Part shown: in pieces, positions 1 through 64,000 of the stretch
Position numbering within the stretch: the first letter of the stretch is position 1
Layout: every line of letters begins with the position of its first letter
Source: Streptomyces sp. CG1
GTDB lineage: Bacteria; Actinomycetota; Actinomycetes; Streptomycetales; Streptomycetaceae
Length of the DNA stretch: 64,000 nucleotides
Direction: 5' to 3'
Assembly: GCF_041080625.1 (NCBI RefSeq)
Contig: NZ_CP163518.1
Coordinates: 7,867,501-7,931,500 of the forward strand
Notes under the pieces: model-generated
What the model was told of the DNA's origin: nothing
The model's input: the letters and a program-made list of their open reading frames with translations, nothing else
Databases searched by the model: none
Made by a program: the position numbers and the translations under genes

Positions 1-1571
1 GGGTCCGCTCGCACGCCCTGTACGGCGACACCACCGGTGAGACCGACGAGTTCGGGCTGCCGGTGCGCTACCCGTGGGCGGAGGACTACCGGGGCAGCGC
101 CGCGGTGGTCTACGGCCACACTCCGGTCCCGGAGGCGACGTGGCTGAACAACACCATCTGCCTGGACACCGGCGCGGTCTTCGGCGGCAGGCTGACCGCG
201 CTGCGCTGGCCGGAGCGCGAGCTGGTCGACGTACCGGCCGAGCGGGTCTGGTACGAGCCGGCGCGCCCGCTGCGCGCCGAGGCCCCCGGCGGTCAGGACG
301 GCCGGCCGCTGGACCTGGCCGACGTGTACGGCCGCAGGGCCGTGGAGACCCGGCACGCGGGCAGGGTGGCGGTCCGGGAGGCGAACGCGGCGGCGGCCCT
401 GGAGGTCATGAGCCGTTTCGCGACCGACCCGCGGCTGCTGCCGTATCTGCCGCCGACCATGGCACCTGCGGCGACCTCGCAGATAGAGGCCCGCGGCGGA
501 GCCGCTGATGGACACTTCCTGGAGCACCCGGCGGAGGCCTTCGCGCAGTACGCGGCGGACGGCGTCGAGCGGGTCGTGTGCGAGGAGAAGCACATGGGCT
601 CGCGAGCCGTGGCCCTGGTGTGCCGGGATACGGAGGCGGCACGCAAGTCCTTCGGAGTGGATGGCCCGACCGGGTCCCTCTACACCCGGACCGGGCGCCC
701 GTTCTTCGACGACGAGACGGTGACCGAGGAGATCCTCGGCCGGCTGCGCTCGGCGATCTCCGAGTCCGGCCTGTGGGACGAACTCGGCACCGACTGGCTC
801 CTGCTGGACGCCGAGCTGATGCCGTGGTCGCTGAAGGCGTCCGGGCTGCTGCGGTCGCAGTACGCGGCCGTCGGTGCCGCCTCCGGCGCGGTGTTCCCGG
901 GTGCGCTGGCCGCCCTGGAGGCCGCGGCGGCGCGTGGTGCCGGGGTGGGCGGCCTGCTGGACCGGCAGCGGGAGCGCGCGTCCGACGCGGCCGCGTTCAC
1001 CGCCGCCTACCGCCGCTACTGCTGGGCCACGGACGGCCTGGACGGCGTACGACTGGCGCCCTTCCAGTTGCTGGCCGTCCAGGGCCGCAGCCTCGCCGCG
1101 CTGCCGCACGACGAGCAACTGGCCCTGATCGACCGGCTGGTGGAGCACGACGGCACCGGGCTGCTGCAGACCACCCGGCGGCTGTACGTCGACACCGGCG
1201 ACCCGGAGTCGGTGCGCGCGGGTGTCGACTGGTGGCTGGAGATGACCGGCCGCGGCGGCGAGGGCATGGTGGTCAAGCCGGTCGGCGCGCTGGTCCGGAA
1301 CGGGGACGGCCGGCTGGTGCAGCCCGGCATCAAGTGCCGCGGCCGTGAGTACCTGCGGATCATCTACGGCCCCGAGTACACCCGGCCGGAGAACCTGGCC
1401 AGGCTGCGGCAGCGGTTCCTGAACCACAAGCGGTCCCTCGCCCTGCGCGAGTACGCCCTCGGCCTGGAGGCCCTGGACCGGCTCGCCGACGGGGAGCCGC
1501 TGTGGCGGGTGCACGAGGCGGTGTTCGGGGTGCTGGCCCTGGAGTCGGAGCCGGTGGACCCACGGTTGTGA
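1..1571 (+). CDS. pnkp: Polynucleotide kinase-phosphatase (Pnkp), 3' part, truncated by window edge
   Basis: The reading frame (codons from base 3) is open at the left edge, so about 520 C-terminal residues are visible. The first part is the end of a calcineurin-like phosphatase domain: GDTTGETDEFGLP, then GHTP and WLNNTICLDTG. Next comes a nucleotidyltransferase/ligase-type domain with motif I EEKHMGSR (Lys codon 588-590) and a motif IV-like GGEGMVVKP near 1258. This is the kinase-phosphatase-adenylyltransferase order of bacterial Pnkp, which repairs cleaved RNA ends, usually with the methyltransferase Hen1. The N-terminal kinase and any hen1 gene lie outside the window. A strong hairpin follows the stop codon. 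Identification is confident from motif order. The GTG at base 63 is internal, not the start. Confidence 0.9.
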   Translation, partial: VRSHALYGDTTGETDEFGLPVRYPWAEDYRGSAAVVYGHTPVPEATWLNNTICLDTGAVFGGRLTALRWPERELVDVPAERVWYEPARPLRAEAPGGQDGRPLDLADVYGRRAVETRHAGRVAVREANAAAALEVMSRFATDPRLLPYLPPTMAPAATSQIEARGGAADGHFLEHPAEAFAQYAADGVERVVCEEKHMGSRAVALVCRDTEAARKSFGVDGPTGSLYTRTGRPFFDDETVTEEILGRLRSAISESGLWDELGTDWLLLDAELMPWSLKASGLLRSQYAAVGAASGAVFPGALAALEAAAARGAGVGGLLDRQRERASDAAAFTAAYRRYCWATDGLDGVRLAPFQLLAVQGRSLAALPHDEQLALIDRLVEHDGTGLLQTTRRLYVDTGDPESVRAGVDWWLEMTGRGGEGMVVKPVGALVRNGDGRLVQPGIKCRGREYLRIIYGPEYTRPENLARLRQRFLNHKRSLALREYALGLEALDRLADGEPLWRVHEAVFGVLALESEPVDPRL

Positions 1572-1592
1572 GACCGGGCGGCCGTAGACGCA

Positions 1593-1631
1593 CCCTTCCT
1601 GTTCTCGTCAATAGGACGAGAACAGGAAGGG
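1593..1631. terminator. Perfect 17-bp inverted repeat downstream of pnkp
   Basis: CCCTTCCTGTTCTCGTC (1593-1609) is followed by a 5-nt loop and its exact reverse complement (1615-1631). It sits between the pnkp stop and arcA, 54 nt before the chosen arcA start. No T-tract follows, as is common in Streptomyces terminators. It probably ends pnkp transcription but could also be an arcA leader structure. Confidence 0.7.
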
Positions 1632-1685
1632 GCGGAAACGGTCGAGAGGGGCGTGAAGACGGGCGGCTACGGCCAGGATGGAGGC

Positions 1686-2909
1686 ATGGCATACCACGTC
1701 GACTCCGAGGCCGGTCGGCTGCGCCGCGTGATCCTGCACCGGCCCGACCTCGAGCTCAAAAGGCTCACCCCCAGCAACAAGGACGCCCTCCTCTTCGACG
1801 ACGTGCTGTGGGTGCGCCGGGCGCGCGCCGAGCACGACGGGTTCGCCGACGTCCTGCGGGACCGCGGAGTCGCCGTCCACCTCTTCGGCGACCTGCTGGC
1901 CGAGACCCTGGAACTGCCCGAGGCCCGCTCCCTGGTCCTCGACCGGGTCTTCCACGAGAAGGAGTACGGCCCCCTCGCCACCGACCATCTGCGCGCCGCG
2001 TTCGCCGCGCTGCCCGCGCCCGAGCTGGCCGAGGCGCTCGTGGGCGGGATGACCAAGCGGGAGTTCCTGGAGGCGCACGAGGAGCCGACCTCGGTCCGCT
2101 TCCACGTGATGGACCTCGACGACTTCCTCCTCGGCCCCCTCCCCAACCACCTCTTCACCCGCGACACCTCCGCCTGGATCTACGACGGCGTGGCCATCAA
2201 CGCCATGCGGCTGCCCGCCCGCCAGCGCGAGACCGTCCACTTCGAGGCGATCTACCGCCACCACCCGCTGTTCCGCGACGAGGCGTTCCATGTCTGGTCC
2301 CAGGGGCAGGCCGACCACCCCTCCACCATCGAGGGCGGCGACGTCCTGGTGATCGGCAACGGCGCCGTTCTGGTCGGCATGAGCGAGCGCACCACCCCGC
2401 AGGCCGTGGAGATGCTCGCCCACAAGCTGTTCGCGGCCGGCTCGGCCCGCACGATCGTCGCGCTCGACATGCCCAAGCGGCGCGCCTTCATGCATCTCGA
2501 CACCGTGATGACCATGGTCGACGGCGACACCTTCACCCAGTACGCCGGGCTCGGCATGCTGCGCTCGTACACCATCGAACCGGGGGTCGGCGAGAAGGAG
2601 CTGAAGGTCACCGACCATCCGCCGGAGCACATGCACCGCGCGATCGCCGCCGCCCTCGGCCTCGGCGAGATCCGGGTGCTGACCGCCACCCAGGACGTGC
2701 ATGCCGCCGAGCGCGAGCAGTGGGACGACGGCTGCAACGTGCTCGCCGTCGAGCCGGGCGTCGTCGTCGCCTACGAGCGCAACTCGACGACCAACACGCA
2801 CCTGCGCAAGCAGGGCATCGAGGTGATCGAGATCCCGGGCAGCGAGCTGGGCCGGGGCCGGGGCGGCCCCCGGTGCATGAGCTGTCCCGTGGAGCGAGAC
2901 GCCGTATAA
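1686..2909 (+). CDS. arcA: Arginine deiminase
   Basis: This 407-residue protein hydrolyses L-arginine to citrulline and ammonia, the first step of the ADI pathway. Visible family signatures are the N-terminal [17 protein letters not shown] with [16 protein letters not shown], the catalytic region [10 protein letters not shown] with [17 protein letters not shown], and the C-terminal nucleophile loop [10 protein letters not shown], where Cys attacks the guanidinium carbon. I chose ATG 1686 because AGGA lies 7 nt upstream and [10 protein letters not shown] matches the usual family N-terminus. A GTG at 1653 would add 11 residues without homology. It is followed 63 nt later by ornithine carbamoyltransferase. 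No carbamate kinase gene is in the window. Confidence 0.95.
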
Positions 2910-2972
2910 AAATGTGAAAGTTCGTATAGACTTCCAGCGTCCCCTGTAAGTCTTAGCCATCTGGAGCCCCCT

Positions 2973-4001
2973 ATGGCGACAGTCCCGACCGCCCTCGCCG
3001 GCCGCCACTTCCTCAAGGAGCTGGACTTCACCGACGAGGAGTTCCGCGGCCTGGTCGAGCTGGCCGCCGAGCTGAAGGCCGCCAAGCAGGCCGGGGCCGA
3101 GACACAGCACCTGCGCGGCAAGAACATCGCGCTGATCTTCGAGAAGACCTCGACGCGCACCCGCTGCGCGTTCGAGGTCGCCGCCGCCGACCAGGGCGCC
3201 CACACCACCTACCTCGACCCGGCCGGCTCGCAGATCGGGCACAAGGAGTCCGTGAAGGACACCGCCCGGGTCCTCGGCCGGATGTTCGACGCCATCGAGT
3301 ACCGAGGACACGGCCAGGGCGTCATCGAGGAGCTGGCCACCTACGCCGGGGTCCCCGTCTACAACGGCCTCACCGACGAGTGGCACCCCACCCAGATGCT
3401 CGCCGACGTGCTCACCATGACCGAGCACACCGACAAGCCGCTGGCCGAGGTCGCCTTCGCCTACCTCGGCGACGCCCGCTACAACATGGGCAACTCCTAC
3501 CTGGTCACCGGCGCCCTGCTCGGCATGGACGTGCGGATCGTCGCGCCCGAGCTGCTGTGGCCGGACGAGACGATCATCGAGCTGGCCCGGCAGCTCGCCG
3601 CCGCCTCCGGCGCCCGGATCGCGCTCACCGACGATGTGAAGGACGGTGTGCGCGGCGTCGACTTCATCGCCACCGACGTGTGGGTGTCGATGGGGGAGCC
3701 CAAGGAGGTCTGGGACGAGCGCATCGCGCTGCTCGGCCCGTACGCCGTGACCATGGACGTCCTCGCCGCCACCGGCAACCCCGCCGTGAAGTTCCTGCAC
3801 TGTCTGCCGGCCTTCCACGACCTCGGCACCGCCGTCGGCCGCGAGATCCACGAGCGGCACGGGCTCACCGAGCTGGAGGTCACCGACGAGGTGTTCGAGT
3901 CCGAGCACTCCGTCGTCTTCGACGAGGCCGAGAACCGGATGCACACGATCAAGGCGGTCCTCGTGGCCACCCTGGCGGGTACGTCGCACAGCGTTGCCTG
4001 A
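2973..4001 (+). CDS. arcB: Ornithine carbamoyltransferase (probably catabolic)
   Basis: The 342 residues contain the carbamoyl-phosphate binding motif STRTR (in [13 protein letters not shown]), HPTQMLAD, and the ornithine-loop HCLP (in [10 protein letters not shown]). Length and motifs are typical of full-length OTCase. Placed directly after arcA and before an amino-acid permease, it most likely works in the phosphorolysis direction on citrulline (ArcB role). An anabolic ArgF role cannot be excluded from sequence alone. The 63-nt gap upstream holds an unusually AT-rich patch (about 2905-2935), which may carry a separate promoter. TGGAG lies just before the ATG. Confidence 0.93.
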
Positions 4002-4027
4002 CACACGTCACCAGGCCTTATCCTGAC

Positions 4028-4062
4028 CGGCGGCCCGGCATCACCCCAGCCTCGGGCCGCCG
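4028..4062. terminator. Hairpin between arcB and permease
   Basis: CGGCGGCCCG (4028-4037) pairs perfectly with CGGGCCGCCG (4053-4062) across a 15-nt loop. It lies 27 nt after the arcB stop and 50 nt before the permease start. It may be a terminator or an attenuator that lowers permease expression relative to arcAB. Confidence 0.5.
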
Positions 4063-4112
4063 CCGCGACCCCACCCGGTCGCCCGCACCACCGAGAAACG
4101 AGCACCACCCGC

Positions 4113-5561
4113 ATGCCCGCTCCCCGCATCAAGTCCCCGCATCTGCTGGTCGCCGAATCCGGCGCCGACCGCGAGGGACACGGCCTGAAGCGCACCATGG
4201 GCCTCCTCCAGCTCATCTGCTTCGGCGTCGGCGCCATCGTCGGCACCGGCATCTTCGTCGGCCTCTCCGACTCCGTCGCCCAGGCCGGTCCGGCCGTCGT
4301 CGTCTCCTTCGTCCTCGCCGCGATCACCTGCGTCTTCACCGCGCTCTCCTTCGCGGAGCTGGGCGGCGCGATCCCGGTCTCCGGCTCCTCGTACTCCTTC
4401 GCCTACGCCGGACTCGGCGAGTCCACCGCCTTCCTGGTCGGCTGGTGCCTGTTGCTGGAGTACGGCATCTCCATCTCGGCCGTCGCCGTCGGCTGGAGCC
4501 AGTACGTCAACGAACTGCTGCACAGCCTCACCGGCGTCCAGCTCCCGGCCGCGCTGTCCGCCGGTCCCGGCGACGGCGGGATCGTGAACCTCCCCGCCGT
4601 GATCGTCATCGCCATGGCCTCCGTGCTGCTGGTGCGCGGGGTGCGCGAGAGCGCCCGGGCGACGGCCGCCATGGCCGCCGTGAAGCTGGTCATCCTGCTG
4701 GCCTTCTGCGCCATCGGTTACAGCGCCTTCAAGCACGGCAACCTCACCCCGTTCTCGCCGGCTGGCCTCGGCGGCATCGGTGCGGGCACCACCGCCGCGT
4801 TCTTCTCGTACATCGGCTTCGACGCGATCACCACGGCCGGCGAGGAGGCGAAGAACCCCCGCCGGGACATCCCCGTAGCGATCATGGTCTGCATGGGCCT
4901 GGTGACCCTGCTGTACTGTGCGGTCGCGGTCGCCGCGATCGGCGCCATCGGCGGCAGGCAGGTCGCCGGCCGCCCCGCGGCCCTCTCCTACGTCGTCAAC
5001 GAGGTCACCGGCTCCACCGTCGGCGGTGGTGTCATCGCCTTCGGCGCGGTCGTCGCCATCGCCTCGGTCGTCCTCGCCGTGATGTACGGCCAGACCCGCA
5101 TCCTGATGTCGATGTCCCGCGACGGCCTGATCCCGCGGGTCTTCGAGAAGGTGAACCCGAAGACCTCCACCCCGGTCGCCGGCACCCTGATCGTCGCCGT
5201 CGTCTTCGCGCTCCCGGCGGCCTTCGCCTCCCTCGACGCCGTGATGAACCTGTGCACCATCGGCACGCTCGCCATCATGGCCGTCGTCAACATCGTGGTC
5301 ATCGCCCTGCGCCGCCGGGAGCCGGGCCTCACGCGCAGCTTCCGCGTGCCTCTCTACCCCGTGAGCCCGCTGCTCGGCGTCGCCTTCTGTCTGTACCTGA
5401 TGTACGAGACCGGCTGGCAGACCTGGCTGCAGTTCGCCGTGTTCCTCGCGGTGGGCCTGGCGATCTACGCCGGCTACGGCCGCCGGCACTCCACGCTGGC
5501 CACGGCGGCCCCCGAGGTCACGCCGAGCGCCGCCGCTGAGCGGGAACCGCAGGCAGTCTGA
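4113..5561 (+). CDS. APC-family amino-acid permease (cationic amino-acid type)
   Basis: This 482-residue membrane protein starts with a short cytoplasmic segment, then the APC signature GLLQLICFGVGAIVGTGIFV (TM1) and about 12 hydrophobic segments. FFSYIGFDAITTAGEEAKNP is the conserved TM6-loop motif of the CAT (cationic amino acid) subfamily. Coming after arcA and arcB in the same direction, it probably imports arginine or exchanges arginine and ornithine, the job of ArcD in other bacteria, although ArcD belongs to a different subfamily. Substrate is inferred from context only. The 3' end overlaps the convergent ATPase gene by 44 nt. Confidence 0.85.
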   Translation: MPAPRIKSPHLLVAESGADREGHGLKRTMGLLQLICFGVGAIVGTGIFVGLSDSVAQAGPAVVVSFVLAAITCVFTALSFAELGGAIPVSGSSYSFAYAGLGESTAFLVGWCLLLEYGISISAVAVGWSQYVNELLHSLTGVQLPAALSAGPGDGGIVNLPAVIVIAMASVLLVRGVRESARATAAMAAVKLVILLAFCAIGYSAFKHGNLTPFSPAGLGGIGAGTTAAFFSYIGFDAITTAGEEAKNPRRDIPVAIMVCMGLVTLLYCAVAVAAIGAIGGRQVAGRPAALSYVVNEVTGSTVGGGVIAFGAVVAIASVVLAVMYGQTRILMSMSRDGLIPRVFEKVNPKTSTPVAGTLIVAVVFALPAAFASLDAVMNLCTIGTLAIMAVVNIVVIALRRREPGLTRSFRVPLYPVSPLLGVAFCLYLMYETGWQTWLQFAVFLAVGLAIYAGYGRRHSTLATAAPEVTPSAAAEREPQAV

Positions 5562-5973
5562 ACCACACCGCCTTGCCCGACGGGGTGGGGCGGTGACCGC
5601 AGGACGAGCTGAGGGCGCGGATCAGCAGCAGCCCGCGCCCGCCCTCCTGCCAGGGGTCCGGCGCCTCGATCACCGGGCGGGCCAGATGGCCGGGCGGCGC
5701 CGGGTCCGGGTCGTGCACCTCGACCTGGCAGCCGGTCGGCAGCAGCTCCACCACCAGCTCTATCGGGCCACGCCCGGCGGTGTGCTCCACCGCGTTGGCC
5801 ACCAGCTCCGCCGTGAGCAGCTCCGCGGTGTCGCAGTCGGCGGTGTGCTCCACCTCGGCCAGGGCTGTGCGCACCAGGGCGCGTGCCACGGGCACCGCCG
5901 CCGCGGTGTGCGGCAGCGCGATGCGCCAGGAGGCCGATTCGGTGGGGCGTTCGTGCAAGGCGAGTCCGTTCAT
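5518..5973 (-). CDS. Anti-sigma-like ATP-binding regulatory protein (HATPase_c)
   Basis: A 151-residue single-domain GHKL/HATPase protein of the SpoIIAB/RsbW-like type that is abundant in Streptomyces. The N-box is TAELVANAVEH (residues about 54-64) and the G-box is EGGRGLLLIRALS (about 110-122). There is no dimerisation/histidine domain, so it is not a two-component sensor. It probably acts as a kinase or binding partner in a partner-switching circuit. The target is unknown and no anti-anti-sigma gene is adjacent. It is transcribed divergently from the catabolic island and overlaps the permease gene tail to tail. Confidence 0.85.
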   Translation of the reverse strand: MNGLALHERPTESASWRIALPHTAAAVPVARALVRTALAEVEHTADCDTAELLTAELVANAVEHTAGRGPIELVVELLPTGCQVEVHDPDPAPPGHLARPVIEAPDPWQEGGRGLLLIRALSSSCGHRPTPSGKAVWFRLPAVPAQRRRSA

Positions 5974-6190
5974 GGAGCAGGCTGTCCTGCTTTCGACTGT
6001 AGGAATGGTACGGGCCCGGTCACAGAGGCCGTGGACGGGCTTCGCCCGGGACCGTCGGCCCCGGTACCGGGCGGCTTACCCCGGCGAACGACCCGCCTCG
6101 CCTGCCCGTGCCCACTGTTACGCCGCTGTCGACGACCGGTGACGCACGTGACCGGACCCGGCCAATCCGGCCGACATCTGTCGCGCTGTC

Positions 6191-6220
6191 GTGACGACAG
6201 TCACAAACAAGTGATAACTT
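6191..6220 (+). promoter_or_regulatory. Promoter/operator of the enoyl-CoA hydratase operon, twin of the site at 12451
   Basis: A -35-like GTGACG (6191-6196), 18 bp and a -10 TAACTT (6215-6220) lie 50 nt before the hydratase start. The spacer begins ACAGTCA, so the first 13 bases form GTGACgacaGTCA(C). CTGTCGT-G-ACGACAG (6186-6200) is a perfect 7+7 palindrome. The same 13-mer (one change) and the same spacing to ATAAC recur at 12451 before the acyl-CoA dehydrogenase, which suggests one shared regulator, probably the local PaaX-type protein. Confidence 0.6.
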
Positions 6221-6269
6221 CATGGGACAGCGCAACGTACGGCATCGCCGCCCTAGGAGGCCGCACGTC

Positions 6270-7097
6270 ATGAGTCCCTTCACCGGCTCCGCCGCCCGCA
6301 CCTTTGACTGGCAGCACCTACGGGTCCAGCTCGCCGACGGGGTTGCCACCGTCACCCTCGCCCGCCCCGAGAAACTCAACGCGCTCACCTTCGGCGCCTA
6401 CGCCGACCTGCGCGACCTGCTGGCCGAGCTGTCCCGGGAGCGCGCCGTACGCGCCCTGGTGCTGGCCGGCGAGGGACGGGGCTTCTGCTCCGGCGGCGAC
6501 GTCGACGAGATCATCGGCGCCACCCTCGCCATGGACACGGCCCAGCTGCTCGACTTCAACCGGATGACGGGCCAGGTCGTCCGGGCGATCCGCGAGTGCC
6601 CGTTCCCGGTGATCGCCGCGGTGCACGGCGTGGCGGCGGGAGCCGGAGCGGTCCTGGCGCTGGCGGCCGACTTCCGCGTGGCGGATCCGAGCGCCCGCTT
6701 CGCCTTCCTCTTCACCCGCGTCGGCCTGTCCGGCGGCGACATGGGCGCGGCCTATCTGCTGCCCCGGGTCGTCGGCCTCGGCCACGCCACCCGCCTGCTC
6801 ATGCTGGGCGAACCGGTCCGGGCCCCCGAGGCCGAGCGCATCGGCCTGATCAGCGAGCTGACGGAGGAGGGCCGCGCGGACGAGGCGGCGGCGTCCCTGG
6901 CCCGCCGCCTGGCCGACGGCCCCGCCCTGGCGTACGCCCAGACGAAGGCACTGCTGACGGCCGAGCTGGACATGCCTCTGGCGGCGGCGGTGGAACTGGA
7001 CGCCTCGACCCAGGCCCTGCTGATGAACGGCGAGGACTACGCGGAGTTCCACGCGGCCTTCACGGAGAAGCGCCCGCCGAAGTGGCGGGGGAGGTGA
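6270..7097 (+). CDS. Enoyl-CoA hydratase/isomerase family protein
   Basis: A 275-residue crotonase-fold protein. Visible features are VTLARPEKLNALTF, the oxyanion-hole loop GRGFCSGGDVDE and the second oxyanion strand HGVAAGAGAVLALAADFRVA. ATG 6270 follows a strong AGGAGG (6255-6260). It lies 6 nt before the two-domain monooxygenase, so both are surely co-transcribed. In the aryl-CoA pathways that use the next enzyme, a crotonase hydrates or opens the non-aromatic CoA-thioester ring product. That role is inferred. It could equally handle beta-oxidation intermediates. Confidence 0.85.
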   Translation: MSPFTGSAARTFDWQHLRVQLADGVATVTLARPEKLNALTFGAYADLRDLLAELSRERAVRALVLAGEGRGFCSGGDVDEIIGATLAMDTAQLLDFNRMTGQVVRAIRECPFPVIAAVHGVAAGAGAVLALAADFRVADPSARFAFLFTRVGLSGGDMGAAYLLPRVVGLGHATRLLMLGEPVRAPEAERIGLISELTEEGRADEAAASLARRLADGPALAYAQTKALLTAELDMPLAAAVELDASTQALLMNGEDYAEFHAAFTEKRPPKWRGR

Positions 7098-7103
7098 GCC
7101 GTC

Positions 7104-9371
7104 ATGCGCGTGGCGATCACCGGCGGCGGTCCGGGTGGCCTGTACGCGGCGGCGCTGCTGAAGCGACTCGACCCGACCCGTGAGATCAGGGTCTGGGAAC
7201 GCAACGCCCCCGACGAGACCTTCGGCTTCGGAGTCGTCCTCTCCGACGAAACACTGGGCGGCATCGAACACGCCGACCCCGTCGTCTACGACGCGCTGCA
7301 GCGGCACTTCGTCCGCTGGGACGACATCGACATCGTGCACCGGGGTGTCACACACCGCTCCGGCGGCCATGGGTTCGCCGCGCTCGGCCGCCGCCGGCTC
7401 CTGGAGATCCTGCACGACCGCTGCCGTTCCCTCGGCGTGGAGATCGAGTTCCGTACCGAGGCTCCCCGCCCGGACACCCTCGCCGCCGAGTACGACCTCG
7501 TCGTCGCCGCCGACGGGGTGCGCAGCACCACCCGCGAGACCTACGCCGAGGTGCTCCGCCCGACGCTGACCGAACACCGCTGCCGCTACATCTGGCTCGC
7601 CGCCGACTTCCCCTTCGACGCCTTCCGCTTCGAGATCGCCGAGACCGAGTACGGCGTGATGCAGCTGCACGGCTATCCCTACGCGGCCGACGCCTCCACC
7701 GTGATCGTCGAGATGCGTGAGGAGGTCTGGAAGGCGGCGGGATTCGACGAAGTCACCCCGCTGGAATCGATCGAACGCTGCGCCAAGATCTTCGCCGAAG
7801 CCCTCCGCGGCCGCCCCCTGCGCTCCAACAACTCGGCCTGGACGACCTTCCGTACGGTGGTCAGCGACCGCTGGTCGCACGGCAACGTCGTCCTCCTCGG
7901 CGACGCCGCGCACACCGCCCACTTCTCCATCGGCTCCGGCACCAAGCTCGCCGTGGAGGACGCGCTGGCCCTGGCCGCGTGTCTCCAGGAACAGCCGGAC
8001 GTGCCCAGTGCGCTGACGGCCTACGAGGAGGAGCGCAAACCCGTCGTCGCCTCCACCCAGCGCGCCGCCCGGGCCAGCCTCGAATGGTTCGAGAACCTCC
8101 CCCTGTACCTTCACCAGCCGTCCCGCCAGTTCGCCTTCAACCTGCTCACCCGCAGCCGCCGCGTCACCCACGACAACCTCCGGCTGCGCGACGGCCACTT
8201 CACCGCGGCGGTCGAGCGCGAGTTCGGCTGCCCGCCCGGCACACCCCCGATGTTCACCCCGTTCCGGCTGCGCGGCCTGACCCTGCGCAACCGGGTCGTG
8301 GTGTCGCCGATGGACATGTACTCCGCGACCGACGGCCTCCCCGGCGACTTCCATCTCGTGCATCTGGGCGCCCGCGCCCTCGGCGGGGCCGGGCTCGTCA
8401 TGACCGAGATGGTGTGCGTCAGCGAGGAGGGCCGCATCACGCCGGGCTGCACCGGTCTCTACACCGGCCGGCAGGCCGAGGCATGGCGGCGCGTCACCGA
8501 CTTCGTGCACACCCAGGCGCCCGGCACCGCGATCGGCGTACAGCTCGGCCACGCCGGCCGCAAGGGCTCCACGAAGCTGATGTGGGAGGGCATCGACGAG
8601 CCGCTGCCCCACGGCAACTGGCCCCTCGTCGCCGCCTCTCCGCTGCCGTACAAGCCGGGCAGCCAGACTCCGCGCCAGCTCTCGCGGGCCCAACTCACCG
8701 ACATCCGCGAGCAGTTCACGGCCGCCGCCTGGCGGGCCGCGCGGGCCGGCTTCGATCTGCTGGAGCTGCACTGCGCGCACGGCTATCTGCTCTCCGGCTT
8801 CCTCTCCCCGCTCACCAACCGGCGCACCGACGCCTACGGCGGCTCGCCGGAGCGGCGGCTGAGGTTCCCGCTGGAGGTCTTCGACGCCGTCCGCGCGGTG
8901 TGGCCTGCCGAGCGGCCCATGACGGTCCGCATCTCGGCCACCGACTGGGCCGAGGGCGGTACGACCGCCGAGGACGCGGTGCAGATCGCCCGCGCCTTCG
9001 CCGCGCACGGGGCGGACGCGATCGATGTCTCCACCGGGCAGGTCGTGGCGGAGGAGCGGCCGGAGTTCGGGCGGTCGTACCAGACGCCGTTCGCCGACCG
9101 CATCCGGCACGAGGTGGGGGTCCCGGTGATCGCCGTCGGCGCGATCTCCTCCTGGGACGACGTCAACTCCCTGATCCTCGCCGGGCGTACGGACCTGTGC
9201 GCGCTGGCCCGTCCGCACCTGTACGACCCGCACTGGACGCTGCACGCGGCGGTCGAGCAGGGGTACGACGGGCCGGGCGTCGGCTGGCCCGCGCCCTACC
9301 GGGCGGGCAGCAGGCGCCCGCAGACCGGACGCACGGACGCCCCGAAGCCCCGGCTGACCCTCGGCGGATGA
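7104..9371 (+). CDS. Bifunctional salicylyl-CoA 5-hydroxylase / 2-aminobenzoyl-CoA monooxygenase-reductase
   Basis: This 755-residue fusion has an N-terminal FAD monooxygenase (residues 1-380: ITGGGPGGLYAA dinucleotide fold and GDAAHTAHFSIGSG second FAD motif) and a C-terminal Old Yellow Enzyme FMN barrel (about 390-740: FRLRGLTLRNRVVVSPM, QLGHAGRKGS, HCAHGYLL). This layout is that of 2-aminobenzoyl-CoA monooxygenase/reductase of the aerobic anthranilate pathway and of the SdgC-type salicylyl-CoA 5-hydroxylase of Streptomyces. The first domain hydroxylates the aromatic CoA thioester; the second can reduce the ring. A linked aryl-CoA ligase, crotonase and RidA fit. RidA, an enamine/imine deaminase, favours an amino substrate, but the two substrates cannot be separated by eye. 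Confidence 0.88.
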   Translation: MRVAITGGGPGGLYAAALLKRLDPTREIRVWERNAPDETFGFGVVLSDETLGGIEHADPVVYDALQRHFVRWDDIDIVHRGVTHRSGGHGFAALGRRRLLEILHDRCRSLGVEIEFRTEAPRPDTLAAEYDLVVAADGVRSTTRETYAEVLRPTLTEHRCRYIWLAADFPFDAFRFEIAETEYGVMQLHGYPYAADASTVIVEMREEVWKAAGFDEVTPLESIERCAKIFAEALRGRPLRSNNSAWTTFRTVVSDRWSHGNVVLLGDAAHTAHFSIGSGTKLAVEDALALAACLQEQPDVPSALTAYEEERKPVVASTQRAARASLEWFENLPLYLHQPSRQFAFNLLTRSRRVTHDNLRLRDGHFTAAVEREFGCPPGTPPMFTPFRLRGLTLRNRVVVSPMDMYSATDGLPGDFHLVHLGARALGGAGLVMTEMVCVSEEGRITPGCTGLYTGRQAEAWRRVTDFVHTQAPGTAIGVQLGHAGRKGSTKLMWEGIDEPLPHGNWPLVAASPLPYKPGSQTPRQLSRAQLTDIREQFTAAAWRAARAGFDLLELHCAHGYLLSGFLSPLTNRRTDAYGGSPERRLRFPLEVFDAVRAVWPAERPMTVRISATDWAEGGTTAEDAVQIARAFAAHGADAIDVSTGQVVAEERPEFGRSYQTPFADRIRHEVGVPVIAVGAISSWDDVNSLILAGRTDLCALARPHLYDPHWTLHAAVEQGYDGPGVGWPAPYRAGSRRPQTGRTDAPKPRLTLGG

Positions 9372-9400
9372 TTGTCGGTGCCGTCTGCTGTACTCGGCCC

Positions 9401-9901
9401 GTGAGCGTGATTTTCGAGTACTTCTGGGCTGCCGACCGGGACGCGGCGGTGGAGTGGGCGATCGGGCCGGACGGGGACTGGCTCGGCGAGCGGCCACGCG
9501 ACGAGACGGGTGTGGACCGGATCGACGTGAAGCGGATCGATGCGGACGTGGTGCTGGGCCAGTTGATCGCGTTCGCCGAGGGCGGTCCGGCCGGCAGCGG
9601 CACCGCACCGCGGCTGGTGTGGCCCGACCTGGACAAGGTGCCGTATCCCCATGAGACCTATCCCCTGGCCGGGACCGCCTGGGACAGCGGGCTGATCCTT
9701 GAGCACATACCGGAGGGCTGGCGGGACACGCTCGCCGGGGTCGTGGCGGACGCCGTGCCGATGCTCGCGCTCCAGTGGTGCGACATCGCGGAGATGAGCT
9801 GGGACTACGAGGAAGCGGCGGAATGCGTGCGCATGTTCGTCGGCCTGGCGCAGCGGGCCAGGGCGGCCGGGGCGCAGCTGTACTGCCGCTTCTGCGCCTG
9901 A
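9401..9901 (+). CDS. Conserved hypothetical protein (166 aa), DUF1877-like at most
   Basis: An acidic, tryptophan-rich cytoplasmic protein starting VSVIFEYFWAADRDAAVEWA. There is no signal peptide or membrane segment. The N-terminal half holds a RIDVKRIDADVVLGQL stretch and the C-terminus has QYC/CRFC-type cysteines. I do not recognise the family with confidence. Start choice is uncertain: GTG 9401 gives 166 residues, ATG 9368 adds 11. Neither has a clear ribosome site. It begins within 30 nt of the monooxygenase stop and ends 19 nt from the convergent paaX-like gene. A link to aromatic catabolism is not evident from the sequence. Confidence 0.6.
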   Translation: MSVIFEYFWAADRDAAVEWAIGPDGDWLGERPRDETGVDRIDVKRIDADVVLGQLIAFAEGGPAGSGTAPRLVWPDLDKVPYPHETYPLAGTAWDSGLILEHIPEGWRDTLAGVVADAVPMLALQWCDIAEMSWDYEEAAECVRMFVGLAQRARAAGAQLYCRFCA

Positions 9902-9920
9902 CCCGCCTCGGAGCCTGTGT

Positions 9921-10733
9921 TCACAGCCCCACGAACTCGGCCCCCGCGTCCCGCAGCCGCTCGTGCAGCCTCTGGAACACCTCCGCCGAGCGCACGCCCG
10001 GCCAGCCCGCCGGCAGCAGTTCGGTGGGCAGGCCGGGGTCGGTGTAGGGCAGATGCCGCCAGGTGTCGAGGGCGAGGAGGTAGTCGCGGTAGGCCTCCTC
10101 GGGCGGGGTGGCCGTACGGCGCTCCCAGGCGCGCAGCACCGGGGCGTGCGCGTCCAGGAAGCGCTCGTGCTCCTTGGCGATCGCGGCCAGGTCCCACCAG
10201 CGGGCGACCGCCTCGGCCGTCGGTGCGAAGCCCAGGTGCTCGCCGCGGAAGAAGTCGACGTACGGGTCCAGGCGCAGCCGGCGCAGGGTGTGCTGTGTCT
10301 CCTCGTAGAGGCGGGCCGGGGCGATCCACACCCCGGGGGCCGCCGTGCCGAAGCCCAGGCCCGCCAGCCGGGAGCGCAGCACATGCCGCTTCTGCCGCTC
10401 CGACTCGGGCACGGAGAACACCGCGAGCACCCAGCCCGCGTCCGCCACGGGCGCGGTCGCGTAGATCCGCCGGTCCCCGTCCTCCAGCAACTGGCGTGCT
10501 TCCGGGGAGAGTTCATAGCCGGCCGCACCCTGCTCCGTACGGGCCGGCTGCAGCAGGCCGCGCCGTTTGAGCCGGGACACCGAGGAACGGACGGAGGGCG
10601 CGTCCACGCCGACCGCGGCCAGCAGCCGGATCAGCTCGGCGACGGGCATGGGGCCGGGCATGTAGCGGCCGTACGCGCCGTAGAGCGTGACGATGAGGGA
10701 CCTGGGGGCGTGCTGCTCGGACACGTTGATCAT
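9921..10733 (-). CDS. PaaX-family transcriptional regulator
   Basis: The 270 residues show the PaaX layout: an N-terminal winged helix (residues about 10-75, RSLIVTLYGAYGR then VRSSVSRLKRRGLL recognition helix), a central domain and a C-terminal PaaX-C domain (EEAYRDYLLALDTWRHLPY). PaaX-type repressors bind aryl-CoA thioesters, which release them from DNA. It is the second gene of a leftward operon, 15 nt after the aryl-CoA ligase, so the ligase product is its likely inducer. Its likely operators are the twin sites at 6191 and 12451. Confidence 0.9.
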   Translation of the reverse strand: MINVSEQHAPRSLIVTLYGAYGRYMPGPMPVAELIRLLAAVGVDAPSVRSSVSRLKRRGLLQPARTEQGAAGYELSPEARQLLEDGDRRIYATAPVADAGWVLAVFSVPESERQKRHVLRSRLAGLGFGTAAPGVWIAPARLYEETQHTLRRLRLDPYVDFFRGEHLGFAPTAEAVARWWDLAAIAKEHERFLDAHAPVLRAWERRTATPPEEAYRDYLLALDTWRHLPYTDPGLPTELLPAGWPGVRSAEVFQRLHERLRDAGAEFVGL

Positions 10734-10748
10734 TTTAGGTCGTCGGCG

Positions 10749-12341
10749 TCACTGCCGGTCACCTTCGTCGCGCAGCCGGAACCGCTGCAGTTTGCCGGTG
10801 GCCGTACGGGGCAGGGCGTCCAGGAAGACGAACTCGCGCGGGCATTTGTAGGGCGCCAGCTCCGCCTTGAGGAAGGCCCGCAGCGGCTCGGGGTCGTGCG
10901 GGACCCCCTCGCGCAGCACCGTGTAGGCCACGACCACCTGTCCGCGTGCCTCGTCGGGGCGGCCCACGACCGCCGCCTCCACCACGTCCGGGTGACGCAG
11001 CAGCGCGTCCTCCACCTCCGGTCCGGCGATGTTGTACCCGGCAGAGATGATCATGTCGTCGGCACGGGCCACATAACGGAAGTAGCCGTCGGGCTCGCGG
11101 ACATAGGTGTCGCCGGTGATGTTCCAGCCGCGGCGCACATAGACGCGCTGGCGCGGATCGGCGAGATAGCGGCAGCCGACCGGGCCGCGCACGGCGAGCA
11201 GCCCGGGCTCCCCGTCGGGCACCGGTGCGCCGTGCTCGTCCTGCACCCGCGCCTGCCAGCCCGGCACCGCCACGCCCGTGGTGCCCGGTCTGATCGCGTC
11301 GTCGGCGGCGGAGACGAAGATGTGCAGCAGCTCGGTGGCGCCGATGCCGTTGATGACGCGCACGCCGGTGCGCTCGTGCCAGGCCCGCCAGGTGGCCGCG
11401 GGCAGGTTCTCGCCGGCCGACACACAGCGCCGCAGCGACGAGACGTCGTGGCCGTCCAGCCCCTCCAGCATGGCGCGGTAGGCGGTAGGGGCGGTGAACA
11501 GGACCGAGACACGGTGCTCGGCGATCGCGGGCAGCAACTGGCGGGCGCCCGCCTGCTCCAGGAGCAGGGAGCTGGCGCCGGCCCGCATCGGGAAGATCAC
11601 CAGCCCGCCCAGGCCGAACGTGAAGCCCAGCGGGGGACTGCCCGCGAACACGTCGTCCGCCCGCGGGCGCAGCACATGCCGCGAGAAGGTGTCGGCTATG
11701 GCCAGCACATCCCGGTGGAAGTGCATGCACCCTTTCGGGCGACCCGTCGTCCCCGAGGTGAACGCGATCAGGGCAACGTCGTCGGCCGCGGTGTCGACCG
11801 CCGGGTACGGAGTGCCGGGCCCGGGGCGGCCGAGGAGGTCGTCCGGGCCGTCCCCGCCGTACGTCGTGATCCGCAGCCCGGGGATGTCGGCCTTCGCCAG
11901 GTCGTCCACCGCCCGGATGTCGCACAGCGCGTGCCGCACCAGCGCGATCTCGCACAGCGTGGCCAGCTCGTGCGGGCGCTGCTGGGCCAGCACGGTGACC
12001 GCGACCGCGCCCGCCTTCAGCACGGCGAGCCAGCAGGCCGCGAGCCAGGGCGTGGTCGGGCCGCGCAGCAGCACCCGGTTGCCGGGGACCACGCCCAGGT
12101 CGCCGGTGAGGACGTGCGCGATCCGGTCGACCTGAGCGTGCAGCTCGCCGTACGTCCAGGTGGTGCCGTCCGGGGTGTGGAAGACCGGGCGGGCCGGGTC
12201 CGTGTGGTCCAGCAGCTCGGCGGCGCAGTTCAGCCGGTCGGGGTAGTGCAGCTCCGGCAGGTCGAACCGCAGCTCGGGCCACTCGTCCGGCGGCGGCAGA
12301 TGGTCGCGCGCGAAGGTGTCGACGTGGGCCGAGCGATGCAT
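10749..12341 (-). CDS. Aryl-CoA ligase (benzoate-/2-aminobenzoate-CoA ligase family)
   Basis: A 530-residue ANL-superfamily adenylate-forming enzyme. The P-loop is FTSGTTGRPKG, followed by the GIGATE-type A5 motif (INGIGATELLH), GDTY and RADDMIISAGYNI (A7/A8), and the C-terminal acyl-adenylate Lys in TATGKLQRFRLR. It resembles the benzoate-CoA ligase group more than fatty acyl ligases (FAGSPPLGFTFGLGG). ATG 12341 gives MHRSAHVDTFARD; extension upstream has no homology. It activates the aromatic acid that the 7104-9371 enzyme then oxidises. It forms an operon with the PaaX-type gene and is divergent from the acyl-CoA dehydrogenase, with a 222-nt shared control region. Confidence 0.88.
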   Translation of the reverse strand: MHRSAHVDTFARDHLPPPDEWPELRFDLPELHYPDRLNCAAELLDHTDPARPVFHTPDGTTWTYGELHAQVDRIAHVLTGDLGVVPGNRVLLRGPTTPWLAACWLAVLKAGAVAVTVLAQQRPHELATLCEIALVRHALCDIRAVDDLAKADIPGLRITTYGGDGPDDLLGRPGPGTPYPAVDTAADDVALIAFTSGTTGRPKGCMHFHRDVLAIADTFSRHVLRPRADDVFAGSPPLGFTFGLGGLVIFPMRAGASSLLLEQAGARQLLPAIAEHRVSVLFTAPTAYRAMLEGLDGHDVSSLRRCVSAGENLPAATWRAWHERTGVRVINGIGATELLHIFVSAADDAIRPGTTGVAVPGWQARVQDEHGAPVPDGEPGLLAVRGPVGCRYLADPRQRVYVRRGWNITGDTYVREPDGYFRYVARADDMIISAGYNIAGPEVEDALLRHPDVVEAAVVGRPDEARGQVVVAYTVLREGVPHDPEPLRAFLKAELAPYKCPREFVFLDALPRTATGKLQRFRLRDEGDRQ

Positions 12342-12450
12342 GGCGGTTCGCCCCCTTGCCGTGACAAACGTCGAGACGGGCGTCGTGGTGGGCACCGGCG
12401 TCCGCGGGCACCGGCGTTGGGTGGGCTCGCGGATCGAGCGTATCGCCTTG

Positions 12451-12480
12451 GTGACGGCAGTCAACCTTTCGCGATAACGT
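12451..12480 (+). promoter_or_regulatory. Promoter/operator of the acyl-CoA dehydrogenase-RidA operon
   Basis: GTGACG (12451-12456), 18 bp and -10 TAACGT (12475-12480), 84 nt before the GTG start. The 13-mer GTGACGGCAGTCA and the distance to ATAAC match the 6191 site exactly except for one base. The sequence between the matched blocks differs, so this is shared regulation and not simple duplication of a long segment. The same region may also control the divergent ligase. Confidence 0.6.
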
Positions 12481-12563
12481 CGAAGGGTGATGGGGGCATG
12501 CCCTGGGCCCCCGGACGGCGACGGGAAGGGCCGTGGTGGCCCGTCCCGGAGGGAGGACCGGCA

Positions 12564-13694
12564 GTGCCCGCATTCTCGCTCGAACCGGAGCAAAACGCCT
12601 GGTGTGCCGAGCTGCGCACACTGGCCGCCGAACGGCTGCGGCCGCTCGCCGACAAGGGCGAACCGGGACACGTCAACCGGCCGCTCCTCGCCGAACTCGG
12701 CCGACTCGGCCTCCTGGAGCGGCTGTTCACCTCCGGTGCGCTCGACCTGTGCCTGATGCGCGAGTCCCTCGCCCAGGCCTGCACCGAGGCCGAGACGGCC
12801 CTCGCCCTGCAGGGCCTGGGCGCCCATCCGGTGCACGCCCACGGCAGCCCCGCCCAGCGCGAGCGCTGGCTGCCCGCCGTCGCCGAGGGCAGCGCGGTCG
12901 CCGCCTTCGCACTGAGCGAGCAGGGCGCCGGTTCGGACGCGGCCGCGCTGGCCCTGGCGGCGGAGGCGGACGGTGACGGCTGGCGGCTGACCGGCGAGAA
13001 GTGCTGGATCTCCAACGCCCCCGAAGCCGACTTCTACACCGTCTTCGCCCGTACCATCCCCGGCGCGGGCGCCCGCGGCGTGACCGCCTTCCTCGTCCCG
13101 GCCGACCGGCCCGGGCTCACCGGCAGCGCACTGGACATGCTCTCGCCGCACCCCATCGGCGCCCTGGACTTCGACGCCGTACCGGTCACCACCGCAGACG
13201 TTCTCGGCGCGACCGGCCGCGGCTTCGCCGTCGCCATGGGCACCCTGAACCTGTTCCGGCCCAGCGTCGGCGCCTTCGCGGTCGGCATGGCCCAGGCCGC
13301 GCTGGAGGCCACCCTCGACCACACCGGCCGCCGCGAGGCCTTCGGCGGCCCGCTGCGGAACCTGCAGACCGTCTCCCACCAGGTCGCCGAGATGGCACTC
13401 CGCACGGAGGCCGCCCGGCTGATGGTGTACGCGGCGGCGACGGCGTACGACGCGGGCGCCGCCGATGTGCCGGGGCGCGCGGCGATGGCCAAGCTGCTCG
13501 CCACCGAGACCGCGCAGTACGTCGTCGACACCGCGGTCCAGCTGCACGGCGCCCGCGCCCTGCGCCAGGGCCACCTCCTCGAACACCTCTACCGCGAGGT
13601 GCGGGCCCCGCGCATCTACGAGGGCGCGAGCGAGGTCCAACGGGGCATCATCGCCAAGGAGTTGTACGCGAAGACCGAGGAGGGGTCCCGGTGA
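12564..13694 (+). CDS. Acyl-CoA dehydrogenase family protein
   Basis: 376 residues with the ACAD fold: FALSEQGAGSD (substrate/FAD-binding signature), WISNAPEADFY, QTVSHQVAEMALR, VDTAVQLHGA and the catalytic glutamate region PRIYEGASEVQRG near the C-terminus, so it should be an active dehydrogenase. GTG 12564 is chosen because GGGAGG (12551-12556) precedes it. Upstream sequence in the same frame is open for kilobases but antisense to the ligase and meaningless. It overlaps RidA by 4 nt (GTGA). It probably oxidises an alicyclic CoA ester formed from the aromatic substrate. Confidence 0.85.
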   Translation: MPAFSLEPEQNAWCAELRTLAAERLRPLADKGEPGHVNRPLLAELGRLGLLERLFTSGALDLCLMRESLAQACTEAETALALQGLGAHPVHAHGSPAQRERWLPAVAEGSAVAAFALSEQGAGSDAAALALAAEADGDGWRLTGEKCWISNAPEADFYTVFARTIPGAGARGVTAFLVPADRPGLTGSALDMLSPHPIGALDFDAVPVTTADVLGATGRGFAVAMGTLNLFRPSVGAFAVGMAQAALEATLDHTGRREAFGGPLRNLQTVSHQVAEMALRTEAARLMVYAAATAYDAGAADVPGRAAMAKLLATETAQYVVDTAVQLHGARALRQGHLLEHLYREVRAPRIYEGASEVQRGIIAKELYAKTEEGSR

Positions 13695-14089
13695 CGACCG
13701 AGCGTGTCAACCCGCCCGAGCTGTCCCCGCCCACGGGCTTCTCGCACGCCGTCGTCGCCTCCGGCTCCCGCGTGGTGTTCCTCGCCGGGCAGACCGCCCT
13801 CGACGCCGACGGCAAGGTCGTCGGCGCCACGCTCCCCGAGCAGTTCGAGCGGGCCCTCGGCAACCTCCTCGCGGCCCTGCGCGCGGCCGGCGGCACCCCC
13901 GCCGACCTCGCCCGGGTCACGGTCTACGCCACGGACGTCGCCGCGTACCGCGCCCACGCCGGACAACTCGGCCGCATGTGGCGGGAGTCGGCGGGCCGGG
14001 ACTATCCGGCGATGGCGGTCGTGGAGGTCGTACGGCTGTGGGACCAGCAGGCGCTGGTGGAGCTGGACGGGTTCGCGGTACTGCCGTAG
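13691..14089 (+). CDS. RidA family enamine/imine deaminase
   Basis: A 132-residue YjgF/YER057c/UK114 (RidA) protein: FSHAVVASGSRVVFLAGQTALD, FERALGNLLAALRAAG, VTVYATD, and the C-terminal DYPAMAVVEVVRLWDQQALVELD. Members hydrolyse reactive 2-aminoacrylate or other enamines/imines to ketones and ammonia. The usual substrate-anchoring Arg position reads VEVVRLW. It is translationally coupled to the acyl-CoA dehydrogenase (GTGA). In this island it fits deamination of an amino-cyclohexenone CoA intermediate, which would point to anthranilate as the growth substrate. This is inference. Confidence 0.85.
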   Translation: MTTERVNPPELSPPTGFSHAVVASGSRVVFLAGQTALDADGKVVGATLPEQFERALGNLLAALRAAGGTPADLARVTVYATDVAAYRAHAGQLGRMWRESAGRDYPAMAVVEVVRLWDQQALVELDGFAVLP

Positions 14090-14124
14090 GCCGCGCGGGC
14101 CCGCCGTGCTGCCGCGGGCGCCGT

Positions 14125-14319
14125 TCAGGCCGCCGTCGCGAGCCGGTCCGCCGGGACCCGGCACGGCGGGACCACGCTGCCGTCCGGGTGCAGTTCGCCG
14201 CTGTCGTCGAAGACGATCGAGCCGTCGCACAGCAGGGTCCAGCCCTGCTCGGGATGGGCGGCCACCGGGTGCCGCAGGGCGGGGCCGGACACGGGGCACG
14301 GGGACTGATCGGAGCACAT
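14125..14319 (-). CDS. DUF5999 family small protein
   Basis: A 64-residue protein MCSDQSPCPVSGPALRHPVA with HPEQGWTLLCDGSIVFDDSGELHPDG, the signature of the actinobacterial DUF5999 group. Two early cysteines (C2, C8) and a later CDG and PPC suggest metal binding, but no function is known. ATG 14319 is preceded on its strand by GGAGGT. A longer in-frame version lacks homology. Confidence 0.75.
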   Translation of the reverse strand: MCSDQSPCPVSGPALRHPVAAHPEQGWTLLCDGSIVFDDSGELHPDGSVVPPCRVPADRLATAA

Positions 14320-14482
14320 GGCGCACCTCCACAGCGGGATGTGAGGGGCCGGCGGATGCGGCCGCCGCCCGTCATACACAGACCATGCTCTCGCCGTGAA
14401 CGCCCCGGAACCGCGCGTCGTGAAGCGTGACAACACCCGGACAACTCCCGGACGCCTTCATGACGCGCCACCGAAGGAGTGA

Positions 14483-14980
<498 letters not shown>

Positions 14981-15033
14981 GGGGCGGGCGGGCCGGCACC
15001 GAGCGGCCGCCGCCGCTCGGTGTGCGTACGGCG

Positions 15034-15237
15034 TCAGGAGCGCTGCCAGCTGTGCGGCGGGTGGAAGGTGTGCGGACGCCACGAGGGGGCGCCGGGGGCG
15101 GCCGGTTCGGCGCCGGCGCCCGCGAGCGCGCCACGGCTGAGCAGCAGCACCGCGACGGCGGCCAGCTCCTCCTCGGTGGCCTCGCCCTTCTCGACACGGA
15201 TGGGGGGAGGGAAGGGGGCAGTGGGGGACACGGACAT
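15034..15237 (-). CDS. Acyl-CoA carboxylase epsilon subunit
   Basis: A 67-residue protein (MSVSPTAPFPPPIRVEKGEA, TEEELAAVAVLLLSRG, C-terminal WRPHTFHPPHSW). The RVEKG...EELAA core and the terminal W-x-P...SW pattern are those of AccE/PccE epsilon subunits that stabilise and activate actinobacterial acyl-CoA carboxylases. It is 26 nt downstream of the beta subunit and surely co-transcribed. Together they supply malonyl-CoA (or methylmalonyl-CoA). The SARP-type box upstream of the beta gene ties this supply to the cluster. Confidence 0.85.
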   Translation of the reverse strand: MSVSPTAPFPPPIRVEKGEATEEELAAVAVLLLSRGALAGAGAEPAAPGAPSWRPHTFHPPHSWQRS

Positions 15238-15263
15238 GGGGACCTCCGTCACCGAGGGGGCTG

Positions 15264-16808
15264 TCACTGCGGGGGATTGCCGTGCTTCCGGGCCGGGCGC
15301 TCGGCGTGCTTGGACTGCAGCATCGCCAGGGACTTCGCCAGGACCTCGCGGGTCTCGGCCGGATCGATCACGTCGTCGACCAGGCCGCGTTCGGCCGCGT
15401 AGTACGGGTGCATCAGCTCGGACTTGTACTCCTTGACCAGCTCCGCCCGCACGGCCTCGGGATCCTCGGCATCGGCGATCCGCCGGCGGAAGATGACGTT
15501 CGCGGCACCTTCCGCGCCCATCACCGCGATCTCGTTGGTCGGCCAGGCGTAGGTGAGGTCGGCGCCGATCGACCGGGAGTCCATGACGATGTAGGCACCT
15601 CCGTACGCCTTGCGCAGGATCAGCGAGATACGCGGCACGGTCGCGTCGCAGTAGGCGTACAGCAGCTTCGCGCCGTGCCGGATGATCCCGCCGTGCTCCT
15701 GGCCGACGCCGGGCAGGAAGCCGGGTACGTCGAGCAGGGTGACGATCGGCACGCTGAACGCGTCGCACAGCTGCACGAACCGGGCCGCCTTCTCGGACGC
15801 CTCGATGTCCAGCACACCGGCCAGGGTCTGCGGCTGGTTGGCGACGATCCCGACGACATGCCCGTCGAGGCGGGCCAGCGCGCAGATGATGTTCCGCGCC
15901 CAGCGCTGATGGACCTCCAGGTACTCGCCGTCGTCGACGATCTCCTCGATGACCTCGGCCATGTCGTACGGCTGGTTGCCGTCGACGGGCACCAGGTCTG
16001 CGAGGGCCGCGCAGCGCCGGCCGGCCGGGTCGTCGCAGGGCACCGTGGGCGGGTTCTCGCGGTTGTTGCGGGGGAGGAGTGAGAGCAGATAGCGGACCTC
16101 CTCCAGGCAGGTCTCCTCGTCGTCGTACGCGAAGTGGCACACCCCGCTGGTCTCGGCGTGCACGTCGGCGCCGCCCAGGCCGTTCTGTGAGATCTCCTCA
16201 CCGGTGACCGCCTTGACCACGTCCGGGCCGGTGATGAACATCTGGGACGTCTCACGGACCATGAAGACGAAGTCCGTCAGGGCGGGCGAGTACGCGGCGC
16301 CGCCCGCGCACGGGCCGAGCATCACGCTGATCTGCGGGATGACGCCGGACGCCTTGGTGTTGCGCTGGAAGATGCCGCCGTACCCGGCGAGCGCCGAGAC
16401 GCCCTCCTGGATACGGGCGCCCGCGCCGTCGTTCAGGGAGACCAGGGGCGCGCCGGCTGCGATGGCCATGTCCATGATCTTGTGGATCTTGGTGGCGTGG
16501 GCCTCGCCCAGCGCACCGCCGAAGATCCGGAAGTCATGGGCGTACACGAAGACCGTGCGGCCCTCGACCGTGCCCCAGCCGGTGACCACCCCGTCGGTGT
16601 ACGGCCGCTTCGCCTCCAGGCCGAAACCGGTCGCCCGGTGCCGGCGCAGCGGCTCGACCTCGTGGAAGGAGCCCTCGTCGAGGAGCAGCCCGATCCGCTC
16701 GCGCACGGTGAGCTTGCCCTTGGCCTTCTGGGCGGCGGTCGCCTTCTCGCTGGGGCCGGCGAGCACGCTCTCGCGTATGCCGGCCAGTTCCTCGACGCGG
16801 GACCTCAT
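15264..16808 (-). CDS. Acyl-CoA carboxylase carboxyltransferase (beta) subunit
   Basis: 514 residues, typical for AccB/PccB. The acyl-CoA oxyanion motif is SLNDGAGARIQEGVSALAGYG, the second site is GPCAGGAAYSPA, and the biotin-side carboxyltransferase half has DVPGFLPGVGQEHGGIIRHG and LRKAYGGAYIVM. The conserved Asp-type specificity position lies in the C-terminal half, but I cannot decide acetyl versus propionyl preference by eye. The biotinylated alpha subunit must be encoded elsewhere. The leftward promoter carries an 11-bp-spaced SARP repeat (16854-16897), so this copy is a dedicated malonyl-CoA supply for the adjacent FAS/PKS genes. It is taken as the left edge of the BGC with the epsilon subunit. 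Confidence 0.92.
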   Translation of the reverse strand: MRSRVEELAGIRESVLAGPSEKATAAQKAKGKLTVRERIGLLLDEGSFHEVEPLRRHRATGFGLEAKRPYTDGVVTGWGTVEGRTVFVYAHDFRIFGGALGEAHATKIHKIMDMAIAAGAPLVSLNDGAGARIQEGVSALAGYGGIFQRNTKASGVIPQISVMLGPCAGGAAYSPALTDFVFMVRETSQMFITGPDVVKAVTGEEISQNGLGGADVHAETSGVCHFAYDDEETCLEEVRYLLSLLPRNNRENPPTVPCDDPAGRRCAALADLVPVDGNQPYDMAEVIEEIVDDGEYLEVHQRWARNIICALARLDGHVVGIVANQPQTLAGVLDIEASEKAARFVQLCDAFSVPIVTLLDVPGFLPGVGQEHGGIIRHGAKLLYAYCDATVPRISLILRKAYGGAYIVMDSRSIGADLTYAWPTNEIAVMGAEGAANVIFRRRIADAEDPEAVRAELVKEYKSELMHPYYAAERGLVDDVIDPAETREVLAKSLAMLQSKHAERPARKHGNPPQ

Positions 16809-16853
16809 GTCTCCCCCTGCTGACGTGAAGTGACGGAACCCACTTGTCCGTTG

Positions 16854-16897
16854 AGCCTGCCAAGGCGGACTGACCGTGTGCTGACGGGCCGCTTACG
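16854..16897 (-). promoter_or_regulatory. SARP-type box 1 (accB-accE operon)
   Basis: On the minus strand: degenerate CGTAAGC (16897-16891), CGTCAGC (16886-16880) and GGTCAGT (16875-16869), spaced 11 bp; then 9 bp; then -10-like CAGGCT (16859-16854). The expected start is about 16847, giving a leader near 40 nt with AGGGGGAG before ATG 16808. The architecture is identical to the other six boxes. Confidence 0.75.
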
Positions 16898-16947
16898 TGC
16901 CTCGAGGTCCGCCGATTCCCACCGATTTCCATCAACGGGTGCCCATG

Positions 16948-17733
16948 TCAGGCGAGTTGCAGAAGGCGGTCGCCGGTGAGGGCCGGGTCGTGGGAGAGGA
17001 TCGCGCTCTCGACCCGGCGCAGGGCCGGTGAGGGCTCGATGCCGAGTTCGTCGTCGAGGCGGCGGCGCATCCGGCGGAAGACGTCGAGGGCGTCGGCCTG
17101 CCGCCCCGCGCCGTACAGCGCGATCATCAGCTGCTCGCAGAACCGCTCCCGTAACGGGTGGTTGGTGTGCGCCTCGGCCAGCTCCGCCAGCATGGCCGCG
17201 GGCCGGCCGAGCCGCAGCTCGGCGTCGAAGCGCAGCTCCATCGCCCGCATCCGGTGCTCCTCGTAGCGGGCACCCGCCAGCTCGCACAGGGTCCCGCCGG
17301 GAAAACCGCCGAAGACCGGCCCGCGCCACAGCGCCAGCGCGTCCCCGAGCACCCGGGCGGTGCGTCCGGCCTCGTCCGGTGAGGCCGCCTCCGCCTGCCG
17401 TACGGCCCGGACGAACTCGGCGGCGTCCAGCTCCCCTTCGCCCAGGCCGAGCCGGTAGCCCGCCGGATGGATCGTCACCCGGGACACCGGCCGGTCCGGC
17501 TCCAGCGCCCGCAGCCTGCGGCGCAGCCGGCTGATGTGTGCCTGCAGGGCGTTGGCCTGGTTGTCGGGTGCGGCCTCGCCCCACATCTCCTCGGCCAGGC
17601 TCTCCCCGGAGACCGGCCGGCCCTCGCTGATCAGCAGTGTCTGCACCAGAATGCGCTGCAGATCACCGGGCACGTCCGCCGGACCCGTTTCGGTGCGTAT
17701 CTGCAGCGGCCCGAGAACGGAGAACCTCAGCAT
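16948..17733 (-). CDS. SARP-family pathway-specific activator (VlmI-like)
   Basis: A 261-residue SARP: an OmpR-type winged helix (residues about 1-95, FSVLGPLQIRTE, NALQAHISRLRRRLR, IHPAGYRLGL) followed by the bacterial transcriptional activation domain BTAD (LDAAEFVRAVRQAE to DELGIEPSPALRRVE). There is no ATPase domain, so it is a small SARP. ATG 17733 follows AAGGGGG; an upstream GTG-type extension of 7 residues is less likely. Leu194 is encoded by TTA (17152-17154), which makes translation depend on the bldA tRNA. Its own promoter carries a SARP-type box, which suggests autoregulation. Confidence 0.92.
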   Translation of the reverse strand: MLRFSVLGPLQIRTETGPADVPGDLQRILVQTLLISEGRPVSGESLAEEMWGEAAPDNQANALQAHISRLRRRLRALEPDRPVSRVTIHPAGYRLGLGEGELDAAEFVRAVRQAEAASPDEAGRTARVLGDALALWRGPVFGGFPGGTLCELAGARYEEHRMRAMELRFDAELRLGRPAAMLAELAEAHTNHPLRERFCEQLMIALYGAGRQADALDVFRRMRRRLDDELGIEPSPALRRVESAILSHDPALTGDRLLQLA

Positions 17734-17814
17734 CTCTTTCCCCCTTGACGACAATTCCTCGACGGTTTTTCCGAAGTGGTGCCGCGGTGGCGGACACTAT
17801 GCCCGAACGCGCCA

Positions 17815-17933
17815 CGCCCCGGCGGGCCTCGATTTCTGTCACGCGGCCCGCCGGGGCGTTCGCTCCGCCGGGACGGGGGCGGCCGGCGGTTCCGGGGAAA
17901 CCGGTGCTCCACGGCTTTTCCGTGGAGTACCGG
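17815..17933 (-). other. Two strong hairpins in the SARP 5' leader
   Basis: If transcription starts from box 2 (about 17955), the SARP messenger has a leader of about 220 nt. It contains two 14-bp stem-loops. The first is CCGGTGCTCCACGG (17901-17914) with CCGTGGAGTACCGG (17920-17933), a 5-nt loop and one G-T pair. The second is CGCCCCGGCGGGCC (17815-17828) with its perfect complement (17845-17858) and a 16-nt loop. No peptide with a ribosome site was seen between them. They may attenuate or stabilise the SARP transcript. The remainder of the 17734-18094 gap holds box 2 and no gene. Confidence 0.5.
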
Positions 17934-17961
17934 ATGAGGGTGAGTCTTTTCTGCGGGACCA

Positions 17962-18005
17962 CGTTGACAGTGCCTGCTGACGGAATGCTGACACGCTTCT
18001 GACAC
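17962..18005 (-). promoter_or_regulatory. SARP-type box 2 (SARP gene, autoregulatory)
   Basis: Minus strand: TGTCAGA (18005-17999), TGTCAGC (17994-17988), CGTCAGC (17983-17977), each 11 bp apart; 9 bp; -10-like CAACGT (17967-17962). The orientation points to the SARP gene. The oppositely transcribed transferase gene at 18095 has no similar box of its own on the plus strand, so it may share this region or use another promoter. Confidence 0.75.
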
Positions 18006-18094
18006 AGCCAATGAATTCCCGGCGGCCCTTTTCCCGGACAACCTCTCGATGCTGTACTCCCTTCGACGGAAACGCTCCGGAAAGGGGTACGGCA

Positions 18095-19102
18095 ATGACC
18101 GCGATCACCACCGAAACCGGTACCGGCCACCGGGTTCTCGATGCGATACGCAGGCACACCGCGAGCGAGAACCCGAGTTCGTTCCTGGCGCTCAACAGCG
18201 GAAACAGCGTCTTCACCGTGCCGGGCGCGGACGGTGTCGTCGTCCACCGCCGCACCGGCCGCTGGGCCGTGCAGTTCGGCGGTCCCTTCGCCGCCGAGGA
18301 GGACTACGACACCCTCCTCGACGCGTTCCGGCGCCATGTCCGGGACGAGGGCCTGGGCCTCGTCGGCGTCCAGCTGCAGCGCACCGACGCCGAGCGCTAC
18401 GCCCGGCGCGGCTTCACGGTCAACCAGGTCGGCGCCTCCTGGGCGGTGAGCCTCGCCGAGTTCACGCTGCGCGGCAGCAGGTTCATGCAGCTGCGCAACA
18501 AGATCTCCCGCGCCCACCGCAACGGCCTGCGGATCCAGGAGGCGGACGCGGCCGGCGTCGGCGAGGCCATCGCCGCCATCGACGCGGCCTGGCTCGGCTC
18601 CAAGGGCGGCGCCCAGCAACTGGAGTTCCTCGTCGGCCAGATCGGCGGCCGGGCACAGGAACACCGCCGGCTGTTCATCGGAACCATCGACGGCGCCCCG
18701 GTCGCCTACATCTCGTACTCACCGGTCCATGGCAGCCGGGCCGGCTGGATGCACGACCTCAGCCGCCGCATCCCCGAGGGCTCCCCGGGGCTGATGGAGG
18801 CCATCAACGCGCACGCCATCGAGGTGTTCCGGGCCGAGGGCGTCGCCTGGCTGCACTTCGGGTTCACGCCGTTCACCGGCTTGGACGCCGGCCATGAACT
18901 CGACGGCCACAGCCCCGCGTTCCAGTGGCTGATGCACGCCCTGTGGGCCGAGGGCGCGGCGCTGTACCCGGCGCAGACCCAGCTGTCGTACAAGCAGAAA
19001 TGGGCGCCCGACGTGCTCATCCCCGAGTACGTCGCCTTCGACGGGCCGCAGGCCTCGCTGCCCGGGTTCGCGCACATCTTCCGCGCCTGCAACGCCTTCT
19101 GA
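18095..19102 (+). CDS. MprF-type aminoacyl-tRNA-dependent transferase (VlmA-like)
   Basis: 335 residues of the DUF2156/lysylphosphatidylglycerol-synthetase C-terminal domain (two tandem GNAT folds), without the flippase membrane part. Visible: GRWAVQFGGPFA, RRGFTVNQVGASWAV, KISRAHRNGLR and RSAGWMHDLSRR-like core, plus HFGFTPF and QTQLSYKQKWAP near the end. In valanimycin biosynthesis VlmA, of this family, moves serine from seryl-tRNA onto an alkylhydroxylamine. The second SerRS and the N-hydroxylase in this cluster make the same reaction likely here. The start is ATG 18095 with GAAAGGGG upstream. It is the first gene right of the SARP, divergent from it. The alternative is a plain lipid aminoacylase. 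Confidence 0.85.
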   Translation: MTAITTETGTGHRVLDAIRRHTASENPSSFLALNSGNSVFTVPGADGVVVHRRTGRWAVQFGGPFAAEEDYDTLLDAFRRHVRDEGLGLVGVQLQRTDAERYARRGFTVNQVGASWAVSLAEFTLRGSRFMQLRNKISRAHRNGLRIQEADAAGVGEAIAAIDAAWLGSKGGAQQLEFLVGQIGGRAQEHRRLFIGTIDGAPVAYISYSPVHGSRAGWMHDLSRRIPEGSPGLMEAINAHAIEVFRAEGVAWLHFGFTPFTGLDAGHELDGHSPAFQWLMHALWAEGAALYPAQTQLSYKQKWAPDVLIPEYVAFDGPQASLPGFAHIFRACNAF

Positions 19103-19131
19103 CTCACCACCGACGAAAGGACGAGGACGAC

Positions 19132-19281
19132 ATGAGCCAGTCCACCGAGGAACTCCAGCACACCCTGGTCGAGCAGCTGATGGCCGTCATCGGCGCGCCC
19201 GACGACGAGCAGGTCGCCGCGGCCGCCGACACGGCCGTACGCGTCCTGGACGAGCGACTGCGCGCCGAGGCGGCCGCCTGA
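19132..19281 (+). CDS. Small acidic helical protein (49 aa), unknown
   Basis: MSQSTEELQHTLVEQLMAVI followed by GAPDDEQVAAAADTAVRVLDERLRAEAAA. It is rich in Ala, Glu, Asp and Leu, probably one or two amphipathic helices. There is no cysteine, no signal peptide and no recognisable family. ATG 19132 has AGGACGAGGA upstream and lies 29 nt after the transferase, so it is probably co-expressed. It could be an accessory or stabilising subunit for the transferase. It lacks the DSL motif, so it is not a carrier protein. GC3 bias supports coding. Confidence 0.55.
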   Translation: MSQSTEELQHTLVEQLMAVIGAPDDEQVAAAADTAVRVLDERLRAEAAA

Positions 19282-19297
19282 ACGCGGCGCCTGGCTG

Positions 19298-19341
19298 GAT
19301 CAGACCGGCATCAGTGCCACATCAGTGCCGCACGGAACGCT
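19298..19341 (+). promoter_or_regulatory. SARP-type box 3 (desaturase-FabI operon)
   Basis: GATCAGA (19298-19304), CATCAGT (19309-19315), CATCAGT (19320-19326), exactly 11 bp apart; 9 bp; -10-like AACGCT (19336-19341). Core is ATCAG instead of GTCAG. The expected start near 19349 would leave a GC-rich leader of about 210 nt before the desaturase ATG at 19559. I see no other gene in 19282-19558. Confidence 0.7.
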
Positions 19342-19558
19342 GGACGCACGTTCGCCCGGCGGTCCGGGCCCGGGAGCACCGCACTGTGCCCCCGTCGCCC
19401 GTTCCGCCGGGCGGACCCCGACGGGACCGGTCCCGCCGTCCCGCTGTCCCGCGACGGTGACCGCACGCGGGAGCTGAAGTCGACTCGCGGCGCCCGCAGC
19501 TCCGCCCGGCAGCGGCGCCGCCGCCCGAGCCGGGCACTTCTCCCAAGGAGAGCAACGC

Positions 19559-20683
19559 ATGCAGCGTCCGCACACACAGATGGCCGGGGACATCCGGACG
19601 GCCGGGGCTCCGGCCGCCGAGGCCGTCCCGCGCCCCGGCGCCTCGGCGACCTTCGCCGAACTGCTCAAACGCGTCAAAGCCGAGGGCCTGCTCGACCTGG
19701 ACCCGCGCTACTACGTGGGCAAGCTCGCCCTCAACACCACCCTGCTGCTGCTCGGGTTCGCCGCCTTCTTCGAGCTGGGCGACACCTGGTGGCAGCTGGT
19801 CACGGCCCTGTGGATGGGCCTGTGCGGCGGCCAGTCGGCGTTCATGTGGCACGACGCCGGTCACAAGGCGATGTTCCGCAGCAAGAAGGCCGCCTCCGCG
19901 GTCGGCTATGCGCACGCCAACCTGGTCAACGGGGTCAGCTACGGCTGGTGGGTCAACCACCACAACCGCCACCACTCCAACCCCAACCACCTGGACATGG
20001 ACCCGGACATCGGCCGGCGCACCGCCATCTTCGACATCAAGCAGTACCCGACCCGCAAGGGCACCCAGAAGATCGTCGTGCGTTACCAGAGCGTGCTGTT
20101 CTTCGTGCTGCTGGTGCTCGAAGGCTTCAAGATGCTGAAGACGGCCGTCCTGTCGATCACCCAGGGCAGGACCAGGCGGCCCGTGCTGGAGACGTTCCTG
20201 ATCCTGCTGCGCGCCGCCGTCTACCTCGCCTGCGTCTTCACCGTCCTGTCCCCGGCACTCGCGGTCGCCTTCATCGTCGTCCAGCACGCCGCCCTCGGCG
20301 TCTACTTCGGCATGATCTTCGCCCCGAACCACAAGGGCATGCAGATCCGCGACGGTGCGGAGGAGACCCTGGACTGGCTGGAGCGCCAGGTCCTCACCTC
20401 CCGCAACATCCGGCCCAGCCTGCTGATCGACTTCCTCTACGGCGGCCTCAACTACCAGGTGGAACACCATCTGTTCCCGGCCATGCCGCAGAAGAACCTG
20501 CCGCGCGCCCGCGAACTGACCCGCGCCTACTGCGCCGAACGCGGGGTGCCGTACCACGAGGTCGGGTTCTGGGCCTCGTACCGCGAGGTCGCCACCTACC
20601 TCCACGAGGTCAGCGCGCCCGTGCGGCGCGGTGACGTGGAGGAGGAGATCCGGCGCCGGGCCGAGGCCGCCCGAGCCGCCTGA
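19559..20683 (+). CDS. Membrane fatty-acid (acyl-CoA/acyl-lipid) desaturase
   Basis: A 374-residue integral-membrane diiron desaturase. The three histidine boxes are intact: HDAGH (in FMWHDAGHKAMF), HNRHH (in WWVNHHNRHHSNP) and QVEHH (in LNYQVEHHLFP). Hydrophobic segments lie at about residues 57-90 and 200-255. It inserts a double bond into an acyl chain using ferredoxin or cytochrome electrons. A 7Fe ferredoxin is encoded two genes downstream, and a MFS gene and an enoyl reductase share the operon. It probably desaturates the lipid tail of the cluster product. Start ATG 19559 has AAGGAGAG just upstream. Confidence 0.92.
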   Translation: MQRPHTQMAGDIRTAGAPAAEAVPRPGASATFAELLKRVKAEGLLDLDPRYYVGKLALNTTLLLLGFAAFFELGDTWWQLVTALWMGLCGGQSAFMWHDAGHKAMFRSKKAASAVGYAHANLVNGVSYGWWVNHHNRHHSNPNHLDMDPDIGRRTAIFDIKQYPTRKGTQKIVVRYQSVLFFVLLVLEGFKMLKTAVLSITQGRTRRPVLETFLILLRAAVYLACVFTVLSPALAVAFIVVQHAALGVYFGMIFAPNHKGMQIRDGAEETLDWLERQVLTSRNIRPSLLIDFLYGGLNYQVEHHLFPAMPQKNLPRARELTRAYCAERGVPYHEVGFWASYREVATYLHEVSAPVRRGDVEEEIRRRAEAARAA

Positions 20684-20724
20684 GTCCCCGCGTGACGTCC
20701 GCCTGCCCCAAGGAGTCAGCCACC

Positions 20725-22173
20725 GTGTCCCAGACCACCGCGGCGGCGGGCGGTCTCACCGCTCCCGCCGCGATCGGCGCCCGCCTGGACCGGATGCCGA
20801 TCACCCCGCTGCACCGCAGACTCACCGCGGTCATCGGTGTCGGCCTGTTCTTCGACACCTTCGAGAACAACCTGTCCGGCACCGTCGGCAAGGTGCTCCA
20901 GAACGACTTCGCGTTCGGCGCGACCTCGCTCAAGCTCGTGCTGGCCGCCGCGTTCCTCGGCCAGTTCACCGGTTCCCTGACGCTCGGCCGGATCGCCGAC
21001 CGGTACGGCCGGCGCCGGGCCTTCCTCGTCAACCTCGGTGTCTACTCGGTCTGTTCGCTGCTCGGTGCCCTCTCGCCGAACGCCGCCTGGCTGATCGTGA
21101 CCCGCTTTCTCGCCGGTGCCGGCATAGGTGCCGAACAGGCGCTGTCCGACTGCTACCTGGCCGACGTGCTGCCCGCGGGCAAGCGGGGCCGGTTCATCGC
21201 CTGGGCCTACACCCTCGCCTTCTGCGGAGTGCCCGCGGTCGGCTTCGCCGCGCTCTGGCTGGTGCCGCTGGCCCCGCTTGGTGTGGCCGGCTGGCGCTGG
21301 CTGTTCGTGCTGGGCGCGGCCGGCTCCGCCGTGGTGTGGCTGCTGCGGCGGGGGCTGATCGAGTCGCCGCGGTGGCTGGCGGCGAACGGCTGCGCCGCTG
21401 CGGCCGACAGGCTGGTGTCGCGCATGGAGGCCGAGGCAGCCGACCGTGGCTTGTCGTTCGCCGTTCCGGCGCAAGTGCCGGGATCCGCCGACGGTCGTCT
21501 GTCGCGCCGTCGTGGCTGGTCGCGCCCACCCGACGGCAGCCGCACATCAGACACGGCCCCGCGCCCCTTCGGGACGCAGCCACGGTTGCGGGACGTCCTC
21601 GGGCCGGGCCTGCGCCGCCGTACCCTCGTCCTCTGGCTCTTCTGCGTGCTCTCGGTCGTCGGCTACTACGGCTTCGGCACACTCGCCCCGCAGATCGTCG
21701 CCGCCAAGGGTTACGGCATCGTCGCCGGCCTCGGCTTCACCGCGCTGTCCTTCCTCGGCTACCCGGTGGGCTCCGCCCTCGCGCTGCCGGTCGTGGACCG
21801 CGTCGAACGCCGCACCCTGATCGCCCTGTCGTCGGCGGCGATGGTGGCGGCCGGACTCGGCTTCGCCTGCGCGGACTCCGCGGCCCTGATCGTGATCTGC
21901 GGTTTCGCCTACACCCTCTGCAGCAACGTCTTCTCCAGCGTCTCGCACGTGTACCTGTCCGAGCAGTACCCGACCACGATCCGGGCCACCGCCGCCGGCG
22001 CCGCCTACTCGCTGTCCAAACTCAGCGCCGCCGCACTGCCGTTCGTCCTGCTGCCGGTCCTGGACGCGCACGGCGCCGGCGCCCTGTTCGCCGTCATCGC
22101 CGCAGCCATGGCCGTGCTCGCACTCACCGTGCTGACCCTGGGCGAGCGCACCACCGGCACCCCGGTCGACTGA
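20725..22173 (+). CDS. MFS transporter (sugar-porter-like) with repeat-encoded loop insert
   Basis: A 482-residue, about 12-TM MFS protein. ITPLHRRLTAVIGVGLFFDTFE starts TM1, GRIADRYGRRRAFLVNLG is the loop 2-3 signature and DRVERRTLI the loop 8-9 equivalent. It probably exports a cluster intermediate or product, or imports a precursor. GTG 20725 follows AAGGAG; an ATG at 20692 adds 11 residues. The central loop (about residues 262-281) is translated from a 60-bp dispersed repeat (21509-21568) also found between genes at 46841. The lengthened loop should be tolerated because it is cytoplasmic. Confidence 0.85.
   Translation: MSQTTAAAGGLTAPAAIGARLDRMPITPLHRRLTAVIGVGLFFDTFENNLSGTVGKVLQNDFAFGATSLKLVLAAAFLGQFTGSLTLGRIADRYGRRRAFLVNLGVYSVCSLLGALSPNAAWLIVTRFLAGAGIGAEQALSDCYLADVLPAGKRGRFIAWAYTLAFCGVPAVGFAALWLVPLAPLGVAGWRWLFVLGAAGSAVVWLLRRGLIESPRWLAANGCAAAADRLVSRMEAEAADRGLSFAVPAQVPGSADGRLSRRRGWSRPPDGSRTSDTAPRPFGTQPRLRDVLGPGLRRRTLVLWLFCVLSVVGYYGFGTLAPQIVAAKGYGIVAGLGFTALSFLGYPVGSALALPVVDRVERRTLIALSSAAMVAAGLGFACADSAALIVICGFAYTLCSNVFSSVSHVYLSEQYPTTIRATAAGAAYSLSKLSAAALPFVLLPVLDAHGAGALFAVIAAAMAVLALTVLTLGERTTGTPVD
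21509..21568 (-). repeat. Dispersed 60-bp repeat, copy inside MFS coding sequence
   Basis: The reverse complement matches 46841-46900 at 56 of 60 positions by eye. It contains GTGTCTGATGTGCGGCT and TGGGCGCGACCAGCCAC. The reading frame passes through and gives RRRGWSRPPDGSRTSDTAPR in the TM6-TM7 loop. Related elements ending in CGCGACCAGCCAC are scattered through Streptomyces intergenic DNA. Confidence 0.8.
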
Positions 22174-22201
22174 ACTCACCTCTCAAGCAAAGGAGTTGAC
22201 C

Positions 22202-22531
22202 ATGACCTATGTCATCGGACTGCCCTGTGTCGACGTCAAGGACCGCTCCTGCGTCGACGAATGCCCCGTCGACTGCATCTACGAAGGACGCCGCGCCCTG
22301 TACATCCATCCGGAGGAATGCGTCGACTGCGGGGCCTGTGAACCGGTGTGCCCGGTCGACGCCATCTACTTCGAGGACGATCTGCCCGAGGAATGGGGCG
22401 GCGACCACGCGGCCTCCAACGCCGCCTTCTTCGCGGGCCTCGGCTCGCCCGGCGGCGGCAGCTCCCTCGGTCCCCAGGACCATGACTCCCCGCAGGTGAG
22501 CGCGCTGCCGAAGGCGGTGCCGGTGGCATGA
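22202..22531 (+). CDS. 7Fe ferredoxin (FdxA type)
   Basis: A 109-residue ferredoxin. Cys9, Cys17 and Cys50 would bind a [3Fe-4S] cluster; Cys21, Cys40, Cys43 and Cys46 a [4Fe-4S] cluster; Cys25 is the usual free Cys. Motifs: SCVDECPVDCIYEG and ECVDCGACEPVCPVDAIY. It is a soluble electron carrier. In the cluster it could reduce the desaturase, the ferritin-like diiron oxidase or the P450. AAAGGAG precedes ATG 22202. It overlaps the enoyl reductase gene by 4 nt. Confidence 0.93.
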   Translation: MTYVIGLPCVDVKDRSCVDECPVDCIYEGRRALYIHPEECVDCGACEPVCPVDAIYFEDDLPEEWGGDHAASNAAFFAGLGSPGGGSSLGPQDHDSPQVSALPKAVPVA

Positions 22532-23295
22532 GCGGCATCCTCGCCGGCAAGCGGATCCTGGTCACCGGGGTGGTCACGGACGCCTCGATCGCCTTCCATG
22601 TGGCCCGGATCGCCCAGGAGGAGGGGGCCGAGGTGCTGCTCACCGGCTTCGGCCGGCTCTCCCTGATCGAGCGCTTCGCGGGAAAGCTTCCCCGGCCCGC
22701 CCCCGTGATCGAGCTGGACGTCACCGATCAGGGGCACCTGGACAGCCTCGCCGACCGGATCGGCGCGCACACCGACGCCCTCGACGGCGTGGTCCACTCC
22801 ATCGCCTACGGCCCTCAGGGCGCCTTCTCCTTCCTGGACGGCACCTGGGACGACGTGTCGACGGCCGTGCAGGTCTCGGCGTACTCCCTGAAGTCCCTCA
22901 CCACGGCCTGCCTGCCGCTGCTGAAGCGGCGCGGTGGTTCGGTCGTCGGCCTCACCTTCGACGCCAGCGTGGCCTGGCCGCACTACGACTGGATGGGCGT
23001 GGCCAAGGCCGCCCTGGAGTCCACCAGCCGCTATCTGGCCCGCAACCTCGGCGCCCACGGCATCCGCTGCAACCTGGTCGCGGCCGGCCCCCTGCGCTCC
23101 ATGGCCGCCAAGTCCATCCCCGGCTTCGCCGAACTGGCCGAGGTCTGGACGACCGACCGCGCCCCTGCGGGCTGGGACCTCACCGACCCCATCCCGGCCG
23201 CCCGCGGCGTCGTCGCCCTGCTGTCGGACTTCTTCCCGCGCACCACGGGCGAGATCGTGCACGTGGACGGAGGGGTGCACATGACGGGCGCGTGA
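22528..23295 (+). CDS. fabI: Enoyl-ACP reductase, FabI/InhA type
   Basis: A 255-residue short-chain dehydrogenase-fold enoyl reductase. GILAGKRILVTGVVTDASIAFHVA is the FabI/InhA dinucleotide loop, HSIAYGPQGAF the conserved substrate loop, and the catalytic pair is the Tyr in WPHYDWMGVAKAALES with Lys five residues on. The C-terminal GEIVHVDGGVHMTGA is typical. It reduces trans-2-enoyl-ACP with NADH. Being inside a BGC, it is either the reductase of a private FAS or a second, resistant FabI copy. The Tyr and Lys are both present, so it should be active. Confidence 0.93.
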   Translation: MSGILAGKRILVTGVVTDASIAFHVARIAQEEGAEVLLTGFGRLSLIERFAGKLPRPAPVIELDVTDQGHLDSLADRIGAHTDALDGVVHSIAYGPQGAFSFLDGTWDDVSTAVQVSAYSLKSLTTACLPLLKRRGGSVVGLTFDASVAWPHYDWMGVAKAALESTSRYLARNLGAHGIRCNLVAAGPLRSMAAKSIPGFAELAEVWTTDRAPAGWDLTDPIPAARGVVALLSDFFPRTTGEIVHVDGGVHMTGA

Positions 23296-23309
23296 CCCGG
23301 GCATGGGAA

Positions 23310-23336
23310 AGGGGCGGGAGCCGAACTCCCGCCCCT
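23310..23336. terminator. Bidirectional terminator between convergent operons
   Basis: AGGGGCGGGAG (23310-23320), loop CCGAA, CTCCCGCCCCT (23326-23336): an 11-bp perfect stem. It sits between the fabI stop and the stop of the convergent SerRS gene, with weak T-rich sequence after it. It should terminate from both sides. Confidence 0.85.
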
Positions 23337-23347
23337 CTTCGATGCGT

Positions 23348-24625
23348 TCACTCGGTCGCGCCGCCCGGCAGGATCCGCCGGAACCCGGTGTACGGCACCA
23401 GCGCTTCGGGCAGCACCACGGATCCGTCGTCCTGGACGCCCTGTTCCAGCAGGGCGGCCACCGTGCGGCCGATCGGGAGGGCCGAGCCGTTCAGGGTGGC
23501 CGCCGGGGTCTTGCGGCCGTCGGCCCGCCTGACCCGGATGTCGGCCCGACGGGCCTGGAAGGTGCCGCAGTCGGAGACCGAGGAGATCTCCCGGTAGGAG
23601 CCGCCGCCGGGCAGCCAGACCTCGATGTCGTACGTCATCCGCGCCGAGAAGCCCATGTCCCCCGCAGGCAACAGCACCGTACGGAAGGACAGTTCGAGCC
23701 GGCGCAGACACTCCTCGGCATGCCCGACCATCAGCTCCAGCTGCTCCTGCGCCTGCTCCGGCGCGCAGATCCGCACCAGTTCCACCTTCTCGAACTGGTG
23801 CAGCCTGAGCACGCCCCGGGTGTCGCGGCCGTACGCGCCCGCCTCCGCGCGGAAGCAGGGGGTGCGGGCGGTGAAGGCGTACGGCAGGGCCCGCGCGTCC
23901 AGCAGCTCGCCGGCCACCAGGTTGGTCAGCGGCACCTCGGCGGTCGGGATCAGGAACAGCTCCCGGTCGCCGACCTGGGTGCGGAACAAGTCCTCCTCGA
24001 ACTTGGGGAGTTGGCCGGTGCCGGTCATGGTGTCCCGGCCGACCAGGAACGGCACGGACTGCTCGGTGTAGCCGTGCTCACGGGTGTGCAGGTCCAGGAA
24101 GAAGTCGCCGAGGGCCCGCTCCAGCCGTGCCCCGGCGCCGTGCGCGACGCTGAACCGGGCGCCGGACAGCTTGGCCGCCGCGGGGGAGTCCAGGATGCCG
24201 AGCGCCTCGCCGATCTCGGCGTGGTGCCGGGCCCCGTCCGCCGGACGCGGGGCCGGGCCGCCCCGCCGTATCTCCACGGCCTCCTTCTCCGAGTCACCGT
24301 CCGGAACCGAGTCCAGCGGCAGATTCGGGACGCGGAGCAGCAGCTCGCACAGCTCGCCGGCCGCCTTCCGGGCGGCGCTCTCCGCCTGCTGCACCTCGGC
24401 TCGCAGCGCCCGGGCCGCCTCCTTCTCCGCCTCCGTCGGCGGGCCGGAGCGGCGGGCCTTGGCCGTACGGTTCAGCTCGGTGCGCAGCCGGGTGACCTCG
24501 GCCTGGGTGGCCGAGCGGGCGCGCAGCGCGGCGCCGAGAGCGTCCAGGCCGAGGTCGTGGCGGCGGCGGGCCAGGCGCCGTACGGCGTCGGGGCCCGCCT
24601 CGATCAGCTCGTGCGGATCATGCAT
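23348..24625 (-). CDS. Seryl-tRNA synthetase, cluster copy (VlmL-like)
   Basis: A 425-residue class II SerRS. It has an N-terminal tRNA-binding coiled coil (residues about 30-105), motif 2 FRAEAGAYGRDTRGVLRLHQFEK, TAEVPLTN, and motif 3 with NGSALPIGRTVAALLE. Streptomycetes have a housekeeping serS, so a second copy in a BGC suggests a dedicated seryl-tRNA pool. VlmL plays this role in valanimycin biosynthesis, feeding VlmA; here the 18095 protein is the VlmA-like partner. It is the last gene of the long leftward operon, overlapping the APC permease gene by 8 nt. Confidence 0.92.
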   Translation of the reverse strand: MHDPHELIEAGPDAVRRLARRRHDLGLDALGAALRARSATQAEVTRLRTELNRTAKARRSGPPTEAEKEAARALRAEVQQAESAARKAAGELCELLLRVPNLPLDSVPDGDSEKEAVEIRRGGPAPRPADGARHHAEIGEALGILDSPAAAKLSGARFSVAHGAGARLERALGDFFLDLHTREHGYTEQSVPFLVGRDTMTGTGQLPKFEEDLFRTQVGDRELFLIPTAEVPLTNLVAGELLDARALPYAFTARTPCFRAEAGAYGRDTRGVLRLHQFEKVELVRICAPEQAQEQLELMVGHAEECLRRLELSFRTVLLPAGDMGFSARMTYDIEVWLPGGGSYREISSVSDCGTFQARRADIRVRRADGRKTPAATLNGSALPIGRTVAALLEQGVQDDGSVVLPEALVPYTGFRRILPGGATE

Positions 24626-26081
24626 GACGGTCTCCTGTCAGAGTGGGGGACGGCGCCGGGGCGGGGGAGGGAAGGTGCCGGGTGGCGAGCCGGTGGTAGC
24701 GGAGCGGGTGCGCGGCGCGCAGCCGGGCGGCGTACGCCAGCCCGCCCAGCGCGACCAGCGGCAGCAGCCAGGGCAGGGCGGCGATCACCTGCGACGGGGA
24801 GCCGGTGAGCATGTCGAAGTTGCCGACGACCAGCCAGACGGAGGCGGCGAGCCCGGTGAAGCCGAGGAGCGGGGCGAGGGTCTCCCGCCACCAGTGCCCG
24901 CCGCCCCCGCGCAGCCTGAGCCCGAGCACGGACAGCGCGGCCAGCGCCTGCAGGGCGACGATGCCGAGGGTGCCGAGGCCGAGCATGCTGGTGGTCAGAT
25001 CGGCGTACGGGTCGAGCCCGGCGACGGCGAAGGCGCCCACGACCACCATGGTCAGCGCACTCTGCGCGAGACTCGCCCGGTGCGGCGACCGGTGCCGCGG
25101 GTGTTCGAGGGCCAGCCCGCCCGGGAGCAGTCCGTCCTCGGCGAGGACCTGGGCATACCGGCCCGCGGCGCTGTGCAGCGCCAGCGTCGCCGCGAACAGG
25201 CTGGTGCAGAGCAGCACCTGGAGCCCGGTGCTGCCCGCCTTGCCGAGGAAGTCGTCACCGAGGGAGAAGAACAGATCGCCCATCTCCTTCCCGGCGACCT
25301 CCCGCACCCGCCCGCTGCCGACCGCACCGACCGCCAGCCAGCTGGTCAGCGCGTAGAAGCCGGCGATCAGCACGACGGCCGCATACGTGGCCCGGGGCAC
25401 GCTGCGCCGCGGGTCCCGAGCCTCCTTGCCGTACAGGGCGGCCGACTCGAAACCGATGAAGGACACGAACGCGAACATCAACGACACCCCGGCCCCGTGC
25501 CCGCCCGCGACATGCGGCGAGAACGAGACGGCGGGCAGGGCATGCACCCCGTGCCGGGCAAGGATGGCGATGTCCAGCGCGGCCAGCACCCCGATCTCGC
25601 CCAGCATCAGCAGGGCCAGCACTCGCGCGCTGAGCGCGATCTCCCGGTAGCCCAGGACGGCGGTCAGCACCAGCCCGACGGCCGCACACCACTCCCAGGA
25701 GACCGCCAACCCATGGGCGGCAAGCACCAGTTGGGTGAAGTAACCGAGCGCACCCGCGAGACCGATGGTCGCGCAGTTGTAGGAGAGGAGCGCCACATAC
25801 CCGGCGGCGACCGCAGGCGGCTTGCCGAGCCCGTCGGCGACGGAGGCGTAGAACCCACCGGATCCACCGGTACGACGGGCACTGACCGCGTATCCGACCG
25901 AGAAGCACAGGAGAGTGACTCCGGCGAACAAGAAGGCCGCAGGCACACCGGCGCCGTCTCCGAAGGCGAAGGCGAGGGGGACCGTGCCGACCATGGCGGA
26001 GAGCGGGGCGGCAGCGGCGACGATGAGGAAGAGGATGTGCCCGGTACCGAGCCGACCGGGTGGGGAACCAGTGGTGGACAT
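24618..26081 (-). CDS. APC-family amino-acid permease in the azoxy cluster
   Basis: A 487-residue, 12-14 TM APC transporter: HILFLIVAAAAPLSAMVGTVPLAFAFG (TM1), SARRTGGSGGFYASVADGLGK and FVSFIGFESAALYGKEARDP. It differs clearly from the CAT-type permease at 4113. Between the KASII and SerRS genes, it may import serine or another amino acid, or export an amino-acid-like intermediate. Direction and substrate are unknown. A GGAG-type ribosome site precedes ATG 26081. Confidence 0.85.
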   Translation of the reverse strand: MSTTGSPPGRLGTGHILFLIVAAAAPLSAMVGTVPLAFAFGDGAGVPAAFLFAGVTLLCFSVGYAVSARRTGGSGGFYASVADGLGKPPAVAAGYVALLSYNCATIGLAGALGYFTQLVLAAHGLAVSWEWCAAVGLVLTAVLGYREIALSARVLALLMLGEIGVLAALDIAILARHGVHALPAVSFSPHVAGGHGAGVSLMFAFVSFIGFESAALYGKEARDPRRSVPRATYAAVVLIAGFYALTSWLAVGAVGSGRVREVAGKEMGDLFFSLGDDFLGKAGSTGLQVLLCTSLFAATLALHSAAGRYAQVLAEDGLLPGGLALEHPRHRSPHRASLAQSALTMVVVGAFAVAGLDPYADLTTSMLGLGTLGIVALQALAALSVLGLRLRGGGGHWWRETLAPLLGFTGLAASVWLVVGNFDMLTGSPSQVIAALPWLLPLVALGGLAYAARLRAAHPLRYHRLATRHLPSPAPAPSPTLTGDRHA

Positions 26082-26164
26082 GGGGACTCTCCAGAGGAGG
26101 GGGACGTGAAAGGGGGAACAGCCGCCCGCGGAGCTTTCTCAGCGGACGGCTGCTGCAGAGGGGA

Positions 26165-27385
26165 TCAGGCGGGCGCAATCGCCAGCGCCGTGTTCTGCCC
26201 ACCGAATCCCAGGGAATTGCTCAACGCCAGATCGATGGGCATCTCAGTCAACGTCTGAGCCAGCTTGATCTCGATCCGCGGATCGGGCATGACCAAGTTG
26301 GCCACGGGCGGAATCAGTTCGCGCTCCACACTCAGCACGGCGAACGCGGCCTCGACCGCCCCCGCCGCACCCAGCAGATGCCCGGTGACCCCCTTCGTCG
26401 ACGTGACCAGCGGATCCCCACGCAGGGTCCGTTGGATCATGCGGGCCTCGGACAGGTCGTTGAGCGGCGTCGACGTGCCGTGCGCGTTCACATGCTGCAC
26501 GTCGTCCGGATCGGCACCCGCGTCGGCGAGAGCCGCGCGAACGGCGGCCTCGATGCCCGCGCCGTCCGGATGCGGCGACGTCATATGGTGCGCGTCGGCC
26601 GTCGCGCCGTATCCGACGATCCGGCCGTGGATGTGCGCACCCCGCGCCCGTGCGTCAGCAACGCGCTCCATCACCAGGATCCCGGCGCCCTCGCCCGCGA
26701 CGAACCCGTCCCGGTCGGTGTCGAACGGCCGGGACGCGGCCGCCGGTTCGTCGTGCCGCCTGGACAGCGCGCCCATCTGGGCGAACCCGGCCATGACCAG
26801 CGGGGTGATCATGGCCTCGCTGCCGCCCGCGAGGACGATGTCGCAGCGGCCGAGGGCGAGCAGGTCCCGGGCCGTGCCGATGGCGGTCGCCCCGGAGGCA
26901 CAGGCCGTCGCCACCACCAGGTTGGGCCCGGTCGCTCCGAACTCGATGGCCGTCTGACCGGCCAGCATGTTCGGCAGCTGCATGGGCAGCAGCAGCGGTG
27001 ACACCCGGTCCGCGCCCTGCTCGCACAGCACATGGTGCTGTTCCTCGACCGTGCCCGGACCGCCGTCGGCGCAGCCCAGCACCACACCCACCCGCGCGCC
27101 GTCCCAGGTCTGCGGGTCAAGGCCCGCGTCGGCCACCGCCTCGTGCGCGGCGACCAGCGCGAACTGCACGAACCGGTCCAGCCGGTGGGCGCGCCGCGCA
27201 CTCAGCAGGGTCTCGGGATCGAAGCCGGGCACCCGGCAGGAGATCTGTACGGGGTTCTCCGCCAGCACCGGATCGAGGGCGGCGGCCGGCCTGCCGTCGC
27301 AGACCGCCGCCCAGCTCGGCCCGACCCCGATCCCGCCCGGGGTGACGAGGCCGAGCCCGGTGACGGCGATGTCCATGCCGGCCAT
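26165..27385 (-). CDS. fabF: Beta-ketoacyl-ACP synthase II (FabF type)
   Basis: A 406-residue KASII with the full Cys-His-His triad: Cys in VVATACASGATAIG, His in HVNAHGTSTPLND, and His in KGVTGHLLGAAGA. DIAVTGLGLVTPGGIG at the N-terminus and LSNSLGFGGQNTALA at the end are typical. It extends acyl-ACP chains with malonyl-ACP. It overlaps the ACP gene by one base and is in the same operon as KASIII. It lacks chain-length-factor features, since the Cys is present. Start could also be the Met three codons later. Confidence 0.93.
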   Translation of the reverse strand: MAGMDIAVTGLGLVTPGGIGVGPSWAAVCDGRPAAALDPVLAENPVQISCRVPGFDPETLLSARRAHRLDRFVQFALVAAHEAVADAGLDPQTWDGARVGVVLGCADGGPGTVEEQHHVLCEQGADRVSPLLLPMQLPNMLAGQTAIEFGATGPNLVVATACASGATAIGTARDLLALGRCDIVLAGGSEAMITPLVMAGFAQMGALSRRHDEPAAASRPFDTDRDGFVAGEGAGILVMERVADARARGAHIHGRIVGYGATADAHHMTSPHPDGAGIEAAVRAALADAGADPDDVQHVNAHGTSTPLNDLSEARMIQRTLRGDPLVTSTKGVTGHLLGAAGAVEAAFAVLSVERELIPPVANLVMPDPRIEIKLAQTLTEMPIDLALSNSLGFGGQNTALAIAPA

Positions 27386-27615
27386 CAGACCGTCGCGCTC
27401 CGCTCCTCCATGAGCCGGACCATGTCGGCCACGGTCTCGGCCTCCAGGAGGTCGTCGTCGCTGATGTCCAGGTCCAGCTCGGACTTCAGCAGCAGCGACA
27501 GCTCCACCACGGCCAGCGAGTCCAGCTCGATGTCCTCCCGGGTGGCCTCCGGGGTGATGGCCTCGGGAGACACCTTGAGCTTGTTGGACAGGATTTCCTT
27601 GAGCTGCTCCAGCAT
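27385..27615 (-). CDS. Acyl carrier protein (FAS-like)
   Basis: 76 residues. The phosphopantetheine serine lies in IELDSLAVVELSLLL, and helix III in ISDDDLLEAETVADMVRLME. The acidic helix II fits a type II FAS ACP and not a PKS carrier. It lies between KASIII and KASII genes, so the three form a private elongation system. ATG 27615 has GAAAGGAAC upstream on its strand. Confidence 0.93.
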   Translation of the reverse strand: MLEQLKEILSNKLKVSPEAITPEATREDIELDSLAVVELSLLLKSELDLDISDDDLLEAETVADMVRLMEERSATV

Positions 27616-27650
27616 GTCGGTTCCTTTCACAGGTATGTGCTGACGGACGA

Positions 27651-28658
27651 TCAGATGGTCTGCAGCTCCGGCCAGATGACGGTGGCCGCACCCCACGACA
27701 GGCCGCCGCCGAACGCGGTGAGCAGCACCCGGTGGCCCGCGGCGAGCCGCCCCTCGGCGGTGGCCTCGGCGAGCAGGAGCGGAAGGGAGGCGGCGCCGGT
27801 GTTGCCGACCCGCGCGATGTTGCTCAGCCGCCGCTCGGCGGGAATGCCGAGCCGGTCCGAGACGGCGTCCAGGATCCGGGCGTTGGCCTGGTGCGCCGCG
27901 AACCGGTCGATGTCGCCGAGGCGCCAGCCGGCCCGCTCGGCGGCCTCGGTGGACGCGGTGGTCATGCGCTCCACCGCGTGCCGGTAGGTGTCCCGGCCGA
28001 GCATCCGGAAGTAGTGGTCCTCCGGGGCGGCCGGACGGTCCGACGAGCGCTGCCGGGAGCCGCCCGCCGGGACCTCGATCAGATGGCTCAGTTCGCCGTC
28101 GCTGCCGAGCACCAGCGGCCCGATCGCCCCCGGTTCGGCGGGCGGGCCGGCCCGCAGTACGACCGCGCCCGCGCCGTCCGCGAAGATCACCGCGGTCGTG
28201 CGGTCCTCGGGGTTGATGATCGTGGTGAAGGCGTCGGCGGCGACCAGCAGCACGCTGTCGGCCACCCCGGCCGCGATCAGTCCGGCGGCGGACGCCAGGC
28301 CGTACAGGAACCCGGAGCAGACCGCCGCCACGTCGAAGGCGGGCACCTGCCCGAGGCCGAGCCGCGCGGCCAGCTGCGGTGCGGTCGCCGGGCACGGCTG
28401 GTCGGGGGTGGTGGTGGCCAGCACCACCGCCCCGACCTGCTCGTCACCCGCCGACTTCAGCGCGCGCAGGCCCGCCTCCACGGCCAGGTCGCCGGTGGAG
28501 GTGCCCGGCGAGACGAAGCAGCGCTCGGCGATCCCGGTGCGCGACCGGATCCAGGCGTCGGAGGTGTCCAGCCGGGCCGAAAGGTCGTCGTTGGTCACCC
28601 GGTTGGGCGGGACGTACGATCCGATGCCGGCGATCACCGCGGACCGCCCGGTACTCAT
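27651..28658 (-). CDS. fabH: Beta-ketoacyl-ACP synthase III (FabH type)
   Basis: 335 residues with the KASIII triad: Cys in DVAAVCSGFLYGL, His in FAAHQANARIL and Asn in RVGNTGAASLPLLL. GIGSYVPPNRVTNDDL and TRTGIAER-type N-terminal motifs are present. It primes fatty-acid synthesis by condensing an acyl-CoA starter with malonyl-ACP. In Streptomyces starters are often branched, so an iso or anteiso tail is plausible. It overlaps the upstream diiron oxidase gene by 4 nt (ATGA) and precedes ACP by 35 nt. Confidence 0.92.
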   Translation of the reverse strand: MSTGRSAVIAGIGSYVPPNRVTNDDLSARLDTSDAWIRSRTGIAERCFVSPGTSTGDLAVEAGLRALKSAGDEQVGAVVLATTTPDQPCPATAPQLAARLGLGQVPAFDVAAVCSGFLYGLASAAGLIAAGVADSVLLVAADAFTTIINPEDRTTAVIFADGAGAVVLRAGPPAEPGAIGPLVLGSDGELSHLIEVPAGGSRQRSSDRPAAPEDHYFRMLGRDTYRHAVERMTTASTEAAERAGWRLGDIDRFAAHQANARILDAVSDRLGIPAERRLSNIARVGNTGAASLPLLLAEATAEGRLAAGHRVLLTAFGGGLSWGAATVIWPELQTI

Positions 28659-29644
28659 GCGCCGGCCTCCGGGGCGAGAACCTCTACGGGCAGGCCCATG
28701 TAGGCCATGCGGACCTCGGCCATTTCGTCGGTCCAGCGTTCCGCCATGTCGTAGCGCTGCTCGGCGGTGGTGTCGAGCAGCCGTACGCCGGGCCAGATCT
28801 CGTAGTCCCCGATCCGGTCCGCGTGCTCGTGCATGCCCTGCTGGAACAGTTCCTCGCGGTGGAGGACGAACTCCCGGTCCGGGATCCGGTCCCACAGCTG
28901 CACGCCCGCGCGCAGGATCTCCAGCAGCCGTGGCGTGTATCCGGGGTGCTCGATGACGTGGTCGCGCAGGATGGTGCTGGCCACGGTGAGGTGGCGGATC
29001 TCGTCGATCGCCGTGCCGCGGGAGATCTCGCCGGTCGCCGGGGACAGCGGGGTCCACTTGCGCTCGCTCAGCTCGGCGGCCGGGGCGAGCACGCCCTCGA
29101 TGACGATGGCGAACACGGCGACCCCGCCGGGGAAGTCGGCCCGGTCGCGGACGATGTCCAGGGTGAAGTCCACCACCGGGTCCAGGACCCGCCTGCGGTA
29201 GTCCCGGGCCATCTGCTCGATGTCCTTCAGCAGGGTCTGGTGCGGGACACCCAGCTCCACCAGATGCTGCCGGAACACCCGGGCGTGCCGGGCCTCGTCC
29301 AGCAACTGCGTGGCGTAGAACTCCATTTGGGGGATGCCGGGTGCGATCGAGACGTAGTGGCCGAGCAGCCGGGTGGCCAGCTCCTCCGCCAGCGCCCGGA
29401 AGCCGAACTCCAGCACCAGCGCCTGGCGCAGCGGGCCCGGCGCCTTCAGGAAGTCCGGGGTGAGGGCGTTCTCGTGGTGGCCGGTCACCCCGCGGTCGCG
29501 CAGGGTGCCCTGGGCGACGGAGGTGATCCAGTAGGCGAGGTCGCACTCCTCGGGGCCGAGGGTGAGTTCCTTCGCGCCGTCCAGCAGACCGGGCGCCTTG
29601 TCCCAGTCCGCCTCGGGGGCTGTTGACACAACGGGGTCGGTCAT
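28655..29644 (-). CDS. Ferritin-like diiron oxidase (candidate azoxy-forming enzyme)
   Basis: A 329-residue ferritin-like protein. Two EX2H-type metal motifs are visible, LLDEARHARVF (residues about 128-138) and AIDEIRHLTVAS (about 215-226). Additional glutamates lie in LVLEFGFRALAEE and IEGVLAPAAE, matching a carboxylate-bridged diiron site. I recall that VlmB, a non-haem diiron enzyme, oxidises a hydrazine to azoxy in the valanimycin pathway; AurF-type N-oxygenases are also related by fold. It is translationally coupled to the flavin reductase and KASIII genes. The fold is firm, the reaction inferred. Confidence 0.82.
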   Translation of the reverse strand: MTDPVVSTAPEADWDKAPGLLDGAKELTLGPEECDLAYWITSVAQGTLRDRGVTGHHENALTPDFLKAPGPLRQALVLEFGFRALAEELATRLLGHYVSIAPGIPQMEFYATQLLDEARHARVFRQHLVELGVPHQTLLKDIEQMARDYRRRVLDPVVDFTLDIVRDRADFPGGVAVFAIVIEGVLAPAAELSERKWTPLSPATGEISRGTAIDEIRHLTVASTILRDHVIEHPGYTPRLLEILRAGVQLWDRIPDREFVLHREELFQQGMHEHADRIGDYEIWPGVRLLDTTAEQRYDMAERWTDEMAEVRMAYMGLPVEVLAPEAGA

Positions 29645-30186
29645 GACGCGGCGGCCTCCTTCGCCGGGCGCAGGGAGCCGGCGTACAGCCCGCCGGCGTA
29701 GCTGAACAGCGGTGGCCCGTCGTCCGCCGTGGCGCGTACGACGTGCCCGAGCAGCAGCTCGCTGTCGCCCGCGGGGTGCGCGGAGTGGAAACGGCACACG
29801 TAGTGGGCGAGCGCGCCCGCGATCAGCGGGGCGTGTGCGTACCGGTCCGCCGTCCAGGCCAGGCCCGCGAAGGCGGCGTCGCCGTCGGGCCGGGAGCTGT
29901 CCGCGAACCGCCGTGCCGCATCGGCCTGTTCGGCGCCGAGCACATTGACCGCGAACCGGCCCTCCGCGGCCGCGCGGCGGGCGAAGGCCGAGCCGGCCCG
30001 CAGGACGACCCCGAGGAGCAGGGGCGTGCGCGAGACGAGGGTGACCGTGCTGGCCGTCGTGCCGTGCATACGGTCCTCGGGGCCGGTGGTGAGCACCGAC
30101 ACCGGGGAGGCCAGGTGGTACAGGGCGTGCCGGCGCTCGGCCGGGTCCTGCCGGACCGGGCGCCGTACATCCGTGGCGGTGGTCAT
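29641..30186 (-). CDS. Flavin reductase (VlmR-like)
   Basis: A 181-residue split-barrel FMN-binding flavin reductase: LYHLASPVSVLTTG, MHGTTASTVTLVSRTPLLLGVVL, SAFARRAAAEGRFAVNVL and a C-terminal LFSYAGGLYA. Such enzymes hand reduced flavin to two-component monooxygenases. The ACAD-fold N-hydroxylase three genes upstream is the obvious client, as VlmR is for VlmH. It overlaps both neighbours by 4 nt. Confidence 0.9.
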   Translation of the reverse strand: MTTATDVRRPVRQDPAERRHALYHLASPVSVLTTGPEDRMHGTTASTVTLVSRTPLLLGVVLRAGSAFARRAAAEGRFAVNVLGAEQADAARRFADSSRPDGDAAFAGLAWTADRYAHAPLIAGALAHYVCRFHSAHPAGDSELLLGHVVRATADDGPPLFSYAGGLYAGSLRPAKEAAAS

Positions 30187-30713
30187 CGCACGGCCTCCGT
30201 CTCGCGTACGGCACCTGAGGGCACGTGTCCGACCGGCACCGGATCCATGGCGTGCCCGACCGGCTTCGGGTGCGGCAGGCTCAGGTCGTCCAGGAGCCTC
30301 AAGTAGCCCTCCTGGCGCACCGGCTCGAAGGGCAGTGCGAAGGACTTCATGAAGTTGCCGAACAGGCCGCGGTCGCCGAACAGATGGAACGGCAGTACCA
30401 GCAGCGCCCACTCCGGCCTGACCAGCCAGCACCACAGCGCGGCGACCGCGCCCTGGGTGACGAGGCTGTGCATGACGTTGTAGAGGACGTAGTACGCCTT
30501 GTGGACCGGCCGGCCGCCGCTGCGGCGGAACGCGATCGCGCCCGGGATGTAGCCGATCAGGTCGATGTAGAGGAACAGTCCGAGCGCCGGCAGCCATCGG
30601 ATGTCGCCGAAGTGGTAGGCGATCAGGCCGGTGGTGACGGCGAGGCCCACCAGGTACTCGGCGCGGTGCAGCGAGTAGGTGCGGGGGGTCTCGAAGGGGT
30701 TCGCCTGGTCCAT
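30183..30713 (-). CDS. Small polytopic membrane protein (VlmO-like candidate for N-N bond step)
   Basis: A 176-residue protein with about four hydrophobic segments (residues 15-32, 42-58, 78-96, 100-116), then a soluble tail. Conserved-looking polar residues occur near membrane borders: HRAEYLVG, YNVMHSLVTQG, LPFHLFGDRGLFGNFMKSF. From memory, membrane protein VlmO has been assigned to the N-N bond-forming rearrangement in valanimycin. This is the only small membrane enzyme candidate inside the core operon, between flavin reductase and SRPBCC genes. Homology is inferred from size, topology and context; a sequence comparison would decide. Confidence 0.65.
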   Translation of the reverse strand: MDQANPFETPRTYSLHRAEYLVGLAVTTGLIAYHFGDIRWLPALGLFLYIDLIGYIPGAIAFRRSGGRPVHKAYYVLYNVMHSLVTQGAVAALWCWLVRPEWALLVLPFHLFGDRGLFGNFMKSFALPFEPVRQEGYLRLLDDLSLPHPKPVGHAMDPVPVGHVPSGAVRETEAVR

Positions 30714-30734
30714 GGTCAGCTCCTCGCCCGGGTC

Positions 30735-31217
30735 CTAGGCGCCGACCGCGGCGGGCTCGGTGAGTTCGACGCCGCCCCGGATGCGCACCGCCGGGTACAG
30801 CCCGGTCAGCGCCCAGGCGACGGTCTCCTTGATGACCCGCTCGGCGATCGGGTCGAGGATGCCCTCCAGGCTCGGGATGCCGAAGTCGAAGTCGGCGTCG
30901 AAGCGGACCGTGACGTCGTCCCCGGACTGCCGGATCGACCAGGTCCCGGCGAAGGAGTCGAAGTCGCCGTCGGACTGCTCGAAGCGGATCTCGCCCTCCT
31001 CCGGTACGACCGTGTCGTCCTCGGTCCAGCGCAGCAGGCCGCTGCGGAAGTGCAGCTCCCAGCTGGAGGAGGCCTTCGGGTCGGGGTAGGAGGCGTGCAC
31101 GGTGGTCGCGTTGACGTGCGGCGCCAGGTCCGGGTACTTCTCCCAGCGCCGTACGGCGTGCAGGACCGTCTCGGCCTGCTCCGCGGGTATCAGGGCATCG
31201 AGTTCGACGTGCCGCAC
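30735..31217 (-). CDS. SRPBCC (polyketide cyclase/aromatase-like) protein
   Basis: A 160-residue START/SRPBCC-fold protein: ALIPAEQAETVLHAVRRWEKYPDL, WELHFRSGLLRWTEDD, FEQSDGDFDSFAGTWSI, and a long C-terminal helix IAERVIKETVAWALTG. This is the aromatase/cyclase family, but there is no aromatic polyketide here. It may bind a lipophilic intermediate or act in the azoxy steps. Similar small genes accompany azoxy clusters as far as I recall, but the function is unknown. It is 2 nt after the aminotransferase gene. Confidence 0.8.
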   Translation of the reverse strand: MRHVELDALIPAEQAETVLHAVRRWEKYPDLAPHVNATTVHASYPDPKASSSWELHFRSGLLRWTEDDTVVPEEGEIRFEQSDGDFDSFAGTWSIRQSGDDVTVRFDADFDFGIPSLEGILDPIAERVIKETVAWALTGLYPAVRIRGGVELTEPAAVGA

Positions 31218-31219
31218 GA

Positions 31220-32524
31220 TCAGTTACCGCCTTCCGGCATTGTGGCCGCGCCCTTGATCAGATCGCGGGTGGCCAGGTCGAAGGAGTTGACGAGGAAGTC
31301 CACGTCGGTGTCGTCCAGCACGGCGGGCGGCGTGAACCGCACCACCGAGCTGCCGTTCATGGAGTGGTTGGCGACCACGCCGTGGTTGAACAGCTCGATC
31401 AGCAACTCGCCGGCGAGGCCCGCCTCGACCAGCTCCACGCCGATCAGCAGCCCCCGGCCGCGCACGTCCGCCACCAGTTCGGGGATGTTGCGCCGGGCGA
31501 CCTCCGCGATCCGCGGCAGCAGCCGGGCGCCGAGGTCCATGGCCCGGGTGACCAGGCGTTCCTCCTTGACGGCCCGGATCGCGCCCTGCACCGCGGCCAT
31601 CAGCACCGGCTGCCCGGAGAAGGTGGCGGTGTGGACGTAGGGGTCCTTGTCGAAGGGGCGGAACGCCTTGCGGGTGGCGACGGCCGCCGACACCGGCATC
31701 ACCCCGCCGCCGAGCGCCTTCCCGGTGAGCAGCACGTCCGGTACGACGCCCTCGATGTCGGCGCCCCACCACTCGCCGAGCCGCCCGAACCCGGACTGCA
31801 CCTCGTCGAGGATCAGGAACCCGTCGTACTCCCGGACCAGTTCCTCGACCCGCTTGAGATAGCCCTTCGGCGGGACGATGACCCCGCCCTCGCCCTGCAC
31901 CGGCTCCAGGATCACGCACACCTCACCCGGGTGGGCGCGGAGTTCGGCCTCCAGGGCGTCGGCGTCGCCGTACGGCAGGTGCCGGAAGTCGGGGACGAGC
32001 GGGCGGAACGGCGCCTGGTAGACGTCCTTGGCGGTCGCCGACAGGGCGCCGAGCGTCTTGCCGTGGTAGCCGCCGCGCATCGAGACCGTCCGCTTGCGGC
32101 CGCCCGCACGGGCCAGCTTCAGACCGGTCTCCACGGCCTCCGCGCCGGACAGCGCGAAGTGCACGCGGTCGAGACCGGGCGGCAGCACGGAGACCAGGGC
32201 CTCGGCGGCGCGGGCCACCGTCGGCTCCAGCAGGATGCGGGTCGCGGTGGGGTGGGTGCGCAGCTGCCGCTCCACCTCCTCCATCACGATCGGGTGCCGG
32301 GCGCCCATGATGAACACGCCGTAGCCACCGGCGTTCAGGAAGCGCTCACCGTCGCTCGTGGTGAGCCAGGCGCCCTCGGACGCCACCTCCATATGACTCC
32401 CGAACAACTCGGCGAGCGTGGCCCGGCCCTTGCTGAGGTGGGCCCGGTAGAGGTTGAGGATCTCCGCCTCGTCGTCCACGGCGGCGGCCGCCGGAGCTTC
32501 GGGGGATTCCTGGATGACGGTCAC
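31220..32524 (-). CDS. Class III PLP aminotransferase (aldehyde to amine)
   Basis: A 434-residue omega-transaminase-type enzyme: GYGVFIMGARHPIVMEE, ALSGAEAVETGLKLAR, GGYHGKTLGALS, ILDEVQSGFGRLG and the PLP lysine in LLTGKALGGGVMPVSA. It can convert a long-chain aldehyde to a primary amine. That fits its place between the aldehyde dehydrogenase/reductase and the N-hydroxylase, replacing the valine decarboxylase that makes isobutylamine in valanimycin. GTG start 32524. Confidence 0.9.
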   Translation of the reverse strand: MTVIQESPEAPAAAAVDDEAEILNLYRAHLSKGRATLAELFGSHMEVASEGAWLTTSDGERFLNAGGYGVFIMGARHPIVMEEVERQLRTHPTATRILLEPTVARAAEALVSVLPPGLDRVHFALSGAEAVETGLKLARAGGRKRTVSMRGGYHGKTLGALSATAKDVYQAPFRPLVPDFRHLPYGDADALEAELRAHPGEVCVILEPVQGEGGVIVPPKGYLKRVEELVREYDGFLILDEVQSGFGRLGEWWGADIEGVVPDVLLTGKALGGGVMPVSAAVATRKAFRPFDKDPYVHTATFSGQPVLMAAVQGAIRAVKEERLVTRAMDLGARLLPRIAEVARRNIPELVADVRGRGLLIGVELVEAGLAGELLIELFNHGVVANHSMNGSSVVRFTPPAVLDDTDVDFLVNSFDLATRDLIKGAATMPEGGN

Positions 32525-32572
32525 GTGTCGCTCACTCCAAAAGAAGGGGGTGGGTGCTCTGCCGACCGGGCT

Positions 32573-33715
32573 CTACGCGAGAACCAGCGCGCCCCCGCCG
32601 AAGTACGCAAGCAGCGGCTCAGCGGCACCTATGCGGGACGGCGGATGAAAGGCCAGCGCTCGAGTAGCGGCAGCGACCTGCGCGGAAGCCGTATTGCTGA
32701 TGAAGTCCAGCCCGCCCAGCAGCTCCAGCGCCCGCCCCACGATGTCCGGCAGCGCGTTCTGCACGGCGTACCGGGCGACCAGCACCCGCGCGACCGACTC
32801 CTCGTCGCCGGGCTCAGGGCCGGTACCGGTGGCGACGCCCTCCAGCAGGGCGAGCGCGGCCTCCATGTCGACGGCGAGCGCGGCCCGTTCCTCGGCGCCG
32901 CCCCGTTTCCGCTCCAGCACCTGTTCCACCAGCGCGGCGGCACCGCCCGCGTATCCGGCGGAGATCAGCATCTCGAACCAGACGAACCCGGCCGACTGCA
33001 GGTCGTCCAGGCGGGTCGGGTCGTCGGCGCCGGCCCGTACGACCATCTCGGCCGGCACGAACACGTCCTCCAGGCGCACCTCGTCGCTCTCCGCGCCGGC
33101 CAGCAGGTCGTTGCCCCAGAAGGGGTGCACGGTCAGGCCGGGCGCGTCGGCGGGCACGATCGCGAGCGCCAGTTCCGGCTCGCCGCCGTCCTCGCCGTGG
33201 ATCGCGATCGACGCGGTGAGCAGGCTCATCGAACGGGACAGGCTGCACGGCTTCTTCGCCCCGGACAGCAGGAACCCGCCCTCCACCGGACGCGCGGTCA
33301 CGGCCGGCTTGAGGATGTTCTGCGCGGTACGGCCCTCCGCCCAGCCGGAGGCCATCACCTGCTGCTCCGGCACGATCCGGTGCAGCAGATCCGTCTGCGC
33401 AGCCGTCAGCCGGCCCGACTTGACCGCCAGCGAATACAGCATGGCCGCGGTGAAGTGGTGCATGGACACCGCCGCGACCAGCGACGGCGACAGCGCGCCG
33501 AGCGCCAGCTGGACGCGAAGCGCCTCCAGTGGGGCGGCGCCGTGGCCGCCGTAGGTGTCGGGGATGAGCAGGCCGACCCCGCCGTGGATGCGGAACAGGT
33601 CGATCACCGGGCTGCCGGGCCGCTCCCGCTCGGCGTACGGGATCTGCTCCAGCTCCTTGAGCAGTCCGGGGTGGAACCGCTCGCAGACGGTCCGGGCGGC
33701 ATCGAGGGAACGCAC
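32573..33715 (-). CDS. Flavin-dependent amine N-hydroxylase, ACAD fold (VlmH-like)
   Basis: 380 residues with the acyl-CoA-dehydrogenase fold: PDTYGGHGAAPLEALRVQ, MHHFTAAMLYSL, SGAKKPCSLSRSM, and LELLGGLDFI near the C-terminus. The usual catalytic-Glu YEG motif of acyl-CoA dehydrogenases is absent (the end reads PLLAYFGGG), as expected for monooxygenases of the DszC/VlmH type. Isobutylamine N-hydroxylase VlmH belongs to this group and uses reduced flavin from VlmR. Here the aminotransferase downstream and flavin reductase in the same operon point to long-chain alkylamine N-hydroxylation. GGAGGT precedes GTG 33715. Confidence 0.85.
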   Translation of the reverse strand: MRSLDAARTVCERFHPGLLKELEQIPYAERERPGSPVIDLFRIHGGVGLLIPDTYGGHGAAPLEALRVQLALGALSPSLVAAVSMHHFTAAMLYSLAVKSGRLTAAQTDLLHRIVPEQQVMASGWAEGRTAQNILKPAVTARPVEGGFLLSGAKKPCSLSRSMSLLTASIAIHGEDGGEPELALAIVPADAPGLTVHPFWGNDLLAGAESDEVRLEDVFVPAEMVVRAGADDPTRLDDLQSAGFVWFEMLISAGYAGGAAALVEQVLERKRGGAEERAALAVDMEAALALLEGVATGTGPEPGDEESVARVLVARYAVQNALPDIVGRALELLGGLDFISNTASAQVAAATRALAFHPPSRIGAAEPLLAYFGGGALVLA

Positions 33716-33742
33716 GGGAAACCTCCGCAGGTCGGGGTGTGG

Positions 33743-35374
33743 TCAGGCGCCGAAGACCGCGTCGTACGGGCTGACGTCGCGGGCGATGCTGACTCCCTGG
33801 ACGTGGGAGGTCTTGAGCATCGGGTAGTTGGCCTCGCCGAACGCGCCGCCGGTGCGGCCGGTGCCGCCGTGGCTCGGCAGATACGGCAGGAAGCCGATGT
33901 GGGAGTCGTTGACCTTCAGCAGACCGCCGTTGACCGTGCGCCGTACGAAGGTCTCGACGACGTGGTCCGAGCGGGACCACAGGGAGTTGCGCAGCCCGTA
34001 GTCGTTGCTGTTGACGAACTGCAGGAACGCCTCGAGGAGGGCGTCGTCGTTGTCGCGTTCGGCGACCACGATCGGGACCAGCGGGAAGAACGTCTCCTCG
34101 CGGACCACGTCGTACGTCCGCGCCCGGTCCAGGCCGTCCACCCGTACCACCGTCGGCTGCAGGAACACCCCGGTCTCCGAGACCGTGCCGTCGACCTCGG
34201 TGCGGTGGCCGCCGGTCACCAGCTCGGCGCCGTTGTCCAGGGCCTGCCGCAGCAGCCGGAAGAACCGCTCGCTGCGCCGCACCGGCGACAGCAGTACGTC
34301 CTCCTCCTCGGGCAGGCCCGGACGGATGCCCTTGACCAGCTCCCGCACCTCGGCGATCAGCGCCTCGGCGACATCGGGGTGGACGAGGACGTAGTTGGGC
34401 ACCATGCAGATCTGCCCGGAGCCGTAGAAGGCCTCCGTGATGGCCTCGGCCGCCCACCGTATGTCGGCGTCCTTCCACACCACGATGCCGTCGTTGCCCG
34501 CGAGTTCGAGGATCGGCTTCTTGCCGTGCGCCACACAGGCCTGCTCGAAGCGCAGGCCCTCCTGGCTGCCACCGATGTAGAAGATGTCGTCGATCAGCGG
34601 GTCGGCGATCCAGCGGTCCATGGTCTGCTTCGGGTTGGAGCACACCGCGTTGAGCACCCCGGGCGGTGCGTCGATCTCCTCCAGCAGCGGTGCGACGACG
34701 TCGCGCAGCAGCCACATCGTGGACAGCGCGATGCTGCGCGGCGCCCGCACCACGACCGCGTTGCCGGCCATCAGGGCCAGCACGCACAGAGCGGCGCTCG
34801 GCAGCGGGGCGTTCTGCGGCGGGTTGAAGGCGACCACACCGTCCGGCTGCCGGTGCAGGATCAGCTTGCGGCCGTTGTACTCCTTCTCCACCCGCATCTG
34901 CTTCGTGTACCAGCGCAGGGAGCCGGGGGCGTAGATCTGCAGCAGGCAGCTCAGCTCCCAGCGGGCGAGCTTCACGGGGTGGGACTCGGCGACCAGCATG
35001 CGCAGGAACTCGTCCTGGTGCTGGAGCAGTTCCTCGCGGAAGCGGGTGCCCAGCCGCATCCGCCGCTCCAGCGGTACGGCCGCCCAGTCGGGCGCGGCCG
35101 CGGCGGCGGCCTGGGTGGCCAGGTCGATGGCGGAGTCGTCCGCGATCGCGCAGCGCCCGACGACATAGGGGTGCCTCGCCGCCTCGGACTCCGGGTCCTG
35201 TTCGAGGGAGCGCTTCAGGCTCACGCTGGTGAACACGTCTTCCAGCAGCGAGCGTCCGCTGACGGTGTAGACCCAGCCGTCGCCGGCGATGTCCTTGCCC
35301 GCGATATAGAGGTCGTAGCTCTTCAATCCGGAAGGTGCCTCAGCACTCTCCTCCTGCGCGGCTTCGCGAAGCAT
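33743..35374 (-). CDS. Aldehyde dehydrogenase-fold protein, candidate acyl-thioester reductase
   Basis: A 543-residue ALDH-superfamily protein: FNPPQNAPLPSAALCVLALM (cofactor site), catalytic Glu in LELAGNDGIVV, catalytic Cys in YGSGQICMVPN, and EETFFPLVPIVV. A non-standard N-terminal section of about 100 residues precedes the core. As first gene of the operon that also makes an aminotransferase, it probably gives the long-chain aldehyde from acyl-ACP/CoA, acting like an acylating reductase. Standard aldehyde oxidation is possible. ATG 35374 is preferred: box 4 and its -10 (35420-35463) lie upstream of it and would fall inside a longer reading. Confidence 0.82.
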   Translation of the reverse strand: MLREAAQEESAEAPSGLKSYDLYIAGKDIAGDGWVYTVSGRSLLEDVFTSVSLKRSLEQDPESEAARHPYVVGRCAIADDSAIDLATQAAAAAAPDWAAVPLERRMRLGTRFREELLQHQDEFLRMLVAESHPVKLARWELSCLLQIYAPGSLRWYTKQMRVEKEYNGRKLILHRQPDGVVAFNPPQNAPLPSAALCVLALMAGNAVVVRAPRSIALSTMWLLRDVVAPLLEEIDAPPGVLNAVCSNPKQTMDRWIADPLIDDIFYIGGSQEGLRFEQACVAHGKKPILELAGNDGIVVWKDADIRWAAEAITEAFYGSGQICMVPNYVLVHPDVAEALIAEVRELVKGIRPGLPEEEDVLLSPVRRSERFFRLLRQALDNGAELVTGGHRTEVDGTVSETGVFLQPTVVRVDGLDRARTYDVVREETFFPLVPIVVAERDNDDALLEAFLQFVNSNDYGLRNSLWSRSDHVVETFVRRTVNGGLLKVNDSHIGFLPYLPSHGGTGRTGGAFGEANYPMLKTSHVQGVSIARDVSPYDAVFGA

Positions 35375-35419
35375 CTTCAGCCTTTCGGATATGGCGTGTG
35401 GATTTCTTGAAGCAAGCCG

Positions 35420-35463
35420 AGCCTGGCAGCGGAATCTGACCCGGCGCTGACACCGGACTGATC
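35420..35463 (-). promoter_or_regulatory. SARP-type box 4 (12-gene azoxy/FAS operon)
   Basis: Minus strand: GATCAGT (35463-35457), TGTCAGC (35452-35446), GGTCAGA (35441-35435), 11 bp apart; 9 bp; -10-like CAGGCT (35425-35420), the same hexamer as in box 1. The expected start is about 35413, leader about 40 nt. The next gene gaps downstream are at most 83 nt, so one transcript may cover 35374 to 23348. Confidence 0.75.
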
Positions 35464-35498
35464 CAGCCAAAAGGTCGGCCGGCCGGGCGGTCCCGGTC

Positions 35499-35531
35499 TG
35501 TCAGTGGGGTGTCAGCCTGCGTTGCTTGCAT
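35499..35531 (+). promoter_or_regulatory. SARP-type box 5 (ACP-PKS operon), possibly leaderless
   Basis: TGTCAGT (35499-35505) and TGTCAGC (35510-35516), 11 bp apart; 9 bp; -10-like TTGCAT (35526-35531). Transcription would start near 35538, at or next to the ATG at 35539. It forms a divergent pair with box 4. Confidence 0.7.
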
Positions 35532-35538
35532 GAGGCGC

Positions 35539-35838
35539 ATGCCACCTGTCGACAGCACGAGCCGGCGCCTGCGCGAGCTGCCGCGCAGCGAACTCGCCGA
35601 AGAAATCGAGGGAATCGTCCTCGGGAAATTCCGGGCCGTTCTGCTCATGGCCGATTCCGAGGATCTTCCGCTCGACATCAGCTATTTCGATCTCGGCCTC
35701 ACCTCGCTGCGGCTGACCGAGATACGGCAGAGCCTGGAACGGCTCCTGGATCTGTCGATCAACGTCAGCGTGCTCTTCAACGAGCCGACGATCGCCCATC
35801 TCGTGGACCACCTGACCCAGGCCATCCAGGAAGCGTGA
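35539..35838 (+). CDS. Acyl carrier protein preceding the PKS
   Basis: About 99 residues. The carrier motif is ISYFDLGLTSLRLTEIRQ (Ser in LTSL), with helix III ISVNVSVLFNEPTIAHLVDHL-like sequence typical of PKS/NRPS carriers. The N-terminal 35 residues are basic and carry no known domain. It lies 11 nt before the PKS. The start is uncertain: ATG 35539, ATG 35530 and GTG 35509 are in frame. 35539 fits the predicted transcription start; 35509 overlaps the box repeat. It may deliver a starter to the PKS KS. Confidence 0.82.
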   Translation: MPPVDSTSRRLRELPRSELAEEIEGIVLGKFRAVLLMADSEDLPLDISYFDLGLTSLRLTEIRQSLERLLDLSINVSVLFNEPTIAHLVDHLTQAIQEA

Positions 35839-35849
35839 GGAGTCGCTCC

Positions 35850-38800
35850 ATGCCGCATACGGAATCAGCGCAGGCGCCCGAGCCGGTAGCGATCGTCGGA
35901 ATCGGTCTGCGGTTCCCCGGCGGCAGCGGCTCGCCCGACGAGTTCGACGCCTTCCTGAGGGAGGGCCGGAGCGGAATCGGCCCGATCCCGCGGGACCGCT
36001 GGGACGTCGAGGCGTTCACCCCCGAGGGCCCAGACGACAAGGGCAAGATCATCGCCTCGGCCGGCGGGTTCCTCGACCGCATCGACCTGTTCGACGCGGG
36101 CTTCTTCAACATCTCCCCGAAGGAAGCCCGCTACATGGACCCTCAGCAGCGCTTGCTGCTGGAGACCGCCTGGCAGGCCCTCGAACACGCCGGCATCGAC
36201 CCGGCCCCGCTGCGCCGCGGCAACGGCGGCGTCTACATCGGCGCCAGCTCCGTCGACTACGCCCTGGAGCTGGACTCGCTGCCGTACGAGGAACTGGACG
36301 GCCATCTGGCCTCCGGCATCACCATGTTCCCGCTCTCCGGCCGGCTGTCGTACTTCCTGGGCTGGCGCGGCCCGAGCATGAGCGTCGACACCGCCTGCTC
36401 CTCCTCCCTGGTGGCCCTGCACCTCGCCGTGCAGGCCCTGCGCGCAGGCGAGACCGACATCGCGCTGTGCGGCGGCGTCAACGCCCTGCACCACCCGCGT
36501 ATCCCGGTGATGTTCTCCAACGCCCGGATGCTCGCCCCCGACGGCCACTGCAAGACCTTCGACGAGGCCGCCGACGGCTACGCGCGCGCCGAGGGCTGCG
36601 GCATCGTCGTCCTCAAACTGCTGTCCGACGCCGAACGCGACGGCGACCGGATCCTGGCCCTGGTGCGCGGTACGGCCGTCGGCCAGGACGGCGACAGCGC
36701 GGGCCTGACCGTGCCCAACGGACCGGCTCAGGAGAAGGTCATCCGCAGCGCGCTGGCCGCCGCCCACCTGGCGCCCGAGGACATCCAGTACGTCGAGGCG
36801 CACGGCACCGGCACCCCGCTCGGCGACCCCATCGAGTTCGGCGCCATCGGCGATGTGTTCGTGGACTCGCACACCAAGGACCGCCCGGTGCTGGTCGGTT
36901 CGGTGAAGACCAACCTCGGCCACATGGAGCCCGCCTCCGGCATCGTCGGCGTCATCAAGACCGTGCTCCAGCTGCGCGCCGGCACGATCTATCCGCACGT
37001 CAACCTCTCGACGCCCTCCGGACGCATCCCCTGGGACCTGTATCCGCTGCGCGTGCCCACCGCCTGCGAGCCGTGGGACTGCGAGGTCCGGCGGGCTGTC
37101 GTCAACAGCTTCGGGTTCGCCGGGACCATCGGCGCGGTGGTGCTGGAGCAGGCGCCCGAGCCCGTGGTGCGTGAGACGGGCGCGGGCGCGGCACCGCTGT
37201 TCACCCTCTCCGCCAAGAACGCCCCCGCTCTGCGCGAACTCGCCGTTGTTTACCGCAAGTTGGCCGACGAGCAGCCCCTGGCGGCGCTCTGCCACAGCGC
37301 CAACACGACCCGCGCCCACCACCCCTACCGCATCGCCGCCCCGGTCGCCGACCGGGCCGCGCTGGCGGCACTCCTCGACCGGGCCGCCGAGCAGGAGCAC
37401 GAAGGACCCTCGGGCATCCGCAAGACCGCGTTCCTGTTCACCGGCCAGGGCTCCCAGTACGCCGGCATGGGCGCCGCCCTGTACGCGGCCTTTCCGGTGT
37501 TCCGTGAGCAGGTGGACGCGTGCGCCGAGCTGTTCGCCGCCCATCTCGGCCGCTCCGTACGCGAGTTGCTGCTCGGCACCGCCACCGACCCCGAGGCGAT
37601 CGACCGCACCGAGTACACCCAGCCCGCCCTGTTCACCCTGGAGTACGCCCTCGCCCAGCAGTGGACGGCCTGGGGCGCCCGCCCGAACGTGCTCATCGGG
37701 CACAGCATCGGCGAGGTCGTCGCGGCCGCCGTGGCGGGCCTCTTCGACCTGCCCGACGCCGTCCGCCTGGTCGCCGCCCGTGCCCGGCTCATGCAGGCCG
37801 TGCGCACCGAGGGCGGGATGGCCGCCGTCGCCGCTCCGGTCGAGGACGTCGAACCCCTGCTTCAGGATCACCACGACCTGGCACTCGCCGGCCTCAACGC
37901 CCCCGACCAGACCGTGATCTCGGGCGCCACCGCCGCCCTGGACGAGGTCGTCGGCATCCTGGAGGGCAGGGGTGTCCGCGTGGACCGGCTCAAGGTCTCG
38001 CACGCCTTCCACTCCCCGCTGATGGCCGAGGTCTACGACGACTTCCGCGCCGCTCTCGACGGCATCACCTTCCACGAGCCGCGGATCAGCCTGATCTCCA
38101 ACGTCACCGGGCGCCTCGCCCGCCTCCGCGAGATCGGCAACGCCGACTACTGGGTGCGGCACATCGGCGAACCCGTCCGCTTCCTCGACGGCATCCGGGC
38201 CGTCGCCAAACGCGGCCGGCACGCCATGGTCGAGATCGGCCCGCAGGCCGGCCTGACCGCGCTGGCCCGGCGCGGCGTCACCGTCGAGGACCACCTGTGG
38301 CTGGCCAGTCTGCGCCGCCGCGACACCACGACCGCGACCACCCTGACCGCCCTCGCCGACTACTACGCCGCAGGCCTCAACGTCTCCTGGACCGGCTACC
38401 ACGCCGGACACCCGGTGCCCGCCCGCGTGGACCTGCCGACGTACGCCTTCCAGCGCAAGCGCTACTGGCTGCCCTCCGTCGCCCCGCGCCGCTCCACCGG
38501 CAACGGCACCGCACGCCACCCGCTGCTCGGCATCGAGGAGCGGTTCGCCAGCGGAGTACGGGAGTTCACCGCGGAGTTCACCGCCGAGGAGCTCGGTGCG
38601 CTCGCCGACCTCGCCGACGGCGGCCGGACCGTCCTGCCCGCCGGCGCCTATGTCGACCTGCTGCTGGCCGTGCAGGACGCGGTCCAGGGCCACGCCCGCT
38701 CCGCCGTCCGCGACCTGAAACTGCTCGCCCCGCTGGAGCTGCCCGCCGAGACGGTGACCGCGCTGACCACGCGCTGGCGGCCCCGGCACGGCGGCGGTTC

Positions 38801-41519
38801 CGAGGTCGAGGTGTTCACGGTCGTCGGCGGCGAGGAGGACCTGCACGCCACCGCCGTCGTCGCCGCCGACCCGGAACCCCTCGTCCCCGTCTCGGAGCTG
38901 GCCGAGCTGGACGCCACGCTGGCCCCCGCCGGGCTGGAGATCGACGACGAGGACATCTACACCGACCTCGCCTCCGTCGGCCGCCCCCAGGGCCCCCGGA
39001 TGCGGCTGCTGCTGCGCGCCGCCCGGCACGGCGACGGACTGGTGACCGGTGAGCTGACCGGCCGGGACGCCACCGCCGTCGAGCATGTGCCGGCCGAGCT
39101 GCTGGAGGCCGCCGTCCAGGCGCTGGTCGTCCTCGACCCCGAGGGCCCGGTGTTCGTGCCGCGCGAGATCGCCGCCGTACGGCACTTCCGCAAGCCGCGT
39201 GGCGAGAACCTCCGCGTCCTCGCCCGGGTGCGCGGCGAGCAGGACCGGCGGCTGGCCGATGTGCTGCTGCTGGAGAACGGCGAGCCGGTCGCCGAGCTGC
39301 TCGGGGTGCGGATGGCCCGGCCCGAGGGCCGCGCCGGCCGCCGTCAGTTCCTGCACCGCCCCGACTGGGTGCGCCGCGCCCTGCCGGCCACGGGGCACGC
39401 ACCCGCCCGGCATGTGGTGCTGCTCGACCCGTCCGCCGCCCGCGCCGCCGAACTCGCCGCCGAACCCGGCCTGAAGGTCACCTGGCTGACCGACCCCGCC
39501 GACCTCAAGGCCGCCCTGGAGGACCCCACCGTCACCGACGTGTGCCGGCTGTGGCGGCAGCGCCCCGAGCCGATGTCGGCCGAGCGGCTTCGTGCCGAGT
39601 GCGAGGACAACTACCGCGAACTCCTCACAATGACTGGCGCGTTGGAGGCCGCCGCCCGGCCGCCCCGGCTCTGGCTGGTCACCGAGGGCGCCCAGTGGCT
39701 GCCCGGCGACCCGGCCGGCGACGGCGGCCACCTGGGCGCCGCCACCCTGTGGGGCTTCGGACGGGTGCTGCTCACCGAGTACCCGCAGTACCGGGCCACC
39801 TTGGTCGACCTCGCCCCCGGCAGCGGTCTCGCCCCGCTCGCCGCCGAGTGGCGGGCCGAGCCGCCCGGCGAGTACCAGGTCGCCCACCGCCCCGGCCGCC
39901 GCTACGTGCGCCGGCTGCTCGCCGGTGACGCCACGCTCACCTGGAGCGGCGGTTTCGAACTGCGCGCCTCCGACTCCGGTGACCTCTCCGACCTGGCCCT
40001 GGCCTCGGTCACGGAGCGGGCACCGGGCGCCGACGAGGTCCAGGTCCGGGTGAGGTCCGTCGGCCTCACCGCCGAGGACGCCCGTACCGCGCTGGACACC
40101 GGCCGGGCGGAACGCGCGGCCGACGGCGAGGAGGAACCACCGCCGCTGCTCGGGCAGTTGGCCCGCGGCACCGTCCTCGCCGCGGCCGACGGCACCGGGT
40201 TCGCGCCGGGCGACGAGGTGCTCGTACGCCACGGCGGCACCTTCCGCTCCACCCTCACCGTCCCCGCGCCGGCCGTCGTCCACGCCACCGGCTCCGACGA
40301 CACCGCGCCCCGCTTCCGGCTCGACGAGACCGGCGAGGCCCTGCGCACCGCCCTCTCCGACCCCGCCGGACGGTCCTGGGTCATCCTGCCCGGGGACCCG
40401 GCCGAGCAGCAGGCGGACGCGGTGGACGAGGACCCCACAGGGCTCCGCGCCGACCGCACCTATCTGGTCACCGGCGGCCTCGGCGGCCTCGGCCTGGTCA
40501 CCGCCCGCAGGCTGGCCGCCCTCGGCGCCCGGCACCTGACCCTGGTCAGCCGGAGCGGCCGGGCCACCGAGGAGGCCTCCGCGCTGCTCGCCGACCTCGC
40601 CGCCGACGCCGAGATCGATGTCGTACGCGCCGACGTCTCCCGCCCGGACGACGTGCGGCGGCTGGTCAGGCACCTCGCGGCGGGGCCCTACCCGCTCGGC
40701 GGGATCGTGCACGCCGCCGGCTCCTACGACAAGAAACTGATCTCCGAGCTGACCTGGGAGTCCATCGACGCCCAGCTCGCCGCCAAGGCCTACGGCGGCT
40801 GGCTGCTGCACGAGGCCGCCGAGGAGTCCTTCCCCGAGCTGGAGTTCTTCGTCACCTACTCCTCCATCGCCTCCGTACTCGGCGGCGCCACACAGGGCCA
40901 CTACGCCGCCGCCAGCGCCGCCCTCGACGCGCTGGCCGAGTGGCGCGGCCGGCGGGGGGTGCCGGGCCTGTCGGTGAACTGGGGCGCCTGGGCCCGGGTC
41001 GGCATGTCCGCCCGGCTGGAGGAACACCTCAGCCAGGAGATCGAACGCAGCGGTGTCCGCTTCTTCTCGCCGACCCGCGCCCTGGACGCCCTCGCCCGGC
41101 TCTGGGGGCGCCCGCGCACCCAGCGGATCGTCGGCGAGTTCGACTGGGACCGCTATGTCTCCGGCAGCGTCACCGGCGACCTGTTCTACGACCGGCTCGC
41201 CCGGCAGTCCCCCGACGACACCGGCACCGGCCCGGACCGCACGGCACTGGCCGCGCTGCCCGAGACCGAACGGCTCGCCGCCGTCACCTCCGTGGTCCGC
41301 GAGAAGGTCGCCGCCGTCCTGCACCTGGAGGAGGGCGACGAACTGGACCCGAACGGCGAGTTCGTCTCGCTGGGCCTGGACTCCCTGATGGCCCAGCAGG
41401 TCAAGGCCGCACTGGAGCAGGCGTTCCGGCTGCCCCTGCCGGCCTCCCTCACCCACGACCACCCCACGGTCCGCGCGCTGGCCCGGTTCGTCGACGGGCA
41501 GCTCGCCCCGGCAGCGTGA
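35850..41519 (+). CDS. Single-module type I PKS, KS-AT-(DH)-(ER)-KR-ACP with decayed DH and ER
   Basis: 1889 residues. KS (11-430) has the active Cys in DTACSSS (Cys183), [12 protein letters not shown] and [12 protein letters not shown] (530-830) has GHSIGE (Ser about 618) and the malonyl-type HAFHS (about 718). The DH-like region (885-1160) has [10 protein letters not shown] where HxxxGxxxxP is expected, so the catalytic His is missing; [10 protein letters not shown] replaces the Asp motif. An ER remnant (about 1380-1500) keeps a [26 protein letters not shown]roES-like piece but no NADPH motif. KR (1530-1710) keeps TGGLGGLG and the Tyr in [11 protein letters not shown] Ser in GLDSLM (about 1845). 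It is therefore a one-step malonyl extender giving a beta-hydroxy (or keto) acyl chain. GAGGAG precedes ATG 35850. Confidence 0.92.
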
Positions 41520-41526
41520 ACAGCAA

Positions 41527-41621
41527 GGGGGTGTCGTCCGGATCAGGTCGGCAACCGACGACAACGCCGCAGATGTGCGTGCCAGACCCCGCGACGCCGA
41601 CAGGATCTGGACGACACCCCC
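41527..41621. repeat. 95-bp element bounded by inverted repeats
   Basis: GGGGGTGTCGTCCGGATC (41527-41544) pairs with 41604-41621 over 18 positions with one G-T pair. The 59-bp interior holds GTCGG-CAA-CCGAC (41548-41560) as a second small hairpin. It fills the gap between the PKS stop and the ligase ATG at 41640. It could be a terminator/processing structure or a small transposon-derived element. No target duplication was seen. Confidence 0.65.
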
Positions 41622-41639
41622 TCAGGACGGGACACCACC

Positions 41640-43241
41640 ATGACCGACATACCGAGGGAGCGCTGGACGCTCCACCACTCCTTGCGGGCCCACGCCGGAA
41701 GCCGCCCGGACCACCCGGCGATCGTCTGCGAGGGCCTGGTCACCACCTACGACAAGCTGCACCGGGACAGCAACCGCGCCGCCCACGCCCTGCACACCAG
41801 CGGCGTGCGGCGCGGCGACCGGGTCGCCTACCTGGGCCGCGAGTCCGCCAACTACTACCTCGTGATGATCGCCTGCGCCAAGGCGGGCGCGGTCCTGGTC
41901 CCGGTCAACTGGCGGCTCACCCCGAACGAGGTCGACCACATCCTGCGCGACTCCGGCGCCGCACTGGTCTTCGTGGACGACGAGTTCTGGGACACCGTCG
42001 CCACGGTCCGCCACCAACTGCGCGGACTGCGCCGGGTGATCCGCGTCGACGGCACCGACGCCGACGGCGAACCCGCGCGCGGCGCCGGGCTGCTCGCCTG
42101 GGCGGCCGACCAGCCCGAGACCGACCTCACGCCCGGCACCGGCCCGGACGACGCCGTCGTCCAGATCTACACGAGCGGCACCACCGGCCTGCCCAAGGGC
42201 GCCGTCCTCGCCCACCGCAGCTTCTTCACACTGCCGCACACGAGCCGCGCCGCGGGCGTCGACTGGATCGACTGGCTGCCCGAGGACGTGGCCCTGATCT
42301 CGCTGCCGGGCTTCGGCGTGGCCGGCATCGGCTGGTTCCTGCACACCTTCAACGCGGGCGGCACCAACGTGATCATGCCGCGGTTCGACCCGCAGGAAGC
42401 CGTACGGCTCATCCGCACCCACCGCGTGACGACCACCTTCGCGGCCCCCGCGATGCTCCAGGCCATGGCAGCCGAACGCGAGGCGGGCCCCGAGGCGTTC
42501 ACTTCTCTCCGCAAGATCGCGTACGGCGCGGCCCCCATGTCGGAGACACTGCTCAAGCAGTGCCTGCAGACGTACGACTGCGAGTTCGCCCAGATCTACG
42601 CGAGCACCGAGACCGGCAGCGTGGCCGTCTGCCTCCCGCCCGGCGCCCACCACCCCGGCAGCACCAAGCTGACCTCGGTGGGCCGCCCCTGCCCCGGCAC
42701 CGAGATCAAGGTGATCGCCCCCGACGGCGCACCCCTGCCTCCCGGCGCCATCGGCCAGATCTGCGTCCGCACGCCCTCCCGGATGCTCGGCTACTGGAAC
42801 CTGCCCGAGGCCACCGCCCGCACCCTCGTGGGGGAGTGGCTGCACATGGGCGACGCCGGCTACCTCGACGAGGACGGCTACCTCCACCTCTGCGACCGCA
42901 TCAACGACACGATCATCGTCGCCGGACAGAACATCTACCCGGCGGAGGTCGAGAAGGCCCTCGCCGCACACCCTGCGGTGGCCGAGGCCGCGGTGGTCGG
43001 CCTGCCCGACGACCGCTGGGGCGAGAGCGTCCACGCGGTGGTGGTCCTCCGCCCCGGCACGACGGCCACCCCCCGGGAACTCCTGCTGTCCCTGCGCGGC
43101 CGCATCGCCGACTACAAGATCCCGGGCACCTACCACTTCACGGACTCCCTGCCCCGCAACCCGTCCGGCAAGATCCTGCGCCGCGCGGTGCGGGAGGTAC
43201 TGACAACACCCCCCAGGGACCCGCTGGGCCACGCACTATGA
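41640..43241 (+). CDS. Fatty-acyl AMP/CoA ligase
   Basis: A 533-residue ANL enzyme: IYTSGTTGLPKGAVLAH P-loop, IYASTETGS A5 motif, GWLHMGDAGYLDEDG-type A7 and the catalytic Lys in NPSGKILRRAVRE. It resembles medium/long-chain acyl-CoA synthetases. It probably activates a free fatty acid, either to load the ACP/PKS or to recycle a released product. It is in the PKS operon with the LLM enzyme 39 nt downstream. The substrate is unknown. Confidence 0.88.
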   Translation: MTDIPRERWTLHHSLRAHAGSRPDHPAIVCEGLVTTYDKLHRDSNRAAHALHTSGVRRGDRVAYLGRESANYYLVMIACAKAGAVLVPVNWRLTPNEVDHILRDSGAALVFVDDEFWDTVATVRHQLRGLRRVIRVDGTDADGEPARGAGLLAWAADQPETDLTPGTGPDDAVVQIYTSGTTGLPKGAVLAHRSFFTLPHTSRAAGVDWIDWLPEDVALISLPGFGVAGIGWFLHTFNAGGTNVIMPRFDPQEAVRLIRTHRVTTTFAAPAMLQAMAAEREAGPEAFTSLRKIAYGAAPMSETLLKQCLQTYDCEFAQIYASTETGSVAVCLPPGAHHPGSTKLTSVGRPCPGTEIKVIAPDGAPLPPGAIGQICVRTPSRMLGYWNLPEATARTLVGEWLHMGDAGYLDEDGYLHLCDRINDTIIVAGQNIYPAEVEKALAAHPAVAEAAVVGLPDDRWGESVHAVVVLRPGTTATPRELLLSLRGRIADYKIPGTYHFTDSLPRNPSGKILRRAVREVLTTPPRDPLGHAL

Positions 43242-43279
43242 CGGTGCATCAAAGTCATCCAGCTGAAAAGGACTTGATC

Positions 43280-44278
43280 ATGAGCGCAGAGCCCCTGCGT
43301 ATCGGGTTCCAGCTGCCCACCCGTGAACAGGCGATCAAGGGCAGCTACGCGGCCGCCCCCCTGCTCGACCTCGCCCGCCAGGCCGAAGCTCTCGGCTTCG
43401 ACTCCCTGTGGGCCGGAGACTCCCTCACCGCCCGCCCCCGCCTGGACCCCCTGGTCATCCTGTCGGCCGCAGCGGCAGCCACCCGCCGCATCACCGTCGG
43501 CACGGCCGCCCTCACCCCCGCCCTGCGTCACCCCCTCATCGGGGCCAACATGATCGCGAGCCTCAGCCATGTCGCCGCCGACAGGCTGATCCTGGGCCTC
43601 GGCTCCGGCTTCCCCATGGCCGAGACGGAAGAGGAGTTCGCCTCGGTCGGCGCCTCCTTCCAGGGCCGGGTCGGCCGTCTGGACGAGATCACGGCGCTGT
43701 GGCGCACCGCCTGGCGCTCGGGGCAGGACGGCGAACCCACCGAGTTCGAGGGAAAGTTCTGGCAGGCCGAACACCTGGACCGGCTCCCCGCACCGGCGGT
43801 GCCCGGCGGCCCCCCGCTCTGGCTGGCCGGCAGCGACACCCCCAAGGTCCTCGCCCGCGCGGCGGCCCGCTACGACGGCTGGCTCCCCTTCCTCCCGGAC
43901 GTCGACGCCTACGCCCGCGCCCGCCGCCGTATCGACGAACTCGCCGCCGAGGCGGGCCGCACGGTCACCCCCGCGCTGTACGCCACGGTCACCGTGAACA
44001 GCAGCGAACCGGCCGCCAAGGCCGAACTGGAGCACTACATCAGCCACTACTACGGCCGCTCCCTGGAGCAGATGAGCAGCATCCAGGCCTACGCCTGGGG
44101 CAGCGCCGAGAAGTGCGCCGAGTGGCTCGGCGGCTACGTCCGGGCCGGCGCCCGGCATCTGGTCGTACGGATCGGATCGCTCGAACCCGAGTCCCAGTTG
44201 AAGGAGATCGCCGAGGTGCTGCTGCCCGCGGTACGCGCCCTCGGCCCGTCCACCACCGTTGGGAGCAAACAACCGTGA
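43280..44278 (+). CDS. LLM-class flavin-dependent oxidoreductase
   Basis: 332 residues of the luciferase-like monooxygenase/F420 reductase superfamily TIM barrel: LARQAEALGFDSLWAGDSL, RITVGTAALTPALRHPLIGA, LILGLGSGFP and PLWLAGSDTPKVLARAA. It may use F420 or FMNH2. It could oxidise the chain beside the KR-generated hydroxyl or act on the azoxy product. AAAAGG precedes ATG 43280; an alternative ATG 43238 overlaps the ligase stop. Overlaps the thioesterase by 4 nt. Confidence 0.86.
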   Translation: MSAEPLRIGFQLPTREQAIKGSYAAAPLLDLARQAEALGFDSLWAGDSLTARPRLDPLVILSAAAAATRRITVGTAALTPALRHPLIGANMIASLSHVAADRLILGLGSGFPMAETEEEFASVGASFQGRVGRLDEITALWRTAWRSGQDGEPTEFEGKFWQAEHLDRLPAPAVPGGPPLWLAGSDTPKVLARAAARYDGWLPFLPDVDAYARARRRIDELAAEAGRTVTPALYATVTVNSSEPAAKAELEHYISHYYGRSLEQMSSIQAYAWGSAEKCAEWLGGYVRAGARHLVVRIGSLEPESQLKEIAEVLLPAVRALGPSTTVGSKQP

Positions 44279-45099
44279 CCACCGCCATCGGCACCCTGGG
44301 CAGCCAGATGTCCAGCGAGGGGCACTGGTTCCACCCCGTGGAGCCCTCGCCCGACGCCTCGATCAGGCTGTTCCTGCTGCCCCACGCCGGCAGCGGCGCC
44401 ATCATCTACCGCGACTGGGAACGGCTGCTGCCGCCGGACATCGCCCCGCAGGCCGTCACCCTGCCCGGCCGCCACAACCGCCGCGAGGAGCAGACGTACG
44501 AGAACTTCTGGCCGCTGCTCGACGCCCTGCACGAGGCGGTGCTGAACGACCTGGACGAGCGGCCGTTCGCCCTCTTCGGACACTGCCTCGGCGCCCAGCT
44601 GGCGTTCCGGCTGGCGATCCGCATGGAAGAGGAGGGCGGCCCCGCGCCGCTGATGGCCGGCATGTCCGGCTGGTCGCCGGTGGGCTTCTTCAAGCCGACC
44701 GAGGAGCAGAGCCGGATGCCTGAACCCGAACTCATCGAATGGATCAAGAAGCTGGGATCCTTCCCGGCCGAGGTCTACGACAACCCCGAGATGCTCGCAC
44801 TCGTCGTGCCCGCACTCCGCTCCGACCTCAGGGTCGCCGGGGACTACGACGACGACGGCGCCGGTGTCACCTGCCCGCTCGCCTCCTACGGCGGCCGCAG
44901 CGACCCGCTTCAGGAGGCCCCGGACGCCATGACCCACTGGGCCGGCCGCAGCCCCGCCTACCTGGGCCACAGCGAGTACGAGGGCGGCCACTTCTACATC
45001 GACACGCACGCCGCGGCCGTCACCGCGCACTTCGCGCACCGGTTGCAGCGACTGGCAGCCGCCAGGGCCTGTCCGGCGGATCAGGCCGCGGGAATGTGA
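44275..45099 (+). CDS. Type II thioesterase
   Basis: A 274-residue alpha/beta-hydrolase: FLLPHAGSGAIIYRDWERLLP, PGRHNRREEQ, nucleophile in FGHCLGAQLAF (here Cys in the GHC-x-G elbow instead of the usual Ser), and His in GGHFYID. Type II thioesterases remove aberrant acyl groups from carrier proteins or release short products. The nucleophile elbow reading GHCLG is unusual, since most family members have GHSLG/GHSMG. It is the last gene of the PKS operon. Confidence 0.85.
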   Translation: MTTAIGTLGSQMSSEGHWFHPVEPSPDASIRLFLLPHAGSGAIIYRDWERLLPPDIAPQAVTLPGRHNRREEQTYENFWPLLDALHEAVLNDLDERPFALFGHCLGAQLAFRLAIRMEEEGGPAPLMAGMSGWSPVGFFKPTEEQSRMPEPELIEWIKKLGSFPAEVYDNPEMLALVVPALRSDLRVAGDYDDDGAGVTCPLASYGGRSDPLQEAPDAMTHWAGRSPAYLGHSEYEGGHFYIDTHAAAVTAHFAHRLQRLAAARACPADQAAGM

Positions 45100-45122
45100 C
45101 GGTGCCTGACCGGCGCAGGTGA

Positions 45123-45148
45123 GCGGGGGCCGGCGTGTTGGCCCCCGC
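45123..45148 (+). terminator. Terminator of the ACP-PKS operon
   Basis: GCGGGGGCC (45123-45131), 8-nt loop, GGCCCCCGC (45140-45148), 24 nt after the thioesterase stop and upstream of box 6. It separates the PKS operon from the transporter operon. Confidence 0.7.
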
Positions 45149-45203
45149 GTCCGCGACAGCATCCGCCGGACAGGCCCTCGGTGCGCTGACCGCCCAGGGC
45201 CGG

Positions 45204-45236
45204 TGTCAGCGCCGTGTCAGCGGGGCGCGGGACAGT
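45204..45236 (+). promoter_or_regulatory. SARP-type box 6 (exporter-P450)
   Basis: TGTCAGC (45204-45210) and TGTCAGC (45215-45221), 11 bp apart; 9 bp; -10-like GACAGT (45231-45236). The two repeats and the bases between them (GCCG) are the same as in box 7. Expected start near 45243, about 100 nt before the MFS ATG. Confidence 0.75.
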
Positions 45237-45344
45237 GCCCGGAGGACTGTCGTACCGAGTGCCGTCCCGTGCCCTTCGCGCGCCTCGCGGACACCTGCGG
45301 CACGCCTCCCACCAGCACGAAACGACCTAGGAGGGTCGTCCATC

Positions 45345-46814
45345 ATGACCACCGAAGCGGAACTGACCGGCAGCGCGGCCTCGGCCGTACCGCCCCCGGA
45401 CATCGAGGAGGCCGAAGGCAAGCCCGCCTGGGGTGCGCTCTGGGTCGTGCTGGCCGGCCTGTTCATCACCAACGTCGACTTCTTCATCGTCAACGTGGCC
45501 ATCCCGTCGCTCCAGCGGAACATGCACGCGACCAGTGCCGAGATCCAGCTGGTCGCCGCCACCTTCAACATCGGCCTGTCCGCCATGCTCATCACCGGCG
45601 GCCGGCTCGGCGACCTCTACGGCCGCCGGAAGGTCTTCTCCATCGGCCTGGCCCTGTTCACGCTCGCGTCGCTGGCCTGCGGCATCGCCCCCGACATGGC
45701 CGAGCTGATCGTGGCACGCGCGGTGCAGGGCGCATCGGCCGCCCTCGTCATCCCGCAGGTCCTCGGCATCCTGACCACGGCCTACGCGGGCAAGGCGCGG
45801 GTCGCCGCGTTCAACGCCTACGGCATCACGCTGGGCGCCTCGGCCGTCTTCGGCCAGCTGATCGGCGGCCTGCTCATCAAGGCCGACGTCTTCGGCTGGG
45901 ACTGGCGGACCATCTTCCTGATCAACGCCCCGATCGGCGCCGTGGTCCTGCTGCTCACGCCGAAGGTGGTGCCCGAGTCCCGGGCCGAGGGCCACACCGG
46001 CCTCGACTGGACCGGCGTGATCCTGGTGACCGCCGGCCTCACGGCCATCGTGCTGCCGCTGGTCCAGGGCCGCGAGCAGGGCTGGCCGGCCTGGACCTGG
46101 GAGTGCCTGGTGGCGGCGGTACCGCTGCTGGCCGCGTTCTGGTGGACCCAGCGCCGCAAGGCCGCCCGCGACAAGTCGCCGCTGGTCCACCCGAGCCTGT
46201 TCGAGGACCGCGCGTTCGGCGTGGGCGTCGTCTCGCTGCTGGTGTTCTTCGCCGCGATGGCCTCCTTCTTCCTGGTCCTCGCGCTGTATCTGCAGGAGGG
46301 CCGCGGACTGTCCGCGCTCCAGTCGGGTCTGCTGTTCATCCCGCTCGGCCTCGGCTTCTTCATCGGCTCCGCACAGGCACCGAAGGCCGCGGCCAAGCTG
46401 GGCAAGCAGGTCCTGACCGCCGGCGCGCTGATCCAGGCGGTCGGCAACCTCGCGCTCGCCGCCACCGCGTGGGAGCTGGGCGGCAGCGGCACCGTCGCCT
46501 GGTGCATCCCGGCCATGGTCCTCTCCGGCTTCGGCATGGGCTTCGTGGTCGCCCCGCTCGCGTCGCTGGTCCTCGAGGGAGTCGCCCCGCACCACGCGGC
46601 CGCGGCGTCCGGTGTCTTCTCCACCGCCCAGGAGATGGGCAACGCCGTCGGCATCGCGGCCATCGGCGTCGTCTTCTTCGGCGTCGCCGGCCACCAGGTC
46701 ACCGCCCACTCCTACGCCCACGCCTTCGGCGCGGGCCTGCTGGTGCAGGCGGGCATCTGTGTGGTGGTGGCGCTGCTGGTCCAGCTGCTGCCGAGGAAGG
46801 CGAAGACTTCCTGA
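45345..46814 (+). CDS. DHA2-family (14-TM) drug exporter (VlmF-like role)
   Basis: A 489-residue MFS transporter of the 14-TM drug:H+ antiporter type: FITNVDFFIVNVAIPSLQR (TM1), GGRLGDLYGRRKVFSIG (loop 2-3), the motif C-type GQLIGGLLI, and LVLEGVAPHHAAAASGVFST near the end. It should export and give self-resistance to the cluster product, as VlmF does for valanimycin. AGGAGG precedes ATG 45345. Confidence 0.9.
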   Translation: MTTEAELTGSAASAVPPPDIEEAEGKPAWGALWVVLAGLFITNVDFFIVNVAIPSLQRNMHATSAEIQLVAATFNIGLSAMLITGGRLGDLYGRRKVFSIGLALFTLASLACGIAPDMAELIVARAVQGASAALVIPQVLGILTTAYAGKARVAAFNAYGITLGASAVFGQLIGGLLIKADVFGWDWRTIFLINAPIGAVVLLLTPKVVPESRAEGHTGLDWTGVILVTAGLTAIVLPLVQGREQGWPAWTWECLVAAVPLLAAFWWTQRRKAARDKSPLVHPSLFEDRAFGVGVVSLLVFFAAMASFFLVLALYLQEGRGLSALQSGLLFIPLGLGFFIGSAQAPKAAAKLGKQVLTAGALIQAVGNLALAATAWELGGSGTVAWCIPAMVLSGFGMGFVVAPLASLVLEGVAPHHAAAASGVFSTAQEMGNAVGIAAIGVVFFGVAGHQVTAHSYAHAFGAGLLVQAGICVVVALLVQLLPRKAKTS

Positions 46815-46840
46815 GCCTTTGAGAAGGGGGCAACTGTCAT

Positions 46841-46900
46841 AGGGGCGCGGGGCCGTGTCTGATGTGCGGCTACCGCCGCGTGGGCGCGACCAGCCACAAC
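46841..46900 (+). repeat. Dispersed 60-bp repeat, intergenic copy
   Basis: AGGGGCGCGGGGCCGTGTCT at 46841-46860, ending CAGCCACAAC at 46900. It matches the inverted copy at 21509-21568 in 56 of 60 positions. It lies between the exporter and the P450, 26 nt after the exporter stop. Similarity continues weakly to about 46909. Confidence 0.8.
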
Positions 46901-47021
46901 AGACCCGCACCAGCCCCACAACCCGAACCCCTGCGGCGAATAGCGCACAACCCACCGGACGGGCACGCGAAAAGAACCCCGCGTGCCCGTCCGCCATGCA
47001 TCCACGAAAACGGAGGCCCAC

Positions 47022-48203
47022 ATGCCACAACTCCCCACCTGGCCCATGCCCCGCTCCTGCCCCTACGCACCCCCGGACGCCTACGCGGAGCTGAGAGACC
47101 AGCCCCCGCTGAAAGTACGGATCCGCGGCGGCGAAGCCTGGCTGGTCACCCGGCACGCCGATGTACGCCAGGTCCTCAACGACCCCCGCTTCAGCGCCGA
47201 CGACCAGCAGCCCGGCTTCCCGATAAGGATCCAGCTGCCCCCCGAACCCGGTGTGATGTCCTTCAGCCGCATGGACGACCCGGAGCACGGCCGGCTGCGC
47301 CGCATGGCGATGACCGAGTTCACCGCACGCCGCACCCGCGCCCTGCGCTCCGAGGTCGAACTCCTCGTGACGCAACTGCTGGACGAACTGGAGACGTGCC
47401 CCCGCCCGGTCGACCTGGTCGCGCGCTTCGCCGTCCGGCTCCCCGCCCTGGTGATCGCCCGGATGCTCGGCGTGCCGGAGGAGGACGAGGCGGACTTCAC
47501 CGAGCAGAGCCGGGTGATCCTGTCCCAGGAGGCCGGCCCCGAGGAGACGTACGCGGCCTTCCTCACGATGTCGCGGTTCCTGGACCGGCTCGCCGCACAG
47601 CGCACCGCCGAGCCGCAGGACGACCTGATCAGCCGGCTGGCCACCCGCTACGTGGCGAGCGGCGAGCTGAGCCACGAGGAGCTCGTGGCCATGGCCCGGT
47701 TCATCCTCGTCGCCGGGCACGAGACCACGGCCCACCAGATCAGCCTCAGCGTCCTCGGTCTGCTGCGCGACCCGGACCAGCTGGCCGAACTCCGAGCCGA
47801 CCCGGCCCTGTTCAGGCCCGCGGTCGAGGAACTGCTGCGCTACTGGTCCATCTCGCAGGACAACCAGGTACGCGCCGCCGTGGACGACGTCGGGCTGAGC
47901 GGCGCGCGGATCCGCAAGGGGGACGGCGTGATCGTCGCGATTCCCGCCGCCAACCACGACGAGTCGGTCTACCCCGGAGCGGGCCGCCTGGACATCCACC
48001 GCAACGCCTCCGGTCACCTCGCCTTCGGCTTCGGTGCGCACCTCTGCCCCGGCGCCTCGCTGGCCCGCCTGGAGCTGGAGGTGTGCCTGAGCGCCCTCTT
48101 CGCCCGCTTTCCCACGCTGCGCCTGGCCGTGCCGCCGGAGGAGGTCCGCTTCCGCAGGAACACGATCGTGTACGGCCTGGAGGAGCTGCCGGTCACCTGG
48201 TGA
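47022..48203 (+). CDS. Cytochrome P450
   Basis: A 393-residue soluble bacterial P450. I-helix AGHETTAHQ, ExxR-type EELLRYW, and haem loop FGFGAHLCPGASLAR with the ligand Cys. All key residues are present. It probably hydroxylates or desaturates the lipid or azoxy product. ATG 47022 follows CGGAGG; a GTG/ATG at 46983 would add 13 residues. No ferredoxin is adjacent, but the 7Fe ferredoxin of the cluster is available. Confidence 0.92.
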   Translation: MPQLPTWPMPRSCPYAPPDAYAELRDQPPLKVRIRGGEAWLVTRHADVRQVLNDPRFSADDQQPGFPIRIQLPPEPGVMSFSRMDDPEHGRLRRMAMTEFTARRTRALRSEVELLVTQLLDELETCPRPVDLVARFAVRLPALVIARMLGVPEEDEADFTEQSRVILSQEAGPEETYAAFLTMSRFLDRLAAQRTAEPQDDLISRLATRYVASGELSHEELVAMARFILVAGHETTAHQISLSVLGLLRDPDQLAELRADPALFRPAVEELLRYWSISQDNQVRAAVDDVGLSGARIRKGDGVIVAIPAANHDESVYPGAGRLDIHRNASGHLAFGFGAHLCPGASLARLELEVCLSALFARFPTLRLAVPPEEVRFRRNTIVYGLEELPVTW

Positions 48204-48229
48204 CCCCGCCGCGCGGCCCGGAACGGGGT

Positions 48230-48262
48230 GTCAGCGCCGTGTCAGCGCCTTTCGGCACAGTG
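48230..48262 (+). promoter_or_regulatory. SARP-type box 7 (kinase-dehydratase operon)
   Basis: TGTCAGC (48230-48236) and TGTCAGC (48241-48247), 11 bp apart; 9 bp; -10-like CACAGT (48257-48262). Start expected near 48269, about 70 nt before the kinase ATG. Nearly identical to box 6. Confidence 0.75.
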
Positions 48263-48339
48263 GGGAACGCCGCGGTACCGGGAAGCACGGGACAGTCCGG
48301 TCGCCCCGGTGCCGTCCGACGAGAAGGAGTACGCCCGCC

Positions 48340-49302
48340 ATGGCAGACACCGCAGCCCCGGCTCCCACCCGGGCCCTCGTCCTGGCCAACCCGGCCTCCG
48401 GCAGCCACTCACCCCAACTGGTCGAAGACGTACGGCAGTTGTGCGCCGCCTGCCTGGAGCACACCGAGGTGCACCGCACCACCGGCCCGGGCGACGCCAC
48501 GGTCGCGGTGCGCCGGGCCCTGCAACGGCCCGCCGGGGCGTCCCCCGGGGCGCCCGACCTGATCGTCGTCATCGGCGGGGACGGCACCGTCCGGGAGGCC
48601 GTACAGGGTCTGGTGCCCGTCACCGGGAACGCCACCCTCGCGGTGGTGCCCGGCGGCACCGGCAACTCCGGCTACAAGATGCTGTGGGGCGACCGCCCCT
48701 GGAGCGAGTCCCTGAAGGCGATCCTGACCGACTACGGCATCGGCGGCAGCGCCCGGCTGCGCCGCCTGGACCTGGCCCGCCTGGCCGAGACCCGCAACCA
48801 TGTGTATCTGGGCGCCTGTTCGGGCGTGATCGCCGACGCGCTGCTCACCGCCCGGGACCTGCCGCTGACCGGGCGGGAGCGCTACGCCCGCGCCTTCGCC
48901 GACACAGCCGCCGGCTACCCGCCGTACCCGGGCCGGGTCACGGTCGACGGCCGCGTGGTGCACGAGGGCCCCACGGTCCTCGCCAACGTCGGCGGCGGAC
49001 GCTACCGCGGAGGCCGGTTCCTCGTCCTGCCCGACTCGCTGCTCGACGACGGACTGCTCGACGTCTGCGTGATCGGCGGTGCCGTCCCGGCGGCCGACGT
49101 ACCCGAACTGACCCTCACCGCACGGCACATGGACCATCCGGCGACCGTCTACGCCCGCGGGCGCACGATCACCGTCGAGCGCACCGACGGCAGCCGGCTC
49201 CCGCTGGAACACGACGGCGAGTACCAGCACGGCATCGGCGCCACCGTCACCTTCGAGGTGCTCCCCGGAGCCCTGCCGGTGTGGGCGCCGGCCACCCCCT
49301 GA
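48340..49302 (+). CDS. Diacylglycerol-kinase-like kinase (VlmJ-like)
   Basis: 320 residues of the DAGK/sphingosine kinase catalytic fold: LVLANPASGS, the ATP motif VVIGGDGTVREAV, VVPGGTGNSGYK, and the C-terminal LEHDGEYQHG. In valanimycin biosynthesis the homologue VlmJ phosphorylates the serine-derived hydroxyl of valanimycin hydrate so VlmK can eliminate phosphate. Here it is followed by a VlmK-like gene in the same operon. Membrane association was not predicted. AAGGAG precedes ATG 48340. Confidence 0.88.
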   Translation: MADTAAPAPTRALVLANPASGSHSPQLVEDVRQLCAACLEHTEVHRTTGPGDATVAVRRALQRPAGASPGAPDLIVVIGGDGTVREAVQGLVPVTGNATLAVVPGGTGNSGYKMLWGDRPWSESLKAILTDYGIGGSARLRRLDLARLAETRNHVYLGACSGVIADALLTARDLPLTGRERYARAFADTAAGYPPYPGRVTVDGRVVHEGPTVLANVGGGRYRGGRFLVLPDSLLDDGLLDVCVIGGAVPAADVPELTLTARHMDHPATVYARGRTITVERTDGSRLPLEHDGEYQHGIGATVTFEVLPGALPVWAPATP

Positions 49303-49353
49303 ACCACCTGTCCGAAGAACCGAAGAAGCACGTCACCTGAGGAGATCGCCCGC

Positions 49354-49722
49354 ATGAGCGACCTGACCACCACCGTCACCCGCTACCTCGACATCTGGAA
49401 CGAGGCCGACGCCGACAAGCGCGCCGCGGCCATCGCCGAGCTGTTCACCGCCGACGCCCCGTACATCGACCCGCTCGTCGCGGTCGAGGGCCACGAGGGC
49501 TTCGGGGCCGTGGTGGCCGGCGCCCGCGACCAGTTCAAGGGCCTCGGCTTCGAACTGCACGGCACCGTCGACGCCCACCACCGGCAGGCCCGCTTCCAGT
49601 GGGGCCTGGTGACCGAGCCGGGCGCCGAGCCGGTCGCCATCGGCTTCGACGTCCTCGTCACCGACGAGCACGGGAAGATCAAGGCCGTCTACGGCTTCCT
49701 GGACAAGGTCCCGGCCGCGTAA
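49354..49722 (+). CDS. SnoaL/NTF2-like small protein
   Basis: A 122-residue NTF2-fold protein of the SnoaL-like type: VTRYLDIWNEADADKRAAAIAELF, DPLVAVEGHEGFG, RFQWGLVTEPGAEP and VYGFLDK. Such proteins act as cyclases, isomerases or hydroxylases in polyketide pathways, or just bind ligands. It lies between the kinase and dehydratase, so it may assist the final elimination or handle an unstable intermediate. GAGGAG precedes ATG 49354. Confidence 0.8.
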   Translation: MSDLTTTVTRYLDIWNEADADKRAAAIAELFTADAPYIDPLVAVEGHEGFGAVVAGARDQFKGLGFELHGTVDAHHRQARFQWGLVTEPGAEPVAIGFDVLVTDEHGKIKAVYGFLDKVPAA

Positions 49723-49736
49723 CACCGCTCACGCAC

Positions 49737-49771
49737 CCGCGGGAGCACCAGAGGCGACGGTGCTCCCGCGG
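49737..49771 (+). terminator. Intra-operon hairpin
   Basis: CCGCGGGAGCACC (49737-49749), 9-nt loop, GGTGCTCCCGCGG (49759-49771): a 13-bp perfect stem, 15 nt after the SnoaL-like stop. It probably reduces or ends transcription before the dehydratase gene, or stabilises the upstream message. Confidence 0.65.
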
Positions 49772-49819
49772 CTGTGTTCCCCCTGGTTGTCCAGCCGCAC
49801 GCACGGAAGGTGTACCGCC

Positions 49820-51388
49820 ATGACCGCCGTCCTCGCGGAGAGCGTCGCCCGGGCACTGTGCGCCGGCTGGGCCGAGCAGGCCGGCACCCCGCCCCGGGCC
49901 GCCCGCGGCCGCACCCCCGCCGACACCCCGCTGCGGGAACTCTCGCACTGGGCCGCGACCCTGCGCCCGCAGGACATCCCGTGCCGGGTGCTGAAGCTCG
50001 CCGCGAGCCAGGTGCTGTCGCAGATCGCCTCCATCCGCGCCGGTCTCCAACACCCGCTCGGCAGAAGGCTGGTGGCCGCGTTCGGGCACCCCATGCAGCG
50101 CGATCCACGGCAGGCGGCCGGCGTCTTCGCCGCGCTCGGCTCCTGGCTCAACCTGGACGACACCGCGTACGCCGGACACCTGTCGAACTCCACGGTCGCC
50201 GTCCCGCTCGCCTTCGCCTACGCCCGTCAGCTGGACGGGCTCTCACTGCTCACCGCCGTGGTCGCGGCCAACGAGTGCGCGGCCCGGATCACCGCCTCCG
50301 CGACCCTTGGACCCCTGCGCGGCCAGAGCGCCGTACACACCCATCTGGCCGGTGCGGTGGCCGGCCGGCTGCACTGCGACCGGGCCCCGGCGACCCTGTT
50401 CGAGAACGCCTTCGGGCTGGCCTTCGCGATGCCCAACTGGCCTCTGATGCGCGCCTTTCTGGCCAGCGACGCCCGGCTGTTCAACACCTTCACCCCGGTG
50501 CGCACCGCGATGGACGCCTGCGACGCCGCGTACGCCGGGCTGCGCGGGGCGCCGGACATCATGGAGCACAGCGACGGCTTCCTGGCCCGCTTCGCCACCG
50601 TGCCGCTGCCGCAGGCGGTGGCCAAGGGGCTCGGCCGCCGCTGGCACACGGACACCCTGTCCTTCAAGATGCACCCGGGCGGCCCCGGCATCGACGCGGC
50701 CGTCGACTGCGCGGCCGAGATCCACAGGGAACTCGGTGCCGTACAGCCGCGGGACGTGGCCGAAGTAGTCGTCGAGGCGTCCCTGTACACGCTGTTCGCG
50801 GGGGAGCGGGCCGCCCGGTACGTCACCGGCCCCGGCTCCCCGCTGGGCGCGCTGGTCCTGGACGTGCCCTACCCGGTCGCCACCACCCTGCTCACCGGCG
50901 AGTTCTCGGTGGACGACTTCTCCTCCCCGTGCCTGGACGACCCGGACCGCTGGGCCCTGGCCAAGCGGATACGCCTGGAGCACGACACCGAGATGACCCG
51001 TGAACTCTTCCTCTCCGACGCGCCGTTCGGCGAGGCGGTGCGCGAGGCGGGGGAGCGGGCCGTGCCGTGGCTGCGCGGCTTCGGCGGCGACGAACTCGTG
51101 GACCTGGTGGGCGCGGTCCGGGCCGACGGCCGCGACTTCTCCCGCTCCACCAAGGCGACCGGCGCCCGGGTCACCGTACGCCTCACGGACGGCCGTACGC
51201 TCTCGCGCACCCGCCTGATCCCGATCGGCGCCGCAGGCCCCGACACCCGCGCGGGCCACGCCGACCTGGTCCGAGAGAAGTTCCTCTCGGTGGGCGGCGC
51301 CCAGGAGGTGGCCGACACGGTGGACAGGCTGCACCGGATGCGTCCCAGAGCGGTACGCCGCTGGATAGAGACAGCATTCCTGGACTGA
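49820..51388 (+). CDS. MmgE/PrpD-family dehydratase (VlmK-like)
   Basis: A 522-residue MmgE/PrpD protein: DDTAYAGHLSNSTVAVPLAFAYA, FENAFGLAFAMPNWPLMRA, and SFKMHPGGPGIDAAVDCAAEI. The family includes 2-methylcitrate dehydratase and VlmK, which eliminates phosphate from valanimycin hydrate phosphate to give the dehydro-product. It ends the BGC; its stop is 9 nt from the dasR stop. GAAGG precedes ATG 49820. Confidence 0.88.
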   Translation: MTAVLAESVARALCAGWAEQAGTPPRAARGRTPADTPLRELSHWAATLRPQDIPCRVLKLAASQVLSQIASIRAGLQHPLGRRLVAAFGHPMQRDPRQAAGVFAALGSWLNLDDTAYAGHLSNSTVAVPLAFAYARQLDGLSLLTAVVAANECAARITASATLGPLRGQSAVHTHLAGAVAGRLHCDRAPATLFENAFGLAFAMPNWPLMRAFLASDARLFNTFTPVRTAMDACDAAYAGLRGAPDIMEHSDGFLARFATVPLPQAVAKGLGRRWHTDTLSFKMHPGGPGIDAAVDCAAEIHRELGAVQPRDVAEVVVEASLYTLFAGERAARYVTGPGSPLGALVLDVPYPVATTLLTGEFSVDDFSSPCLDDPDRWALAKRIRLEHDTEMTRELFLSDAPFGEAVREAGERAVPWLRGFGGDELVDLVGAVRADGRDFSRSTKATGARVTVRLTDGRTLSRTRLIPIGAAGPDTRAGHADLVREKFLSVGGAQEVADTVDRLHRMRPRAVRRWIETAFLD

Positions 51389-51397
51389 CGACAGGCC

Positions 51398-52192
51398 CTA
51401 GGAAACGGCCCCCCGCCGAACCACCGCTCCCCCCGCCGGACGGCGCAGCGCCGCCACGAACTTGTATCGCGACCCCCGGTACACCGACCGCACCCACTCC
51501 ACCGGCGTCCCCTCCGCGTCCCGTGAGTGCCGGGACAGCAGCAGCATCGGCAACCCCACATCCGTGGCGAGCAACTGTGCCTCGCGCGGCGTCGACAGTG
51601 AGGTCTCGATGGTCTCGTCGGCCTCCGTGAGATGGACGCCGTACACCTCGGCGAGCGCGGTGTACAGCGACGGATACGTGGTCAGGGAGGCGCGCAGACC
51701 GGGGAAGCGGCGCGCGGAGAGATGGGTCGTCTCGATCGCCATGGGGTCGCCGCTGGCCAGCCGCAGCCTCTCGATGCGCAGCACCCGCTCGCCGATCCCG
51801 ATGCCGAGCAGGCCCGCGAGCCGCTCGTCGGCCGGTACCTCCCCGATGTCCAGCACCTGGGAGGCGGGGGTGAGGCCCTGCGCGCGCATGTCCTCGGTGT
51901 GCGAGGTGAGCTGGAGCGTGCGGTACAGCTTGGGCTGGGCGACAAAGGTGCCCTTGCCCTGGATCCGGTCGAGGCGCCCCTCGCCGACCAGTTCCTGCAG
52001 CGCCTGCCGGACGGTGGTCCGGGAGGTGTCGAAGCGGACGGCGAGCAGCCGCTCGGCCGGCATGGCCGAGCCGGGCTGCAGCTCCTCGGCCATGGCGAGC
52101 AGCCGCTGTTTGATCCGGTAGTACTTCGGCACGCGCGCGATGCGGCCGGACGCCCCTCCGTGCGGCTGGGCGCTGCTGACGTCGGTGGTCAT
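51398..52192 (-). CDS. dasR: GntR-family N-acetylglucosamine-responsive regulator DasR
   Basis: A 264-residue GntR/HutC-subfamily regulator: winged helix with [21 protein letters not shown] and [10 protein letters not shown], then a UTRA ligand domain ([51 protein letters not shown]). The last segment is nearly invariant in DasR. DasR binds GlcN-6-phosphate and represses chitin/GlcNAc uptake genes and antibiotic genes. The neighbouring dasABC genes and three dre sites confirm it. Confidence 0.93.
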
Positions 52193-52246
52193 GCCTGCCT
52201 TCCCGGCTGTGTCGACGGTCTCCCGTTATAGCGACCAACTGCCCTA

Positions 52247-52258
52247 TGGTCTAGTCCA
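52247..52258. promoter_or_regulatory. dre operator upstream of dasR
   Basis: TGGTCTAGTCCA matches the DasR consensus TGGTCTAGACCA at 11 of 12 positions. It lies 55 nt from the dasR start and implies DasR autoregulation. The rest of 52193-52515 carries the other dre sites and no gene. Confidence 0.85.
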
Positions 52259-52383
52259 ACTCGCTGCCCCGGGTGCCGTCCAGCCGGATGCCGGGCGAAA
52301 GGGGCGGATCCGGACGGACGCGCTCCGGTGACGTTCTCGTAACGTCCGGAATCGCCTTCCCGGACCACCCTTGACACCCCGAA

Positions 52384-52395
52384 AGGTCTAGGCCA
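52384..52395. promoter_or_regulatory. dre operator 1 upstream of dasA
   Basis: AGGTCTAGGCCA matches the DasR consensus at 10 of 12 positions. It lies 132-121 nt before the dasA start. Confidence 0.8.
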
Positions 52396-52408
52396 AGCTC
52401 CACCGTAC

Positions 52409-52420
52409 TGGTCTACACCA
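52409..52420. promoter_or_regulatory. dre operator 2 upstream of dasA
   Basis: TGGTCTACACCA, inside ACTGGTCTACACCATT, matches the consensus at 11 of 12 positions. 25 bp centre to centre from dre 1, so both could be occupied on nearly the same face. Confidence 0.87.
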
Positions 52421-52515
52421 TTAGTGGCCAGGTCCCGAGCCCTACGTGCAACAGCGTCGTACGCAGGTCACCGCCGAGGGCGTGGGGGGTTAGAGGCATC
52501 CCTGAGGAGGGTGGC

Positions 52516-53796
52516 GTGAAGCGCAAGCTCGCTGCCGCGATCACGATCGCGGGCATGATGGTCTCCGTTGCGGCGTGTGGCGGAAACAGCAGCAAGGACA
52601 GCGGCAAGGACGCGGGACCGGACAGCTGGAAGGGCCAGACGCTCACGGTCTGGACCATGGACGGCTCCGCGCCGCCGCAGTGGACCAAGGACGTCCAGGC
52701 CGCCTTCGAGAAGAAGACCGGCGCGAAGGTCAAGTTCGAGATCCAGAAGTGGGACGGGATCCAGCAGAAGATCACCACCGCCCTCTCCGAGGACAACCCG
52801 CCGGACGTCCTGGAGGTCGGCAACACCCAGACCCCCGCCTACGCGGCCACCGGCGGCCTCGCCGACCTCGCCGACGTCAAGAAGGAGACCGGCGCCGACT
52901 GGACGCCCTCGGTCTCCCAGTCCTCCGTGTACGAGGGCAAGCAGTACGCCGCCCCCTGGTACTTCGCCAACCGCGTCGTCATCTACAACAAGGCGATCTG
53001 GGCCAAGGCCGGCGTCACGTCCACCCCGAAGACCCGCGACGAGTTCTTCAAGGACCTCGACACCATCGGCAAGAAGACCGACGCCGAGCCGCTCTATCTG
53101 CCCGGCCAGAACTGGTACTTCCTCGACGGCCTGATCATCGGCCAGGGCGGCGACCTGGTGAAGAAGCAGGGCGACAAGTACGTCTCCAACCTCGCCGACC
53201 CGAAGGTCGCCGCCGCCATGGAGACCTACAAGAAGTACGCCTCCTACTCCAAGGCCCCCAAGGACAAGGACGAGGCCACCCCGCAGCAGGCCCAGGTCTT
53301 CGCCAAGGGCAAGACCGGCGCGTTCATCGGCATGGGCTGGGAGGCCGCCACGGCCATCCAGGCCAACAAGTCCATCGAGAAGGACCTCGGCTACTTCACC
53401 ATCCCCGGCGCCACCGCCGACAAGCCCGAGGGTGTCTTCCTCGGCGGCTCCAACCTCGCCGTGGCCCAGAACAGCAAGAAGCAGTCCCTGGCCAAGGAGT
53501 TCCTGAAGGTCGCCCTGTCCGACCAGTACGAGGGCGAACTGGCCAAGCTCAGCGGCATCGTCCCGAACAAGACGTCCCTGCAGACCAACGTCAAGGGCAA
53601 CCCCGCCGCCGAGGCCGCCGCGCCCGCCGCCGCGGGCGGTGGCACCACGCCGCTGATCCCCGCGTGGGCCGCGGTGGAGAACACCCCGAACCCGATCAAG
53701 TCCTACATGACCGCGGTGCTCACCGGAAAGGACCCGGCGGCGGCCGCCAAGGACGTCGAGGGCGAGATCAACAAGCGCCTGGCCCAGCAGAACTGA
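52516..53796 (+). CDS. dasA: Chitobiose-binding lipoprotein of the Das ABC transporter
   Basis: A 426-residue solute-binding lipoprotein. GTG start, signal peptide KRKLAAAITIAGMMVSVAAC with lipobox VAAC (Cys20), then an extracellular-binding family 1 fold (LTVWTMDGSAPPQWTKDVQAAF, WGATAIQ-like WEAATAIQ, FLGGSNLAVA). DasA captures N,N'-diacetylchitobiose/GlcNAc oligomers. GAGGAGG precedes GTG 52516. dre operators lie upstream. Confidence 0.93.
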   Translation: MKRKLAAAITIAGMMVSVAACGGNSSKDSGKDAGPDSWKGQTLTVWTMDGSAPPQWTKDVQAAFEKKTGAKVKFEIQKWDGIQQKITTALSEDNPPDVLEVGNTQTPAYAATGGLADLADVKKETGADWTPSVSQSSVYEGKQYAAPWYFANRVVIYNKAIWAKAGVTSTPKTRDEFFKDLDTIGKKTDAEPLYLPGQNWYFLDGLIIGQGGDLVKKQGDKYVSNLADPKVAAAMETYKKYASYSKAPKDKDEATPQQAQVFAKGKTGAFIGMGWEAATAIQANKSIEKDLGYFTIPGATADKPEGVFLGGSNLAVAQNSKKQSLAKEFLKVALSDQYEGELAKLSGIVPNKTSLQTNVKGNPAAEAAAPAAAGGGTTPLIPAWAAVENTPNPIKSYMTAVLTGKDPAAAAKDVEGEINKRLAQQN

Positions 53797-53802
53797 TGAC
53801 CC

Positions 53803-53865
53803 GCCGGGGGCGCCACGACGGGCGCCCCCGGCTCCGTGTGCCCTCCGCACGTACGGCACACGGAG
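53803..53865 (+). other. Two tandem hairpins between dasA and dasB
   Basis: GCCGGGGGCGCC (53803-53814) with its complement 53821-53832, and CTCCGTGTGCC (53832-53842) with GGCACACGGAG (53855-53865). Such stems behind a binding-protein gene often stabilise its message and reduce read-through into permease genes. Confidence 0.75.
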
Positions 53866-53895
53866 TTCGTACGGCCACGGAAGAGATGGCAATTC

Positions 53896-54894
53896 ATGTC
53901 AGTGCAGACCGAAGGCACGGACACGGCCGGGGAGCCCGCTGTCCGCAAGGCCCGGATGCCGGGGCCGCCGCCGGGTGCGGACCGTGACTCCGGGTCCCCG
54001 TCCCGCCGCGTCGTCGCCGCCCCCTACCTGCTCCTGCTGCCCGCACTGCTGGCCACAGTGGTCCTGCTCGGCTGGCCCCTGGTCAAGAACGGCATGCTGT
54101 CGTTCCAGAACCTCAACCCGCGGCAGCTCATCCAGCACCTCACCGAGTGGAACGGCGTCGACAACTACAAGGACGTCCTGACCGGATCGGACTTCTGGAA
54201 GGTCGTCGAGCGCTCGGTCTTCTTCACCGCCGCCAACGTCGTCCTGATCATGGCATTCGGCACCCTGATCGGGCTGCTGCTGGCCCGCCTCGGCAAGAAG
54301 ATGCGGCTCACGCTCCTCGTAGGTCTCGTCCTCGCCTGGGCCATGCCCTACATCGCGGCCACCACCGTCTACCAGTGGCTGTTCGCCCAGCGCTTCGGCG
54401 TCGTCAACTGGGTCCTGGACAAGCTCGGCTGGCACTCCATGGCCGACTACAACTGGCTGGGCAGCCAGTTCTCCACCTTCTCCGTGATCGTCCTGCTCAT
54501 CGTGTGGCAGTCGGTCCCGTTCGTCGCGATCAACCTGTACGCCGCCACCACCACCATCCCCAAGGAACTGTACGAGGCCGCCGCCCTGGACGGCGCCGGC
54601 GCCTGGCAGAGCTTCACCTCGGTGACCCTGCCCTTCCTGCGGCCGTTCCTCTACGCCACGACCTTCCTCGAGGTCATCTGGGTCTTCAAGGCGTTCCCGC
54701 AGGTCTTCGCCATCAACGAGGGCGGCCCCGACCGCCTCACCGAAACCCTGCCGATCTACGCCTATGTCGAGGGCGTCGGCAACCAGCACTTCGGCGTCGG
54801 CGCGGCGATCTCCTTCCTGACCATCCTGGCGCTGCTCGTCATCACCTCGTACTACCTGCGCATGGTGCTCAAGCAAGAGGAGGACGAGCTGTGA
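53896..54894 (+). CDS. dasB: ABC sugar permease DasB
   Basis: A 332-residue MalF-type permease with six predicted TM segments and the EAA loop ELYEAAALDGAGAWQSFTSVTLPFLRP. The first 45 residues are hydrophilic. ATG 53896 follows a GGAAGAGATGG context. It forms the transmembrane channel with DasC. The ATPase (MsiK, shared) is not encoded here. Overlaps dasC by 4 nt (GTGA). Confidence 0.93.
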   Translation: MSVQTEGTDTAGEPAVRKARMPGPPPGADRDSGSPSRRVVAAPYLLLLPALLATVVLLGWPLVKNGMLSFQNLNPRQLIQHLTEWNGVDNYKDVLTGSDFWKVVERSVFFTAANVVLIMAFGTLIGLLLARLGKKMRLTLLVGLVLAWAMPYIAATTVYQWLFAQRFGVVNWVLDKLGWHSMADYNWLGSQFSTFSVIVLLIVWQSVPFVAINLYAATTTIPKELYEAAALDGAGAWQSFTSVTLPFLRPFLYATTFLEVIWVFKAFPQVFAINEGGPDRLTETLPIYAYVEGVGNQHFGVGAAISFLTILALLVITSYYLRMVLKQEEDEL

Positions 54895-55721
54895 AGCGCT
54901 CGCTCTTCGGCCGTATCTGGCCCAACGCGACCGCCGTCATCCTCTTCGTCGGCTTCGTGTTCCCCGTCTACTGGATGTTCGCGACGGCCTTCAAGCCGAC
55001 CAACGACATCATCTCCGAGAACCCGGTGTGGTTCCCGACGAACGTCACCCTCGGCCACTTCAAGAAGGCGATCGACGCCGACCACTTCTGGACCCTGGTC
55101 GCCAACTCCGTCACCGTCACGGTGCTTTCGGTCGTCTTCTCGCTCGTCATCGCACTCTTCGCGGCCTTCGCCCTGGCCCGGCTGCGGTTCAGGGGCCGGC
55201 GCGGGCTCATCGTGACCTTCATGCTGGCGCAGATGGCCCCCTGGGAGGTCATGATCATCGCCATCTACATGATCGTCCGCGACAACGACATGCTCAACAG
55301 CCTGGTCCCGCTCACCGTCTTCTACACGATGATGGTGCTGCCCCTCACCATCCTGACGCTGCGCGGCTACGTCGCCGCCGTGCCGAAGGAGCTGGAGGAG
55401 TCGGCGATGGTCGACGGCTGCACCCGTATGCAGGCCTTCCGCAAGGTGATCTTCCCGTTGCTGGCCCCCGGCCTCATGGCCACCTCGCTGTTCGGGTTCA
55501 TCACCGCCTGGAACGAGTTCCCGCTCGTCCTGATCCTCAACAAGGACATCGAGAAGCAGACGCTGCCGCTGTGGCTGTCGCAGTTCCAGACCGCCTTCGG
55601 CGACGACTGGGGCGCCACCATGGCCGCCTCGTCCCTGTTCGCGCTGCCCATCCTGATCCTCTTCATCTTCCTGCAACGCAAGGCTGTCAGCGGTCTGACC
55701 GACGGCGCCGTGAAGGGATGA
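54891..55721 (+). CDS. dasC: ABC sugar permease DasC
   Basis: A 276-residue MalG-type permease: VFPVYWMFATAFKP (TM1), EAA loop PKELEESAMVDGCTRMQAFRK, and FITAWNEFPLVLIL. Six TM segments. Translationally coupled to dasB. Transports chitobiose with DasA and DasB. Confidence 0.93.
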   Translation: MKRSLFGRIWPNATAVILFVGFVFPVYWMFATAFKPTNDIISENPVWFPTNVTLGHFKKAIDADHFWTLVANSVTVTVLSVVFSLVIALFAAFALARLRFRGRRGLIVTFMLAQMAPWEVMIIAIYMIVRDNDMLNSLVPLTVFYTMMVLPLTILTLRGYVAAVPKELEESAMVDGCTRMQAFRKVIFPLLAPGLMATSLFGFITAWNEFPLVLILNKDIEKQTLPLWLSQFQTAFGDDWGATMAASSLFALPILILFIFLQRKAVSGLTDGAVKG

Positions 55722-55728
55722 CGCCCCG

Positions 55729-57237
55729 ATGACCACACTCGCCACCACTGCGTCCGACAGCGGCGGCGCCGCGGGCGACACCCTCACCAGGGACGCCCTC
55801 GCGGTCCTCCAGCCGGGGTTCGCCGGCACCACCGCGCCCGACTGGGTGCGCCGCCGCCTCGGTGAGGGCCTCGCCTCCGTCGCCCTGTTCGGCCGCAACG
55901 TCGTCACCGAGGGCCAAGTCTCCGATCTCACCGCGCAGTTGAGGGCCGAGCGGGACGACCTGCTCGTCGCCATCGACGAGGAGAGCGGCGACGTCACCCG
56001 CCTCGACGTGCGCACCGGCTCCTCCTTCCCCGGCAACCACGCCCTCGGCGCCGTCGACGACCCGGACCTCACCCGGGCCGTCTCCCGCGAACTGGGCCGG
56101 CGCCTGGCCGCCTGCGGCGTCAACTTCGACTGGGCGCCCTCCGCCGACGTCAACGCCAACCCCGACAACCCCGTCATCGGCGTCCGCTCCTTCGGCGCGA
56201 GCACCGAGCTGGTCGCCCGGCACACCGCCGCCTGGGTGGAGGGCCTCCAGTCCACCGGCGTCGCCGCCTGCACCAAGCACTTCCCGGGCCACGGCGACAC
56301 CAACGTCGACTCCCACCACGCCGTACCCCGCATCGACGTCGACGCCGACACCCTCTACGCCCGCGAGCTGCCCCCGTTCCGCGCGGCCATCGCCGCCGGC
56401 ACCCGGGCGATCATGAGCGCGCACATCCTCGTGCCCGCCCTCGACCCGGACCGCCCCGGCACCCTCTCCCGCCGCGTCCTCACCGAGCTGCTGCGCGACG
56501 AACTCGGCTATCAGGGCCTGATCGTCACCGACGGCATGGAGATGCGCGCCATCTCCGGCACCTACGGCCTGGAGCACGGTGTGGTCCTCGCGATCGCGGC
56601 CGGCGCCGACGCCATCTGCGTCGGCGGCGGACTGTGCGACGAGGGTACGGTCCTGGGGCTCAGGGACGCGCTCGTGGCCGCCGTACGCTCCGGCGAACTG
56701 CCCGAGGAACGGCTCGCCGACGCGGCCGCCCGGGTGCGCGACCTGGCCCGCTGGACCACCCGGGCGCAGGGCGGGGCGGACACCACGCCGCAGCCGGAGA
56801 TCGGCCTGGTCGCCGCCCGTCGTGCGCTGCGCGTGACCCGTACCCCCGCCGCCGCACCGCTCACCGCGCCGGTCCACGTCGCCCAGTTCGAGCCGGAGCG
56901 CAACATCGCCGTCGGCGACCAGACCCCGTGGGGCGTGGCCGCCGAGCTGGAGCGGCTGCTGCCCGGCACCGACTCCGCCTCCTTCTCCGGCGAGGGAGCC
57001 GGTGAAGCGGCCCTCGCCGCCTTGCAGGGACGCCGGATCGTCGCCGTGGTCCGCGACGAACACCGGCACCCCTGGATGGGCGCCGCCCTCGACACGCTGC
57101 TCGCCGCCCGCCCCGACACCGTCGTCGTGGAGATGGGCCTCCCACAGGCCGCCCCGCGCGGCGCCCTGCACATCGCCACCTACGGCGCCGCCCGCGTCTG
57201 CTCAGTGGCGGCCGCCGAGGCGGCCGTAGCGGGCTGA
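55729..57237 (+). CDS. GH3 beta-N-acetylhexosaminidase (NagZ-like) of the das locus
   Basis: A 502-residue glycoside hydrolase family 3 protein without signal peptide, so cytoplasmic. KHFPGHGDTNVDSHH is the NagZ-type His/Asp loop (general acid/base), and VTDGMEMRAIS holds the catalytic Asp nucleophile. It should cleave imported chitobiose to GlcNAc. In S. coelicolor a sugar hydrolase gene follows dasC as well. It follows dasC by 7 nt. Confidence 0.88.
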   Translation: MTTLATTASDSGGAAGDTLTRDALAVLQPGFAGTTAPDWVRRRLGEGLASVALFGRNVVTEGQVSDLTAQLRAERDDLLVAIDEESGDVTRLDVRTGSSFPGNHALGAVDDPDLTRAVSRELGRRLAACGVNFDWAPSADVNANPDNPVIGVRSFGASTELVARHTAAWVEGLQSTGVAACTKHFPGHGDTNVDSHHAVPRIDVDADTLYARELPPFRAAIAAGTRAIMSAHILVPALDPDRPGTLSRRVLTELLRDELGYQGLIVTDGMEMRAISGTYGLEHGVVLAIAAGADAICVGGGLCDEGTVLGLRDALVAAVRSGELPEERLADAAARVRDLARWTTRAQGGADTTPQPEIGLVAARRALRVTRTPAAAPLTAPVHVAQFEPERNIAVGDQTPWGVAAELERLLPGTDSASFSGEGAGEAALAALQGRRIVAVVRDEHRHPWMGAALDTLLAARPDTVVVEMGLPQAAPRGALHIATYGAARVCSVAAAEAAVAG

Positions 57238-57251
57238 CCCACGGGTCCATC

Positions 57252-57275
57252 GGCCGCCCGCCGGCGCGGGCGGCC
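57252..57275 (+). terminator. Terminator of the das operon
   Basis: GGCCGCCCG (57252-57260), loop CCGGCG, CGGGCGGCC (57267-57275), 14 nt after the GH3 stop. It precedes the next operon's start by 57 nt. Confidence 0.75.
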
Positions 57276-57332
57276 CACTCGACCTTGCTCTTTTCCCGGA
57301 TCCCAACCGCACTTGTGTTCCAGAGGAATCGC

Positions 57333-58367
57333 ATGCAAACGCCCCACCCCTTCCTCCACCGAGCCGCCTCCATACGGCCCTACTTCAGCGCCGACGGCGA
57401 GACCTACCTCACCCCCACCCCCCTGCGCGACCTCGCGAAGTCCCGCCCCCTGCGCGTCCTGTCCGAAGCGGACTTCGCGTTCTGGCAGACGTACGGCTAC
57501 GTCGTCGTCCGTGAGGCCATCACCCCCGGCGAGGCCAAGCAACTCCTCGACTTCGCCTGGCAGTTCCAGGGTCTCGACCCCGACCGGCCCGAAACCTGGT
57601 ACAAGGAGCCGGAGTTCCGCTCCGAACTCGACCAGCACCTGTTCATCTACGGCTTCGTCGAGGCCTACCACCACCAGCTTCTCTGGGACAGCCGCCAGAC
57701 CCAGCGGGTCTACGACGCCTTCGTGGACGTCTGGGACTGCGAGGAACTGTGGGTCACCCTGGACCGGCTCAATCTCAACCCGCCCAACATACGCACCCGT
57801 TCCCGCTCCCTGATCGAACCCACCGACGACGGCTTCGACATCGAACTGCACTGGGACGTCGACACCACCCTGGCCGTCCTGCCGCAGCGCGTGCAGGGCA
57901 TCATCGCCCTGGGCGACACCCGGCCCGAACTCGGCGGCTTCCAGTGCGCCCCGGAGCTCTTCCGCCGCTTCGAGGAGTGGCGCGTGGCCCAGCCGTCCGG
58001 CCGCGACCCCGTCCGGCCCGGCACCGACAGAGCCGAATTCCCGGTGATCCGCCCCGACCTCCAGGCCGGTGACCTGCTCATCTTCAACGGGCTGCTGGCG
58101 CACGGAGTCGCACCGAACCTCTCTGACAACGGTGTCCGAGCCGTCCAGTACCTGTCGATGATGCCCGCACTGGAGGAGCACACCGCCCTGCGCGACTCCC
58201 GCGTCGACTCCTGGCGCACCCTCGCCACCCCCGAGTGGAACGCCACCCTCCTCGGCGACGCCCGCGAGCCCGAGGCCGACCGCTACGGCCCCGCCACGCT
58301 CACCCCGCTCGGCCGGAAGCTGCTCGGACTGGACTCCTGGACCGCCACCGCGGAAGAGGCCCAGTGA
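57333..58367 (+). CDS. Phytanoyl-CoA dioxygenase-like Fe(II)/2OG oxygenase
   Basis: A 344-residue PhyH-superfamily protein. The facial triad is visible: H and D in ELHWDVDTTLA (HxD) and the distal His in GLLAHGVAPN, followed by Arg in GVRAVQYL for 2-oxoglutarate. The N-terminal RDLAKSRPLRVLSEADFAFWQTYGYVVV is the usual PhyH start. It would hydroxylate an amino acid, polyamine or lipid substrate. GAGGA precedes ATG 57333. First gene of a tightly coupled five-gene unit (GTGA to the next). Confidence 0.85.
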   Translation: MQTPHPFLHRAASIRPYFSADGETYLTPTPLRDLAKSRPLRVLSEADFAFWQTYGYVVVREAITPGEAKQLLDFAWQFQGLDPDRPETWYKEPEFRSELDQHLFIYGFVEAYHHQLLWDSRQTQRVYDAFVDVWDCEELWVTLDRLNLNPPNIRTRSRSLIEPTDDGFDIELHWDVDTTLAVLPQRVQGIIALGDTRPELGGFQCAPELFRRFEEWRVAQPSGRDPVRPGTDRAEFPVIRPDLQAGDLLIFNGLLAHGVAPNLSDNGVRAVQYLSMMPALEEHTALRDSRVDSWRTLATPEWNATLLGDAREPEADRYGPATLTPLGRKLLGLDSWTATAEEAQ

Positions 58368-59653
58368 ACCGCATCTGCCTCTGCCTGCCCACCAACCGGG
58401 CCTGCTCCGCCACCATCGCCGCCCTCCACGCCGAGGCCGCCTACGCCACCGACCGCTTCGGCGCCGACGTCCAGCTCCTGATCCTCGACTCCTCCGACGA
58501 CCGCACCCGCGCCGAACACGCCCGGACCGTCGCCGCCCTGCCCCCGGTCCCGCAGGTCACCGTCCACCACCTCGACGAGTACGCCCAGCGCGTCTTCCTG
58601 CTCCGGACGATCGAGCGCGCGGGCCTGCCGGACCCCGACCGGCTGCTCCGCCTGATGCTCCCGCCCGCCGTCTCCTACGGCGCCTGCACCAACCGCGCCT
58701 TCCTGCTGGCCGCAGCCCTCGGCTGCACCTCGCTGCACCGCAGGGACTCCGACAGCACCTACCAACTCCACGCCGGACAGCCGGTGTTCCCGGTCCACCA
58801 TGAACTGCCGTACCTCGGCCGCCCCGCCACCGAAGCGGCCCGCGCGGTCACCCGCACCGACCTCCCACCGGAGCTGCTGCGCCGCCCGGTCTCCCTCGCC
58901 GGAGCCTCCTTCATCGGCGAGCTCTCTGTGGACATAGGGGAGATACGGCGGCTGGACGAGGGCGTGTACCACGACGTGGTCAGTCTCTGGGCACCCGGCG
59001 ACTGGCCGGAGGAACGCAAACGGGACCTGGTCGAGGAGTCCTTCACCGGCGCGGGCACGGCCCCCTTCACCGGCGACCACTCCACCCTCACCCTGGTCGA
59101 CCCTATGCGCGTCGACATGTGCAACATCGCCTTCGACCGCACCGTGTACGAACGGATCCCCCTGCCACCCGCCACCGACACCATCGGCAGCGACTACTTC
59201 CTCCTCCACCTGATCCACGACGCCCGCCTCCCCGGCATCCTGCACAACCGCCACATCGAGAACTTCCACACCCCCGAACGCCGCACCGACACCGGATTCC
59301 CCGCCTACCAGCGCCGGTTCGTGAAGTTCCTGCTGTCGATGCTCTACTTCCACGACGTCTACGGCCGCATGGCCACCGAAGGCACCGGTCTGCTGGACGA
59401 GCGGCATCGGATACGGGCCGACCGGATCGTGGAGCTCCTGAGGGAGAGCACGGCCCTGGACCGCACCGAGAACGTCTGGCGCCTGGACCGAATAGACACC
59501 GCGTACCGCAAGCTCGGCGGTCGCTACGCCGTATTGGCCGACCGACTCGCCGAAGAGCGCGCCCGGTTACTGGACGAGGCCGAGTCGGACATCAAGGCGT
59601 TCGCAGACTTGGCAGAGGCATGGTCCGCGCTTGTCGAGGCGGCTCGGGCATGA
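58364..59653 (+). CDS. DUF6271-like protein, putative glycosyltransferase-type fold
   Basis: A 429-residue protein without TM segments. N-terminus VNRICLCLPTNRACSATIAALHAEA resembles a nucleotide-sugar transferase N-terminus; LILDSSDDR (about 38-46), SLHRRDSDSTYQL and ENFHTP follow. I recall it as a DUF6271 family member; function unknown. One TTA codon (59567-59569, Leu) makes it bldA-dependent. It is coupled to both neighbours (GTGA before, ATGA after), so it works with the dioxygenase and decarboxylase. Confidence 0.65.
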   Translation: MNRICLCLPTNRACSATIAALHAEAAYATDRFGADVQLLILDSSDDRTRAEHARTVAALPPVPQVTVHHLDEYAQRVFLLRTIERAGLPDPDRLLRLMLPPAVSYGACTNRAFLLAAALGCTSLHRRDSDSTYQLHAGQPVFPVHHELPYLGRPATEAARAVTRTDLPPELLRRPVSLAGASFIGELSVDIGEIRRLDEGVYHDVVSLWAPGDWPEERKRDLVEESFTGAGTAPFTGDHSTLTLVDPMRVDMCNIAFDRTVYERIPLPPATDTIGSDYFLLHLIHDARLPGILHNRHIENFHTPERRTDTGFPAYQRRFVKFLLSMLYFHDVYGRMATEGTGLLDERHRIRADRIVELLRESTALDRTENVWRLDRIDTAYRKLGGRYAVLADRLAEERARLLDEAESDIKAFADLAEAWSALVEAARA

Positions 59654-60891
59654 GCGCCCCAAAGGGGCGCGCGGAACGGCGCGACCAGCCACTGCGAACC
59701 CGCACCGGACCACTCGGCGGAGCTCTCACCACGGAACTCGCCTCAGCCGGCACGGACCGCATCATCTACGACCTCACAGGCATAGAGCGCCAATACGACG
59801 CGCTGCTGAGTGAGTTGCCCGGAACCCGCATCCGCTTCGCCCTCAAGGCCTGTCCCGTCGACGAGGTCCTGCACACCCTCGCAGCCCGCGGCGCCGGCTT
59901 CGACGCCGCCAGCCCCGCCGAAATCACCCAGGCCCTCAACGCCGGCGCGCAGCCATCCCGCATCCACTACGGCAACACCGTCAAGTCCGACCAGGACATC
60001 GCGGCAGCCCACCGCCTGGGTGTCCGTACCTTCGCCACCGACAGCGTCGAGGACGTCACCGCCATCGCCGCACACGCCCCAGGGGCGCGGGTGTTCTGCC
60101 GCCTGGCCACCGGAGGTGACGGCGCGCTGTGGGGCCTGAACCGCAAGTTCGGCTGCGCTCCCGACGACGCCGTCCGTGTGCTGGCCACGGCTCGCGCGGC
60201 CGGTCTCACCCCGGCCGGCCTGTCCGTCCACGTCGGCTCCCAGCAGATGACGGCGGAGGGCTGGCAGCAGGGCCTCGACACCCTCGCCGAGACGCTGACG
60301 GCGCTGGCCGGGCGGGGGATCGTGCCCGACCATGTCAACCTCGGCGGCGGCCTGCCCGCGCTCGGCTACCAGGACCGGCACGGCGACCCCCTCGACCCGC
60401 CCCTGGACAAGATCTTCACCGTGCTCCGCGAGGGCATGGACCATCTGCGTACCCTCACCTCCACGCCGCTCGCCTTCGTCATGGAACCCGGCCGCCATCT
60501 GGTCGCCGACCACGGCGCCGTACGCGCCCATGTCTCCCGGCTGACCCGCCGCCGGCAGCCGGACGGAACCGATGCCCACTGGCTCTACCTGAGCTGCGGC
60601 AAGTTCAACGGACTCTATGAAATGGACCAGTTGACGCACCGGATGGTGTTCCCTGACCACCTCGGAGCGCGGGAGTACGTCTCCGCGATCGTCGCCGGCC
60701 CCACGTGCGACAGCGATGACGCCTACGGCGACGGCCGGCACCCGGTGCGCGTCCCCGCGTCCCTCACCTCCGGCGACCCGGTGTGGATCCTCTCCGCCGG
60801 CGCCTATGCCACCAGCTACATGACACAGGGCTTCAACGGCATCCGCCCGCTGCCGTGCGTCTGCGTACGCGGCCAGGAAGGACAGCACTGA
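59650..60891 (+). CDS. Group III PLP decarboxylase (ornithine/lysine/DAP type)
   Basis: A 413-residue alanine-racemase-fold decarboxylase. PLP Lys in IRFALKACP, HVGSQQ, GGGLPALGY, EPGRHLVA, and the catalytic Cys in GPTCDSDDAY. It acts on a basic amino acid or diaminopimelate-like substrate. The first 18 residues (MSAPKGRAERRDQP...) are encoded by a dispersed repeat and have no family match, so the true functional start may be later; ATG 59650 overlaps the preceding stop. Confidence 0.87.
   Translation: MSAPKGRAERRDQPLRTRTGPLGGALTTELASAGTDRIIYDLTGIERQYDALLSELPGTRIRFALKACPVDEVLHTLAARGAGFDAASPAEITQALNAGAQPSRIHYGNTVKSDQDIAAAHRLGVRTFATDSVEDVTAIAAHAPGARVFCRLATGGDGALWGLNRKFGCAPDDAVRVLATARAAGLTPAGLSVHVGSQQMTAEGWQQGLDTLAETLTALAGRGIVPDHVNLGGGLPALGYQDRHGDPLDPPLDKIFTVLREGMDHLRTLTSTPLAFVMEPGRHLVADHGAVRAHVSRLTRRRQPDGTDAHWLYLSCGKFNGLYEMDQLTHRMVFPDHLGAREYVSAIVAGPTCDSDDAYGDGRHPVRVPASLTSGDPVWILSAGAYATSYMTQGFNGIRPLPCVCVRGQEGQH
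59655..59705 (+). repeat. Dispersed repeat (related subtype) at the decarboxylase N-terminus
   Basis: GCGCCCCAAAGGGGCGCGCG followed by CGCGACCAGCCAC and CCGCAC. It shares GGGGCGCG and GCGACCAGCCAC with the repeats at 21509 and 46841 but the middle differs. It starts 5 nt inside the coding sequence and codes for its first residues. Confidence 0.65.
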
Positions 60892-60892
60892 G

Positions 60893-61396
60893 ATGCGAGA
60901 CCTCATACGGGCCGTCACCGAGGCCGACTGGCCCCAGGTCGCGGCGCTGGAGGCCGAGGCGTACGCGGACACCTCGCTCACCGAGGGAGAGGCCGCGCTG
61001 CGGTGCCGGGCCGCGGCTGGCACCTGCTTCGTCCTGGACCGCGGCGGCCGGATCGCGGGCTATGTACTGGCCCTGCCCTACCCGAGGTTCCACTACCCCG
61101 ACCTGACCAGGGCCGAGGACACGGTCCACCACTCCGCCAACCTCCATCTGCACGACCTCGTCATCACCGCACCTCTACGGCGCAGAGGGCTCGGCACCCG
61201 CCTGGTCCGCCATCTGACGGACGCGGCCCGCACCCGCGGCTTCGAGACCATGTCGCTGATCGCGGTCGCCGGCAAGGAACCGTTCTGGCGGGCGGGCGGC
61301 TACCGGCCGCATCACGAGGCGCGCCTGCCGGCCGGTTACGGCAGCGGTGCGGTGTACATGACGGCGCGGCTGGTCGCGCTGCGGGAGGCGAGCTGA
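60893..61396 (+). CDS. GNAT N-acetyltransferase
   Basis: A 167-residue GNAT: IRAVTEADWPQVAALEAEAY, LHDLVITAPLRRRGLGTRLV (motif A, Arg-x-x-Gly-x-Gly), and FWRAGGYRPH (motif B). It probably acetylates the amine formed by the decarboxylase, for maturation or self-protection. Start one base after the decarboxylase stop, overlap of one base with the MFS start. Confidence 0.85.
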   Translation: MRDLIRAVTEADWPQVAALEAEAYADTSLTEGEAALRCRAAAGTCFVLDRGGRIAGYVLALPYPRFHYPDLTRAEDTVHHSANLHLHDLVITAPLRRRGLGTRLVRHLTDAARTRGFETMSLIAVAGKEPFWRAGGYRPHHEARLPAGYGSGAVYMTARLVALREAS

Positions 61397-62592
61397 TGAC
61401 CACTCCCTCCTTCCAGCGTGCCAAGTGGTCGATCGCCGCGCTCTTCTGCTTCCTCGGCTTCCAGTACGGCACCTGGGTCTCCCGCCTCCCCGCGCTCAAG
61501 GCCCGGCTGGACCTGGGAGCCGGGGAGGTGGGCCTGCTGCTGATGGCCTGCGGGGCCGGCGCGGCGGCCTCCTTCCCGCTGGTCGCCTTCCTGATGCGCC
61601 GCCTCGGCTCCCGGCGGCTGTCCCTGGTCTCGGCCGGGTGCCTGATCGCCGTACTGGCGGCCCTGTCCGTCGTACCCGACTACCCGCTGGCGCTGCTCGC
61701 CGTGTGCGCGGACGGGATCGCGGTCGGCTGCCTCAACGTGGCCATGAACGCCCAGGGAGCCGCGCTGGAGCAGTCGTACGACCGCACCGCCATGTCCCAG
61801 CTGCACGCCACATTCAGCGCGGGCCTGCTCGCCGCCGCCCTGCTCAGCTCCGGAGTGACGACGCTGACCACCTCCGTCCCGGCCCATTTCGCGCTGGCCG
61901 GCGCCCTGTTGCTGCTCCTGCTCGCGGCCGCCCGCCCCGCCCTGCTGAGCCACGCCGAACCGGCCGAGCCCAACGCGCCGCGGCAGAGAAGCGGTTGGCG
62001 CCTCCCCTCCTGGACGACCCTGCTGATGGGCTGCGCCATGGCCTTCGGCACGATCACGGAGGGAGCCATGAACGACTGGTCGACGCTCTACCTGAAGGAC
62101 GAGGTCAAGGCGTCCGCGACGGTGGCGCCGCTGGGCATCGCGGTCGTCTCCGTGATGATGCTGCTGGCCCGCCTGCGCGCGGACCGCTGGCGCACCCGCT
62201 TCGGCGACGGCCGGGTGGTCCGGGCCGGCAGCGCGGTGGCCGCCGCCGGCCTGGCCCTCGCCCTGGCGGCCGGCGGGGTGGTCCCGACGCTGCTCGGCTT
62301 CGCCTGCGTCGGCCTCGGCGCGGCCGCCATCACCCCGTGCGTCTACGTCGCCGCGGCCGGCCACGGCTCCGACGCCCTGGCGCTGGTCGCCGCGATGGGC
62401 ACCACGGGCCTGCTGGCGGGCCCCGCCCTGATCGGCTTCGTGGCGGGCGCGACGAATCTGACCCTGGGCATGACCACGGTCGCCGTATCGGCCCTGATCG
62501 TCACGGTGACGGCGTTCTGGATCCCCTGGGCCGACCGCGCATCGGTGTCCGCCGCGCCCGGGACTTCAGTTCCGGCGCACGAGAACGCGTAG
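61396..62592 (+). CDS. MFS transporter of the five-gene unit
   Basis: A 398-residue, 12-TM MFS protein: FLGFQYGTWVSRLPALKARL, MAFGTITEGAMNDWSTLYLKD, and GFACVGLGAAAITPCVYVAAA. It resembles YbjJ-like MFS exporters. The last gene of the unit, so probably exports its product. The 3' end overlaps the convergent synthase gene by 27 nt. Confidence 0.85.
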   Translation: MTTPSFQRAKWSIAALFCFLGFQYGTWVSRLPALKARLDLGAGEVGLLLMACGAGAAASFPLVAFLMRRLGSRRLSLVSAGCLIAVLAALSVVPDYPLALLAVCADGIAVGCLNVAMNAQGAALEQSYDRTAMSQLHATFSAGLLAAALLSSGVTTLTTSVPAHFALAGALLLLLLAAARPALLSHAEPAEPNAPRQRSGWRLPSWTTLLMGCAMAFGTITEGAMNDWSTLYLKDEVKASATVAPLGIAVVSVMMLLARLRADRWRTRFGDGRVVRAGSAVAAAGLALALAAGGVVPTLLGFACVGLGAAAITPCVYVAAAGHGSDALALVAAMGTTGLLAGPALIGFVAGATNLTLGMTTVAVSALIVTVTAFWIPWADRASVSAAPGTSVPAHENA

Positions 62593-63486
62593 CGCCCGGG
62601 CCGGCGGCGGGCTGACGGAACCCCGCAGCACCCCGGCGCCGCGCGCCTGTACCGCGTCCGCGGTGAGCAGTTCGATCTCCACCAGCGCACGTACGAGCCG
62701 CCGTCCGGGAGCCGGGATCAGCGTGGGCAGCTCCCGGGCGGCCGTCAAGGAGGCACGGGCGGCGGAGACTTGGTCCGCCACCAGCGCGTCCAGTCCCGCG
62801 CCGGAGCGGCCCGCGGCCAGCTCGGCCGCGCCCAGCGAGAAGCGTTCCAGGGCGGCCACCGGGATGCCCACGTGGCCCTCCCGCAGGTCCTCGGCGAGGT
62901 CGTTGACGAAGTCGAGCCGCTGGCTGCCGTCGATGAACGTCCGGCACGCGGCCCGGTACCGCCGGTCGTCGTCCTGCGGTCCGAGCAGGTCCGCGACCAG
63001 CATGAAGGCGGGGAACGAGTAGGCGTCCACATAGGCCTGATAGTCGGCCTCGGTGGCGAAGCCGGTGAAGTGCAGTTCGGCCGTGGCGGTCTCCAGATAG
63101 GCCTCCACGGTCTCGCGCAGCCGCGGCCTGGCGGCCACGGTGTGCACGAGCGCGCGCAGCAGCGGGGTGTCACTCGTCCCCGTCTTCAAGGCCTCCCGCA
63201 CCCGCTGCTCCCAGCCGGCCCAGGCCGCCTCGCGTTGCGGCAGGGGCCCGGTGTCCAGGAGGTTGTCCCCGTGGTGCATCACGGCGGTCATGGCCACCAC
63301 GTGCGGCAGCAACTGCCCCGGGAGCAGCAGCCTGGCGGCCACGTAAGCGGTGCGCCGGAATCTCCGCACCAGCTGCCGCTGCCGGTCGTAGTCCGCACGC
63401 AGCCCCGGCTCCCGGACGCCGGCCGCGTCCAGACTCTTCTTCCACCCTCGCATGAGGCGATCGTAGGGCGGCGCGGTACGCGTCAC
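62566..63486 (-). CDS. Squalene/phytoene synthase-like protein
   Basis: A 306-residue trans-isoprenyl diphosphate synthase (head-to-head) fold protein: MHHGDNLLDTGPL in place of the first DxxxD, and GSQRLDFVNDLAEDLREGHVG as the second, aspartate-rich motif. One Asp position of the first motif differs, so activity is uncertain. GTG 63486 overlaps the stop of the small cold-shock-like gene, suggesting coupling; ATG 63453 is also possible. No other isoprenoid gene is in view. Confidence 0.75.
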   Translation of the reverse strand: MTRTAPPYDRLMRGWKKSLDAAGVREPGLRADYDRQRQLVRRFRRTAYVAARLLLPGQLLPHVVAMTAVMHHGDNLLDTGPLPQREAAWAGWEQRVREALKTGTSDTPLLRALVHTVAARPRLRETVEAYLETATAELHFTGFATEADYQAYVDAYSFPAFMLVADLLGPQDDDRRYRAACRTFIDGSQRLDFVNDLAEDLREGHVGIPVAALERFSLGAAELAAGRSGAGLDALVADQVSAARASLTAARELPTLIPAPGRRLVRALVEIELLTADAVQARGAGVLRGSVSPPPARALRVLVRRN

Positions 63487-63659
63487 CGAACGGCGATCAC
63501 ATTGGTGGCCTTCTTGCCGACGACGTCGAAGAGCACCCGCTGCCCCTCGCGCGTGGTCTGTGTCTCCATGCCCGAGAACGGGCGCAGTTCGCCGTCCTCA
63601 CCGGTGATGATGCCCACGCCGTCCGCGTCGTTGTACACGGCGATCCTTCCGAGCGGCAT
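63483..63659 (-). CDS. Small cold-shock-domain-like protein (58 aa)
   Basis: MPLGRIAVYNDADGVGIITG then FSGMETQTTREGQRVLFDVVG and ATNVIAV. Lengths and strand pattern resemble a cold-shock (CSD) protein but the RNP1 motif KGFGFI is replaced by DGVGIITG, so nucleic-acid binding is unsure. ATG 63659 has GGAGG upstream on its strand. It is followed directly by the synthase gene. Confidence 0.65.
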   Translation of the reverse strand: MPLGRIAVYNDADGVGIITGEDGELRPFSGMETQTTREGQRVLFDVVGKKATNVIAVR

Positions 63660-63755
63660 CGTCCAGTCCTCCGTGGCTCGGTGGTGAAGCTCCTGATGTC
63701 CCCCGGTGAGCAGAGCATCACCCACCGTATCAAGCAGGGGGAAGCGGCATACGGC

Positions 63756-63899
63756 GCGTCGGCCACTGTTTGACCGGAAGTCAGCAGCCTTCCGGACTTC
63801 AAGCCACGGGGTCGGCCGCGGGGCGGCGTCATGGGCATCGAGGGCCTGCTGGTCGGCCCACTGTTCGATCAGGGTGAACCGGTCCGGGGCGTCGGCCAC
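63756..63899 (-). pseudogene. Fragment resembling an ABM (quinol monooxygenase) domain
   Basis: Upstream of the cold-shock-like gene and in its frame, the sequence reads DRFTLIEQWADQQALDAHDA, which resembles the ExW...AL..H core of antibiotic-biosynthesis-monooxygenase domains. No start with ribosome site, and no further match on either side. It looks like a decayed gene. Limits are approximate. The rest of 63660-63756 shows no recognisable feature. Confidence 0.4.
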
Positions 63900-63916
63900 A
63901 TTTCCGAGGCATGGAC

Positions 63917-63950
63917 GAACCCCGCTCCGGGCGATTCCGGGGCGGGGTTC
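63917..63950 (-). terminator. Terminator of a leftward gene entering at the right edge
   Basis: GAACCCCGCTCCGG (63917-63930), loop GCGATT, CCGGGGCGGGGTTC (63937-63950): 14 pairs with one G-T. It lies 26 nt beyond the stop at 63976. Confidence 0.7.
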
Positions 63951-63975
63951 CTTCCGTCGGACGGTCCAGGCTCCT

Positions 63976-64000
63976 AGATGTCCCGGAATGTCTCGATCTG
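63976..64000 (-). CDS. C-terminus of a gene continuing beyond the window
   Basis: On the minus strand the window edge reads QIETFRDI then TAG. The terminator-like hairpin just downstream suggests a real gene end. Too short to identify. Confidence 0.35.

Follow-up and report, generated by a model that had tools for sequence, protein, structure and literature searches.

The window analysed here (64,000 nucleotides of Streptomyces sp. CG1; contig NZ_CP163518.1, positions 7,867,501 to 7,931,500) holds an azoxy-type block of 28 genes at positions 15264 to 51388 (~36 kb), annotated by Pfam and NCBIfam profile searches of its open reading frames (ORFs). Its left edge is an acyl-CoA carboxylase carboxyltransferase subunit (15264..16808, minus strand; PF01039, E 1e-201), which likely supplies malonyl-CoA; position 15034, given as the start in an earlier note on this DNA, marks where an overlapping ORF ends. 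The searches recovered every family listed in that note, namely a SARP, MprF-type transferase, seryl-tRNA synthetase (SerRS), acyl-CoA dehydrogenase (ACAD)-fold protein, flavin reductase, ferritin-like protein, small membrane protein, DAGK-type kinase, and MmgE/PrpD protein, together with KASIII, acyl carrier protein (ACP), KASII, FabI, desaturase, carboxyltransferase, one-module polyketide synthase (PKS), aldehyde dehydrogenase (ALDH)-type protein, and aminotransferase. The list lacked an acyl ligase, a luciferase-like oxidoreductase (LLM), a thioesterase, an SRPBCC protein, a SnoaL-like protein, a cytochrome P450, a ferredoxin, an amino-acid permease, and two MFS transporters.

Gene order was retained in 10 other Streptomyces species (the nine genomes with the closest VlmO plus G260, all of the same genus), with 25 of the 28 genes common to all ten; because the same order recurs in ten same-genus genomes, the block is more than a chance grouping. 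The carboxyltransferase matched at 90-94% in nine relatives, the tenth copy being cut by a contig end, and a homologue also lies close to azoxy loci L131 and L086, both of which have a different arrangement. The varying genes were the permease (24618..26081, minus; PF13520), with no match in G260; an MFS exporter (45135..46814, plus; PF07690), not found in G003 or G260 and at only 50% in G282; and the P450 (46983..48203, plus; PF00067), likewise not found in G282, G003, or G260. The block further encodes a SARP-type activator (16948..17754, minus; PF03704 BTAD, 4e-47; PF00486), presumably the counterpart of VlmI of valanimycin, a second MFS transporter (20692..22173, plus; PF07690), and the SnoaL-like protein (49354..49722, plus; PF12680).

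Azoxy core and kinase/eliminase pair

As in aliphatic azoxy clusters, a VlmA-type transferase lies near a candidate VlmH-type flavin N-hydroxylase, and a VlmB-type diiron protein and a VlmR-type flavin reductase are present. The VlmA-like protein, a predicted seryl-tRNA-dependent transferase (18011..19102, plus; PF09924, 4e-67), covers just the C-terminal portion of the MprF model (80 bits; cut-off, 600 bits), and its start is likelier at 18095 than at 18011, judging by a purine-rich stretch upstream. An extra, VlmL-like SerRS (23348..24625, minus; PF00587 and PF02403, with solved SerRS matches) shares just 40% and 43% identity with the genome's two further SerRS genes. The VlmH-like ACAD-fold candidate (32573..33715, minus) was assigned from weak ACAD-family matches (PF02770/PF02771, below gathering cut-offs, and far under the cut-off of every acyl-CoA-dehydrogenase-type model matched), its nearest solved chains (3m9v and 4kcf), and gene context. 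The VlmR-like flavin reductase (29641..30186, minus; PF01613, 1e-30) adjoins a VlmO-like membrane protein, a predicted hydrazine synthetase (30183..30713, minus). The residues reported as essential in VlmO (D51, H82, H110, and D114; PMC11705231) all occur at the same positions here and map to helices 2-4 of a four-helix structure model; among the 120 homologues listed of 1,152 found, D51, H82, and H110 were present in every one and D114 in 119, with one gap. The VlmB-like ferritin-like diiron protein, a predicted azoxy-forming oxygenase (28655..29644, minus), carries EARH and EIRH motifs and matched PDB 6d9f, "Putative VlmB homolog" (E 1.4e-119). The earlier note held that core proteins closest to housekeeping families would speak against an azoxy cluster; the SerRS identities, the N-hydroxylase scores below ACAD cut-offs, and the specific VlmO and VlmB matches set them apart from such families.

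On the right side lie a VlmJ-like DAGK/YegS-type kinase (48340..49302, plus; PF00781, 2e-21; PF19279, 2e-17) and a VlmK-like MmgE/PrpD protein predicted to eliminate phosphate (49760..51388, plus; PF03972 and PF19305), which reproduce the valanimycin pair at Pfam-family level only. The pair is tied to azoxy genes: the MmgE subfamily was matched 41 times, in 40 of the 392 genomes; every one of those 40 carries VlmO, and 38 of the matches lie ≤45 kb from VlmO (the other three being on other contigs). Absences in the 392-genome count are soft, with only 3 to 5 candidates per genome scored for MmgE, LLM, and ligase.

Fatty-amine genes and PKS cassette

Chain assembly is represented by KASIII (FabH-like; 27651..28658, minus; PF08541/PF08545; TIGR00747 above cut-off), a stand-alone ACP (27385..27615, minus; PF00550), KASII (FabF-like; 26165..27385, minus; PF00109/PF02801; NF005589, 448 bits, cut-off 387), and a FabI-type enoyl-ACP reductase (22528..23295, plus; NF005908, 411 bits, cut-off 299), the second copy in the genome (the other is 66% identical). 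A membrane fatty-acid-desaturase-like protein with HDAGH and HHNRHH boxes (19559..20683, plus; PF00487, 2e-44), the predicted alkene maker, is accompanied by a 4Fe-4S ferredoxin-like protein (22196..22531, plus; PF00037). An ALDH-superfamily protein (33743..35470, minus; PF00171, 3e-61) is predicted to convert an acyl thioester to an aldehyde, and a class-III aminotransferase (31220..32524, minus; PF00202, 9e-81) to convert the aldehyde to an amine; no amino-acid decarboxylase family was matched among the ORFs scanned at the locus, in agreement with the earlier claim that valine decarboxylase is missing. The SRPBCC/START-fold protein (30735..31217, minus; PF03364; model pLDDT, 90; Foldseek matches, TTHA0849 and ZhuI) co-occurs with the aminotransferase, i.e., goes with the fatty-amine branch, and its probable ligand is the lipophilic amine or hydroxylamine.

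The one-module type I PKS (35526..41519, plus; start likely near 35850) was read from Pfam, motifs, and a comparison of 21 PKSs as KS-AT-(DH)-(ER)-KR-ACP, with DH and ER degenerate. The KR residues are apparently kept, so the released product may be a beta-hydroxy acid; no published compound matching it was identified. Downstream follow an acyl-CoA/ACP ligase (41640..43241, plus; PF00501; NF004837, 585 bits, above cut-off), the LLM, a flavin/F420 oxidoreductase (43280..44278, plus; PF00296, 1e-58; TIGR03619, 129 bits, below cut-off) most similar, among solved chains, to three F420-dependent dehydrogenases, and a type II-like thioesterase (44308..45099, plus; PF00975, 8e-31). Related LLM-thioesterase-ligase sets occur without azoxy core genes at two loci (L216 and L217); the ligase tree would fit an LLM that has long accompanied the PKS cassette and was lost once, and a link of the LLM to dehydration is weak.

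Five fatty-amine loci (G391, G208, G364, G123, and G142) had no type I PKS in 56 kb, with weak KAS-like matches only, and in G358, G329, and G374 the PKS cassette is not adjacent to the ALDH gene. PKS-ligase-thioesterase cassettes were also found at a distance of about 20 kb from azoxy cores that have no fatty-amine genes in G169, whose core has a PLP decarboxylase (PF00282), and G362 (in both, the PKS is visible in part only, at the end of the stretch); given the 17-20 kb of other genes between, these are possibly two clusters. Because of such cassettes, it is more likely that the PKS lengthens the serine-derived half than the amine.

Proposed pathway and alternatives

By homology to enzymes characterised elsewhere, the product is likely an aliphatic azoxy lipid derived from serine, the azoxy group being a rare nitrogen-nitrogen function. 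The ACP would carry a fatty acyl chain as it is built; the chain would then become an aldehyde by reduction and, in turn, an amine for the VlmH-like candidate to N-hydroxylate. The VlmA-like transferase would esterify the hydroxylamine with serine donated by seryl-tRNA; the VlmO-type protein would likely rearrange the product to a hydrazine, and the VlmB-type protein would likely oxidise this to the azoxy group. The late steps are less certain: the serine hydroxyl may be phosphorylated and eliminated by the VlmJ/VlmK-like pair, the serine-derived carboxyl activated by the ligase and extended once by the PKS with malonyl-CoA, the product released by the thioesterase, and the redox state of the serine-derived half adjusted by the LLM. 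The desaturase and ferredoxin would introduce an alkenyl-azoxy double bond, by analogy with the proposal for the azodyrecin desaturase Ady9. The route in the earlier note is supported by homology from the fatty amine through N-hydroxylation, seryl transfer, and VlmO/VlmB-type N-N and azoxy formation to the kinase/eliminase step; its placing of the PKS in the amine pathway is weaker, the cassettes being separable from the ALDH/aminotransferase set, and its vinyl end product is possible.

We consider it probable that valanimycin-type azoxy enzymes and fatty-chain enzymes together make such a lipid, with the PKS, less certainly, acting on the serine half. The PKS, ligase, and thioesterase might instead help build the lipid amine, while the serine half would undergo phosphorylation and elimination only, giving a dehydroalanine-type azoxy compound. 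Acyl ligases with PKSs are a common means of fatty-acid extension, the PKS gene is divergent to, and adjoins, the ALDH and amine genes, and the kinase/eliminase pair would suit a dehydroalanine-type product; this arrangement is nonetheless rather unlikely, since the fatty-amine branch occurs without the cassette, the cassette occurs near cores without fatty-amine genes, and in three genomes it lies away from the ALDH gene. The kinase and MmgE/PrpD pair would also serve a jietacin-type route, in which phosphorylation and then decarboxylative elimination would leave a long chain bearing an N-vinyl azoxy group formed from the seryl residue; PMC9862604 describes a jietacin derivative in which an oxo-alkyl chain bears a vinyl-diazene oxide. 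We regard this as improbable here, since loss of the serine carboxyl would leave the PKS-ligase-thioesterase cassette unexplained, and cassette-less clusters would fit it better (a literature search found no published jietacin cluster).

That the cluster makes an already known product, KA57-A or a close congener, has a minority chance. In S. rochei, the azx locus (SRO_1819-SRO_1850), categorised as "Azoxyalkene and type I PKS," is 36,010 bp long, and its VlmO (SRO_1835) and VlmB (SRO_1837) are one gene apart, as here; however, its VlmA (SRO_1850) is 13 genes from VlmB by locus-tag number, against 10 here, and none of 79 loci was named S. rochei. A decayed or unrelated set of housekeeping-like genes without N-N chemistry is very hard to credit: FabI, KASII, ACP, and SerRS resemble housekeeping enzymes, and two PKS domains are degenerate, but the block is kept in ten species, the VlmO active-site residues are invariant in the listed homologues, and VlmB has its match.

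Relation to known systems

Comparison via the literature with the antibiotic valanimycin (vlm, Streptomyces viridifaciens) showed shared VlmA, VlmL/SerRS, VlmH, VlmR, VlmO, VlmB, VlmJ, and VlmK families. There, isobutylamine comes from a valine decarboxylase, whereas the present locus is predicted to supply the amine through ACP, KAS, ALDH, and aminotransferase; the desaturase, PKS, ligase, LLM, thioesterase, and START-fold protein are extra. The fatty-amine azoxy logic is supported by the pathway proposed for azodyrecin (ady/azd; Streptomyces sp. RM72, A1C6, and S. mirabilis P8-A2), which shares the ALDH-type enzyme, aminotransferase, VlmH/R, VlmA, VlmO, VlmB, and a desaturase, all proposed to work on a fatty chain (PMC9379638). 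Azodyrecin is proposed to draw alanyl-tRNA from the cellular pool; its cluster encodes no aminoacyl-tRNA synthetase, and it includes Ady1, a methyltransferase that forms a methyl ester. Here SerRS is present, no methyltransferase family (including Ady1-type PF04072) was matched among the ORFs scanned at the locus, and the VlmJ/VlmK-like pair and PKS are additional. The KA57-A cluster (S. rochei 7434AN4; AP018517, nt 2,061,273-2,097,283) likewise has a type I PKS alongside azoxy genes, over 36.0 kb, differing in VlmA position, as compared by size, category, and three gene positions alone; PMC9379638 cites the KA57-A paper in connection with primary and secondary alcohols.

Clusters of this general kind are thus already known, including the KA57-A cluster of like size, and fatty-amine coupling to azoxy chemistry was proposed for the azodyrecins (PMC9379638). 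Choirunnisa et al. (2022) found 179 VlmA/VlmH pairs in 3,146 actinobacterial genomes, noted VlmJ/K pairs, SerRS, and KASIII near VlmA, and linked no product to most VlmA groups (PMC9379638). New here are amine, dehydration, and PKS cassettes combined and placed differently from species to species, and PKS cassettes that lie ~20 kb away from azoxy cores in which fatty-amine genes are missing. We tentatively suggest, as a possibility short of an expectation, a combinatorial azoxy-lipid factory in which the PKS would elongate the serine carboxyl after N-N formation, phosphorylation, elimination, and F420/flavin reduction by the LLM would rebuild the serine side chain, the membrane hydrazine synthetase would receive the lipid hydroxylamine from a dedicated START-fold carrier, and amine, dehydration, and extension cassettes would be swapped between Streptomyces species, diversifying azoxy products.

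Few aliphatic azoxy natural products have been linked to genes so far, and according to PMC9379638 the enzymatic basis of diversification at the amino-acid end has been elusive, save for the exo-olefin of valanimycin. The 28-gene set, conserved in ten further species, is a tractable system for the extension, dehydration, and reduction of azoxy acids, and the model predicts, for each gene deletion, which half of the molecule would change.

Content, order and limits of the block

The genome holding the window is 11.1 Mb (window, G000:C1:7867501-7931500; G denotes Streptomyces genomes of a 392-genome set, C contigs and L fetched loci). Genes were called by third-position GC for open reading frames and then by Pfam/NCBIfam profiles, giving 28 genes between a carboxyltransferase (15264) and MmgE/PrpD (51388). 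The gene families listed in an earlier note were all correct by these profiles; its list had lacked the acyl ligase, luciferase-like enzyme (LLM), thioesterase (TE), SRPBCC protein, SnoaL, P450, ferredoxin, permease and MFS genes.

The window proteins were compared (tblastn) with ten relatives, namely the nine genomes with the closest VlmO among the 392, plus G260. Gene order was the same across all ten, at identities of ~68 to 100% bar one MFS at 50%, and 25 of the 28 genes were found in every relative; the carboxyltransferase of G146 was cut off by the contig end, and the MmgE of G327 was seen at the edge of the fetched stretch. By the same search, the permease had no match in G260, MFS2 and the P450 had none in G003 and G260, and G282 was without the P450, its MFS being only 50% identical. 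Since the MFS2/P450-like pair (45135-48203) is present twice in G033 and G365 and is absent from G003 and G260, it is a variable tailoring/export module.

The flanks are partly common to the relatives: a DUF6299 ORF lies ahead of the carboxyltransferase in 8/10, and a GntR gene lies after MmgE in six of the seven with sequence fetched past MmgE (several kb further in G033; not in G260). In G260 and the more distant G093, the genes from carboxyltransferase to MmgE are kept and neither flank gene (GntR, DUF6299) was matched, so the block limits were placed there. Outside the azoxy block, 10749-13640 encodes a 963-aa protein, the C-terminal half of which is an AMP-binding enzyme.

Azoxy core proteins

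The VlmO-like membrane protein (30183-30713) is 176 aa long and has D51, H82, H110 and D114, at positions identical to those given for VlmO, in which these residues are described as essential and likely iron-binding (PMC11705231). Among the best 120 of 1,152 VlmO homologues, D51, H82 and H110 never vary, and 119 have D114 (the remaining one has a gap); a separate alignment of the query and 44 of the 120 gave the same conservation. The AlphaFold model (mean pLDDT only 69.6) has four long helices, with the four residues in helices 2 to 4, and a Foldseek search with this model, of mean pLDDT ~70, found no solved relative (best E value, 2.3).

For the ferritin-like protein, the matching solved structure is PDB 6d9f, "Putative VlmB homolog" (E value, 1.4e-119). 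PF09924, the Pfam model applied to VlmA elsewhere (PMC9379638), is also the family of the transferase, a free-standing protein. The genome has two other SerRS, with which the cluster SerRS shares 40% and 43% identity, and the ACAD-fold protein scores far below all NCBIfam cutoffs, its nearest solved chains being 3m9v and 4kcf ("FAD-dependent oxidoreductase"). A housekeeping origin of the azoxy core was rejected on these grounds (ACAD-fold scores, 6d9f match, SerRS identities and conserved VlmO residues).

The two further SerRS genes (L211 and L212; G000:C1:5267524-5268771 and 4317627-4318859) make a second SerRS-dependent pathway possible. The cluster also encodes a second FabI (22528-23295; 66% identical to the genome's other copy), which could act in a small fatty acid synthase or in self-resistance; gene calling gave no FabG- or FabZ-type gene in the cluster.

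Amine branch and PKS cassette

The SRPBCC/START-fold protein (30735-31217), aminotransferase and aldehyde dehydrogenase (ALDH) were all near VlmO in 29 of the 40 loci of one set. In a 79-locus set (L091 to L169; flanks of up to 10 kb), the VlmO match was of sufficient length in 78 loci, of which 69 had all three genes near it, and the grouping persists in many loci where VlmO is only 50 to 60% identical. Anywhere in the locus, SRPBCC and aminotransferase were both present in 36 and both absent in 4 of the 40; in the 79-locus set, both were present in 77, with SRPBCC only in L160 and neither in L169, both of these loci being cut by a contig start. Overall, SRPBCC accompanies the aminotransferase in 113/119 VlmO loci (L051 to L169) and is absent where the aminotransferase is absent in four loci with VlmO uncut (L072 and L074 to L076), which also had no ALDH and no KAS match. 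The SRPBCC model (pLDDT, 90) resembles TTHA0849 and ZhuI, so the ligand of this protein is probably hydrophobic. In an alignment of 38 sequences, Trp, Glu, Gln and Asp positions are conserved.

L074 (G169), the one of the four examined for it, encodes a PLP decarboxylase (PF00282), in keeping with an amine supply of the valanimycin type. Near its azoxy core (1716-8138) are a Haem_oxygenas_2 iron enzyme, a 2OG-Fe protein and a nitrite/sulfite reductase-like gene, and its azoxy chemistry is likely distinct.

The PKS has KS (ACSSS), AT (GHSIG and HAFH), KR (GGLGGLG, Ser and Tyr) and ACP (LGLDSL) motifs. The position of the DH catalytic His is Leu in the window and 9/10 close relatives (His in G388), and inspection of the window protein gave no NADPH-binding motif for the ER. 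Taking HAFH to denote malonyl specificity, and the DH His and KR Lys-Ser-Tyr to be catalytic, the likeliest output predicted from these motifs is a single malonyl extension to a beta-keto or beta-hydroxy acyl product.

Fatty-amine loci in G391, G208, G364, G123 and G142 had no type I PKS match within 56 kb (weak KAS-like matches only), and PKS-ligase-TE cassettes lie near azoxy cores without fatty-amine genes in G169 and G362 (in both, only part of the PKS was covered, at the end of the fetched stretch; in G362 this is the C-terminal part). This distribution argues against the PKS building the amine and, by elimination, it likely acts on the serine-derived half, a reading weakened by the gap of ~17 to 20 kb between core and cassette in G169 and G362.

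Dehydration genes and known systems

The MmgE subfamily (E value, ≤1e-40) gave 41 matches in 40/392 Streptomyces genomes, all 40 among the 82/392 with VlmO (both counts include the window genome). Of the 41 matches, 38 are no more than 45 kb from VlmO; the other 3 are also in VlmO genomes but on a different contig. Such co-occurrence despite widely different gene orders (e.g., G115, G358, G374, G086 and G208) supports a functional tie of the subfamily to azoxy formation, although shared ancestry inflates any significance. A sequence search of the PDB with MmgE/PrpD gave nothing at E ≤ 0.001.

For 85 VlmO loci, MmgE, LLM and ligase were scored (thresholds by protein of 1e-40, 1e-60 and 1e-120), with only 3 to 5 candidates per genome, so absences are soft: 22 had all three, 14 MmgE only (among them G213, with LLM and ligase on another contig), 5 ligase only, 1 MmgE and ligase (G073; LLM on another contig), 2 LLM and ligase (G229 and G163; MmgE on other contigs), and 41 none. 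LLM was matched 24 times at 45 kb or less from VlmO; each of these comes with the ligase, and MmgE is on the same contig in 22 and on another contig in 2 genomes.

A strict rule that LLM needs dehydration was nonetheless rejected. LLM-TE-ligase sets in L216 and L217 had no azoxy core gene matched within 17.6 to 20 kb; a FAD oxidoreductase adjoins both, and L217 has a PKS match and P450s. In the ligase tree (25 rows), the LLM-free G380/G169/G362 group is sister to an 18-row LLM-containing group (support, 84/80). Outside both groups fall G086, the two LLM loci of non-azoxy type and a G073 row on a long branch, a topology that allows a single LLM loss to account for the pattern. Given these outside sets and the one-loss tree, we assign no pathway step to LLM. 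The L216 and L217 sets (L216:3300-11800 and L217:200-11800; G327:C1 and G163:C49) also adjoin a SARP and probably belong to another natural-product pathway; L215 likewise has an unlinked LLM, the third of these, accompanied by a thioesterase.

This kind of cluster is already known. Among 3,146 actinobacterial genomes, 179 VlmA/VlmH pairs have been reported, with VlmJ/K pairs, SerRS and KASIII in some VlmA neighborhoods (PMC9379638). The proposed azodyrecin route runs from aldehyde formation (Ady2 dehydrogenase) through Ady4 aminotransferase and N-hydroxylation (Ady3/Ady10) to Ady7 with alanyl-tRNA, Ady6/Ady8, Ady9 desaturase and Ady1 methyl ester formation (PMC9379638); azodyrecin identity was rejected for the block, which has no methyltransferase family match and has a SerRS. 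For the Streptomyces rochei azx cluster (36,010 bp), the published category is "Azoxyalkene and type I PKS" (PMC6662830), and comparison of azx with the block, by reported gene positions, is indicative only. In open-licence papers, no product was found for exactly these genes.

The cluster is real and conserved and probably functional for a serine-derived azoxy lipid. To what was known, the analysis adds the logic of the cassettes, a likely site of action for the PKS and a START-fold partner.
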